Assembly (NCBI GenBank): GCA_025403435.1
Contig: JAJQZP010000041.1
Span: 218,532-282,531, forward strand
DNA from: Artocarpus heterophyllus
Taxonomy: Eukaryota; Streptophyta; Magnoliopsida; Rosales; Moraceae
Length of the DNA stretch: 64,000 nucleotides
Reading direction: 5' to 3'
Made by a program: the position numbers and the translations under genes. The notes below the pieces were generated by a model that saw only the letters and a list, made by a program, of their open reading frames with translations, searched no databases and was not told the origin of the DNA. Below are positions 1 to 64,000 of this stretch, in pieces (the first letter of the stretch is position 1; each line of letters opens with the position of its first letter).

Positions 1-3000
1 CTGATAGGGAGCTATTCGTCAACCTTATTGTGATCGACATGCATGACTATGACATGATTCTTGGGATGGATTTCCTAAGCAAGTATAATGCCTCTATTGA
101 ACACTGAAAACGAAAGGTGATCTTCCATCCTGAAGGTGATCAGAAGTTCATATATGTTGGCGAGTCTAGAGAGAAACCTCACATGTTTCTATCGGCAATG
201 AAAGCAAGGAAGTTATTAGCAAGTGGCTGCATGGGTTATCTAGCAAACGTTTTAGACAAAAGCCAAGAAGGAAAGACAAGAATTGAAGATGTGCATGTTG
301 TTCATGAATATGACGATGTGTTTCCTGATGATCTGACGACTCTACCGCCAGAAAGAGAAGTTGCATTCGAGATTGAGCTCGCTCCTGGCACCGATCCAAT
401 CTCAAAAGCGCCTTACAGAATGGCCCAGGTAGAGTTAAAGGAACTTCACATGCAATTAAAGGAACTACTTGGCAAAGGTTTCATCAGGCCAAGTCACTCA
501 CCATGGGGAGCTCCAGTCTTATTTGTGAAAAAGAAGGATGGCACTATGAGACTCTACATCGACTACAGAGAGCTGAACAAGGTGACGATCAAGAACAAGT
601 ACCCGTTGCCTCGAATCGATGATTTGTTTGATCAGCTCAAGGGTGCATCGGTGTTCTCAAAGATTGATCTACGATCAGGATATCATCAATTGAAGGTTAA
701 AGAAGGAGATATCCCCAAGACTGCTTTCAGGTTGAGGTATGCCTTTCGGTCTGATGAATGCACCTGCTGCCTTTTTGGTTTTGATGAGCAGGGTATTCAA
801 GGATTTCCTCGATAAATTTGTTGTTGTATTTATCGATGATTTTCTTGTCTATTCTAAGAATCAAGAAGAACATGAGGAGCATTTAAGAATTGTGCTGGAG
901 ACTTTAAGAAGACATCAGCTTTATGCAAAGTTCTCCAAATGTGAGTTTTGGCTGGATAAAGTGTCATTCTTGGGGCATGTTATTTCAAAAGAAGGAATTA
1001 TGGTTGACCCTACTAAAGTAGAAGCTGTTCTCAACTGGAAGCAACCGATGAATGCAAGTGAAATAAGGAGCTTCTTGGGTTTAGCAGGATATTATTAGAA
1101 ATTTATAAAAGATTTCTCCAAGATAGCAGCTCCACTTATGAACCTGACTCGCAAAGGAAAGAAGTATGAATGGACAGATGCATGCGAGAAAAGTTTCCAA
1201 GAACTGAAGAAGAGGCTAACGACGGCTCCAGTGTTGGCAATTCCTGAAGGAAATGATGGGTTTGTCATTTATAGTGATGCATCCAAGATGGGCCTCGGAG
1301 CTGTACTGATGCAAAATGAAAGGATGATTGCTTATGCTTCAAGACAACTGAAGGATTATGAAAAGAACTATCCTACTCATGACCTCAAGTTAGCAGCAGT
1401 CGTTTTTGCGTTGAAGATATGGAGACACTATTTATATGGGGTCCAATGCAAGATCTTCACTGATCATCAAAGTCTGAAGTACTTCTTCACGCAAAGAGAC
1501 CTGAACATGAGACAACGGAGATGGCTCAAGTTGGTGAAGGATTATGATTGTGAAATCCTTTATCATCCTGGAAAAGCTAACCGAGTGGCTGATGCTCTAA
1601 GTAGGAAGTCAGTTGCCACATTGATGTCAATGCAAGCAATGCCTCCACCTTTAAGAAAGGAAATTCTAGACTTCGGTTTGGAACTTATAGTAGGCCAGCT
1701 ATCAGCACTCTCTCTTGCTCCGACGATGTACGATGAAATTCAAAGAAAATAAGATGAAGATGTAAGTCTTGCAAGGATCAAGCAAGAAATGAAAGAGGGG
1801 AAATGTCAAGAGTTTCGTATTGTGGATGACAAAACTCTGTATCTCAAGGACCGTTTATGTGTACCCAATGTTGATGATTTAAGGGAAAAGATCTTGGTAA
1901 AAATTCATGACACTCCTTACTCAATTCATCTAGGTGCAACAAAGATGTATAATGATCTAAGGGGTAACTTCTGGTGGTTTGGAATGAAACAAGATGTTGC
2001 AAAGTATGTGAAGAATGTATGACATGTCAGCAAGTAAAGGCTAAACACCAGAGACCTGGTGGTGAACTACAGTCTATCCAAATACCAGAATGGAAATGGG
2101 AGGATATAGCAATGGATTTCATTACCGGTTTGCCCAAAACTACGAACGGTTATGATGCAGTTTGGGTAGTGGTGGATCGATTGACTAAGACGGCGCATTT
2201 CATTCCTATCAAGATCACTTACTCTATGGAACGGTTAGCGGAACTTTATGTTAAGGAAATTGTATGACTTCATGGGATTCCCAAGTCAATCATCTCAGAT
2301 TGTGATGGCAGGTTCACATCTAAGTTTTGGAAGAGTGTACAGACTGCTATGGGAATCAGGCTATATTTTAGTACAGCTTTTCATCCTCAGACAGACGGCC
2401 AAACGGAGAGGACAAACTTGATTTTAGAGGATATGCTACGGGCTTGTTCTCTCGATTTCAAGACCAGCTGGTGTAAAATGTTGCCATTAGCAGAGTTTGC
2501 TTACAACAACATCTTTCAGGCGACAATTAGAATGGCACCGTATGAGGCTCTGTATGGACAAAAATGCAGATCGCCTATATGTTGGCACGAAGCTGGTGAA
2601 AAGAAGCTGATGGAAAGCGTCGATGCTGAAAGAACAGATTTTGTGAATAAAACTTCTAAGATTATGAAGATGATAAGAAGAAGAATAGAGACCGCACAAA
2701 GCCGTCAGAAGAGTTATGCTGACAAGAGAAGAAGACCCTTAGAATTCGCCGTGGGTGAATATGTGTTTTTGAAAGTTGCACCAATGAAAGGAGTTATGAG
2801 GTTTGGGAAGAAAAGTAAGTTAAGTCCAAGATTTATCGGTCCTTATGAAGTTATGAAATGAATAGGCAAAGTAGCTTATCAGCTGAAGTTGCCCTCTGAG
2901 ATGTCCGCAATGCACGATGTATTTCATGTCTCCATGCTTAAGAAGTATGTTCCGGACCCTACGCATGTGATTGAGCCACAAGTGATCGAGATAAGAGAAG

Positions 3001-3167
3001 ACTTAAGTTATGAAGAAAAGCCAATGAAGATACTCAATCAAAAAACCAAGACTTTGAGGAATAAAGAAATTCTATTGGTCAAGGTGTTATGGTGAAATCA
3101 TCAAGTTGAAGAAGCTACATGGGAATGTGAAGATGATATGAGAGCTATGTATCCGCATTTATTCTAA
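1..3167 (+). pseudogene. gypsy pol remnant (PR-RT-RNase H-integrase-chromodomain)
   Basis: The remnant would encode the polyprotein that copies and integrates the element. Visible parts are the protease tail ([15 protein letters not shown]), RT from about 380 with the FIDDFLVYS active-site motif near 830-850, RNase H ([10 protein letters not shown]) near 1265, the integrase HHCC region near 1925-2030, the DDE core with [12 protein letters not shown] near 2385, and a chromodomain-type tail (KVLW...EEATWE...YPHLF) ending at 3167. Stops lie at 105-107, 1096-1098, 1750-1752, 2265-2267, 2859-2861 and 3093-3095. Two frameshifts are seen by comparison with the intact copy: a ~23-bp loss near 740, between two copies of the word tatg, which removes part of RT motif B, and a 1-base loss near 2017 in the zinc-binding region. 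Many lesions are C-to-T changes (CGA to TGA, CAA to TAA). The product cannot be functional. Confidence 0.95.
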
Positions 3168-3189
3168 GTTTCGAGGACGAAACTTTTAT

Positions 3190-3203
3190 AAGGTGGGGAG
3201 AAT
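3190..3203 (+). other. polypurine tract of gypsy element
   Basis: AAGGTGGGGAGAAT directly precedes the LTR start TGTAATACCC. The same tract precedes the 3' LTR of the intact relative (minus strand, 41233-41246). It is the presumed primer for plus-strand DNA synthesis. Confidence 0.85.
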
Positions 3204-3447
3204 TGTAATACCCCCCTATTTTTGTGTAATGAATCATGTTAAGTTAGAAACGACGTTAAGGAAATTTTATTAATTATTTATGTTATAAGCTATGATATAT
3301 GATTTTTATGTTACTAACTTTTTATGTCAAGTTTTATGACAGGTGACAACCGCATGGAATCATTGTGCTCAAGTGTTCATGATTATTTTAATATATGTTT
3401 AATTATGATACGATGATGTATGAATGTTTTAATGTAAGGCATTTATG

Positions 3448-3516
3448 GACAGTTCGGCAGGCCAAAAAGTCCGCCCAAGATCCGCAGGCCGAAGGAAACA
3501 ATCGGCAGGCCGAACA
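3448..3516 (+). repeat. TCGGCAGGCCGA motif cluster, 5' part of gypsy LTR
   Basis: Three copies of a ~12-base GC-rich near-palindrome, GTTCGGCAGGCCAA, TCCGCAGGCCGAA and ATCGGCAGGCCGAA, lie 25-40 bases apart in an AT-rich LTR. The orientation (GGCAGGCC) is opposite to that of the cluster near the LTR 3' end. Confidence 0.8.
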
Positions 3517-3774
3517 TGGCTGACGAGCAGTCAGCAGAAATCTCTCCAAATTTATGGCTGAGATAATTACATTAAATGAGTGATTTATTGTGATTAATTG
3601 GCACAATAATGGAATTTTTTATCAGTTAAGGAAAATAATAGGTTTGACTTCGCCTTGATTTGTCTGATTTTAAATGGTTTCCTATTTTAAGAGGGCAAAA
3701 CATGGAAAGTTGTGAGTGATTGTTTGACCTTCCTTCTTTCTCTCCTTCCTCCACGCCATTTGCCCCAATAAAAC

Positions 3775-3792
3775 AGTCAGAAATTTCTGACT
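3775..3792. repeat. perfect palindrome in gypsy LTR
   Basis: AGTCAGAAATTTCTGACT is an 18-base perfect inverted repeat. The related LTRs at 38321-41232 and 46109-49019 have two versions each (AGTCAGAA-3 nt-TTCTGACT), for example at 40470-40488 and 40631-40649, always next to a cattaa/ttaatg word. Function is unknown. A dyad-binding factor site or RNA hairpin is possible. Confidence 0.7.
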
Positions 3793-5162
3793 TAATGAAG
3801 AGTAATGAATCTTCATTATGCACATTACGTTAAAGAAAAATTTACGTTCTTTTCTCAGATATTTTCTCTCCCTCTCTCTGTTCTGAAACATTCTCTAATT
3901 TTCTCTCTTCCTCTTCTCCTCTCCACGAGTTTCTCTCTCTCTTTCTCAAAAATTTTCTGAGACTATTGAAAGAAAAATTGAAATTTTGTTAGTTGAATTC
4001 AAGGGTTTTGAGAAGAAAGTCTTTTAAGGTAAGGACTCTTTTCTTTGTATTTTTGAAAAGATATTCTCCTCTTCAATTCATCTACAATATCTTCTCTAGG
4101 TATTGTATTTTGTTCTATGTTTTTATATGATGTTCATGTATGTATTATGTAATGTTTTTTCACGTTTTATGTCATTTTGGTATTTTTATAAAAAAAAATA
4201 TATGAATTTTCTATCTTCTACCCCTCCCAGTAATATATTACTGTTTAATCTTGATGCATAAAAAAATGTAATGTTAATTCAAGGGGTAAATGAATGATGT
4301 TTTTCATGATAAATGTATTTTATGTTATGAAATTTTTATGAGATTACATTAAGAAAACTGTTTTAACAATGTTATTTTTGAATTTTGTTTGCGAAATGTT
4401 ATATATAAGTTTAAATGATTTTATGATAATGAAATAATTTTATGCATGATAATAAGATGTTTGAATGAATTATAAAATTAAAGTATATGTATTTTAATTG
4501 TTCGAAAATGTTTTATTTAAAAAAAAAGATATTCATGTTTAAAATGTATGGTTTGATTTTATATGCTTAAGGTAATTTTTATGATATAAGAAAAAAATCA
4601 TGATAACATGTTTATGTGATGAATGTATAAATGAATATTATATGAATGAATGTTATATGAATGGATGATTTACGTTATGATGTTAAGTATTGATTTTATT
4701 GTGTTTTACATTGAATATCATGATTTATGTTTTAAATTTGGTCAATATGATGAAAGATATGTTACTATGAAATTGTGCTTAAGGCACTTTTATGATATGA
4801 GGATGATGATGATGTATATGAAATGTTTTAAATTGTGAGAATTATATATACTTACTAAGCATTAGCTTAATCACGTTTTATGTCATGTTGCAGATAAGGA
4901 TAAGAAAATCATGGAATAGGCAGAGGACATAGAAAGACGTGTGAGCACAAAGCACAATGAATTGTAACCGGAAGAACGCCAAGAATGAATGTTTTATGTT
5001 TTAAATCAAGTTTTATATATTTATGAACATATTTTATGTTAAGTTTTAAGAATACTTGAACTATGGTTTTATGTTTTATTTTATCATTTTAAAGAATTTT
5101 TGGACTTCCGCATTTTTTTATGAAAAGTTGGTTTTGATCTAAAATTAGTTTTCTAAAAACGT

Positions 5163-5347
5163 TTTGGCTCGGTCGGCCTACCAAACTCCCTTGCTCGGTC
5201 TGCGAATGTTTGAAGGTTCGGCCTGCCGAACGATGACAAGTTTTTAAGTCTGATTTGCAAAGCCTCAACCGGCCTGCCGGTTGAGGAACTCCGGCTTGCC
5301 GATCATGTCTGGCCTACCGAAGTCCCAAGTTCGGCCTGCCGAACTGT
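5163..5347 (+). repeat. TCGGCCTGCCGA motif cluster, 3' part of gypsy LTR
   Basis: At least six copies or variants are present, such as GTCGGCCTACC, TTCGGCCTGCCGAA (twice), ACCGGCCTGCCGGT, CCGGCTTGCCGA and CTGGCCTACCGAA, spaced 25-45 bases. They are in the opposite orientation to the 5' cluster of the same LTR. The flanking gypsy LTR is AT-rich, so the cluster stands out in base composition. Confidence 0.85.
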
Positions 5348-5695
5348 GGGAGCAAGTAATGTTTAAGCAATGCGATGATTAATGAATTGTGATGTTGTTT
5401 TTATAAGTTATGATTTTTACAACTTGGAATATCTATTTTATTAAATTAAGTTTATGGTCAATTTAACGTATAATTGAAAAAATTATGACATGGAATGAGT
5501 TAAGTTATGTTACCATGTTAAGTTACCTATAAAAAAAAAAACATATGAATGGATCCTGGTTAAGTAGGTTTAATTACTAATATTTACATTTAAAAGTATC
5601 GTATAAGTTTTGTAATTATGTTATGTTAAAGTTTAAATAAGTATGAATGTATGAATGTAACGACATCTGTGACGTCCGATTTAAGGGGCGTTACA

Positions 5696-8600
5696 AGACG
5701 ACCCTCTCTAACCGATGTGGGAAACATCATTCCTGACAACTTTACACCGCACGTCCTCGTGCCAAATCCATCGTTAACCCACACGAGTGATAGGGAACCT
5801 TTGTACATACACCCACCGACTAGCAGAGGTTTGGCTTTGATACCATTATGATATGAACCCACCTAACTCCACCCAAAAAGCTAGCTCGTGAGGGGAGAAT
5901 TGTGAACCCATATATATAACACCCACGACCAACCTCTCTAACCGATATGGGACACAACATTCCCGACCCCTTTAGACTACACGTCCTCGTGCCAACTCCG
6001 TCGTTAACTCAAACGAGAGGCAGGGAACATTTGTACATGTGCCCACCGACTAGCAGAGGTGTCGCTCTGATACCATATGATATGAACCAACCTAACTCCA
6101 CCACAAAAGCTAGTTCGTGAGGGGAGGATTGTGAACCCATATATATAACACCCAAGTCCAACCGCTCTAACCGATGTGGGACACATCATTCCTGACCCCT
6201 TTAGACTACTTGTCATTGTGCCAACTCCGTCGTTTACCCGCACGTGCGGCAGGGAACCTTTGTACATGCGCCCACCGACTAGCAGAGGTTCAGCTCTGAT
6301 ACCATGTGATATGAACCCACCTAACTCCCCTCCAAAAGCTAGCTCGTGAGGGGAGGATTGTGAACTCATATATATAACACCCAAGACCACCCTCTCTAAC
6401 CGATGTGGGACACATAATTCCTGACCCCTTTAGACTGCATGTCTTTGTGCCAACTCTATCGTTAACTCACACGAGTGGCAGGGAACCTTTGTACATGTGC
6501 CCATCGACTAGCAGAGGTTCCGCTCTGATACCATTATGATATGAACCCACCTAACTCCACCCCAAAAGCTAGCTCGTGAGGGGAGAATTGTGAACCCATA
6601 TATATAACACCCAAGACCAACCTCTCCAACCGATATGGGACGCAACATTCCCGACCCCTTTAGACTGCACGTCCTCGTGCCAACTCCATCGTTAACTCAA
6701 ACGAGTGGCAGGGAACATTTGTACATGTGCCCACCGACTAGCAGAGGTGTCGCTCTGATACCATATGATATGAACCAACCTAACTCCACCACAAAAGCTA
6801 GTTCGTGAGGGAGGATTGTGAACCCATATATATAACACCCAAGAACAACCTCTCTAACCGATGTGGGACACATAATTCCTGACCCCTTTAGACAGCATGT
6901 CTTTGTGCCAACTCTGTCGTTAACCCACACGTGCGGTAGAGAACCCTTGTACAAGCGCCCACCGACTAGCAGAGGTTCAGCTTTGATACCGTATGATATG
7001 AATCCACCTAACTCCACCCCAAAAGCTCACTCGTGAGGGGAGAATTGTGAACCCATATATATAACTCCCAAGACCAACCTCTCTAACCGATGTGGGACAC
7101 AACATTCCCGACCCCTTTAGACTGCACGTCCTCGTGCCAACTCCGTCGTTAACTCACACGAGTGGCAGGGAACCTTTGTACAAGCGCCCATCGACTAGCA
7201 GAGGTGCCGCTCTGATACCATATGATATGAACCAACCTAACTCCACCACAAAAGGTAGCTCGTGACGGAAGGATTGTGAACCCATATATATTACACCCAA
7301 GACCAACCTCTCTAACTGATGTGGGACACATCATTCTTCACCCATTAGACTGCATGTCTTTGTGCCAACTCCATCGTTAACCCACACGAGGGACAGGGAA
7401 CCATTGTACATATGCCCACCGACTAGCAGAGGTTCAGCTCTGATACCATATGATATGAACCCACCTAACTCCACTCCAAAAGCTTGCGCGTGAGGGGAGG
7501 ATTGTGAACTCATATATATAACACCCAAGACCACCCTCTCTAACCGATGTGGGACACATCGTTCCCAGCCCCTTTAGACTGCACGTCCTTATGCCAACTC
7601 CGTCGTTAACTCACACGGGTGGCGGGGAACCTTTGTACATAAGCCCACCGACTAGCAGAGGTTCCGCTCTAATACCATATGATATGAAACCACCTAACTC
7701 CACCCCAACAGCTATCTCGGGAGGGGAGGATTGTGAACCCATATATATAACACCCAAGACCAACCTCTCTAACCGATGTGGGACACATCATTCCTGACCC
7801 CTTTAGACTGCATGTCTTTGTGCCAACTTCGTCGTTAACTCACACGAGTGGCAGGGAACCTTTGTACATGCGCCCACCGACTAGCAGAGGTTCCGCTCTG
7901 ATACCATATGATATGAACCCACCTAACTCCACCCCAAAAGCTAGCTCGTGGGGGGAGGATTATGAACCCATATATATAACACCCCAAACCAACCTCTCTG
8001 AATGATGTGGGACACAACATTCCTGACCCCTTTAGACTACACGTCCTCGTGCCAACTCCGTCGTTAACTCACACGAGTGGCAGGGAACCTTTGTACATGT
8101 GCCCACCGACTAGCAGAGGTTCCGCTCTGATACCATATGATATGAAGCCACCTAACTCCACCCCAAGAGCTAGCTCGTGAGGGGAGGATTGTGAACCCAT
8201 ATATATAACACCCAAGACCAACCTCTCTAACAGATGTGGGACACATCTTTCCCGACCCCTTTAGACTGCACGTCCTCGTGCCAACTCCGTCGTTAACCTG
8301 CACGAGCGGCAGGGAACCTTTGTACATGCACCCACCGACTAACAGAGGTTCAGCTCTGAGACCATATGATATGAACCGACCTAACTCCACTCCAACAGCT
8401 AGCTCGTGAGGGGAGGATTGTGAACCCATATATATAACATCCAAGACCATCCTCTCTAACCGATGTGGGAAACATCATTCCTGACCACTTTAGACAGCAC
8501 GTCCTCGTGCCAACTCTGTCGTTAACCCACACAAGCGGTAGGGAACCTTTTTACACGCACCCACCGACTAGTAGAGGTTCGGGTCTGATACCATTATGAT

Positions 8601-11600
8601 ATGAACCCACCAAACTCCACCCCAAAAGCTTGCTCGTGAGGTGGGGACTGTGAACCCATATATATAACACCGAAGACCACCTTCTCTAACCGATGTGGGA
8701 CACGACATTCCCGACCCCTTTAGACTGCGCGTCCTCGTGCCAACTCCATCGTTAACTCACACGAGTGGCTGGGAACCTTTGTACATGCACCCACCGACTA
8801 GCAGAGGTTCTGCTCTGAGACCATATGATATGAACCGACCTAACTCCACTCCAAATGCTAGCTCGTGAGGGGAGGATTGTGAACCCATATATATAACACC
8901 GAAGACCACCCTCTCTAACAGATGTGGGACACATCTTTCCCGACCCCTTTAGACTGCACGTCCTCGTGCCAACTCCGTCGTTAACCCACACGAGCGCTAG
9001 GGAACCTTTGTACATACCCCCACCGACAAGCAGAGGTTCCGCTCGGATACCATATGATATGAAACCACCTAACTCCACCCCAAAAGCTAGCTCGTGAGGG
9101 GAGGATTGTGAACCCATATATATAACACCCAAGACCATCCTCTCTAACCGATGTGGGACACATCATTCCTGACCCCTTTAGACTGCATGTCTTTTTACCA
9201 ACTCTGTTGTTAACCCACACGAGTGGCAGGGAACCTTTGTACATGCGCCCACCGACTAGCAGAGGTTCAGCTTTGATACCTTATGATATGAACCCTCCTA
9301 ACTCCACTCCGAAAGCTTGCTCATGAGGGGAGGATTGTGAACCCATATATATAATACCCAAGACCACCCTCTCAAAGTGATGTGGGACATATCGTTCTCG
9401 GCCCCTTTAGACTGCACGTCCTCAAGCCAACTTCGTCGTTAACCCACACGAGCGGCAGGGAACCTTTGTACATGCACCCATCGACTAGTAGGGGTTCAGC
9501 TCTGATACCATATGATTTGGACCGACCTAACTCCACTCCAAAAGCTAGCTCTTGAGGGGAGGATTGTGAACCCATATATATAACACCTAAGACCACCCTC
9601 TCTAACCGATATGGGACACATTTTTCTCGATCTCTTTAGACTGCTTGCCCTCGTGCCAACTCTGTCGTTGACCCACACGAGCAGCAAGGAACCTTTGTAC
9701 ATGCGCCCACCGACTAGCAGAGGTTCGGCTCTGATACCATATTATATGAACCCACCTAACTCCACCCCAAAAGCTAGCTCGTGAGGGGAGGACTGTGAAC
9801 CCATATATATAACACCCAAGACCACCCTCTTTAACAGATGTGGGACACATCTTTCCCGACCCCTTTACTCTGCACGTCCTCGTGCCAACTCTGCCGTTAA
9901 CCCACAAGAGCGGCAGGGAACCTTTGTATAAGCACCCATCGACTAGCAGAGGTTCGGCTCTGATACCGTTATGATATGAACCCACCTAACTCCACCCCGA
10001 AAGCTAGCTCGTGAGGGGAGGATTGTGAACCCATATATACAACACACATGACATCCCCGTCCAACCGTTGTGGGACACATCATTCCCGACCCCTTTAGAT
10101 TGCATGTCCTCGCGCCAACTGCAACGTTAACCAACACGAACGGCAGGGAACCTTTGTACATGCGGCCACCGACTAGTGGAGGTTCAATTCTGATACCCTA
10201 TGATATGAACCCACCTAACTCCACCCCAAAAGCTAGCTCGTGATTGGAGGATTGTGAACCCATATATACAACACCCAAGACCACCCACTTTAACAGATGT
10301 GGGACACATCTTTCCCGACCCCTTTAGACTGCACGTCCTCGTGCCAACTTCGTCGTTAACCCACACGAGCGGAAGGGAACCTTTGTACATGCACCCACCG
10401 ACTAGCAGTGGTTCAGCTCTGATATCATATATATGAACCCACCCAACTCCCCTTCAAAAGCTAGCTCGTGAGGGGAGGATTGTGAACCCATATATATAAC
10501 ACCCAAGACCATCCTCTCTAACCAATGTGGGAAACATCATTCCTGACCACTTTAGACAGCACGTCCTCGTGCCAACTCTGTCGTTAACCCACACGAGCGG
10601 TAGGGAACCTTTGTACATGCACCCACCGACTAGCAGAGGTCCGGCTCTAATACCATTATGATATGAACCCACCTAACTCCACCCCAAAAGCTAGCTCGTG
10701 AGGGGAGGATTATGAACCCATATATATGACACCCATGACCAACCTCTCTAACCGATGTGGGAGACAACATTTCCGACCCCTTTGGACTGCACGTGCTCGT
10801 CCCAACTCCGTCGTTAACTCACACGAGTGGCAGGGAACCTTTGTACATGTGCCCACCGACTAGTAGAGGTTCCGCTCTGATACCATATGATATGAACCCA
10901 CCTAACTCCTCCCTAAAAGCTAGCTCGTGAGGGGAGGATTGTGAACCCATGTATAAAACACCCAAGACCACCCTCTCTAACCAATGTAGGACACATCTTT
11001 CCCGATCATATGAACCCACCTAACTCCACTCCAAAAGCCAGCTCGTGAGGGGAGTATTGAGAACCCATATATATAACACCCAAGACCACCCTCTCTAACC
11101 GATGTGGGACACATCATTGACGACCCCTTTAGACTGCACATCCTCGTGCCAACTCCGTCGTTAACCCACACGAGCGGCAGGGAACCTTTGTACATGCACC
11201 CATCGACTTGCAGAGGTTCGGCTCTGATACCATTATGATATGAACCCACCTAACTCCTCCCTAAAAGCTAGCTCTTGAGGGGAGGATTGTGAACCCATAT
11301 ATATAACACCCAAGACCACCCTCTCTAACCGATGTGGTACACATTATTCCCGACCACTTTGGACTGCACGTCCTCGTGCCGACTCTGCCGTTAACCCACA
11401 TGTGTGATAGGGTACCTTTGTACATGCACCCACATACTAGCAGAGGTTCGGCTCTGATACCATTATTGTATAAACCCACCTAACTCCACCCCAAAAGCTA
11501 GCTCGTGAGGGGAGGATTGTGAACCCATATATATGACACCGAAGACCACTCTCTTTAACCGATGTGGGACACATCATTCCCGACCACTATAGACTGCACG

Positions 11601-13093
11601 TCCTCGTGTCAACTCTGTCGTTAACCCACACGAACGGCAGGGAACCTTTGTAAATGAGCCCACCGACCAGCAGAGGTTCAGCTCTGATACCATATGATAT
11701 GAATCCACCAAACTCCACTCCAAAATCTAGCTCGTGAGGGGAGGATTGTGAACCCATATATATAACACCTAAGACCACCCTCTCTAACCGATGTGGTAAA
11801 CATCATTCCTGACCCCTTTAGACTGCACATCCTCGTGCTAACTCCGTCGTTAACCCACACCAGTGGCAGGGAACCTTTGTACATGCACCCACCGACTAGT
11901 TGAGGTTCGAATCTGATACCATTATGATATGAACCCTCCTAATTCCACCCCAAAAGCTAGCTCGGGAGGGGAGGACTGTGAACCCATATATATAACACCA
12001 AAGACCACCCTCTCTAACCGAAGTGGGACACATCATTCCTGACCCCTTTAGACTATACGCCCTAGTGCCAACTCCGTCGTTATCCCACACGAGCGGCAGG
12101 GAACCTTTGTGCATGCACCCACCGACTAGCAGAGGTTCGGCTCTGATACCATTATGAAATGAACCCACCTAACTCCACCCTAAAAGCTAGCTCGTGAGGG
12201 GAGGATTATGAACCCATATATATTACACCCAAGACCAACCTCTCTAACCGATGCGGGACACAACATTTTTGACCCCTTTAGACTGCACGTCCTCGTGCCA
12301 ACTCCGTCGTTAACTCACACGAGTGGCAGGGAACCTTTGTACATGTGCCCACCGACTAGCAGAGGTTCCGTTCTGATACCATATGATATGAACCCACCTA
12401 ACTCCACCCCAAAAGCTAGTTCGTGAGGGGAGGATTGTGAACCCAAATATATAACACACAAGGCCGCCCACTCAAACTGTTGTGGGACACATTTTTCCTG
12501 ACCGCTTTAGAGTGCACTTCCTCGTGCCAACTTTGTCGTTAACCCACACGAGCGGCAAGGAACCTTTGTACATGAGCCCACCAACTAGCAGAGGTTTGGC
12601 TCAGATACCATATGATATGAACCCACCTAACCCCACCCCATATATAAAACACCCAAGACCACCATCTATAACCAATGAAGGACACATCTTTCCCGACCCC
12701 TTTAGGCTGCACGTCCTTGTGTCAACTCCATCGTTAACCCACACCAGCGGCTGGGACCTTTGTAAATGAGTTCACCGACCAGAAGAGGTTCAGCTCTGAT
12801 ACCATATGATATGAATCCACCTAACTCCACTCCAAAATCTAGCTCGTGAGGGGAGGATTGTGAACCCATATATATAACACCGAAGACCACCCTCTATAAC
12901 CGATGTGGTAAACATCATTCCCAACCCCTTTAGATTGCACATCCTCGTGCCAACTCCATCGTTAACCCACACGAGCGGCAGGGAACCTCTGTACATGCAC
13001 CCACAGACTTGCAGAGGTTCGGCTCTGATACCATTATGATATGAACCCACCTAACTCCACCCCAAAAGCTAGCTCGTGAGGGGAGGATTTTGA
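5696..13093 (-). repeat. TRIM-derived tandem array, segment 1 (~32 units of 229 bp)
   Basis: Head-to-tail copies, on average roughly 85-90% alike by eye, are each recognisable by GATGTGGGACACATC, a CTCTGATACCAT primer-site complement and TATATATAACACC. On the minus strand each unit reads LTR (111 bp), primer site, ~118-bp interior, polypurine tract. Most units are full length. A unit is lost in part at about 11006 (cccga joined to tcatatgaaccc) and about 60 bp are missing at 12640. The unit is 3n+1 bases long, so reading frame rotates from unit to unit and the many minus-strand open frames of 60-128 codons are not genes. Confidence 0.92.
13089..13093. other. target-site duplication of copia A (left)
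   Basis: TTTGA here is repeated at 22671-22675 directly after the far LTR. Joining the flanks restores the array word gaggatttTGAACCC, so the insertion site is defined to the base. Confidence 0.9.
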
Positions 13094-13484
13094 TGTTGGA
13101 AACAAAGTGCGCAGCGGAATTTTTAAAAATTTTTCCATCAGAGTATTTTCCAAACACAAGTTTGACATGTTATATGTATAAATTAAACAGATCTTACTAA
13201 CCTCAGTGTGCCGAAGAACCTCCGCGACCTGTGTAGAGAAGTAACGTTCCAGAAGAGCCTCAACCAACTAGTCTTCTTTGCTATTCTCTATCCACAACCG
13301 GAGTGAGTGTGGGCTCACACGTACAGCTCTTCCACCGGTGACTCTCCTTCCAACCAATAGAGAGAACCCAAAGCTAGTGTTCGTGATTTGTGAACAAAAG
13401 CTCTCAGGGAGTTTTCAGATGCTCACTAGAAGAGTATCACTCTTAATCTCTCAAATTGATCTGAGTAAATCATTAGACTCACTC

Positions 13485-13494
13485 CCTTTTTATA
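13485..13494 (-). promoter_or_regulatory. TATA box in copia A 3' LTR
   Basis: On the minus strand TATAAAAAGG follows a CCAATAGG word, so CCAAT and TATA lie side by side. The same pair is at 21071-21080 (5' LTR of A), 54961-54970 and 62675-62684 (both LTRs of B). It is the likely core promoter of the family, with transcription starting ~30 bases downstream. Confidence 0.7.
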
Positions 13495-13608
13495 CCTATT
13501 GGTCCTTGGGGTCAGTCCATATCAGATTAGGTCTCAAAAATCGAAACAGAATCAAGTTCGGATCAATATCTGATAAGATACGCGTGAAAAACGCGTAATC
13601 TTAACTGT

Positions 13609-13674
13609 CGCGGTCGGCATGCCGAACTGTGTGATAGGCAGGCTGAACTTTCTGATAGGCAGGCCGAACTGCCG
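13609..13674 (-). repeat. TCGGCAGGCCGA motif cluster in copia A 3' LTR
   Basis: Four variants occur on the plus strand: GTCGGCATGCCGAA, TAGGCAGGCTGAA, TAGGCAGGCCGAA and a half site CTGCCGAG. The 5' LTR (21194-21240) has one period fewer, so the cluster has gained or lost one ~20-base unit between the two LTRs. On the element strand it lies upstream of the TATA box, in U3. Confidence 0.8.
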
Positions 13675-15104
13675 AGAAAAAATCTCCGCGAATCTTTTAT
13701 TTTCCACCCGAGATTCTAAAGGATAAAGTCTCAGTTTTGATTCAAATAGCCCAATAGAAAAGATATCTGATCAAAACAAACTTTATCAAGATAATCTCTA
13801 AGAAAATAAATCAATTCACAATAATTCTACAAGTTTATCTTGTTCTAATTGTCCAAAATTAAAACAACCGATAAACAGACAAGAATTATCCGAACGCCAT
13901 AATTCAACAAGTTCATCTTGAACTAATTTCTTACATAATTAATTCAACCGATAAACAGACATGAATTATTTGATTCTTATAAATTTTAAACCAATCTGAT
14001 AAATCCGACATAAGTCACCAATTATTGGAAAAGCACGCCGTGTCGTTACAGGATTTTGTGAGCTAGCAAAGGGGACCAAAATGGACCTATAAAGTTCAAC
14101 TTCATGATAATTATGAAACCCAATATCCCAAATATACATTTCACAATTATCAACTCCAACGCTACTCCACTAAAAGCTTGGAGCTGCACTCTCGAACTTT
14201 ATAGAATTACGAAGCTCGTGTAGCTAAGTCTCCATGACATATCATAGTATATCGCATCCCCATATGATCATCCATAATCGGCTTAAGGACAAGTTCTGTC
14301 TTACCTTCCTGATTATTTTTATCTTACGTTCCATTGTCCCACCATTAGAAAACTTACCATCCAAAGATAGTATACCATTCGGTTACACCTATGTATCCAA
14401 ATGGTTGAGTGCTCCAGTTTTCCAATTACAGGACAACGCATATAAGAGGATATCATTACTCCTAAAGAGGAGCTATGGATTCCATATCTATGAATAACAA
14501 GTCTACGCTACCAAGAGTCATGCCTCCAACGTACCGGCATGCATGCCACTATAGAGATGTGGGAGTCACCCATTGGTACATCAAAAGACACAAGTCGAGA
14601 CAACGGGCCCATTATTCATCTCAGGATTAAGATACAATACAAATGATTGTCTAAAGTGAATCGATTTTCCAAGACAGAATTATTAATCCAAATCAATTCA
14701 CTTTATGTCCCGATCCAACACATCGTCACCTATGACAACATGCCAATGTTTCTATTCACGGAGTCCAACTCCGATGGCCAAGACAAACCATCTCCTAAAA
14801 GGGATATAGACAACATAACAATCTTTACATGAACAAAGCGCCCAACTTTATTCCCTCGATTGCGGATCATATATTTTAGACCATCACCTTAAGAGTCGTG
14901 TCTACCGCATAATCATCCCATCATATGCCCAACTCTTAAGGTTTAGACTGACAGTCTCAGACTACTGTTTGCTTATCATACATTCAACAAATATGAACGT
15001 AAAGAGGACAATTTTGGTATATATAAATGAATAAATTTTTTATTGATAAAAATGTCTCCAAAAACGTATTACATTTTTACTCCTTAGAGCATACATGTCT
15101 AACA

Positions 15105-15117
15105 ATCTCCCACTTGC
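15105..15117 (-). other. polypurine tract of copia A
   Basis: On the minus strand GCAAGTGGGAGAT lies between the pol stop codon and the LTR start TTGTTAGACATG. Copy B has the same tract at 61031-61043. The stop codon of pol is within a few bases, which leaves no room for an env-like gene. Confidence 0.85.
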
Positions 15118-15118
15118 A

Positions 15119-16549
15119 CTAAGTGAGTAAATACTGCAAATTTCGCATCCCCATAGCTTCCACATGCCTTTCGAAGACTCTCCCAGAAAGTATCTTCGTA
15201 AATGGATCAGCTAAATTGTCCTCTGACGCGATCTTGCACACCGTGACATGCCCGCTCTCAACGAAGTCCTTTATCACATGATACTTCCGATCAATATGCT
15301 TACTCTTCTTGTGAAATCTTGGTTCCTTAGCATTAGCTACCGCCGCACTGTTATCACAGTACAGTGATACCGCTTTATCCACACCAGGAACTACCTCAAG
15401 ATCCCCAAGGAACTTGTGGAGCCACACTGCTTCTTTTGAAGCATCACTAGCCGCCACATACTCGGCCTCCATCGTTGAATCCGAAGTGCAATCTTGCTTC
15501 ACACTTCTCCAACTGATGGCACCGCCACCCAGAGTAAACACAAACCCCGATGTCGATTTCCTAGAATCCAGGCAGGATTGAAAATCCGAATCAGTGTATC
15601 CTAGAGGAGTTAAATCCTCACCCGAATACACAAGCATATACCCTCGAGTCCTTCTTAGGTACTTGAAAATATGCTTTACCGCAACCCAATGGTTCGGTCC
15701 TGGATCCGCCTGAAATCGACTCACAATCCCGACCGCATAGCTAATATCCGGTCGAGTGCAAAGCATGGCATACATGAGACTACCCACTGCCGAAGCATAA
15801 GGTACCTTCTTCATGTATTCTCTTTCTTCATAAGACTTTGGAGAGTCTTTCTTAGAAAGAGTAATTCCAAACCTAGATGGTTGCCCACCTTTCTTGGAAT
15901 CCTGCATTGCAAACCTCCTGAAAATTTTATCTATGTAGCTGGCCTGTGACAAAGCTATCATTTTGTTCTTCCTATCTCGAAAGATCTGGATACCGAGAAC
16001 AAAATTAGCCTCACCTAAGTCCTTCACGTCAAACTGCTTGGTCAACCATAATTTGACCGATGACAATGCCCCAACGTCATTACCAATTAGCAGAATGTCA
16101 TCTACATAGAGTAGTAGAAAAACCACCTTCCCATTCTTAATGTGTTTGTAAACACATGGCTCATCCACATTTTGTGAGAACCCATAAGTCTTGATCACAT
16201 GATCAAATCTTATGTTCCAAGAACGAGAAGCCTGCTTAAGTCCATAAATAGACTTTAGCAACTTACAAACCTTACCCTCTTGACCCGTGACCTTGAACCC
16301 GTCTGGTTGTTCCATATAAATGGACTCATCAAGATAGCCATTCAGAAAAGCCGTCTTGACATCCATCTGCCAAATCTCGTAGTCGAGAGCGGCAGCTATG
16401 GACAAGAGAATCCGGATGGACTTAAGCATGGCTACAGGCGAAAAGGTTTCCTCATAATCGATTCCTTCCTTTTGCGTATAACCCTTAGCTACCAGTCTAG
16501 CCTTAAAGGTTTTGACCTTACCCCTTCGGGAAGATCCACAAGCTCCCAA
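15119..16549 (-). pseudogene. copia A pol, RT and RNase H part
   Basis: The open frame holds the copia reverse transcriptase from [21 protein letters not shown] on, through the active-site motif [11 protein letters not shown] (about residues 147-157), and RNase H ([19 protein letters not shown], then [19 protein letters not shown], and [15 protein letters not shown] near the end). It stops just before the polypurine tract. Its apparent start is not real: the frame continues from the upstream pol frame (18555-16489). A loss of about 52 bases near 16526, compared with copy B (59579-59631), put the two parts out of frame and deleted the conserved RT segment [16 protein letters not shown]. The rest of RT/RNase H is uninterrupted, so the damage is probably recent. 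Confidence 0.93.
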
Positions 16550-18555
16550 ACCCGATTAGTCTCCATAGACTTCATCTCAATGTTCATGGCCTCTGTCCAG
16601 AGTCTTGAATCAACATCCTCCATAGCTTCTGCGTAAGTATAAGGATCCCTGTCATGTTCATCCAGTTCAGCCAAAAAGACCTCCCCATTGAACATATACC
16701 TCTCAGGTTGACGCCCGATCCTCCCACTACGCCGAAGCCCCCGAGGTTGTTGTTCAGGTTTGTTTGGTTTTTCTACACCGATCGGAATGGTTTCGTTCGG
16801 AACCTCCGGAGTAAACGGATTACCCCTCAACTCCTCAAGCACCACTTTGCTTTGAGGTTTAAAGTCGTTCATGTAACTCTCCTCAAGGAAAGTTGCATTA
16901 GTTGAAACCACGACTTTATTTTCCTTTGGGTTATAAAAATAACCCCCTTTAGTCCCTTTTGGATATCCTACAAACACGCAAACTTCTGAACGTGCTTCCA
17001 ACTTATTCGGATCGTTAAATAGGACATGAGCTGGACATCCCCATATGTGAATATGGTTTAAGGATGTCTTCCGTCTTGTCCACAACTCGTGAGGAGTTTT
17101 AGGGACCGATTTTGAAGGCACATTGTTCAAAAGATAACATGCGGTTTGTAGTGCATATCCCCAAAAGGATAAAGGCAACGATGAATAACTCATCATGGAC
17201 CGAATCATATCCAACAAAGTCCTATTCCTTCTCTCTGCTACGCCATTCTGCTGCGGAGTGCCCGGCGCAGTCAAATGGGATAAAATCCCATTCTCTAACA
17301 AGTGTCCCAAGAACTCATCAGAAAGGTATTCCCCACCTCGATCAGATCGAAGTGCCTTTATGGGTCTACCCAATTGCTTTTCCACTTCAGCCCGAAACTC
17401 CCTGAACTTATCATAAGTTTCGCTTTTGTGGTGCATTAGGTACACATACCCATATCTTGAGTAATCGTCAATAAAAGTAACGAAGTACTCATACCCTCCT
17501 CGTGCCCGGATGTTCATCGGTCCGCAAACATCACTATGCACAAGTTCTAGAACCCCTTCGGCCCTATTGGCCTTAGACCCGTATGGTCTTTTGGTCATTT
17601 TACCCTCCAAACAAGACTCACATTGAGGTATAGATTCCACCTTTAAGTGACTTAAAGGTCCATCCCTTACCAACCTTTGAATCCTATTTAGGTTAATATG
17701 GCCAAGACGCAAATGCCAAAGATAAGTCTTATTAGAGTGAGAAGTTTTAAGTCTTTTTGAGTCATTATCATTTATCTCAGCATTAAGCAATAGGTCCATC
17801 TTAGGTTTGATAAAATATAGATTATTTTGCATCCATCGAGAACAGATAAAAGATTTGTTTTTACGAATCACCACTTTTTCATTAAAAGATACCACGTAGG
17901 AGTCTTTAAATAAAGAAGATACAGAAATTAGATTCCTTTTAAATTTAGGAACATAAAAACAATCTCGCAAAATTAAACTCCTATAATTATCAAAATAAAG
18001 ATGGACATCTCCCACTGCTTCCACTGAGACCAAGGATCCATCGCCCATCCGAAGCGTTAAGTCTTCACGAAGTAGACTTCTCGTTTCTTTGAATCCCTGC
18101 AGAGAAACACAAACATGATTAGTTGCACCGGAATCTATGACCCAAATGTCACTGGATTCCTCAACCAAACAAGTTTCTAAATATAGAAGATCACACCTAC
18201 CTCCCTTGGAAAGGAAGTCCTTGCAATGCTTCTTTATATGCCCGACCTTACCACAAAAGAAGCACTTAAGCTTCTTTGGGTTCTTCTTCTTCTTCTTCTT
18301 GCTCTTGGTAGCAATAGGAATAGAAGACTTCCCACTTTTGGCCCGTTGCTTCTTTCCATTCCTAGAGTTAGGATTGGAACCAGAAGCAGCTACCATATTG
18401 GCCTCTCCACCAGCAGGAGACTCCCTGATCAGCAGTTCAAACTCTTGTAACTGTTTCATCAGTTCTGTCAAAGTCATATCCCATCTATTGCTTAAATTAA
18501 AAGTAGCTTTAAACGGAATAAATTCCTTAGACAGAGTCTCAAAGACCATAGTCAT
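16489..18555 (-). pseudogene. copia A gag C-terminus, protease, integrase and RT start
   Basis: The frame of 688 codons carries, in order, the second half of gag, a lysine-rich stretch (residues ~84-97), a CCHC zinc knuckle [14 protein letters not shown] (98-111), the aspartic protease motif DSGATNH (from residue 141), the GAG-pre-integrase region ([18 protein letters not shown]), the integrase core with [32 protein letters not shown] and [14 protein letters not shown], and the first RT residues ([12 protein letters not shown]) before the ~52-base deletion ends the frame. Its first ATG (18553-18555) follows directly on an in-frame TAG (18556-18558) that ends the upstream gag frame. Copy B has the same TAG-ATG. 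Only the missing RT segment and the gag frameshift upstream break the polyprotein. Confidence 0.93.
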
Positions 18556-19013
18556 CTAAGTTTCAGCATCGATGTCGGCTCCATTGGTTTGAGCCTCAGC
18601 GAGGTAACCCATGACCAACATCATGTGCTCCTTTACAGATGTCCCCGATCTCTTTCTACAGTTTAAGAGTTTCTGAAGCGCTACTTGCCGCTTTGTTATG
18701 GCCTGGCCTCCAAACATATCCTCAAGATTATCCAAGATCTGCTTCGCAGTCTCATAATCCTGATGTTGAGCCTGCAGCACGTTATTCATGCTAGCCATAA
18801 CATAGCAGCGGGCCTGATCATTAGCATCTTTCCAGCGGTCGTACGCTTGGAATTGCTTGAGTCTCCCGTAGGCTCGGGAGGACAAGGAGTTGTCAGAACA
18901 TATTTCAGTTTCTCAAAGGAAAGGACGATGTCCAGGTTCCGTTTCCAATCATTATAGTTCTCACCGGTTAATTGGTTTTTGTCAAGTATCGATGATAAAG
19001 CGTTTTTAGACAT
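18556..19013 (-). pseudogene. copia A gag N-terminal part
   Basis: The start MSKN (ATG at 19013) is supported by copy B, where the same leader context precedes MSKN at 57080. The frame gives LTGENYNDWKRNLDIVL, a typical copia gag start, then breaks near 18865, where A lacks about 8 bases present in B. It continues in another frame with YDRWKDANDQARCYVMASMNNVLQ and LDNLEDMFGGQ up to the TAG at 18556-18558. Gag would form the cytoplasmic particle that packages the RNA. As it stands it is broken by the frameshift. The TAG may be older than both copies. Confidence 0.88.
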
Positions 19014-19227
19014 TTTCAATCTACAATAAAGAGTCATATACCAAACATAAGCAAACATATATAATAATTTAGTAAGATAACACAATCATGTAAAATCATA
19101 CAAATGTGTTTATGTGTCAAAACCTTGAAAATATCACAACCTTACAACGATAATTCCCAACTCAGAATTCAACAAGCTCCTAGGGGAGTCATGCCAAATT
19201 CAATCAGGAACACGGATCCCCTCCTGA

Positions 19228-19271
19228 TTAATATATGCCATCCAGGACCCGTATGATCCAGCATATACTAA
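19228..19271 (-). other. leader stem-loop of copia A
   Basis: TTAATATATGC at 19228-19238 pairs with GCATATACTAA at 19261-19271, with one mismatch. A second stem lies next to it (AATCAGGA at 19203 with TCCTGATT at 19222). The same pair of stems is perfect in copy B (56821-56890). Conservation of pairing argues for an RNA element. Confidence 0.65.
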
Positions 19272-19980
19272 TAATCGTTTCTTTGGCCATTAATTTTATT
19301 AACAGAACTCCTAGGGGAGGTTAATAATAAAATTAACGTGAGTGTATAACCACCATTTTAATATTTTATCCATGATTTATAATCACCACCAAGGGGTGTG
19401 CAACCATAAATCATACTAAAATACCTTATCCTTTCAGAGATCCAATCTGGTACATGATAGAAATCCCTTCCTAGGGGTTGGGACCATCATGTTCTTCCTA
19501 TGGACCAACGATGGAGGCCTTAGGTTCTCTCTTCGAAAACCTTCTCCCACTCAATCTTTTGAAGTCAAGGTTTTATTTTGAAATTATGCATGAACAAATT
19601 TAATATGAGTGGCACTCCCTATTCTATATGACATGTTATCAATATACATGGTAAATCATATTATAATGCAGACAAGCAAAGCAATCAAGCAAAGCTACAA
19701 GCATAATAATAATAATAACCGTAATATTATGGTTCCACCCTAGAGAATAGAAAAACTAAGATTACAAGAGAATAATCGAGACATTTATCGATTCTTCATC
19801 CTTGAATCCTTAAGCTGTATCCTTCTTCATGTAATATCCATCTTCAAGTCCTCAATCCCGTATGAATCGAACACTTCATATTTCCGGTCATATCCAAATT
19901 TAATGTTTCTCAGAATTGTCCCAAAAATAAAATTAAAACTGCACCAAAAAATTGCACCTTTTCTGGACACCTGGCTGCTC

Positions 19981-20170
19981 TCGGTCGGCAGGCCGATCTG
20001 GGTGATCGGTCTGCGGATCATGGTGGTTTGGCCTGCCGAACATGAAGGTTTGGCCTGCCGACAGAGCACCAAAATTTCTGCCCCACTGTCGGCCTGCCGG
20101 ACCGTACGTCCGGCCTGCCGATCTGTGACCTTCGGCCTGCCGAACTGTGAGGTCTGGCATGCCGACCGAG
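19981..20170 (-). repeat. TCGGCAGGCCGA motif cluster in copia A leader
   Basis: About ten copies or variants lie in 190 bases, including GTCGGCAGGCCGAT, TTTGGCCTGCCGAA, TGTCGGCCTGCCGG, TCCGGCCTGCCGAT, TTCGGCCTGCCGAA and CTGGCATGCCGACC, spaced about 20-30 bases. Both orientations occur but GGCCTGCC on the plus strand dominates. The surrounding leader is AT-rich. Confidence 0.85.
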
Positions 20171-20664
20171 CAGAAAACCCTCAATCCAGAAAATACAATT
20201 TTAATGCAATTCATCAATTTATTTTCAACAATTCAAAAACATAAAATTAGAGACTCAGGAAATACCTGGAGACGCCATCATCAATCTTTAAGTTCCGACT
20301 TCTCGTTCCGTCTTCTCCGAATAATTATTTAATTACAAAATTCTTACAAATTAAAAATTAAATAATAATTCCTAGACGGAGATGATAGTCCGCCATCTAA
20401 TTACATGAAAAACCTAGATAGACATTCTAACCTCTAAGGAACCATAACCGGTATTAATTAATTAATAAATAATTAAACAACAATTTAATCAACCATAATT
20501 AATTAATAAACATTCACCATATAATCCATGACAACATATATATTATATAGAAACCTAGAGTGCCATCTCTCTATAAAATTTAATTCAAGCATTGGAGAGA
20601 TTAAGATCACAAAATTTATGCATATAACATGATCACAAACTTGCAAATTTATGTAAAAACCTCG

Positions 20665-20676
20665 TCTCTGATACCA
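20665..20676 (-). other. primer-binding site of copia A
   Basis: On the minus strand TGGTATCAGAGA starts three bases after the 5' LTR end. It is complementary to the 3' end of initiator methionine tRNA, the usual primer of plant LTR elements. Confidence 0.85.
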
Positions 20677-20678
20677 AT

Positions 20679-22670
20679 TGTTGGAAACAAAGTGTGCAGC
20701 GGAATTTTTAAAAATTTTTCCATCAGAGTATTTTCCAAAACACAAGTTTGACATGTTATATGTATAAATTAAACAGATCTTACTAACCTCAGTGTGCCGA
20801 AGAACCTCCGCGACCTGTGTAGAGAAGTAACGTTCCAGAAGAGCCTCAACCAACTGGTCTTCTTTGCTATTCTCTATCCACAACCGGAGTGAGTGTGGGC
20901 TCACACGTACAGCTCTTCCACCGGTGACTCTCCTTCCAACCAATAGAGAGAACCCAAAGCTAGTGTTCGTGATTTGTGAACAAAAGCTCTCAGGGAGTTT
21001 TCAGATGCTCACTAGAAGAGTATCACTCTTAATCTCTCAAATTGATATGAGTAAATCATTAGACTCACTCCCTTTTTATACCTATTGGTCCTTGGGGTCA
21101 GTCCATATCAGATTAGGTCTCAAACATCGAAACAGAATCAAGTTCGGATCAATATCTGATAAGATACGCGTGAAAAACGCGTAATCTTAACTGTCGCGGT
21201 CGGCATGCCGAACTATGTGATAGGCAGGCCGAACTGCCGAGAAAAAATCTCTATGAATCTTTTATTTTCCACCCGAGATTCTAAAGGATAAAGTCTCAGT
21301 TTTGATTCAAATAGCCCAATAGAAAAGATATCTAATCAAAACAAACTTTATCAAGATAATCTCTAAGAAAATAAATCAATTCACAATAATTCTACAAGTT
21401 TATCTTGTTCTAATTGTCCAAAATTAAAACAACCGATAAACAGACAAGAATTATCCGAACGCCATAATTCAACAAGTTCATCTTGAACTAATTTCTTACA
21501 TAATTAATTCAACCGATAAACAGACATGAATTATTTGATTCTTATAAATTTTAAACCAATCTGATAAATCCGACATAAGTCACCAATTATTGGAAAAGCA
21601 CGCCGTGTCGTTACAGGATTTTGTGAGCTAGCAAAGGGGACCAAAATTGACCTATAAAGTTCAAGCTCATGATAATTATGAAACCCAATATCCCAGATAT
21701 ACATTTCACAATTATCAACTCCAACGCTACTCCACTAAAAGCTTGGAGCTGCACTCTCGAACTTTATAGAATTACGAAGCTCGTGTAGCTAAGTCTCCAT
21801 GACATATCATAGTGTATCGCATCCCCATATGATCATCCATAATCGGCTTAAGGACAAGTTCTGTCTTACCTTCCCGATTATTTTTATCTTACGTTCCATT
21901 GTCTCACCATTAGAAAACTTACCATCCAAAGATAGTATACCATTCGGTTACACCTATGTATCCAAATGGTTGAGCGCTCCAGTTTTCCAATTACAGGACA
22001 ACGCATATAAGAGGATATCATTACTCCTAAAGAGGAGCTATGGATTCCATATCTATGAATAACAAGTCTACGCTACCAAAAGTCATGCCTCCAATGTACC
22101 GGCATGCATGTCACTATAGAGATGTGGGAGTCACCCATTGGTACATCAAAAGACACAAGTCGAGACAACGGGCCCATTATTCATCTCAGGATTAAGATAC
22201 AATACAAATGATTGTCTAAAGTGAATCGATTTTCCAAGACAGAATTATTAATCCAAATCAATTCACTTTATGTCCCGATCCAACACATCGTCACCTATGA
22301 CAACATGCCAATGTTTCTATTCACGGAGTCCAACTCCGATGGCCAAGACAAACCATCTCCCAAAAGGGATATAGACAACATAACAATCTTTACATGAACA
22401 AAGCGCCCAACTTTATTCCCTCGATTACGGATCATATATTTTAGACCATCACCTTAAGAGTCGTGTCTACCGCATAATCATCACATCATATGCCCAACTC
22501 TTAAGGTTTAGACTGACAGTCTCAGACTACTGTGTGCTTATCATACATTCAACAAATATGAACGTAAAGAGGACAATATTTGGTATATATAAATGAATAA
22601 ATTCTTTATTGATAAAAATGTCTCCAAAAACGTATTACATTTTTACTCCTTAGAGCATACACGTCTAACA
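20679..22670 (-). repeat. 5' LTR of copia A (1992 bp)
   Basis: It is nearly identical to 13094-15104 and has the same ends. It is followed by TSD TTTGA at 22671. The TATA box is at 21071-21080 (minus strand), with the motif cluster at 21194-21240 and the ACGCGT hairpin around 21166-21183. Confidence 0.92.
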
Positions 22671-25600
22671 TTTGAACCCATATATATAACACCCAAGACC
22701 ATCCTCTCTAACCGATGTGGGGCACATCATTCCCTACCCTTTAGACTGCACGTCCTCGTGCCAACTCCATCTTTAACCCACACGAGCGGCAGGGAACCTT
22801 TGTACATTCGCCCGCCGACTAGCAGAGGCTCGGCTCTGAAACTCACTCCACCCCAAAAGCTAACTCGGGAGGGGAGGATTGTGAACCCATATAAATAACA
22901 CCCAAGACAACCCTCTCTAACCGATGTGGGACACATTATTCCCGACCCCTTTGGACTGCACGTCCTCGTGCCGACTCTGTAGTTAACCCATATGTGCGAT
23001 AGGGTACCTTTGTACATGCACCCACAGACTAGCAGAGGTTCAGCTCTAAAACCATTATTTTATAAACCCACCTAACTCCACCCCAAAAGCTAGCTCGTGA
23101 GGGGAGGATTGTGAACCCATATATATGACACCGAAGACCACCCTCTCTAACCGATGTGGGACACATCATTCCCGAACCCTTTAGACTGCACGTCCTCGTG
23201 TCAACTCTATCACTAACCCACACGAGCGGCAGGGAACCTTTATAAATGAGCCCACCGACCAGCACAAGTTCAGCTCTGATACCATATGATATGAATCCAC
23301 CTAACTCCACTCCAAAAGCCAGCTCGTGAGGGGAGGATTGTGAACCCATATATATAACACCCAAGACCACACTCTGTAACCGATGTGGGACACATCATTC
23401 CCCACCCCTTTAGACTGCACTTCCTTGTGTCAACTCCGTCGTTAACCCATACAAGCGGCAGGGAACCTTTGTAAATGAGGCCACCGGCCAGCAGAGGTTC
23501 AGCTCTGATACCATATGATATGAATCTACCTAACTCCACTCCAAAATCTAGCTCGTGAGGGGAGGATTGTGAACCCATATATATAACACCGAAGACCACC
23601 CTCTCTAACCGATGTGGTAAACATCATTCCCGACCCCTTTAGACTGCACATCGTCATGCCAACTCCGTCGTTAACCCACACGAGTGGCAGGGAACCTTTG
23701 TACATGCACCCACCGACTAGTAGCGGTTCAGCTCTGATACCATTATGATATGAGCCCACCTAACTCCACCCCAAAAGCTAGCTCATGAGGGGTGGATTAT
23801 GAACCCATATAAATGACACCCAAGACTACCCTCTCTAACCGATGTGGGACACATCATTCCCGTCCCTTTTAGACTGCACATCCTCATGCCAACTCCGTCG
23901 TTAACCCACACGAGCGACAGGGAACCTTTGTACATGTACCCACCGACTTGAAGAGGTTCGGCACTGATACCATTATGATATGAACCAACCTAACTCCACC
24001 CCAAAAGCTAACTCGTGAGGGGAGGATTGTGAACCCATATATATAACACCCAAGACCACCCTCTCTAACCGATGTGGGACACATTATTCCCAACCCCTTT
24101 GGACTGCACGTCCTCGTGCCGACTCTGTCGTTAACCCACATGTGTGATAGGGCACCTTTGTACATGCACCCATAGACTAGCAGACGTTCGGCTCTGATAC
24201 CATTATTGTATAAACCCACCTAACTCCACCCCAAAAGCTAGCTCATGAGGGGAGGATTGTGAACCCATATATATGACATCGAAGACCACCCTCTCTAACC
24301 GATGTGGGACACATCATTCCCGACCCCTTTAGACTACATGTCCTCGTGTCAACTCTCTCGTTAACCCACACGAGCGGTAGGGAACCTTTGTAAATGAGCC
24401 CACCGACCAACAGAGGTTCAGCTCTGATACCATATGATATGAATCCACCAAACTCCACTCCAAAATCTAGCTCGTGAGGGGAGGATTATGAACCCATATA
24501 TATAACACCGAAGACCACCCTCTCTAACCGGTGTGGTAAACATCATTCCTGAGCCCTTTTGACTGCACATCCTCGTGCTAACTCCGTCGTTAACCCACAC
24601 GAGTGGCAGGGAACCTTTGTACATGCACCCACCGACTAGTAGAGGTTCGGCTTTGATACCATTATGATATGAACCCACCTAACTCCACCCCAAAATCTAG
24701 CTCGTGAGGGGAGGATTGTGAACCCATATATATAACATCGAAGACCACCCTCTCTAACCGGCGTGGTAAACATCATTCCTGAGCCCTTTAGACTGCACAT
24801 CCTCGTGCTAACTCCGTCGTTAACCCACACGAGTGGCAGGGAACCTTTGTACATGTACCCACCGACTAGCAGAGGTTCGGCTCTGATACCATTATGATAT
24901 GAACCCACCTAACTCCACCCCAAAAGCTAGCTCGTGAGGGGAGGATTGTGAATCCATATATATAACACCAAAGACCACCCTCTCTAACCGATGTGGGACA
25001 CATCATTCCCGACCCTTTTAGACTATACGCCCTAGTATCAACTCCGTCGTTATCCCAGACGAGCGGCAGGGAACCTTTGTGCATGCACCAACCGACTAGC
25101 AGAGGTTTGGCCCTGAACGATATGATTTGAACCCACCTAACTCCACCCCAAAAGCTACCTCGTGAGGGGAGGACTGTGAACCCATATATATAACACCCAA
25201 GACCACCCCCTCAAACCGATGTGGGACACATCCTTCCCGGCCCCTTTAGACAACACGCCCTAGTGCCAACTCCGTCGTTATCCCACACGAGCGGCAGGGA
25301 ACCTTTGTACATGCACCCACCGACTAGCAGAGGTTTGGCTCTGAAACGATATGATTTGAGCCCACCTAACTCCACCGCAAAAGCTACCTCGTGAGGGGAG
25401 GATTGTGAACCCATATATATAACACCCAAGACCACCCTCTCTAACCGATGTGGGACACAACATTCCTGACCCCTTTAGACTGCACGTCCTTGTGCTAACT
25501 CTGTCGTTAACTTACACGAGTGGCAGGGAACCTTTGTACATGCACCCACCGACTAGCAGAGGTTCCGTTCTGATACAATATGATATGAACCCACCTAACT

Positions 25601-28600
25601 CCACTCCAAAATCTAGCTCGGGAGGGGAGGATTGTGAACCCATATATATAACAGCGAAGACCACCCTCTCTAACCGATGTGGTAAACATCATTCCCGACC
25701 CTTTTAGACTGCATGTCTTGGTGCCATCTCTGTCGTTAACCCACACGAGCGGCAAGGAACCTTTGTACATGGCCCTAGAAACTAGCAGAGGTTCAGCTCT
25801 GATTCCATATGATATGAACCCACCTAACTCCACTCCAAAAGCTAGCTCGTGAGGGGAGGATTGTGAACCCATATATATAACACCCAAGACCACCCTCTCT
25901 AACCGATGTGGGACACATCATTCCCGGCCCCTTTAGACTAAACGTCCTCGTACCAACTCTATCGTTAACCCACACGAACGGCAGGGAACCATTGTACATG
26001 GGCCCATCGACTAGCAGAGGTTCAGCTCTGATGCCATATGATATGAACCCACCTAACTTCACTCCAAAAGCTAGCTCGTGTGGGGAGGATTGTGAACCCA
26101 TATATGTAACGCCCAAGGCCACCCTCTCAAATCGATGTGGGGCACATCATTCTCGACCCCTTTAGACTGCATGTCCACATGGCAACTCCATCATTAACCC
26201 ACACAAGCGACAGGGAACCTTTGTACCTGTGCCCACCGACTAACAGCACTTCAGCTCTGATACCATATGATATAAACCCACCTAACTCCACCCCAAAAGC
26301 TAGCTCGTGAGGGGAGGATTGTGAAGCCATATATATAACACCCAAACCACCCTCTCTAACGGATGTGGGACACATCATTCCCAACCCCTTTAGACTGCCC
26401 GTCCTCGTGCCAACTCCGTCGTTAACCCACACTAGCGGCAGGGAACCTTTGTACATGCGCCCACCAAGTAGCAGAGGGTCGGCACTGATACCATATGATA
26501 TGAACCCACCTAACTTCACCCCAAAAGCTAGCTTGTGAGGGGAGGATTGTAAACCCATATATATAACACCCACTCAAACTGTTGGGGGACACATCAATCC
26601 TGACCGCTTTAGAGTGCACTTCCTCATGCCAACTCCGTCGTTAACCCACACGAGTGGCAGGGAACCTTTGTACATGCGCCCACCGACTAACAGAGGTTCA
26701 GCTCTAATACCATATGATATGAACCCACCTAACTCCACCCCAAAAGCTAGCTCATGAGGGGGGGATTGTGAACCCATATATATAACACCCAAGACCACCC
26801 TCTCTAACCGTTGTGGGACACATCATTCCTGACCACTTTAGACTGCACGTCCTTGTGCCAACTCCATCGTTAACCCACACGATCGGCAGGTAACCTTTGT
26901 ACATGCTCCCACCGACGAGAAGAGGTTCAGCTCTGATGCCATATGATTTGAACCCACCTAACTTCACTCCAAAAGCTAGCTCGTGTAGGGAGGATTGTGA
27001 ACCCATATATATAACACCCAAGACCACCCTCTCTAATCGATGTGGGACACATCATTCTCGACCCCTTTAGATTGCATGTCCAAGTGCCAACTTCGTCTTT
27101 AACCCACACAAGCGGTAGGGAACCTTTGTTCCTGCGCCCACCGACTAATAGAGCTTCGGCTCTGATACCATATGATATAAACCCCCCTAACTTCACCCCA
27201 AAAGCTAGCTCGTGAGGGGAGGATTGTGAAGCCATATATATAACACCCAAGACCACCCTCTCTAACGGATGTGGGACACATCATTTCCAACCCCTTTAGA
27301 CTGCACGTCCTCATGCCAACTCCGTCGTTAACCCACACGAGCGGTAGGGAACTTTTGTACATGCGCCCACCGACGAGTAGAGTTTCAGCTCTGATACCAT
27401 ATGATATGAACCCACCTAACTTCACTCCAAAATCTAGCTCGTGTGGAGAGGATTGGGAACCCATATATATAACTCCCATGACCACCCTTTCTAACCGATG
27501 TGGGACACATCATTCCCGACCCCTTTGGGTTACACGTCCTCATGCCAACTCTGTCGTTAACCCACACGAGCGGCAGGGAACCATTGTACCTGCGCCCACT
27601 GACTAGTAGAGGTTCGACTCTGATCCCATGATTTGAACCCACCTAACTCCACCCCAAAAGCTAGCTTGTGAGGGGAGGATTGTGAACCCATCTGTATTAT
27701 ACCGAAGGCCACCCTCTCTAACCAATGTAGGAAACATCATTCCCGAGACCTTTAGACTGTACGCCCCTGTGCCAACTCCGTCGTTAACCCACACGAGCGG
27801 CAAGGAACCTTTGTACAAGCGCCCACCAACTAGCAAAGGTTCGGCTCTGATACCATATGATATAAACCCACCAAACTCCAACCCAAAAGCTAGCTCGTGA
27901 GGGGAGGGCTGTGAAGCCATATATATAACACCCAAGACTGCCCTTTCTAACCGATATGATTTGAGCCCAGCTAACTCCACCGCAAAAGCTACCTCATGAG
28001 GGGAGGATTGTGAACCCATATATATAACACCCATGACCACCCACAATAACCAATGTAGGACACATCATTCCTGACCCCTTTAGACTGTACGTCCTCGTGC
28101 CAGCTCCGTCGTTAACCCACAAGAGCGGCGGGGAACCTTGGTACATGCGGCCACCGACTAGCAGAGGTTCAGCTCTGATACCATATTATATAAACCCACC
28201 TAACTCCACCCCAAAAGCTAGCTCGTGAGGGGAGGATTATGAAGCCATATATATAACACCCAAGACCACACTCTCTAACTGTTGTGCGACTCATCATTCC
28301 CAACCCCTATAGACTGCACGTCCTCGTGCCAACTCTGTCGTTAACCCACACGAGCAGCAGGAAACCTTTGTACATGCGCCCACCGACTAGCAGAGGTTCG
28401 GCTCTGATACCATATGATATGAACCCACTTAACTCCACTCAAAAAGCTAGCTCATGAGGGGAGGATTGTGAACCCATATATATAACACCCAAGACCACCC
28501 TCTCCAACCGATGTGGGACACATCATTCTCGACCCCATTAGACTGGACGTCCCCATGCCAACTCCGCCGTTAACCCACACGAGTGGCAGGGAACCTTTGT

Positions 28601-28729
28601 ACATGTGCCCACAGACTAGCAGAGGTTCAGCTCTAATCCCATATGATATGAACCCACCAAGCTCCACTCCAAAAGCTAGCTCGTGAGGGGAGGCTTGTGA
28701 ACCCATATATATAACACCCAAGACCACCC

Positions 28730-30400
28730 TCTATAACCAATGCAGGACACATCATTCCCGACCCCTTTAGACAACACGTCCTTGTGCTAGCTCTGTCGTT
28801 AACCCACACGAGCGGCAGGGAACCTTTGCACATGCACCCACCCACTAGCGGAGGTTCGGCTCTGATACCATATGACAAGAACCCACCTAACTCTACCCCA
28901 AAAGCTAGCTTGTGAGGGGAGGATTATGAGCCCATATATATAACACCCAAGACCACCCTCTACAACTGATGCAGGACACATCAATCCTGACCCCTTTAGA
29001 CTACATGTCCTTGTGCCAACTCTGTCGTTAACCCACACGAGCGGTAGGGAACCTTTGTACAAGCACCCACCCACTAGCAGAGGTTCAACTCTGATACCAT
29101 ATGACATGAACCCACCTAACTCCACCCCAAAAGCTAGCTCGTGATTGGAGGATTGTGAACTCATATATATAAGACCCAAGACCACCCTCTACAACCGATG
29201 CAGTACACATCATTCCCGACCCCCTTAGACTTTACTTCCTTGTGCCAGCTCCGTCGTTAATCCACACGAGCGGTAGGGAACCATTGTACCGGCGCTCACC
29301 GACTAACAGAGGTTTGGCTCAGATCCCATATGATATGAACCCACCTAACTCCACCCCAAAAGCTGGCTCGTGAGTGGAGGATTGTGAACCCATATATATA
29401 ACACCCAAGAGCACCCTCTATAACCAATGCAGGACATATCATTCCCGACCCCTTTAGACAACACGTCCTTGTGCCAGCTCTGTCGTTAACCCACACGAGC
29501 GGCAGGGAACCTTTGTACATGCACCCACCCACTAGCAGAGGTTCGGCTCTGATACCATATGACAAGAACCCACCTAACTCTACCCCAAAAGCTAGCTTGT
29601 GAGGGGAGGATTATGAGCCCATATATATAACACCCAAGACCACCCTCTACAACTGATGCAGGACACATCAATCCCGACCGCTTTAGACTACATGTCCTTG
29701 TGCCAACTCTGTCGTTAACCCACACGAGCGGCAGGGAACCTTTGTACATGCACCCACCCACTAGCAGAGGTTCGGCTCTGATACCATATGACATGAACCC
29801 ACCTAACTCCACCCCAAAAGCTAGCTCGTGATTGGAGGATTGTGAACTCATATATATAAGACCCAAGACCACCCTCTATAACCGATGCAGTACACATCAT
29901 TCCCGACCCCCTTAGACTTTACGTCCTTGTGCCAGCTCCGTCGTTAATCCACACGAGCGGTAGGGAACCATTGTACCGGCGCTCACCGACTAACAGAGGT
30001 TTGGCTCAGATCCCATATGATATGAACCCACCTAACTCCACCCCAAAAGCTGGCTCGTGAGTGGAGGATTGTGAACCCATATATATAACACCCAAGACCA
30101 CCCTCTATAACCAATGCAGGACACATCATTCTGGACCCCTTTAGACTGCACGTCCTTGTGCCAGCTCCGTCGTTAACCCACACGAGCGGCAGGGAACCTT
30201 TGTACATGCACCCACCCACTAACAGAGGTTCGGCTCTGATACCATATGACAAGAACCCACCTAACTCCACCCCAAAAGCTAGCTTGTGAGGGGAGGATTG
30301 TGAGCCCATATATATAACACCCAAGACCACCCTCTACAACCGATGCAGGACACATCATTCTCGACACCTTTAGATTGCACGTCCATGTGCCAACTCCGTC
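28730..30400 (-). repeat. higher-order 687-bp trimer inside array segment 2
   Basis: Private variants repeat at exactly three-unit spacing: tatgacaagaaccc (28871, 29558, 30245), tcatatatataagaccc (29161, 29848) and ctataaccaatgcagg (about 28731, 29418, 30107). About 2.5 copies of the trimer are present. It indicates local unequal crossing-over. Confidence 0.8.
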
Positions 30401-31720
30401 GTTAACCCACACGAGCGGTAGGGAACCTTTGTACATGCACCTACCCACCAGTGGAGGTTCGGCTCTGATACCATATGATATGAACCCACCTAACTCCACT
30501 CCAAAAACTAGCTCGTGAGGGGAGGATTGTGAACCCATATATATAACACCCAAGACCACCCTCTCTAACCGATGTGCGACACATCATTCCTGACTCCTTT
30601 AGGCTGCATGTCCTCGTGCCAGCTCCGTCACTAACCAAAACTAGCGACAGGAAACCATTGTACCTGCGCCCATCGACTAGGAAAGGTTCGGCTTTGACCC
30701 CATATGATATGAACCCACCTAACTCCACCCCAAAAGCTAGCTCGTGAGGGGAGGATTGTAAACCCATATATATAACACCCAAGACCACCCGCAATAACTG
30801 ATGTAGGACACATCATTCCTGACCCCTTTAGACTGCACGTCCTTGTGCCAACTTCGTCGTTAACCCTCACGAGCGGCGGGGAACCTTTGTACATGCGGCC
30901 ACAGACTAACAGAGGTTCAGCTCTAATACCATATGATATAAACCCACCTAACTCCACCCCAAAAGCTAGCTCGTGAGTGCAGGATTGTGAACCCATATAT
31001 ATAACACCGAATACCACCCTCTCTAACCGATGTGGGACATATCATTCCCGACCCCTTAAGACTATACGCCCTAGTGCCAACTTCATCGTTATCCCACACG
31101 AGTGGCAGGGAACCTTTGTACATGCACCCACCGACTAGCAGAGGTCGGGCTCTGATACCATATGATATGAACCCACCTAACTCCACTCCAAAAGCTAGCT
31201 TGTGAGGGGAGGATTGTGAGCCCATAAATATAACACCCAAGACCACCCTCTCTAACCGATGTGGGACACATCATTCCTGACCCCTTTAGACTGCACGTCC
31301 TCGTGCCAACTCCGTCGTTAACCGACACGAGCGGCAGGGAACTTCTGTACTTGCACCCACAGACTTGTAGAGGTTTGGCTCTAATACCCTTATGATATGA
31401 ACCCACCTAACTCCGCCCCAAAAGCTATCTCGTGAGGGGAGGATTGTGAACCCACATATATAACACCCAAGACCACCCTCTCTAACCGATGTGGGACACA
31501 TCATTCCTGACCCCTTTAGATTGCACGTCCTCGTGCCAACTCCATCGTTAACCCACACGAGTGGCAGGGAACCTTTGTACATGCACCCACGGACTAGCAG
31601 AGGTTCAGCTCTAATACCATTACGATATGAACCATCCTAACTCCACCCCAAAAGGTAGCTCGTAAGGGGAGGATTGTGAATCTATATATATAACACCCAA
31701 GACCACCCTCTCTAACCAAT

Positions 31721-31725
31721 GTGGG
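31721..31725. other. target-site duplication of CRM-like element (left)
   Basis: GTGGG precedes the 5' LTR and is repeated at 49200-49204 after the 3' LTR. Joining the flanks restores the array word aatGTGGGacacatc. Confidence 0.92.
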
Positions 31726-32526
31726 TGATGAGGACATCGTTAGCACAAGCAAGAGCACGTGGGAGACATATTCAGATCCAATTCAAGTTCCCATTGGTCG
31801 GGTTACGAGAGCTCATGCGAAGAAGTTCAAAGAAACGCTTATTGGGCTGATTCAAGCAACTTGGGCTCAAGCCATTGCATGGAGGCCCATTGAGGGAATT
31901 GCATGTGACATCCTGACCCACAAATACGTGATTCAAGCTCTAGAAGGGATCGAGTAACTTCCATTTCAGTTACTTTCCCGTTTTGAGGTGACACATGGCG
32001 AGAAGAATCAGCTTATGACCTTTTAATGTCTAGTTTCCTTTTTTTTTTGTTTGTTTATTTCTATTATTGTAAAGTTTTTAAGCCATTAAGGACACTTACC
32101 TTATTTGCTTTAGATTAGGTGATTTGGTAATTGATTTGCCCGAAATTCCATGGGGAATTAGGAGCTGAAAATTTGCATAGGAACCCCTATATATTGTAAC
32201 GAATTTCATTCAATGGAATACAAGTATTAACACAATTTGAGGTTTTAATTCTCTTTGGTTCCTAAACGAACTATTCGAACTTATCAAAAATTTCCGTGGC
32301 GTTCATAGACTTATCAATCAGTCCATCCATAGCTGATTGTGGCGTCCTCACATACCAAGACTTATTAGTCAGTCCATCCATAACTGATTGTGGCATCCTC
32401 ACATACCAAGGTTCGTGCTTCTTGTTGGGCATCGGGTCGCGGTTCCATCCAAAACCGGTTAGAAATTTTGATCTTGGAAACCAATCTTGGTTAGGGTCGC
32501 GTCAGCTCCTGGCGTGGTTCGTATCA
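31726..32526 (+). repeat. 5' LTR of CRM-like element (801 bp)
   Basis: It starts TGATGAGGACATC and ends GGTTCGTATCA just before the primer site. The first ~230 bases are an open frame matching the C-terminus of pol ([19 protein letters not shown]), because pol overlaps the LTR. A ~50-base word (cagtccatccatagctgatt and on) is present twice in tandem at about 32309-32410. The ORF at 31721-31957 is this LTR copy of the pol end, not a separate gene. Confidence 0.93.
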
Positions 32527-33095
32527 TTTGGTAATCAGAGTGAGGTTCTAATCAGGTTTTGCTTATCCGTTCTCTTAGTTTATGTTTGTTTCAGTTATTC
32601 ATGAGTTTTGATTTCCATTATCAAAGTTGGTTTAAAAAAAAAAAGATCCGAAAAGAAAAGAAAGAAAAGAAAAGAAAAAAAAAACAAGAGGATCCGAAAA
32701 AAAAAAAAAAAAAAGTCTGGAAACCTTCCTTAAATTTTTTTTGTAGATTCTTGTTATTCATCATTTAAGGAATCCGAAATTGAATTCCCTACATAGACCA
32801 AAATTTTTTGCTCAAATTTTGTTCCTTTTGGGTGTGATTCTGAAAGCCTAAATTCTTTGTTCCTGTTATAGTCTTGTCTCTTTGGTAATCTATTTGTGAA
32901 TTGTCAAGGAAATTTTGATATTGATTTGACTAGTTTTATAGGAACTGAGTGAGAATTAACGAGTGGAAAAAGGCATAGAGGCGAGAGCATTAGAGTGGAC
33001 AAAAGCTGAAAGTATTGAGTGTAAACACGAGTGAAATTGAGTGAACCATTTCACGAGTGAAACACGTAAGGGAGTGCGGTAAGGTCCTTTGCAAA
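32527..33095 (+). other. primer site and leader of CRM-like element
   Basis: TGGTAATCAGAG at 32529-32540 is the presumed primer site. It matches the initiator-Met-tRNA complement TGGTATCAGAG except for one extra A. The same extra A is at 63594-63605. Downstream is a purine-rich, A-run stretch (32633-32716) and then the gag start. No gene is seen in these 570 bases. Confidence 0.8.
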
Positions 33096-34919
33096 ATGTC
33101 AAACAACAGCAAGAACACTATTGAGGGTACCTCGGGTGCAGCAGACCCAAAACTTCTTATGGAAGTGATGATGGGGGAGATGAGGCGATTGTTGAGGGGA
33201 GAGTTAGGACAGCTTCATGAGAGGATAGACCGAATAGAAAACGCACGTGTGGAACAGCCACAACATATTCCTCATGCGCGTAGGCGAGAAAGGGTTCCGG
33301 TTAGAGGAGAGGTTGATGACTACTATAGGATTGATGGGGAAGAGTTTGACGAAGGAGAAGATTTAGCGGGTAGTCACCGAAGATTTGGATGGGATAGAGG
33401 AGTTAGGAACCGGGAAGATGATAGTTTGAGAGGCATAAAAATGAAGACACCATCATTTCAAGGCAAATCCAATCCAGAAGCGTACCTAGAATGGGAGAAG
33501 AAAATGGAGTTCATCTTTGACTGCCACTACTATTCTGAGGCAAAGAAGGTAAAATTGGCTGTAATTGAATTTTCTGATTATGCTATTACTTGGTGGGATC
33601 AGCTTGTTATAAACAGGAGACGAAATAGAGAGCGACCTATTGAGTCATGGGAAGAGATGAAGACCGTAATGAGGAAGCGATTTGTACCAACTTTCTACTA
33701 CTGGGAGTTGTACAACAAACTACAAAACCTTAAGCAGGGCAACCGGAGTGTAGAGGAGTACTATAAGGAGATGGAGGTTATGATGATTCGGGCTAATATA
33801 GAGGAGGATCGGGAGGCTACAATGGCAAGGTTTTTGGCGGGTTTGAACCGAGATATTCACAATGCCGTTGAGTTACAACATTATGTGGAGTTGGAGGACA
33901 TGGTGCACATGGCTATCAAAATTGAGAATCAACTTATAAGGAGGGGCAGTAACACACGTCCTAGCCAAAACCCGAGTACACCCGCTTGGAAAATGAACCA
34001 ATGGAAGAAGGATGAGAAGCAATCCAACCCCAAGCCAAAGATCAAGCAAAAACAAGAGGTGGCCAGCCATGGGAATCAAGGTAAATCCGATTCTTCCACT
34101 ACTCGGACTCGTGATATTAAATGTTTTAAATTTCAAGGCAGGGGTCATATAGCAAGCCAATGTCCGAACGAACGAGTTATGGTGATGCGGGACAATGGAG
34201 ACATTGAAATCGAGGAGGATTCGGACAATGATTCTATGCCTTTATTAGAAGATGCCGACGATGAGGAGTGCGCTGTCCAAGGAGAATTGTTGGTTACAAG
34301 GAGAGCTTTAAGTGTGCAAGCCAAAGAAGAAGATGAAGAGGTGCAACGGGAAAACATCTTCCACACTAGGTGCCACGTCCAAAACAAGGTATGTAGTGTG
34401 ATTATTGATGGTGGGAGTTGTACTAATGTTGCTAGCACAACCATGGTAAAGAAGTTGGGGCTGCCAACAATTAAGCATCCTCGACCATATAAATTGCAAT
34501 GGTTAAATGATACTGGTGAGGTAAAGGTGCATAAGCAAGTGTTAGTTTCTTTTCGCATTGGAAGATATGAAGATGAAGTTTTGTGCGATGTGGTTCCGAT
34601 GCAAGCTGGGCACTTGTTGTTAGGCAGACCATGGCAATTTGATCGGCGAGTTAAGCATGATGGTTTCACCAACAAATACTCATTTGTTCACAATCAAAAA
34701 GCGATCACTCTTGTTCCATTAACACCAAAACAGGTCTATGAAGACCAAGTGAGCTTACAGAGAGAAAGTGATAAAAAAATGAAGAGCGAAGAAAAATCAA
34801 GAGTGGGAGTGCAGAGAGAGAGTTCGGCCAGTGAGAGAAAAAAAGAAGAGATGGCCGAGAAAAAGGAGAGCAAAGAGAGCAAGGGAGAGAAAATTGAGAG
34901 GGCTGAAAAGAATTCATAA
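33096..34919 (+). CDS. CRM-like gag and protease frame (ends at a premature stop)
   Basis: I take the second ATG (33096, MSNNSKN) as the start because family gags begin close to this point. The frame is open from 33057. In order: acidic/basic N-terminus with a likely coiled segment (LLRGELGQLHERIDRIE), the retrotransposon gag domain (IKMKTPSFQG to MVHMAIKIENQL, roughly residues 110-290), a basic linker, a zinc knuckle CFKFQGRGHIASQC whose second cysteine is replaced by F, and the protease with VIIDGGSCTNVAS (DGG in place of DSG). The tail (about 34740-34919) is highly charged and low in complexity. TAA at 34917-34919 stops the frame. The pol frame continues in phase behind it, so the ancestral product was one gag-pro-pol polyprotein. 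Confidence 0.85.
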   Translation: MSNNSKNTIEGTSGAADPKLLMEVMMGEMRRLLRGELGQLHERIDRIENARVEQPQHIPHARRRERVPVRGEVDDYYRIDGEEFDEGEDLAGSHRRFGWDRGVRNREDDSLRGIKMKTPSFQGKSNPEAYLEWEKKMEFIFDCHYYSEAKKVKLAVIEFSDYAITWWDQLVINRRRNRERPIESWEEMKTVMRKRFVPTFYYWELYNKLQNLKQGNRSVEEYYKEMEVMMIRANIEEDREATMARFLAGLNRDIHNAVELQHYVELEDMVHMAIKIENQLIRRGSNTRPSQNPSTPAWKMNQWKKDEKQSNPKPKIKQKQEVASHGNQGKSDSSTTRTRDIKCFKFQGRGHIASQCPNERVMVMRDNGDIEIEEDSDNDSMPLLEDADDEECAVQGELLVTRRALSVQAKEEDEEVQRENIFHTRCHVQNKVCSVIIDGGSCTNVASTTMVKKLGLPTIKHPRPYKLQWLNDTGEVKVHKQVLVSFRIGRYEDEVLCDVVPMQAGHLLLGRPWQFDRRVKHDGFTNKYSFVHNQKAITLVPLTPKQVYEDQVSLQRESDKKMKSEEKSRVGVQRESSASERKKEEMAEKKESKESKGEKIERAEKNS

Positions 34920-37833
34920 TCGGCCAATGAGAGAAAAGTAGAGAGAAAAACAAACTTTTATGCAAGAAAGAGTGATGTGAGAAGAGCTTTGTTTTCTAAT
35001 CAGCCAATGATTTTACTCATGTACAAGGAGGCGTTATTAAACACTAACGATCTTGATTCCACCTTGCATAGTTCTGTTGCTTCTCTTTTGCAGGATTATG
35101 AGGATATCTTTCCTGAGGAAACACCGCAAGGTTTACCTCCAATCTGCGGGATTGAACATCAAATCGACTTCATACCTGGAGCTACAATCCCAAACCGACC
35201 AGCCTATAGGAGTAATCCCGAGGAGACAAAGGAACTCCAACGGCAGGTAAATGAGTTGATGGAGAAGGGACACGTGAGAGAAAGCATGAGCCCGTGCGCC
35301 GTACCAATTTTACTTGTGCCTAAGAAAGATGGGACTTGGAGGATGTGCGTTGATTGTCGAGCCATCAACAACATCACGGTAAAGTATCGACATCCCATTC
35401 CTCGCTTGGATGACATGTTAGATGAATTGCATGGTGCTTGTGTGTTTTCTAAAATTGATCTAAAGAGTGGATATCATCAAATTCGCATGAAAGAGGGAGA
35501 TGAGTGGAAAACGGCTTTCAAAACAAAACAAGGCTTGTATGAGTGGTTGGTAATGCCTTTTGGTTTAACCAATGCGCCCAGCACATTTATACGTTTAATG
35601 AACCATGTTTTGTGAGCTTTTATTGGAAAATTTGTCGTTGTTTATTTTGATGATATCCTTATCTATAGCAGCAATTTGGATGAACATATTGAACATTTGA
35701 AACTCGTTTTAGATGTTTTACGGAAGGAAAAGTTGTATGCTAACCTCAAGAAATGTACCTTTTGCACAGATAAGCTTGTGTTTCTTGGTTTTGTTGTTAG
35801 TGCTCAAGGTATACAGGTTGATGAAGAAAAGGTGCGAGCCATCCAGGAGTGGCCGAGTCCAACTAGTGTGGGAAACGTACGGAGTTTTCATGGACTTGCT
35901 AGTTTCTACCGGCGGTTTGTGAAAGATTTCAGTACTATAGCTGCACCACTGACTGAAGTGATCAAGAAGAACGTTGGGTTTAGATGGGGAGAAGAGCAAG
36001 AAAAGGCATTTCAGCTACTCAAGGAGAAGTTGACAAATGCTCCATTGTTATCTTTACCTAATTTTTCCAAAAACTTTTGAGATTGAATGTGATGCTTCAG
36101 GTGTTGGAATTGGTGCTGTTTTAATGTAGGAAGGGAGACCAATAGCAGATTTCAGTGAGAAGCTGAATGGGGCAACTCTTAATTACCCAACTTATGATAA
36201 AGAGATGTATGCATTGGTTCGGGCATTACAGACGTGGCAGCACTACCTATGGCCTAAGGAGTTCATGATTCACACTGATCATGAGTCCCTGAAACACTTG
36301 AAGGACCAGCACAAGCTGAACAAGAGGCATGCTCGTTGGGTAGAAACGTTTCCATATGTCATTCGCTACAAGCAAGGTAAGGAAAACGTCGTTGCCGATG
36401 CACTTTCTTGCAGGTATGTCTTAATCTCAACTCTTAATGCTAAACTATTGGGTTTTGAACATATTAAAGAGTTATATGCTGATGACCGTGACTTTAGTAC
36501 TGAGTATCAAGCTTGTGAGAGATTTGCTAGTGGTAAGTACTTTAGGCATGAGGGATACTTGTTTCGGGAGAATAAATTATGTGTGCCTAATTGTTCATTA
36601 AGAGATTTGCTAGTGAGAGAATCCCATGGGGGAGGATTGATGGGACATTTTGGAATAATGAAGACTTTAGCTATGTTGCAGGAACACTTCTATTGGCCAC
36701 ATATGAAACGAGATGTTGAAAGGCTTTGTGGTAGATGCGTAACTTGTAGGCAGGCTAAATCAAGAGTGCAGCCCCATGGTTTGTACACCCCTTTACCAAT
36801 ACCTAGTGAACCTTGGATTGATATTTCGATGGATTTTGTGTTAGGTTTGCCTAGGTCTAAACGGGGAAGAGACTCGATATTTGTGGTTGTGGATACATTT
36901 TCCAAGATGGCTCATTTTATTCCATGCCACAAGACAGATGATGCTTCCAATGTTGCTGATTTGTTCTTTAGGGAAATTGTGAGACTTCATGGTATGCCTA
37001 GGACAATTGTTTCTGATAGGGACACCAAGTTCTTAAGCTACTTTTGGAAGACTTTGTGGGCTAAGTTAGGGACTAAGCTATTGTTTTCAACTACTTGCCA
37101 CCCACAAACCGATGGTCAAATAGAAGTTGTGAATAGAACCTTGTCTACTTTGTTGCGGGCTGTCATTAAAAAGAACATCAAAACATGGGAGGAGTGTTTA
37201 CCACATGTTGAGTTTGCTTATAATCGATCTGTTCATTCTGCTACACAATTTTCACCGTTTGAAATTGTTTATGGTTTTAATCCTTTAACTCCTTTGGATT
37301 TAATGCCATTACCTTTGTCTGAGCATGTGAATTTAGATGGAAATAGAAAAGCTGATCTTGTTAAGCAGATACACGAGAAGGCAAGACTCAACATCGAGCG
37401 AAGGACTAAACAATATGCTGAACAAGCCAACAAAGGGCGTCGCAAGCTCGTCTTCGAGCCTGGCGATTGGGTGTGGTTGCACTTACGCAGGGAACGGTTT
37501 CTGGAACAAAGGAAATCCAAGCTATTGCGTAGAGGGGACGGTCCTTTTCAAATCCTTGAAAGGATCAATGATAATGCATACAAGCTAGACTTGCCAGGTG
37601 AGTATGGTGTAAGTGCCTCCTTTAATGTTTCTGATCTAAGTCCTTTTGATGCAGGCGACGATTTGAGGACAAATCCTTCTCAAGAGGAGGGGAATGATGA
37701 GGACATCATTACCACAAGCAAGAGCACGTGGGAGACATATTCAGATCCAATTCAAGTTCCCATTGGTCCGGTTACGAGAGCTCATGCGAAGAAGTTCAAA
37801 GAAACGCTTATTGGGCTGATTCAAGCAACTTAG
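34920..37833 (+). pseudogene. CRM-like RT, RNase H and integrase, broken
   Basis: It continues the gag frame. RT runs from about 35090 ([38 protein letters not shown]) to [12 protein letters not shown] near 35640-35675. RNase H follows ([17 protein letters not shown] near 36075, [10 protein letters not shown] near 36380). The integrase has its HHCC finger ([12 protein letters not shown]...CVTCRQAK, near 36640-36760), DDE core (MDFVLGLPR near 36830, VSDRDTKF near 37010, [13 protein letters not shown] near 37100) and a C-terminal domain. Lesions are TGA 35613-35615, a one-base frameshift near 36068 in a run of A, and TAG 36127-36129. The last ~45 codons lie inside the 3' LTR (from 37695), ending at TAG 37831-37833. 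In the 5' LTR copy that codon is TGG and the frame runs on to 31957. Confidence 0.92.
37682..37694 (+). other. polypurine tract of CRM-like element
   Basis: AAGAGGAGGGGAA abuts the 3' LTR start TGATGAGGAC. It is coding as well, being part of the pol C-terminus (QEEGN). The TRIM unit has a matching GGGGTCGGGAA-TGATG junction. Confidence 0.88.
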
Positions 37834-38320
37834 GCTCAAGCCATTGCATGGAGGCCCATTGAGGGAATTGCATGTGACATCCCGACCCACAAATGCGTGA
37901 TTCAAGCTCTAGAAGGGATCGAGTAACTTCCATTTCAGTTACTTTCCTGTTTTGAGGCGACACATGGCGAGAAGAATCAGCTTATGACCTTTTAATGTCT
38001 AGTTTCCTTTTTTTTTCGTTTGTTTATTTCTATTATTGTAAAGTTTTTAAGCCATTAAGGACACTTACCTTATTTGCTTTAGATTAGGTGATTTGGTAAT
38101 TGATTTGCCCGAAATTCCATGGGGAATTAGGAGCTGAAAATTGGCATAGGAACCCCTATATATTGTAACGAATTTCATTCAATGGAATACAAGTATTAAC
38201 ACAATTTGTGGTTTTAATTCTCTTTGGTTCCTAAACGAACTATTCAAACTTATCAAAAATTTCCATGGCGTTCATAGACTTATCAATCAGTCCATCCATA
38301 GCTGATTGTGGCGTCCACAC
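37695..38320 (+). repeat. 3' LTR of CRM-like element, first part
   Basis: These are the first 626 bases of the 801-bp LTR, interrupted at the CACAC target site of the nested gypsy element. The remainder is at 49025-49199. Its 5' portion encodes the end of pol. Confidence 0.93.
38316..38320. other. target-site duplication of nested gypsy element (left)
   Basis: CACAC here is repeated at 49020-49024. Joining the flanks restores the CRM-like LTR word gcgtcCACACataccaag (5' LTR copy: gcgtcctcacataccaag). Confidence 0.92.
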
Positions 38321-38667
38321 TGTAACGCCCCTTAATTCGGACGTCACAGATATCGTTACATACTTATATTCATACATGCTTAAATAATTAAACACATAGA
38401 TAATATCAACTCAATCGTACTATAGATTTTAAAAATACTTAAACTTACATTACCAGGATCCATTCATATAAATTTTTTATTTTAAACTTACATTGTTTCG
38501 AAAAACATAGTTTAATGTTATTTCATAACATAATTTATTCGTTTATACTTAATTTATTCAAGAACTTATTTAATAATAATTGATAATCAAATAGTAAAAT
38601 CAAGATTTATTAAAATCTCACATTAAATCACTTTGATCAACATATCTTTGAATTCCTCTTATTCCCA

Positions 38668-38870
38668 CAGTTCGGCAGGCCGAACTTGGGACTTCGGCAA
38701 GCCGAACAACATCGGCAAGCCGGAGCGTCTTCCATCGGCAGGCCGGCAGAAGCTTTGTAATTCGGACCAAAAATTCATCCAGGTTCGGCAGGTCGAAAAA
38801 TGGATCGGTCGGCCGATCTTCTGGTCTTCGGCAGGCCGGACACGGAGTTCGGCAAGCCGTCCGAGACCAA
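38668..38870 (-). repeat. TCGGCAGGCCGA motif cluster, 3' end of nested gypsy LTR
   Basis: About nine copies or variants in 200 bases on the plus strand include GTTCGGCAGGCCGAA, TTCGGCAAGCCGAA, ATCGGCAAGCCGG, ATCGGCAGGCCGG, GGTCGGCCGATC and TTCGGCAGGCCGG. The duplicate LTR has the same cluster at 46456-46660 with one substitution (ggtcg/ggccg). Confidence 0.85.
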
Positions 38871-40898
38871 ATCTACTTTGGTAAAAAATTTAAAACGTTC
38901 TAACTTTATGTAAAATATAGCGAAAGTTCATATTCATAAAATTGATAAAATAACTTATAAAACCATAATATATGTGTTCTTAAAAACCCAACATAAAATA
39001 TGTTCAAAATATATAATTTTATTGAATCATAAATTCATTTCTTCTTGGCGTGCTTCCGGTTACAATTCATCGTTCATGTTGCTCACACGCCGTTCCATGT
39101 CCTCCACCTATTCCAAGACTCTCTTACCCTTATCTGCAACATGACATATAAAACATGAATAAGCTAATGCTTAGTAAGTACATAAAATTCTCACAATTTA
39201 AAACATTTCATAAACATCATCATCATCATTATCATCATAAAAGTGCCTTAAGCACAATTTCATGGAAACATATCTTTCATAATATTGACCATTTTAAAAT
39301 TTATATATATATATATATATTTTTTTATTATTATTCTTAAGGGCCCAAGTGTTGCACCATAAACATCATCATTGGCGCGCCGTCATGAGAGGAGAAGGGT
39401 AGCTAATCCCTAACCATACATGACATCATAACATATCATTTCATAACATTGGGTGTGCAACACTTATTAGGTGATACATAAATACATAATGTTCATACTT
39501 TGAAACATACCATAATCATCATACATGCGTAACTTTGAATCATGAAAAACTTTTTATAAGAAATCCTTTAAGAAAAATCATCATAAAAATCCTTGTAAAC
39601 ATATCATTAAATCCTTGTAAAACGTTTCATGTTGCAGGTGAGAATGTACTTACTTGATCGATAGCTTACTTAACCTTAATATTGCACTTGGTGACGACAC
39701 CGCGGTCTCGTTGTGCTTGCTTCCTTAAGTGTCCATGCCATATATCCATTTTAAGGTGCAATAAAAAAAATCAATACTTATCATAAAATATCCATACACT
39801 CATCTCATATTTTAAATATTATTTTTTTATTATCATAAAATCTTTTAAACATACATAACATTTTATGATCAAACAATCCAAAAATAACATTTATTAAAAC
39901 ATTTCATAATCATAAAATACATTCATCTTACATACTCATACATAAGCATAATTAACAACTTTTCACGAAAACATCACTCTTTACCTAAAGAATAATCATT
40001 ACATTTTTCATACCTTCAAAATTAAACAGTAACATTTTACTGTGAGGGGTAGAAGACAGAAATATTCATTTTTCATAAAACATTAAAATGACATAAAACG
40101 TAAGGAGACATCACACATAACAAAATACAATACCTAAAGAAGACATTGTAGACGAAATTTGAAGAGGAGAACATCTTTTTACATTTACCAAAAAAAAACT
40201 GAATTCATACCTTGAAGTTTCTTCTCGAAATTCTTGAATTCGATCAACGAAACAAGACTTCTCTCTCTTTTTTTTTTTTTTATAATCAGAAAATTTTCGT
40301 GGAAGAGAAAAAGAAATTTTGTGAGGAAGGGAAGAGGAAGAGAAGTGAAAGAATGTCTCAGAAATTTTTGAGAAGCAAAACGTGTGAAGGAGAGAAAATA
40401 ATGAAAAAGGAAACGTTAAAATTTTTAACGCAATAAACACCATTGATGGGAATTCAATTCCCTTCATTAAGTCAGAAAAATTCTGACTGTTGGAGGCGTG
40501 ACTTGGGGCGTGAGAGGAGGAAGAGAAATAATGAAGGAACGTCTCAGAACCGAGACAAATTATTTGAGGAAAGAGCGTAATAAAAATTTTTAACGTAATG
40601 TGTATAATAAAGAGTCATTACTCTTCATTAAGTCAGAAATATTCTGACTATGAAGAAGGTGATTGGCGTGGGAAAAGGAGAAGAATAGAAAAGGAAGGTC
40701 AAACATCATCAATCTTACCTTAACTTACCTTCTAAAAATAGGAAACCTCTTAATATAATACAAATCTAATCCTTTAATTTCCTTAACTGATAAAAACATT
40801 CCATTATTATGCCAATTAATCACATTAATTCACCCAATTAACGTAATTAACTCAGTCATAATTCTGGAGAGATTTCTGCTGACTGTTTGTCAGCCTTG

Positions 40899-40982
40899 TT
40901 CGGCCTGCCGATTTTCCCTCTTCGGCCTGCCGATTTTCCCTCTTCGGCCTGCCGATTTTCCTTCTTCGGCCTGCCGATCTGT
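40899..40982 (-). repeat. 22-bp tandem repeat of the TCGGCCTGCCGA motif, 5' end of nested gypsy LTR
   Basis: TTCGGCCTGCCGATTTTCC with a 2-3 base spacer repeats almost four times in direct tandem (period 22). The other LTR copy is at about 48686-48769. It shows the motif multiplying as a unit. Confidence 0.88.
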
Positions 40983-41232
40983 CATTAAATGCCATAACAT
41001 AAAACATTCACACATCATTGCATCATAAATTAAATAATCATATATTTATAATTTCTCATGAACACTAGAGCACAACGATTCCATGCGGTCGTCACCTGTC
41101 ACAAATCTTGACATAAAAAGTTAGTAACATGCACATCACATATCATATCATATAACGTTATTTATTAAATACATTCCTTAATAGCGTTACTAACTTAACG
41201 TGGTCCGTTACATAAAATAGGCGGGTGTTACA

Positions 41233-41246
41233 ATTCTCCCCACCTT
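41233..41246 (-). other. polypurine tract of nested gypsy element
   Basis: On the minus strand AAGGTGGGGAGAAT immediately precedes the 3' LTR start. It is identical to the tract of the decayed relative at 3190-3203. Confidence 0.9.
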
Positions 41247-41268
41247 ATAAAAGTTTCGTCCTCGAAAC

Positions 41269-44200
41269 TTAGAACAAATGTGGATACAAAACTTTCATGT
41301 CATCTTCACGTTCCCATGTAGCTTCTTCAACTTGCTGATTTCGCCATAACACCTTGACCAATGGAATTTCTTTATTCCTCAAAGTCCTAGTTTTTCGATC
41401 GAGTATCTTCATTGGCTTTTCTTCGTAACTTAGGTCTTCTCGTATCTCGATCACTTGTGGCTCAATCACATGCGTAGGGTCCGGAACATACTTCTTTAGC
41501 ATGGAGACATGAAATACATTGTGTATTGCGGACATTTCAGATGGCAACTTCAGCTGATAAGCTACTTTGCCTATTTGTTTAACAATTTCATAAGGACCGA
41601 TGAATCTTGGGCTTAACTTGCTTTTCTTCCCAAACCTCATAACCCCTTTCATTGGTGCAACTTTTAAGAACACATATTCGCCTACAGCGAACTCTAAAGG
41701 TCTTCTTCTTTTGTCAGCATAACTCTTTTGACGGCTTTGAGCAGTCTCTATTCTTCTTCTTATCAACTTTATCATCTCAGAAGTTTCATTTACAAAGTCG
41801 GTTCTTTCAGCATCAACACTTTCCATCAACTTCTTTTCACCAGCTTCGTGCCAACATATAGGTGACCTGCATTTCCGTCCATACAATGCTTCATATGGTG
41901 CCATTCCAATTGTCGCCTGAAAGCTGTTGTTGTAAGCAAACTCTGCTAATGGTAACATTTTACACCAGCTGGTCTTAAAATCGAGAGAACATGCCCGTAG
42001 CATATCTTCTAAAATCAAGTTCGTCCTCTCTGTTTGGCCGTCAGTCTGAGGATGAAAAGCTGTACTGAAATGAAGCCTGGTTCCCATTGCATTCTGGACA
42101 CTTTTCCAAAATTTAGATGTGAACCTACCATCACGATCTGAGATAATTGACTTGGGAATCCCATGTAGTCGTACAATCTCCTTAAGATAGAGTTCCGCTA
42201 ATCGTTCCATGGAATAAGTGATCTTGATAGGAATGAAATGCGCCGTCTTCGTTAGCCGATCCACAATTACCCAAATTGCATCATAGCCGTTCGTAGTTCT
42301 GGGTAAGCCGGTAATGAAATCCATTGCTATTTCCTCCCACTTCCATTCCGGTATTTGAATAGACTGTAGTTCACCACCAGGTTTCTGGTGTTCAGCTTTT
42401 ACTTGCTGACATGTCATACATTTCTTCACATACTTTGCAACATCACGTTTCATTCCAAACCACCAAAAATTACCCTTTAGATCATTATACATCTTCGTTG
42501 CACCTGGATGAATAGAATAAGGAGTGTCATGAATTTTTGCCAAGATCCTCTCCCTTAAATTATCAACATTGGGAACACATAAACGATCCTTAAGGTACAG
42601 AGTTTCGTCATCAGCAGTACGAAACTCTTGACATTTTCCCTCTTTTATTTCATGCTTAATCCTTACAAGGCTCACGTCGTCATCTTGCTTACTCCGAATT
42701 TCATCATACATTGTCGGAGCAAGAGAGAGTGCTGATAGTTGACCTGCTATAAGTTCTAAACCGAAGTCTAAAATTTCCTTCCTTAAAGGTGGAGCCATTG
42801 CTTGCATAGACATCAATGTGGCAACTGACTTCCTACTTAAAGCATCAGCTACTCGGTTTGCTTTACCAGGATGATAAAGGATTTCACAGTCATAATCCTT
42901 CACCAACTCTAGCCATCTTCGTTGTCTCATGTTCAGGTCTTTTTGCGTGAAGAAATACTTTAGACTTTGATGATCAGTGAATATCTTGCATTGGACCCCA
43001 TATAAATAGTGTCTCCATATCTTTAATGCAAAGACGACTGCTGCTAACTCTAGGTCATGAGTAGGATAGTTCTTTTCATAATCCTTTAGTTGCCTTGAAG
43101 CATAAGCAATCACCTTTTCATTTTGCATCAATACAGCTCCTAGGCCCATCTTGGATGCATCACTATAGATTACGAACCCATCATTTCCCTCAGGAATTGC
43201 CAACACTGGAGCCGTCGTTAATCTTTTCTTCAACTCTTGAAAACTCTTTTCACATGCATCCGTCCATTCATACTTCCTTCCTTTGCGAGTTAGGTTCGTG
43301 AGTGGAGCTGCTATCTTGGAGAAATCTTCTACAAATCTCCGATAGTAACCTGCTAGACCCAAGAAGCTCCTTATTTCACTTGCATTCATCGGTTGCTTCC
43401 AATTGAGTACAGCTTCTACTTTAGTAGGGTCTACCATTATCCCATCCTTTGAAATGACATGCCCTAGGAATGACACTTTATCAAGCCAAAACTCGCATTT
43501 AGAGAACTTAGCATAAAGCTGGTGTCTCCTTAAAGTCTCCAGCACGATCCTTAAATGCTCCTCATGCTCTTCCTGACTCTTCGAGTAGACGAGAATATCG
43601 TCGATAAATACAACAACAAATTTATCGAGAAAATCCTTGAATACCCTGTTCATTAAATCCATAAAGGCAGCAGGTGCATTCGTCAAACCGAAAGGCATAA
43701 CCATAAATTCATGGTGACCATACCTCGACCTGAACGCAGTCTTGGGGATATCTCCTTCTTTAATCTTCAACTGGTGATATCCTGATCGTAGATCAATTTT
43801 TGAGAACACCGATGCACCCTTGAGCTGATCAAACAAATCATCTATTCGAGGCAACGGATACTTGTTCTTGATTGTCACCTTGTTCAGTTCTCTGTAGTCG
43901 ATGCAGAGTCTCATAGTGCCATCCTTCTTTTTCACAAATAAGACTGGTGCACCCCACGGTGAGTGACTTGGCCTGATAAATCCTTTGTCAAGCAGCTCCT
44001 TTAATTGCGTGTGAAGCTCCTTTAATTCTGCCGGGGCCATTCTGTAAGGAGCTTTAGAGATTGGTTCGGTGCCTGGAGCAAGCTCAATCTCGAATTCAAC
44101 TTCTCTTTCTGGCGGTAGACTCTTTAGATCATCAGGAAACACATCTTCATATTTATGAACAACATGCACATCTTTAATTCTTGTCTTTCCTTCTTGGCTT

Positions 44201-45900
44201 TTGTCTACAACATTTGCCAGATAGCCCATACAGCCACTAGCTAACAGCTTCCTTGCTTTCATTGCCGATAAAAACATGTGGGGTTTCTTCCTGGTCTCGC
44301 CAACATAAACAAATTTCTGATTACCTTCAGGATGGAAGATCACCTTTCGTTTCCGGCATTCGATCGCGGCATTATACTTGCTTAGGAAATCCATCCCAAG
44401 AATCATGTCATAGTCATGCATGTCGATCACAATGAGGTCGACAAAAAGTTCCCTATCAGAAATCCATAGGGGTACTGCACGCAAACAATGCGTGGATAAT
44501 ATCACTTCCCCGGAGGGTAGTGTCGTAGTGAATCCCTGTCTCATTGGCTCTAAACGAACCCCTAACTTCCTAGCATGTGACATAGACACAAAAGAATGCG
44601 TGGCACCCGTATCAAAAAGAACATAAACATCATTACATAAGCTTGTTATCTGACCTGTGACCACATTGGAGGTTTCTGCAGCCACTTGTTCCTTTGTCAT
44701 GGTATAGATTCGGGCATTCGTTGGTGGGGCTTCAAGTCTCCCTTGACTGATTAGTGGCCCATCAAGGGAGGCTTGCATCTGATGCAGCTGGGCCTGAGGA
44801 GTAGGTCTCTGTGGGGCATTGGCATTTATCAATTTGGGGCAATTCTTTACGAAATGATCTTCACGCCCACATATGAAACATTGGTTCGTTCCCAGTCGAC
44901 ATTCCCCCGGATGCTTCTTTCCACATTTGGCACATGGTTGGAATCGCCTGTCATTGTTGTTGCGCTGACCATCATTGTGCCTTTTGTTGTCTTGGCCCTG
45001 CTGTTGTTGAGGATTGCCCTTCCTCTTATTGTTTCTCCAGTTTTGACTGTTGTTGTTGCTGTTGTTGTTGTTCCTATGGAAAGGACGGTTCTGGCTATTA
45101 GCATTGTTGGCTTGCTGGTTGGGCTGAGGCTGATTCCTTCTTAACTTTGACAAATGGAACTCAGCACGTTGGGCCCTCATAACAACCTGCTCTTGGGTCC
45201 TTGGCGGACTTGCCCCATCAACAATTGCAGCAATGTCTGGTCTAAGGGCTCTTATCAACCTTCTGACCCTTTCATCTTCATTCATAACCATCCCTGGACA
45301 CAGACGAGCAAGTTGATCAAACTTTGTCACCACATCAGTGACTGTCATATCCCCCTGACGTAAGCTTTCGAACTCCTCATAATGTTTCCTCGTAACATTC
45401 ATGTGGAAGAACTTCATGTTGAACTCGTGAACAAAGTCAGCCCATGACATTTCTTCAACACTTCTGCTCTGTTCGATGCCATCCCACCATATCCTGGCCT
45501 CCATAGTAAGGCAGTACGAGGCACAGAGGACCTTTTCATTATCCGTGAAATCCATGAGTCGTAAGGTAGCCTCAATTGTCTTTAACCATCCTTGAGCGAC
45601 TAGCGGGTCCTTAGAACCCTCAAAGTCAGCTGGCTTAACTCTCTTCCATCTGACCAAAAGAGGTTCCTGATAGGCTGCTCTTGGTTCAGCAGCAGGAGCT
45701 GGGACTTCATTTACTTGTACTTGTGGCTGCGGAGGAGGAGGAGGCACATCATTGCCTGGTTGTTCACCATTCTGGCTGTTGGCCCTTAATGCAGCTATTT
45801 CCCGCCGTTGATCCTCCAACTGCCTTTGTAGTTCAGCGATCATCGTCATAAGTCTCTCGTTAGACTGGGTGCGGGTCTGCATTCTTCTATAGCCGTCCAT
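41269..45900 (-). CDS. intact gag-pol polyprotein with chromodomain (1543 aa)
   Basis: A single uninterrupted frame from [10 protein letters not shown]. Approximate domains by residue: coiled N-terminal segment (~16-42), Pro-rich linker (~50-75), retrotransposon gag domain (~95-200), Asn/Gln-rich basic linker (~255-320), CCHC knuckle [14 protein letters not shown] (~341-354), aspartic protease DTGATHSF (~430), RT with [12 protein letters not shown] and FIDDILVYS (~600-780; catalytic DD near 767), RNase H ([10 protein letters not shown] near 913), integrase HHCC finger (~1130-1165), DDE core ([24 protein letters not shown]; ~1195-1290) and chromodomain tail ([15 protein letters not shown], ~1515-1543). 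Length and order fit a Tekay/Del chromovirus. The chromodomain is known in this clade to steer integration to heterochromatin. Start choice: first ATG, 208 bases from the LTR. Confidence 0.96.
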
Positions 45901-46090
45901 CGTAAATTTCCTAAGATAATAAGGACTTAAAATTCATCTTCTATTTATGAGACAGGTTTTCATTACTATGTCTTTAATCATTAAACATTCAAACCTTAAT
46001 CTTATTATCATACTTGCATCAGTACATCTAACAAACTTACTTGGAGGACTTGGATTGACGTGTGGCGATATGAATTGTAATCGAAAGATT

Positions 46091-46103
46091 TTCTCTGATA
46101 CCA
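46091..46103 (-). other. primer-binding site of nested gypsy element
   Basis: On the minus strand TGGTATCAGAGAA begins five bases inside the 5' LTR end, complementary to initiator Met tRNA. Confidence 0.88.
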
Positions 46104-46108
46104 AATCA

Positions 46109-49019
46109 TGTAACGCCCCTTAATTCGGACGTCACAGATATCGTTACATACTTATATTCATACATGCTTAAATAATTAAACACATAGATAATATCAACTC
46201 AATCGTACTATAGATTTTAAAATACTTAAACTTACATTACCAGGATCCATTCATATAAATTTTTTATTTTAAACTTACATTGTTTCGAAAAACATAGTTT
46301 AATGTTATTTCATAACATAATTTATTCGTTTATACTTAATTTATTCAAGAACTTATTTAATAATAATTGATAATCAAATAGTAAAATCAAGATTTATTAA
46401 AATCTCACATTAAATCACTTTGATCAACATATCTTTGAATTCCTCTTATTCCCACAGTTCGGCAGGCCGAACTTGGGACTTCGGCAAGCCGAACAACATC
46501 GGCAAGCCGGAGCGTCTTCCATCGGCAGGCCGGCAGAAGCTTTGTAATTCGGACCAAAAATTCATCCAGGTTCGGCAGGCCGAAAAATGGATCGGTCGGC
46601 CGATCTTCTGGTCTTCGGCAGGCCGGACACGGAGTTCGGCAAGCCGTCCGAGACCAAATCTACTTTGGTAAAAAATTTAAAACGTTCTAACTTTATGTAA
46701 AATATAGCGAAAGTTCATATTCATAAAATTGATAAAATAACTTATAAAACCATAATATATGTGTTCTTAAAAACCCAACATAAAATATGTTCAAAATATA
46801 TAATTTTATTGAATCATAAATTCATTTCTTCTTGGCGTGCTTCCGGTTACAATTCATCGTTCATGTTGCTCACACGCCGTTCCATGTCCTCCACCTATTC
46901 CAAGACTCTCTTACCCTTATCTGCAACATGACATATAAAACATGAATAAGCTAATGCTTAGTAAGTACATAAAATTCTCACAATTTAAAACATTTCATAA
47001 ACATCATCATCATCATTATCATCATAAAAGTGCCTTAAGCACAATTTCATGGAAACATATCTTTCATAATATTGACCATTTTAAAATTTATATATATATA
47101 TATATATTTTTTTATTATTATTCTTAAGGGCCCAAGTGTTGCACCATAAACATCATCATTGGCGCGCCGTCATGAGAGGAGAAGGGTAGCTAATCCCTAA
47201 CCATACATGACATCATAACATATCATTTCATAACATTGGGTGTGCAACACTTATTAGGTGATACATAAATACATAATGTTCATACTTTGAAACATACCAT
47301 AATCATCATACATGCGTAACTTTGAATCATGAAAAACTTTTTATAAGAAATCCTTTAAGAAAAATCATCATAAAAATCCTTGTAAACATATCATTAAATC
47401 CTTGTAAAACGTGTCATGTTGCAGGTGAGAATGTACTTACTTGATCGATAGCTTACTTAACCTTAATATTGCACTTGGTGACGACACCGCGGTCTCGTTG
47501 TGCTTGCTTCCTTAAGTGTCCATGCCATATATCCATTTTAAGGTGCAATAAAAAAAATCAATACTTATCATAAAATATCCATACACTCATCTCATATTTT
47601 AAATATTATTTTTTTATTATCATAAAATCTTTTAAACATACATAACATTTTATGATCAAACAATCCAAAAATAACATTTATTAAAACATTTCATAATCAT
47701 AAAATACATTCATCTTACATACTCATACATAAGCATAATTAACAACTTTTCACGAAAACATCACTCTTTACCTAAAGAATAATCATTACATTTTTCATAC
47801 CTTCAAAATTAAACAGTAACATTTTACTGTGAGGGGTAGAAGACAGAAATATTCATTTTTCATAAAACATTAAAATGACATAAAACGTGAGGAGACATCA
47901 CACATAACAAAATACAATACCTAAAGAAGACATTGTAGACGAAATTTGAAGAGGAGAACATCTTTTTACATTTACCAAAAAAAAACTGAATTCATACCTT
48001 GAAGTTTCTTCTCGAAATTCTTGAATTCGATCAACGAAACAAGACTTCTCTCTCTTTTTTTTTTTTTTATAATCAGAAAATTTTCGTGGAAGAGAAAAAG
48101 AAATTTTGTGAGGAAGGGAAGAGGAAGAGAAGTGAAAGAATGTCTCAGAAATTTTTGAGAAGCAAAACGTGTGAAGGAGAGAAAATAATGAAAAAGGAAA
48201 CGTTAAAATTTTTAACGCAATAAACACCATTGATGGGAATTCAATTCCCTTCATTAAGTCAGAAAAATTCTGACTGTTGGAGGCGTGACTTGGGGCGTGA
48301 GAGGAGGAAGAGAAATAATGAAGGAACGTCTCAGAACCGAGACAAATTATTTGAGGAAAGAGCGTAATAAAAATTTTTAACGTAATGTGTATAATAAAGA
48401 GTCATTACTCTTCATTAAGTCAGAAATATTCTGACTATGAAGAAGGTGATTGGCGTGGGAAAAGGAGAAGAATAGAAAAGGAAGGTCAAACATCATCAAT
48501 CTTACCTTAACTTACCTTCTAAAAATAGGAAACCTCTTAATATAATACAAATCTAATCCTTTAATTTCCTTAACTGATAAAAACATTCCATTATTATGCC
48601 AATTAATCACATTAATTCACCCAATTAACGTAATTAACTCAGTCATAATTCTGGAGAGATTTCTGCTGACTGTTTGTCAGCCTTGTTCGGCCTGCCGATT
48701 TTCCCTCTTCGGCCTGCCGATTTTCCCTCTTCGGCCTGCCGATTTTCCTTCTTCGGCCTGCCGATCTGTCATTAAATGCCATAACATAAAACATTCACAC
48801 ATCATTGCATCATAAATTAAATAATCATATATTTATAATTTCTCATGAACACTAGAGCACAACGATTCCATGCGGTCGTCACCTGTCACAAATCTTGACA
48901 TAAAAAGTTAGTAACATGCACATCACATATCATATCATATAACGTTATTTATTAAATACATTCCTTAATAGCGTTACTAACTTAACGTGGTCCGTTACAT
49001 AAAATAGGCGGGTGTTACA
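46109..49019 (-). repeat. 5' LTR of nested gypsy element (2911 bp)
   Basis: It is almost identical to 38321-41232 and contains the same motif clusters (46456-46660 and about 48686-48769), AT microsatellite and paired palindromes. It is followed at 49020 by TSD CACAC. Confidence 0.93.
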
Positions 49020-49199
49020 CACACATACCAAGACTTATCAGTCAGTCCATCCATAGCTGATTGTGGCGTCCTCACATACCAAGGTTCGTGCTTCTTGTTG
49101 GGCATCGGGTCACGGTTCCATCCAAAACCAGTTAGAAATTTTGATCTTGGAAACCAATCTTGGTTAGGGTCGCGTCAGCTCCTGGCGTGGTTCGTATCA
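49020..49199 (+). repeat. 3' LTR of CRM-like element, last part
   Basis: After the CACAC duplication (49020-49024), the remaining 175 bases complete the 801-bp LTR to GGTTCGTATCA at 49199. TSD GTGGG follows at 49200-49204. Confidence 0.93.
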
Positions 49200-52100
49200 G
49201 TGGGACACATCATTCCCGACCCCTTTAGACTGTACGTGCTCGTGCCAACTCTATCGATAACCCACACGAGCGGTAGGGAACCTCTTTACATGTGCCCACC
49301 AACTAGCAGAGGTTCGACTCTGATACCATTATGATATGAACCCACCAAACTCCACCCCAAAAGCCAGCTCGTGAGGGGAGGATTGTGAACCCTTATATAT
49401 AACACCCAAGACCACCCTCACTAACCGATGTGGGACACATCATTCCCGACCCCTTTAGACTGCACGTCCTCGTGCCAACTCCGTTGTTAACCCACACGAG
49501 CGGCAGGGAACCTTTGTACATGCACCCACCGACTTGTAGAGGTTCGGCTCTGATACCATATGATATAAACCCACCTAACTCCACCCTAAAAGCTAGCGCA
49601 TGTGGGGAGGATTGTGAACCCATATATATAATACCCAAGTCCACCTTCTCTAACCGATGTGGGACACATCATTCCCGACCCTTTTAGCCTACACGTCCTC
49701 GTGCCAACTCCATCATTAACCCACACCAGCGACAGGGAACCTTAGTACATGCACCCACCGACTAGCAGAGGTTCGGCTCTGATACCATAAGATTTGAGCC
49801 CACCTAACTCCACTCCAAAAGCTAGCTCGTGAGGGGAGGATTGTGAACCCACATATATAACACCCAAAACCACCCACTCTAACCGATGTGGGACACATCA
49901 TTCCCGACCCCTTTAGACTGCACGTCCTCGTGCCAACTCCGTTGTTAACCCACAGGAGCGGCAGGCAACCTTTGTACATGCACCCACCGACTTGCAGAGG
50001 TTCGACTCTGATACCATATGATATGAACCCACCTAACTCCACCCTAAAAGCTACCGCATGTGGGGAGGATTGTGAACCCATATATATAACACCCAAGTCC
50101 ACCTTCTCTAACCGATGTGGGACACATCATTCCCGACCCTTTTAGACTGCACGGCCTCATGCCAACTCCGTCGTTAACCCACACGAGCGGCCTGGAACCT
50201 TTATACATGCACCCACAGACTAGCAGAGGTCCGACACTGATACCATTATGATACGAACCCACCTAACTCCACCCCAAAAGCTAGCTCGTGAGGGGAGGAT
50301 TGTGAACCCATATATATAACACCCAAGACCACCCTCTCTAACCGATGTAGGACACATCATTCCACACCCCTTTAGACTGCACGTCCTCAGGCCAACTCTG
50401 TCGTTAACCCACATGAGCGGTAGGGAACCTTTGTACATGCACCCACCGACTAGCAGAGGTTTGGCTCTGATACCATATGATATGAACCCACCTAACTCCA
50501 CCCCAAAAGCTAGCTCGAGAGGGGAGGAATGTGAACCCATATATATAACACCCAAGACCACCATCTCTAACCGATGAGGAACACACCATTCCAGACCCCT
50601 TTAGACTGTACGTCCTCGTGCCAACTCCATCATTAACCCAAACGAGCGACAGGGAACCTTTGTACATGCACCCACCGACTAGCAGAGGTTCGGCTCTGAT
50701 ACCATAAGATATGAACCCACCTAACTCCACTCCAAAAGCTAGCTCGTGAGGGGAGGATTGTGAACCCACATATATAACACCCAAGACCACCCTCTCTAAC
50801 CGATGTGGGACACATCATTCCCGACCCCTTTAGACGGCACGTCCTCATGCCAACTCTGTCATTAACCCACACGAGCGGCCGGGAACCAGTGTACATGCAC
50901 CCATCGACTAGCAGAGGTTCGGCTCTAATACCATTTTGATATGAACCCACCTAACTCCACCCCAAAAGCTAGCTCGAGAGGGGAGGATTGTGAACCCATA
51001 TATATAACACCCAATACCACCCTCTCTAACCGATGTGGGACAAATCATTCCCGACCCCTTTAGACGGCACGTCCTCATGCCAACTCTGTCATTAACCCAC
51101 TCGAGCGGCAGGGAACCTTTGTCCATGCGCCCACCGACTTGCAGAGGTTCGGCTCTGATACCATATGATATGGACCCACCTAACTCCACCCCAAAAGCAA
51201 GCACATGTGGGGAGGATTGTGAACCCATATATATAACACCCAAGTCCACCTACTCTAACTGATGTGGAACACATCATTCCTGACCCCTTTAGACTGTACG
51301 TCCTCGTGCCAACTCCATCATTAACCCACACGAGCGACAGGGAACCTTTGCACATGCGCCCATCGACTAGCAGAGGTTCGGCTTTGATACCATAAGAAAT
51401 AAACCCACGTAACTCCACTCTAAAAGCTAGCTCGTGAGGGGAGGATTGTGAACCCACATATATAACACCCAAGACCACCCTCTCTAACCGATGTGGGACA
51501 CATCATTCCCGACCCCTTTACACTGCATGTCCTTGTGCCAACTCTGTCACTAACCTACACGAGTGGTAGCGAACCTTTGTACATGAGCCCACCGACTAGC
51601 AAAGGTTCGGCTCTGATACCATATGATATAAACCCACCTAAATCCACCCCAAAAGCTAGCTCGTGAGGGGAGGATTGTCAACCCAAATATATAACACTCA
51701 AGACCACCCTCTCTAACCGATGTGGGACACATCATTCCCGACCGCTTTAGACTGCACGTCCTCATGCCAACTCCGTCGTTAACCCACACGAGCGGCGGGG
51801 AACCTTTGTACATGCATCCTCTGACTAGTAGAGGTTCAGCTCTAATACCCTATCATATCAACGCACCTAACTCCACTCCAAAAGCTAGCTCGTGAGGGGA
51901 GGATTGTGAACCCATATATATAACACCCATGACCACCCTCTCTAACCGATGTGGGACACATCATTCCTGACCCCTTTAGACTGCACGTCCTCTTGCCAAC
52001 TCTATCGTTAACCCCCACGAGCAGCAGGGAACCTTTGTACATGCAACCACGAACTAGTAGAGGTTCGGCTCTGATACCATTATGATATGAACCAACCTAA

Positions 52101-52769
52101 CTCCACCCCAAAAGCTAGCTCGTGAGGGGAGGATTGTGAATCCATATATATAACAACCAAGACCACCCTCTCGAACCGATGTAGGACACATCATTCCCAA
52201 CCCCTTTAGACAGCACGTCCTCGTGCCAACTCTGTTGTTATCCCACACGAGCGGAAGAGAACCTTTGTACTTGCGCCCACCGACTAGCAGAGGTTCGGCT
52301 CTGATGCCGTATGATATGAACCCACCTAACTCCACCATAAAACCTAGCTCGTTAGGGGAGGATTGTGAACCTATATATATAAGACCCAAGATCACCCTCT
52401 CTAACCGATGTGGGACACATCATTCCTAACCCCTTTAAACTGCACGACCTCGTGCCAACTCCATCGTTAACCAACACGAGTGGCAGGGAACCTTTGTACA
52501 TGCGCCCATCGACTAGCAGAGCTTCAGCTCTGATACCATATGATATGAACCCACCTAACTCCACTCCAAAAGCTAGCTCGTGAGGGGAGGATTGTGAACC
52601 CATATATATAACGCCCAAGACCACCCTCTCTAACCGATGTGGGACACATCATTCCTGACCCTTTTAGACTGCACGTCCTCGTGCCAACTCTGTCGTTAAC
52701 CCGCACGAGCGGTAGGGAATCTTTGTACATGCGCCCATCGACTTGTAGAGGTTCGGCTCTGATACCATA

Positions 52770-52998
52770 TGATATGAACCCACCTAACTCCACCCCAAAA
52801 GCTAGCGCTTGGGGGGAGGATTGTAAACTCATATATATAGCACCCAAGTCCACCTTCTCTAACCGATGTGGAACACATCATTCTTGACCCCTTTAGACTG
52901 TACATCCTCATGCCAACTCCATCATTAACCCACACGAGTGACAGGGAACCTATGAACATGCGCCCACTGACTAGCAGAGATTCGACTCTGATACCATA
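52770..52998 (-). repeat. representative TRIM unit: 111-bp LTR plus 118-bp interior
   Basis: On the minus strand the LTR is 52880 down to 52770, from TGATGTGTTCCACATCGG to GGTTCATATCA, with a TATATATA box about 40 bases in. Next to its start is the polypurine tract CTAAAGGGGTCAAGAA (52896-52881). In the neighbouring part of the array each LTR end is followed by TATGGTATCAGAGC (here 52998-52985), complementary to initiator Met tRNA. 111 + 118 gives the 229-bp period exactly. No coding capacity. Confidence 0.85.
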
Positions 52999-53325
52999 TG
53001 ATATGAACCTACCTAACTCCACCCCAAAAGCTAGCTCGTAAGGGGAGCATTGTGAACCCATATATATAACACCCAAGACCACCCTCTCTATTTGATGTGG
53101 GACACATCATTCCTGACCCCTTTAGACTACATGTCCTCGTGCCAACTCCATCTTTAACCCACACGAGCGGCGGGGAACCTTTGTACATGCGCCCACTGAC
53201 TCGCAGAGGTTCGGCTCTGATACCATTTGATATGAACCCACCTAACTCCACCCCAAAAGCTGCCTCATGAGGGGTGGATTGTGAACCCATATATATAACA
53301 CCCAAGACCACCCTCTCTAATCGAT

Positions 53326-53330
53326 GTGGG
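53326..53330. other. target-site duplication of copia B (left)
   Basis: GTGGG here corresponds to GTAGG at 63089-63093, one transition different. Array sequence continues on both sides in register (gatGTGGG / GTAGGacccatcattcccgacc). Confidence 0.82.
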
Positions 53331-55372
53331 TCTTAGACATGTATGCCCTACGGAGTAAAAATGTAATACGTTTTTGGAGACTGTTATATGTAATATGTTT
53401 TTGGAGACATAATAAAGTATTTATTCATATATTCTAAATCTTGTCCTCTTTATGTTCATATATGTTGAATGTATGATAAGCAAACAGTAGTCTGAGACTC
53501 TCAGTCTAAACCTTTAAGAATTGGGCATATGATGGATTGATTATGCAGAAGACACGATTCTTAAGGTGACAATCTAAAACATAAGATCTGCAATCGAGGG
53601 AATAAGGTTGGGCACTTTATTCATGTAAAGATTGTTATGTTCTCTATATCCCTTTTGGGAGATGGTTTGTCTTGACCATCAGAGTTGGGCTCCGTAAATA
53701 AAAACATTGGTGCATTGTCATAGGTCACGATGTGTTGGATTGGGACATAAAGTGAATTGATTTGGATTAATAATTCTGTCTTGGCAAATCGATTAACTTT
53801 AGAAAATCATTTATATTGTATCTTAATCTTGAGATGAATAGTGGGCCCTTTATCTCGACTTGTGTCTTTTGATATGCCAAAGGGTGACACCCACATCTCA
53901 ATAGTGGTATGCATGCCGGTACGTTGGAGGCATGACTCTTGATAGCGTAGACTTGTTATTCATAGATATGGAATCCATAGCTCCTCTTTAGGAGTAATGA
54001 TATCCTCTTATATGCGTTGTCCTGTAATTGGAAAACTGGAGCGCTCAACCATTTGGATGCATAGGTGTAACCGAATGGTATACTATCTTTGGATAGTAAG
54101 TTTTTTGATGGTGAGATAATGGAACGTAAGATAAAAATAATAGGGAAGGTAAGACAAAACTTGTCCTTAAGCCGATTATGGATTATCATATGGGGATACG
54201 ATACACTTTGATATGTCATGGAGACTTAGCTGTACGAGCTTCATAATTCTATAAAGTTCGAGAGTGCAGCTCCAAGCTTTTAGTGGAGTAGTGTTGGAGT
54301 TGATAATTGTGAAATGTATATCTAGGATATTGGGTTTCATAATTATCATGAGCTTGAACTTTATAGGCCCATTTTGGTCCCTTTTGCTAGCTCACAAAAT
54401 CCTGTAACGACACGGCGTGCTTTTCTAATAATCGGTGACTTATGTCAGATTTATCAGATTGGTTTAAAATTTGTAAGAATCAAATAATTCATGTCTATTT
54501 ATCAGTTGAATGAATTTTGTAATAAAATTAATTTAAGATAAACTTGTTGAATTATTGAGATTGGACAATTCTTGTCTGTTTATCGGTTGATTTAATTTTG
54601 GATAAATTAGATCAAGATAAACTTGTAGAATTATTGTGAATTGATTTATTTTCTTAGAGATTATCTTGATAAAGTTTGTTTTGATCAGATAACTTTCTAT
54701 TGGGTTATTTGAATTAAAACTAAGACTTTATCCTATAGAATCTCGGGTGGAAAATAAAAGATTCACGGAGATATTTACGCAGGAGTTTGGCCTATCGAAT
54801 GACGTGTTTGGCCTATCGATGGGGCTTGTTCGACCTGCCGATCAGTGAGCGATAAGATTACACATTTTCACGTGGATCTTATCAGATATTGATCCAAACT
54901 TGATTCTGTTTCAAATTTTTGAGACCTAATCTGATAAGGACTGACCCCAGGACCAATAGGTATAAAAAGGGAGTGAGTCTCATGATTTACTCAGAGTTCA
55001 ATATTCAGAGATTAAGAGTGATACTCTTCTAGTGAGCATCTGAAAACTCCCTGAGAGCTTTTGTTCACAAATCACGAACACTAGCTTTGGGTTCTCTCTA
55101 TTGGTTGGAAGGAGAGTCACCGGTGGAAGAGCTGTACGTGTGAGCCTACACTCACTCCAGTTATGGATAGAGAATAGCAAAGAAGACCAGTTGATTGAGG
55201 CTCCTTTGGAACGTTACTTCTCTACACAGGTTGCGGAGGTTCTTCGGTATAGGAGGTTAGTAAGATCTGTTTAATTTACACATATAGCATGTCAAACTTG
55301 TGTTTTGGAAAAATACTCTGATGTTAAAATTTTTAAAATTCCACTGCGTACCTCTCACACATTTTTCCAACA
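53331..55372 (+). repeat. 5' LTR of copia B (2042 bp)
   Basis: It begins TCTTAGACATGTATGCC (TGTT in the other copies) and ends TTTTTCCAACA. It contains a partly eroded motif cluster (about 54785-54845: TTTGGCCTATCGAA, TTCGACCTGCCGAT), then CCAATAGG and TATAAAAAGG at 54954-54970. A duplicated stretch near its start (cgtttttggagac at 53369 and 53396) is private to this LTR. Confidence 0.9.
54961..54970 (+). promoter_or_regulatory. TATA box in copia B 5' LTR
   Basis: TATAAAAAGG is directly preceded by GACCAATAGG. The same pair occurs in all four LTRs of this family in the window. It is the probable promoter of the genomic RNA. Confidence 0.7.
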
Positions 55373-55879
55373 ATTGGTAGCAGAGCCCAAGTTTTTTACT
55401 TAAATTTACAAGTTTGTGATCATGTTATATATGTAAATTTTGTGATCTTAATCTCTCCTATGCTTGAATTTAATTTTATAGAGAGATGGCACTCTAGGTT
55501 TCTATATTAATATATGTTGTCATGGATTATGTGGTGAATGTTCATTAATTAATTATGGTTGATTAAATTGTTATTTAATTATTTATTAATTAATTAATAC
55601 CGGTTATGGTTCCTTAGAGGTTAGAATGTGTATCTAGGTTTTTCATGTAATTAGATGGCGGACTATCATCTCCGTCTAGGAATTATTGTTTAATTTAAAA
55701 TTTGTGAGAATTTTGTAATTAAATAATTATTCAGAGAAGACGGATCTAGAAGATGGATTTAGAAGATTGATGATGGCGCACCCAGCTATTTCCTGAGTCT
55801 CTAATTTTATGTTTTTGAATTGTTGAAAATAAAATTGATGAATTGCATTAAAATTGTATTTTCTGGAATAAGGGATTTC

Positions 55880-56120
55880 TGCTCGGTCGGCATGCCGGAC
55901 ATCACAGTTCGGCAGGCCGATGGTCACAGATCAGCAAGTCAGACGTGTGGTCCGACAGGCCGTTAGTGGAGCAGAAATTGGCTGGCTCTGCCAGCAGGCA
56001 GAACTTCCAGTTCGGCATGCCGAACTTTCATGGGTCGGCAGGCCAATCTCCTAGATCGACAGGCCGATGAAGCATGACCGGCAGGCCGATTACCCAGATC
56101 GACCTGCCGACCGAGAGCTA
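55880..56120 (+). repeat. TCGGCAGGCCGA motif cluster in copia B leader
   Basis: About ten copies or decayed variants lie at 20-35 base spacing. Decay is mostly CG to TG or CA, as expected for methylated cytosines. It occupies the same place as the cluster in copia A (19981-20170). Confidence 0.85.
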
Positions 56121-56820
56121 AAAAATTTCCAAAAAAGGTACAATTTTTGCAATGCAGTTTTAATTTTATTTTTAAGACGATTATGAGAAACATTAAATTT
56201 GGATATGGCCGGAAATATGAAGTATTTGATTCATACGGGATTGAAGACTTGAAGATGGGAATTATGTGAAGAAGGATACAGCTTGAGGATTCAAGGATGA
56301 AGAATCGATATATGTCTCGATTATTCTCTTGTAATCTTAGTTTTCTATTCTCTAGGGTGGAACCATAATATTACGGTTATTATTATTTTGCTTGTAGCTT
56401 TGCTTGAATGCTTTGCTTGTCTGTATTATAATATGATTTGCCATGTATCTTGATAACATGTCATATAGAATAAGAAGTGCCACTCATATTAAAATTGTTC
56501 ATGCATAATTTTAAAATAAAATATTGGCTTCAAAAGATTGAGTGGGAGAAGGTTTTCGAAGAGAGAACCTAAGGCCTCCATCGCTGGTCCATAGGAAGAA
56601 CATGGTGGTCTTGACCCCTAGGAAGGGATTTCTATCATATACCAGATTGGATCTCTGAGAGGATAAGGTATTTTAGCATGATTTATGGTTGCACACCCCT
56701 AGGTGGTGATTATAAACCATGGATAAAATATTGAAACGATGGTTATACACTCGCGTTAATTTTATTATTAACCTCCCCTAGGAGCTCTATTAATAAAATT
56801 GATAGCCAAAGAAATGATTA

Positions 56821-56890
56821 TTAATATATGCTGGATCATACGGGTCCTGGATGGCATATATTAATCAGGAGGGGATCCGTATTCCTGATT
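56821..56890 (+). other. two adjacent leader stem-loops of copia B
   Basis: Stem 1 is TTAATATATGC (56821-56831) with GCATATATTAA (56854-56864), 11 perfect pairs. Stem 2 is AATCAGGA (56863-56870) with TCCTGATT (56883-56890), 8 perfect pairs. The next word TGACTCCCCTAGGAG (56901-56915) can form a third small hairpin. All are present in copia A. Confidence 0.7.
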
Positions 56891-57079
56891 GAATTTGGCA
56901 TGACTCCCCTAGGAGCTTGTTGAATTCTGAGTTGGGAATTATCGTTGTAAGGTTGTGATATTTTCAAGGTTTTGACACATAAACACATTTGTATAATATT
57001 ACATGATTGTGTTATCTTACTAAATCACTATTATATGTTTGCTTATGTTTGGTATATGGTTCTTTATTGTAGATTGAAA

Positions 57080-60000
57080 ATGTCTAAAAACACTTTATCA
57101 CCGATACTTGATAAAAACCAATTAACCGGTGAGAATTACAATGATTGGAAATGGAACCTGGATATCGTCCTGTCCTTTGAGAAACTGAAATATGTTCTGA
57201 CAACCCCCTGTCCTCCCGAGCCTACAAGAGACTCATCTAATGAGCAATTCCAAGAGTATGACCGCTGGAAAGATGCTAATGATCAGGCCCTCTGTTATGT
57301 TATAGCTAGCATGAACAATGTGCTGCAGGCTCAACATTAGGATTATGAGACTATGAAGCAGATCTTGGATAATCTTGAGGACATGTTTGGAGGCCAGGCC
57401 ATAACAAAGCGGCAAGGGGCGCTTTAGAAACTCTTAAACTATAGACAGAGGCCAGGGACATCTGTAAAGGAGCATATGATGTTGGTCATGGGTTACCTTA
57501 CTAAGGCTCAAACCAATGGAGCCGACATCGATGCTGAAACTTAGATGACTATGGTCTTTGAGACTCTGTCTAAGGAATTTATTCTGTTTAGAGCTACTTT
57601 TAATTTAAGCAATAGACGGGAGATGACCTTGACAGAACTAATGAAACAGTTACAGGAGTTCGAACTGCTGATCAGGGAGTCTCCTGTTGGTGAAGAGGCC
57701 AACATGTAGCTGCTTCTGGTTCCAATTCTAACTCTGGGAATGGAAAGAAGCAACAGGCCAAGAAAGGGATATCTTCTATTCCTGCTAACACCAAGAGCAA
57801 GAAGAAGAAGAAGAAGAACCCAAAGAAGCTTAAATGCTTCTTCTGTGGAAAGGTCGGGCATATCAAGAAGCATTGCAAGGATTTCCTTTCTAAAGGAGGT
57901 AGGTGTGATCTTCTATATTTAGAAACTTGTTTAGTTGAGGAATCCAGTGACATCTGGGTCATAGATTCTGGTGCAACTAATCATGTTTGTGTTTCTTTGC
58001 AGGGGTTCAAAGAAACGAGAAGTCTACTACATGAAGACTTCACGCTTCGGATGAGCGATGGATCCTTGGTCTCAGGGGAAGCAGTGGGAGATGTCCATCT
58101 TTACTTTGATAATTATAGAAATTTATTTTTGCAAGATTGTTTTTATGTTCCTAAATTTAAAAGGAATTTAATTTCTGTATCTTGTTTATTTGAAGACTCC
58201 TACGTGGTATCTTTTAATGAAAAAGTGGTGATTCGTAAAAACAAATCTTTTATCTGTTCTGGATGGATGCAAAATAATCTATATTTTATCGAACCTAAGA
58301 TGGACTTATTACTTAATGCTGAGATAAATGATAATAACTCTAAAAGACTTAAAACTTCTCACTCTAATAAGACTTATCTTTGGCATTTGCGCCTTGGTCA
58401 CAGTAACCTGAATAGGATTCAAAGGTTGGTAAGGGATGGACCTTTAAGTCACTTAAAGTTGGAATCTATACCTCAATGTGAATCTTGTTTGGAGGGTAAA
58501 ATAACCAAAAGACCATACGGGTCTAAAGGCAATAGGGCCGAAGGGGTTCTAGAACTTGTGCATAGTGATGTTTGCGGACCAATGAACATCCGGGCACGAG
58601 GAGGGTATGAGTACTTCGTTACCTTTATTGACGATTACTCAAGGTATGGGTATGTGTGCCTGATGCACCACAAAAGTGAAACTTTTGACAAGTTTAGGGA
58701 GTTTTGGGCTGAAGTGGAAAAGCAATTGGGTAGACCCATAAAGGCACTTCGATCCAATCGAGATGGAGAATACCTTTCTGATGAGTTCTTGGGACACTTG
58801 TTAGAGAATGGGATTTTATCCCATTTGACTGTGCCGGGCACTCCATAGCAGAATGGCGTAGTGGAGAGAAGACATAGGACTTTGTTGGACATGGTCAGGT
58901 CCATGATGAGTTACTCATCATTACCTTTATCCTTTTGGGGATATGCACTAAAAACTGCATGTTACCTTTTGAACAATGTACCTTCAAAATCGGTCCCTAA
59001 AACTCCTCATGAGTTGTGGACAAGAAGGAAGACATCCTTAAACCATATTCGCATATGGGGATGTCCGGCTCATGTCCTGCTTAAGGATCCGAGTAAGTTG
59101 GAAGCACGTTCGGAAGTTTACATGTTTGCAGGATATCCAAAAGGGACAAAAGGGGGTTATTTTTATAACCCGAAGGAAAATAAAGTCGTGGTTTCTGCTA
59201 ATGCAACTTTCCTTGAGGAAATTTACATGGATGACTTTAAACCTCAAAAAAGTGGTGCTTGAGGAGTTAAGGAGTGATCAGATCACTCCGGAGGTTCCGA
59301 ATGAAACCGTTCCGATCAGTGTAGAAAAACCAAACAAACCTGAACAACAACCTCAGGGGCTTTGGCGTAGTGGGAGGATCGGACGTCAACCTGAAAGGTA
59401 TATGTTCAATGGGGAGGTCTTCTTGGCTGAACCGAATGAACATGACAGGGATCCTTATACTTACGCAGAGGCTATGGAGGATGTTGATTCAAGACTCTGG
59501 ATAGAGGCCATGTACATAGAGATGAAGTCTATGCAGACTAATCGAGTCTGGGAGCTTGTGGATCTTCCCGAAGGGGTAAAACCCATAGGGTGTAAGTGGA
59601 TCTACAAGAGGAAAACAGGAGTGGATGGAAAGGTCAAAACCTTTAAGGTTAGACTGGTAGCTAAGGGTTATACGCAAAAGGAAGGAATCGATTATGAGGA
59701 AACCTTTTCGCCTGTAGCCATGCTTAAGTCCATCCGGATTCTCTTGTCTATAGCTGCTGCTCTCGATTATGAGATTTGACAGATGGATGTCCAGACGACT
59801 TTTCTGAATGGCTATCTTGGTAAGTCCATTTATATGGAACAACCAGATGAGTTCAAGGTTGCGGGTCAAGAGGGTAAGGTTTGTAAGCTGCTAAAGTCAA
59901 TTTATGGACTTAAGCAGGCTTCCCGTTCTTGGAACATAAGATTTGATCAAGTGATCAAGACTTATGGGTTCTCACAAAATGTGGATGAACCATGTGTTTA

Positions 60001-61029
60001 CAAACACATTAAAGATGGGAAGGTGGTTTTTCTACTGCTCTATGTGGATGACATTCTCTAATTGACAATGATGTTGGGGCATTGTCATCGGTCAAATTAT
60101 GGTTGACCAAGTAGTTTGACATGAAGGACTTGGGTGAGGCTAATTTTGTTCTCGGTATCCAGATATTTCAGGACAAGAAGAACAAAATGGTAGCTTTGTC
60201 ACAGGCCAGTTACATAGATAAAATTCTCAGGAGGTTTGCAATGCAGGATTCCAAGAAAGGTGGGCAACCATCTAGGTCTGGAATTACTCTTTCTAAGAAA
60301 GACTCTCCAAAGTCTTATGAAGAAAGAGAATACATGAAGAAGGTACCTTATGCTTCGGCAGTGGGTAGTCTTATGTATGGAATGCTTTGCACACGACCGG
60401 ATATAAGCTATGTGGTCGGGATTGTAAGTCGATTTTAGGCGGATCCAGGACCGAACCATGGGGTTGCGGTAAAGCAAATTTTCAAGTACCTGAGAAGGAC
60501 TCGAGGGTATATGCTTGTGTATTCGGGTGAGGACTTGACTCCTCTAGGATACACTGACTCAAATTTTCAATCCTGTCTGGATTCTAGGAAATTGACTTTG
60601 GGGTTTGTGTTTACTCTGGGCGGCGGTGCCATCAGTTGGAGAAGTGCGAACCAAGATTGCACTTCGGATTCAACGATGGAGGCCGAGCATGTGGCAACTA
60701 GTGATGCTTCGAAAGAAGCAGTGTGGCTCCGTAAGTTCCTTGGGGATCTTGAGATAGTTCCTGGTATGGAGAAGGCGGTATCACTGTACTGTGATAACAG
60801 TGCAGCGGTAGCTAATGCTAAGGAATCGAGATTTCACAAGAAGAGTAAGCATATTGATCGAAAGTATCATGTGATAAAGGACTTCGTTGAGGGCGGGCAT
60901 GTCACGGCGTGCAAGATTGAGTCAGAGGACAATTTAGCTGATCCATTTATGAAGACACTTACTGGGAGAGTCTTCAAGAGGCATGTGGAAGCAATGGGGA
61001 TGCAAAATTTGCTGTATTTACTCACTTAG
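57080..61029 (+). pseudogene. copia B gag-pol remnant
   Basis: Domain order matches copia A: gag start MSKNTLSPILDKNQLTGENYNDWK, zinc knuckle [14 protein letters not shown] near 57835-57875, protease [11 protein letters not shown] near 57960-57990, integrase ([14 protein letters not shown] near 58380; DVCGPM near 58570; [14 protein letters not shown] near 58615; GEYLSDEF near 58770), RT ([13 protein letters not shown] near 59583, YVDDIL near 60042) and RNase H ([14 protein letters not shown] near 60555, [15 protein letters not shown]). Stops include TAG 57338-57340, TAG 57425-57427, TAG 57542-57544 (shared with A), TAG 58846-58848, TGA 59777-59779, TAG near 60112 and TAG 60436-60438. Frameshifts are near 57709, 59250 and 60058. 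It retains the RT segment that copia A has lost. Confidence 0.93.
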
Positions 61030-61043
61030 TGCAAGTGGGAGAT

Positions 61044-63088
61044 TGTTAGACATGTATGCCCTAAGGAGTAAATATGTTATACGTTTTTGGAGACATTTTT
61101 ATATAAATAAAGAATTTATTCATATATAACAAATCTTGTCCTCTTTACGTTCATATATGTTGAATGTATGATAAGCAAACAGTAGTCTGAGACTCTCAGT
61201 CTAAACCTTTAAGAATTGGGCATATGATGGACTGATTATGTGGAAGACATGATTCTTAAGATGACGGTCTAAAACATAAGATCCACAATCGAGGGAATAA
61301 AGTTGGGCGCTTTATTCATGTAAAGATTGTTATGTTGTCTATATCCCTTTTGGGAGATGGTTTGTCTTGACCATAGGAGTTGGACTCCGTGAATAGAAAC
61401 ATTGGCGCGTTGTCATAGGTGACGATGTGTTGGATCGGGACATAAAGTGAATTGATTTGGATTAATAATTCTGTCTTGGCAAATCGATTCACTTTAGACA
61501 ATCATTTATATTGTATCTTAATCCTGAGATGAATAGTGGGCCCGTTGTCTCGACTTGTGTCTTTTGATGTGCCAAAGGGTGACACCTACATCTCAATAGT
61601 GGTATGCATGCTGGTACGATGGAGGCACGACTCTTGATAGCGTAGACTTGTTATTCATAGATATGGAATCCATAGCTCCTCTTTAGGAGTAATGATATCC
61701 TCTTATATGCGTTGTCCTGTAATTGGAAAACTGGAGCGCTCAACCATTTGGATGCATAGGTGTAACCGAATGGTATACTATCTTTGGATAGTAAGTTTTC
61801 TGATGGTGAGATAATGGAACGTAAGATAAAAATAATCGGGAAGGTAAGACAAAACTTGTCCTTAAGGCGATTATGGATTATCATATGGGGATACGATACA
61901 CTTTGATATGCATGGAGACTTAGCTATATGAGCTTCGTTATTCTATAAAGTTTGAGAGTGCAACTCCAAGCTTTTAGTGGAGTAGCGTTGGAGTTGATAA
62001 TTGTGAAATGTATATCTGGGATATTGGGTTTCATAATTATCACGTGCTTGAACTTTATAGGTCCATTTTGGTCCCTTTGCTAGCTCACAAAATCCTGTAA
62101 CGACATAGTGTGCTTTTCCAATAAATGGTGACTTATGTCGGATTTATCAGATTGGTTTAAAATTTGTAAGAATCAAATAATTCATGTCTGTTTATCGGTT
62201 GAATTAATTTTGTAATAAAATTAATTTAAGATAAACTTGTTGAATTATTGGGATCGGACAATTCTTGTCTGTTTATCAATTGATTTAATTTTGGATAAAT
62301 TAGATCAAGATAAACTTGTAGAATTATTGTGAATTGATTTATTTTCTCAGAGATTATCTTGATAAAGTTTGTTTTGATCAGTTAACTTTCTATTTGGTTA
62401 TTTGAATCAAAACTGAGACTTTATCTTATAGAATCTCGGGTGGAAAATAAAACATTCGCGGAGATATTAACGCAGGAGTTCGGCCTACCGAATGACTTGT
62501 TCGGACTGCCGATGGGGCTTGTTTGGCCTGCCGAACAGGCTGTTCGGTGTGCCGATCAACGAGCGATAAGATTACGCGTTTTCACGTGGATCTTATCAGA
62601 TATTGATCCAAACTTGATTCTGTTTCAAATTTTTGAGACCTAATCTGATAAGGACAAACCCCAGGACCAATAGGTATAAAAAGGGAGTGAGTCTCATGAT
62701 TTACTCAGAGATCAATATTGAGAGATTAAGGGTGATACTCTTCTAGTGAGCATCTGAAAACTCCCTGAGAACTTTTGTTCACAAATCACAAACACTAGCT
62801 TTAGGTTCTCTCAATTGGTTGGAAGGACAGTCACCGGTGGAAGAGCTGTAAGTGTGAGACCACACTCACTCCGGTTGTGGATAAAGAATAGCAAAGAAGA
62901 CCAGTTGGTTGAGGCTCTTCTGGAACGTTACTTCTCTACACAGGTTGCAGAGATTCTTTGGAACATAAGGTTAGTAAGATCTAATTAATTTACACATATG
63001 GCATGTCAAACTTGTTTTTTGAAACAATACTCTGATGTTAAAATTTTAAAAATTCCGCTGTGTTCACCTCTCACACATTTTTCCAATA
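61044..63088 (+). repeat. 3' LTR of copia B (2045 bp)
   Basis: It starts TGTTAGACATG after the polypurine tract and ends CCAATA. The TATA box is at 62675-62684 and the motif cluster at about 62479-62557 (TTCGGCCTACCGAA, TTTGGCCTGCCGAA, TTCGGTGTGCCGAT). It is better preserved in the motif region than the 5' LTR. Confidence 0.9.
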
Positions 63089-63480
63089 GTAGGACCCATC
63101 ATTCCCGACCCCTTTAGACTGCATGTCCTCATTTCCACTCCATCGTTAACCCACACGAGCGGTAGGGAACCTTTGTACATGCACCCACCGACTAGCAGAG
63201 GTTCGGCTCTGATACCATTATGGTAAGAACCCACCTAACTCCACCCCAAAAGCTAGCTCGTGGGGGGAGGATTGTGAACCCATATATATAACACCCAAGA
63301 CCAACCTCTCTAACCGATGTGGGACACATCATTCCCGACCCCTTCAGACTGCACGTCCACGTGCCAACTCCGTCGTTAACCCACACGAGCAGCAGGGACC
63401 CTTTGTACAAGCCCCCAATGACTAGCAGAGGTTCGGCTCTGATACCATATGATATGAGCCCACCTAACTCCACCCCAAAA
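63089..63480 (-). repeat. TRIM-derived tandem array, segment 4 (~1.7 units)
   Basis: The array resumes in register after copia B and stops inside an LTR (ctccaccccaaaa), where the next element begins in the opposite orientation. If CAAAA (63476-63480) is its target duplication, the array should go on as gctagctcg beyond that element. Confidence 0.88.
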
Positions 63481-63591
63481 TGATGTGTCCCACATCGGTT
63501 AGAGAGGATGGTCTTGGGTGTTTTATATATGGGTTCACAATCCTCCGCTCATGAGCTAGCTTTTGGGGTGGAGTTAGGTGGGTTCATATCA
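63481..63591 (+). repeat. TRIM-type LTR (111 bp) heading the chimeric element
   Basis: It has the same length and ends as the LTR part of the array unit, with TTTTATATATGGG as the TATA-like box, and is inverted relative to the array. It proves the LTR can exist as a unit outside the tandem context. Confidence 0.88.
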
Positions 63592-64000
63592 TTTGGTAAT
63601 CAGAGCGAGGTTCTAATCAGGTTTTGCTTATCCGTTCTCTTAGTTTATGTTTGTTTTAGTTATTCGTAAGTTTTTGATTTCCATTATCAAAGTCGGTTAA
63701 AAAAAAAAAAAAAAGATCCGAAAAGAAAAGAAAGAAAGAAAAGAAACGAAAAGAAAAAAAAAAGGCATAGAGGAATCCAAAATTGAATTCCCTGCATAGA
63801 CCAAAAAAATTTTTGCTGAAATTTTGTTCCTTTTGGGTGTGATTCTGAAAAGCCTAAATTCTTTGTTCCTGTTATAGTCTTGTCTCTTTGGTAATCTATT
63901 TGCGAATTGTCAAGGAAATTTCGATATTGATTTGACTAGTTTTATAGGAACTGAGTGAGAATTAACGAGTGGAAAAAGGCATAGAGGCGAGAGCATTAGA
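63481..64000 (+). mobile_element. 5' end of chimeric element: TRIM LTR joined to CRM-like leader (cut by window end)
   Basis: 63481-63591 is one full 111-bp TRIM LTR on the plus strand (TGATGTGTCCCACATCGG to GGTTCATATCA). The next base begins TTTGGTAATCAGAGCGAGG, the primer site and leader of the CRM-like family, and homology to 32527-32994 continues to the window end, apart from a shortened purine-rich stretch near 63700-63770. The switch is exactly at the LTR/primer-site boundary. Coding sequence would begin about 100 bases beyond the window. Confidence 0.88.

Follow-up and report, generated by a model that had tools for sequence, protein, structure and literature searches.

Tandem arrays of one GC-rich palindrome in gypsy and copia LTR retrotransposons of Artocarpus heterophyllus: putative sites for a host DNA-binding factor

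Described systems of short sites in plant transposons

The amplification of E2F sites by transposons in Brassicaceae was reportedly described by Henaff et al. in 2014. The carriers of these sites are, according to a review, MITEs of the hAT, PIF/Harbinger, and MULE types together with Helitrons (PMC12595863). The sites analyzed here, in a window of 64,000 nt of Artocarpus heterophyllus DNA, resemble this system in that one short site—of a host factor there, of a putative one here—is amplified by unrelated transposon superfamilies, being common to gypsy and copia elements without shared flanks. In the E2F system, however, the factor is known, its binding was tested, and the carriers are mostly DNA transposons (PMC12595863), whereas here gypsy and copia elements carry phased arrays for a putative factor.

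The VANC21 targets in VANDAL21 of Arabidopsis are dense arrays of a short motif in the same orientation that lie in non-coding DNA and undergo rapid tandem turnover (PMC5735166). Dense arrays of this kind with gain and loss of tandem units are found here as well. The confinement of the motif to one family encoding its own binder is not: VANC21 is transposon encoded and its motif belongs to a single family (PMC5735166), whereas the present motif occurs in gypsy and copia, and the examined frames hold no such binder.

Host-factor sites in plant LTRs include the BII boxes of Tnt1, the heat element of ONSEN, and the W-boxes of EVADE (PMC3316501, PMC12786077). These sites also lie in the regulatory region of the LTR, in a layout like that of the copia array before the TATA box described below. 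They concern single families with known inducers or factors (PMC3316501, PMC12786077), in contrast to one palindrome across superfamilies with tens of thousands of sites. The E2F sites and VANC21 arrays thus serve as precedents. We read the arrays as separately acquired, slippage-expanded sites for one dimeric host DNA-binding factor that would be kept for a transcriptional benefit—a reading that is, on balance, somewhat probable.

The palindrome and its carriers

The palindrome TCGGCNNGCCGA occurs at 78,652 exact sites in the 985-Mb assembly, compared with 221 for a reversed-letter control, and 62,016 of them feature an AG/CT centre. In 20 preset 10-kb stretches, it was found 14 times with 0.019 expected, the top enrichment for its shape. 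By both counts, the motif is not equally common in AT-rich sequence, a trivializing outcome that the sequence-only reading had itself raised. The 64-kb window contains 81 strand-wise matches with at most two mismatches versus 1.55 expected in shuffles (largest shuffle: 5), both strands being scored so that each perfect palindromic site counts twice. The conserved unit is YCGGC-NN-GCCGR with a freer centre, often preceded by GW and followed by WC. The motif or its decayed forms is present in all twelve clusters of the sequence-only reading, weakly so at 54785–54845, where a single one-mismatch site is accompanied by two sites that each deviate at three positions. To our knowledge, no plant transcription-factor family matches the palindrome. 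As literature text, the 12-mer returned nothing on plant transposons among titles and abstract starts, and the gapped palindrome returned a bacterial match only; motifs published solely as logos would escape both searches. The exact array is absent from a viral contig collection.

The arrays are carried by three groups of LTR retrotransposons: the chromodomain gypsy group T, a second gypsy group E/F, and the copia group C, to which 39 of 40 sampled loci belong. The T elements, labeled Tekay-like in the sequence-only reading, bear two arrays per LTR and a chromodomain after the integrase (PF00385, 25.5 bits at a cut-off of 25.1). The window contains two of them, T_A and T_B:

3204–5698, forward strand: 3′ LTR of T_A, whose element is cut by the window start (self-BLAST against T_B, 75–88%)
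3454–3513, forward strand: LTR-start array of T_A, 3 sites
5169–5342, forward strand: LTR-end array of T_A, 5 sites with at most two mismatches
38321–41232, reverse strand: 3′ LTR of T_B (99.86% identity to 46109–49019 across 2,912 nt)
38672–38860, reverse strand: LTR-end array of the T_B 3′ LTR, 8 sites
40900–40977, reverse strand: LTR-start array of the T_B 3′ LTR, 4 exact sites in 22-nt steps
41269–45933, reverse strand: gag-pol open frame of T_B, 1,554 aa, with RVT_1 and chromodomain
46109–49019, reverse strand: 5′ LTR of T_B, near-identical to its 3′ LTR (99.86%)
46459–46647, reverse strand: LTR-end array of the T_B 5′ LTR, 8 sites
48687–48764, reverse strand: LTR-start array of the T_B 5′ LTR, 4 exact sites

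The copia group features one array in the LTR and another in the leader, downstream of the promoter. Its two elements in the window are copia C and copia D:

13094–15104, reverse strand: 3′ LTR of copia C (97.6% identity to 20679–22670)
13614–13667, reverse strand: array of the copia C 3′ LTR, 3 sites
15119–18555, reverse strand: integrase and RVT_2 frames of copia C
19985–20165, reverse strand: leader array of copia C, 8 sites
20679–22670, reverse strand: 5′ LTR of copia C (97.6% identity to its 3′ LTR)
21200–21232, reverse strand: array of the copia C 5′ LTR, 2 sites (the 3′ LTR has one more unit of 21 nt)
53333–55348, forward strand: 5′ LTR of copia D
54787–54841, forward strand: array of the copia D 5′ LTR, 3 units, two of them decayed
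55887–56110, forward strand: leader array of copia D, 2 + 5 sites
61046–63060, forward strand: 3′ LTR of copia D
62480–62555, forward strand: array of the copia D 3′ LTR, 4 sites
62675–62681, forward strand: TATAAAA of the copia D 3′ LTR, with the last site 119 nt upstream and a CCAAT beginning 8 nt before it

Among the best 120 of 7,953 proteins in a search with the copia RT, identity peaks at 84%, and named plants such as Citrus, Vitis, and Acer are represented at about 65–77%. The absence of the motif from CRM-like and TRIM sequences, claimed from the sequence alone, holds for the CRM-like element (0 matches at up to two mismatches) and for the stretch 63087–64000 (0 matches), whose TRIM identity is putative; another LTR element besides the CRM-like one also lacks it. 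Three satellite blocks contain 0 matches at up to one mismatch and 14 at two.

With the motif masked, the copia group aligns with neither T nor E at an E-value cut-off of 0.01. The assertion that copia and gypsy LTRs share no homology beyond the motif therefore stands, and the ancestral segment that might have explained the motif by simple transfer is not seen: no alignable piece links the copia LTR or leader to the gypsy LTRs. Between T and E/F, masked comparison yields short weak matches, the best spanning 108 columns at 65.7% (T_A versus F, E 7e-6), and these fall away from the arrays of T. Between E and F, the alignment takes in the flanking sequence as well as the arrays (259 of 363 columns), so inheritance accounts for those two, and the RTs of T and E are related (69% aa), so the two gypsy groups may not be independent gains. 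A single ancestral LTR piece that was passed between families with its array, its flanks later diverging beyond recognition, would suit these gypsy relationships as well as the motif, period, and favored AG/CT centre common to all groups. It is very unlikely given the masked alignments and given that the groups differ in where the arrays lie within the LTR and in how these are oriented to the element, with one copia array outside the LTR altogether.

Period, conservation, and position of the arrays

Of 113 start-to-start distances between neighbouring sites, 73 measure 21 or 22 nt and none falls within 28–38 nt—a predominant period in place of the loose 20–45-base spacing first reported. A larger set of distinct pairs gives 92 of 166 at 21–22 nt and 2 of 166 at 28–38 nt, and exact–exact pairs at this spacing number 9,774 assembly-wide versus 3 for the reversed control. 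The period is seen in T, C, and E alike. Helical phasing over two DNA turns was considered as its source and set aside, as autocorrelation cannot tell it from unit duplication; plain unit duplication would also yield a 21–22-nt period.

The arrays gain and lose units in exact 21–22-nt tandem steps, even between both LTRs of one insertion, and 28 of 36 have a single orientation, the 8 mixed ones being all leader arrays of the copia group. These steps, the mostly uniform orientation, and the near-identical spacers in the LTR-start array of T_B suit a minisatellite, selfish or neutral, with no protein bound to it. Its 22-nt unit would have reached several LTRs through gene conversion or template switching and then spread by slippage. 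Drift, however, would preserve core and spacer equally, which disfavors this account. Spacer interiors are alike at just 0.336 within arrays and 0.261 between families (0.256 for random), yet the partner half-site is retained: for array half-sites outside exact palindromes, the partner half matches at four of five positions in 127 of 181 cases, versus 34 of 249 elsewhere. Between copies, the core exceeds the array spacers in likeness in five of five array types, so core and spacer do not diverge alike as in a neutral minisatellite, with the caveat that out-of-register repeat alignment inflates core identity. The CGs of the core likewise surpass the remaining CGs of their region in likeness in five of five, the comparison for the copia LTR resting on 6 columns of such remaining CGs. 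A comparison with the remaining LTR or leader is unfavorable to the host-factor reading: in C (both arrays) and E, copies differ more in the whole core than in that remainder, and T alone shows the reverse. One and the same core also recurs at five mutually non-homologous array positions, and we regard the minisatellite as decidedly unlikely. The mobile short repeat of the sequence-only reading agrees with the in-place gain and loss of tandem units but would need to move a 12-nt core without its spacers of about 10 nt.

Copia-group copies with TATAAAA have the last site 118–119 nt upstream of it in 17 of 18 cases despite varying unit numbers; the exact TATAAAA is missing from 5 of 23 copies. 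A search near the T and E arrays found no convincing TATA box. These missing boxes weigh against the host-factor reading, as do the place of the copia leader array beyond the promoter and a period that duplication of units could produce by itself. The repetition of a short motif above chance in LTR and non-coding DNA is that of a homotypic array.

Arrays away from the promoter—at the LTR start of T and in the copia leader—suit anti-silencing better than an enhancer. In this account, the arrays would recruit a protein, encoded by the host or by another transposon, that acts chiefly by removing or blocking LTR DNA methylation instead of directly activating a promoter, similar to VANC21, whose features recur in the one orientation of most arrays and the changing unit number. 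This is rather unlikely: the VANC21 motif is reported to be family specific with its own binder, whereas here two superfamilies have one motif. Moreover, no binder-like coding match was found in the long frames of T, C, and E, which are gag-pol, or in seven leader frames of copia C and D, which match copia gag only—a check confined to these frames.

A role at the RNA level, with the palindromes acting as hairpins or pairing loops for packaging, dimerization, or translation, would fit the copia leader array, which falls in the 5′ untranslated RNA, and shuffled controls fold less well than six of the array stretches (z −3.0 to −5.5). These folds are not taken as support since any palindromic repeat is expected to fold well. 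Two-sided changes number 20 versus about 29 expected among 337 in-array sites, whose collection at up to three mismatches disfavors doubles; complementary changes make up 15 of the 20, and pair 3/10 has 4 versus 1.8. As the copia LTR array also lies upstream of the TATA box, such a role is highly improbable.

Putative host factor and its meaning

Of the two origins proposed from the sequence alone, convergent recruitment fits better because of the non-homologous array positions, unrelated spacers, conserved core, and fixed distance to the copia TATA box; its independence may not extend to both gypsy gains. In the favored reading of sites for one host factor, YCGGCNNGCCGR, with the best form GWTCGGCNNGCCGAWC, is the putative site of one dimeric, sequence-specific host protein. 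Founder sites would have been gained in non-coding regulatory DNA by gypsy and copia LTR retrotransposons (T, E/F, and C) and multiplied via 21–22-nt tandem duplication, the spacers drifting while the core was retained. The sites would raise LTR transcription, in the copia group through a homotypic array placed shortly before the TATA box. We infer protein binding, the dimeric state, host encoding, and activation; the arrays would most likely drive or protect transcription. A further step is possible, if doubtful: gypsy and copia may have converged on this protein as a common access key, forming a guild of elements that are co-expressed or jointly escape silencing and whose tens of thousands of sites would titrate the factor genome-wide.

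Array-bearing and array-free elements in one genome provide a natural contrast for convergent regulatory-site capture. If the reading is true, the arrays could serve directly as bait to identify the candidate factor, the factor would face a large pool of decoys in the approximately 79,000 exact sites, and one host factor would be a single control point for the expression or silencing of much of the mobile DNA of this genome.

Abundance of the palindrome and layout of the window

The exact 12-nt palindrome TCGGCNNGCCGA occurs 78,652 times in the 985-Mb assembly (334 contigs), compared with 221 occurrences of its reversed-letter control, and the TCGGCAGGCCGA form accounts for 62,016 hits over both strands (control: 3). 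The window, 64 kb of contig C32, holds 81 strand-wise matches at up to two mismatches versus 1.55 expected, and the clusters located by the sequence-only reading are all present. Twenty preset windows totalling 200 kb contain the exact palindrome 14 times versus 0.019 predicted by base composition, and eight of them have arrays. Of the 1,024 possible palindromes of this shape, 195 turned up there, and this one is the most enriched; the runner-up reaches 3 versus 0.005. Given the genome-wide counts and the preset-window enrichment, the motif is no general property of ordinary AT-rich sequence, the possibility set beforehand as its refutation.

The window consists of 229-bp satellite blocks broken up by LTR retrotransposons:

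T_A and T_B: the two gypsy elements of the window
C and D: the two copia elements of the window, ~92% alike
5694-13090, 22671-31725 and 49200-53332: three blocks of 229-bp tandem satellite, with LTR elements between them
31726-38320 and 49022-49199: CRM-like element, its 3' LTR split by the nested young T_B

The CRM-like element had been described as free of the motif and indeed shows no match at up to two mismatches; the satellite shows none at up to one. Positions 63087-63606 carry direct repeats of ~163 nt (87%) and an inverted copy of ~129 nt (92%), perhaps the TRIM of the sequence-only reading. The sampled locus L016 (1-8174) features two LTR-like direct repeats, each at least 1,592 nt long, 99.8% identical and ~6.6 kb apart—apparently a young LTR-type element—with no motif match at up to two mismatches in repeats or interior.

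Carrier families and array architecture

Forty loci were chosen from exact sites on contig C1 and compared with the motif masked: 23 match copia C, nine gypsy T (one, L043, only weakly), seven a second gypsy, E, and one (L047) none of them. T features a chromodomain, and C matches copia RT and copia gag. E was defined from preset windows (L009, L024, and L025), has LTRs of ~2.1-2.2 kb as bounded by alignment ends, and matches the integrase SH3 domain, with just weak similarity to a chromodomain. F (L010 and L023) is a diverged relative of E, and its array aligns with that of E, flanks included.

Each array is built from the unit YCGGCNNGCCGR, preferentially preceded by GW and followed by WC. 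A spacing of 21-22 nt accounts for 73 of 113 steps between adjacent sites when near-identical copies are counted separately, and for 92 of 166 distinct pairs. The 100 contiguous exact sites on C1 form 36 close pairs (10 at 21-22, 15 at 43-44, and 1 at 33 nt), and 98 distinct exact sites have no neighbour at 12-17, 19, 25, or 28-33 nt. Genome-wide, 9,774 exact-exact pairs are spaced by 21-22 nt (control: 3). Of the 36 arrays that have three or more oriented sites, 28 keep a single orientation; the eight mixed ones are all C leader arrays.

Unit number in C arrays differs between copies in 21-22-nt steps, and the LTRs of the copia C element (13605-13675 versus 21190-21240) differ by exactly one 21-nt unit. 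Slippage or unequal exchange thus adds or removes units, and the one-unit difference places an array change at or after insertion. The T_B LTR-start array, with four exact sites and near-identical spacers in LTRs that are 99.86% identical, is, judged by its sequence, a recent expansion.

One transferred piece or separate gains

With the motif masked, C aligns to neither T nor E at a cut-off of E 0.01, and T versus E/F gives only short hits, the best (T_A versus F) spanning 108 columns at 65.7% outside the arrays of T. The earlier claim that the two superfamilies share no other LTR homology holds for copia C against the gypsies T and E. Away from the core edge, spacer agreement between families is 0.261, versus 0.256 for random draws and 0.336 inside arrays; with the edge positions, which are part of an extended palindrome, it is 0.383. 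The arrays also differ in position:

T_B arrays: LTR +256-333 and +2373-2561 of 2,912
E array: LTR about +819-985 of 2,141
C LTR array: about +1435-1510 of about 2,010
C leader array: about 510-760 nt downstream of the 5' LTR

The masked alignments, the unlike spacers, and the differing positions favour separate gains by the families over one transferred piece. The gains of T and E may be non-independent because their RTs are 69% identical.

When copies are compared, similarity of the core exceeds that of the array spacers in 5/5 array types, and in all five its CG dinucleotides also vary less than CGs elsewhere in that region, although out-of-register alignment of repeats works in the cores' favour and just six further CG columns were available in the C LTR. 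Measured against the remainder of the region, the core as a whole shows higher similarity between copies in the two T arrays alone; in E and both C arrays its similarity is lower. Outside exact palindromes, the partner half matches at 4 of 5 positions for 127/181 array half-sites versus 34/249 elsewhere. There is no sign of RNA pairing by the palindromes: two-sided changes number 20, below the about 29 expected under independence.

Promoter context and a proposed host binding protein

The arrays are explained most simply by a dimeric host protein that would bind them and activate the LTRs; we infer binding, dimerisation, host origin, and activation alike. The protein would read YCGGC-NN-GCCGR at sites spaced by roughly two turns of the helix and, once bound, raise LTR transcription. 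Of the 23 copies of C, 18 have an exact TATAAAA and five are without it; in 17 of the 18 the final site of the array ends 118-119 nt upstream of the box, in the remaining one 163 nt, and CCAAT begins 8 nt upstream of the box in 15/18, a promoter-proximal layout. Just 3' of the LTR array of copia D, an inverted repeat at 62566-62605 (GATAAGAT...ATCTTATC) surrounds a G-box-like CACGTGG and is another candidate for a regulatory element upstream of the TATA box. The next best account is an anti-silencing version modelled on VANC21, in which the arrays would counter silencing. T and E show no TATA box comparable to that of C, and the C leader array lies downstream of the promoter, which leaves room for other roles such as this one.

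Precedents exist for parts of this picture. According to a review (PMC12595863), one E2F site is amplified by several transposon superfamilies. The VANC21 work (PMC5735166) describes motif arrays with tandem turnover. Tnt1, ONSEN, and EVADE are presented (PMC3316501 and PMC12786077) as having LTRs with host-factor sites. As far as text searches of the literature tell, three things are new: the motif itself, its occurrence in both gypsy and copia LTR elements, and phased arrays of it on such a scale.
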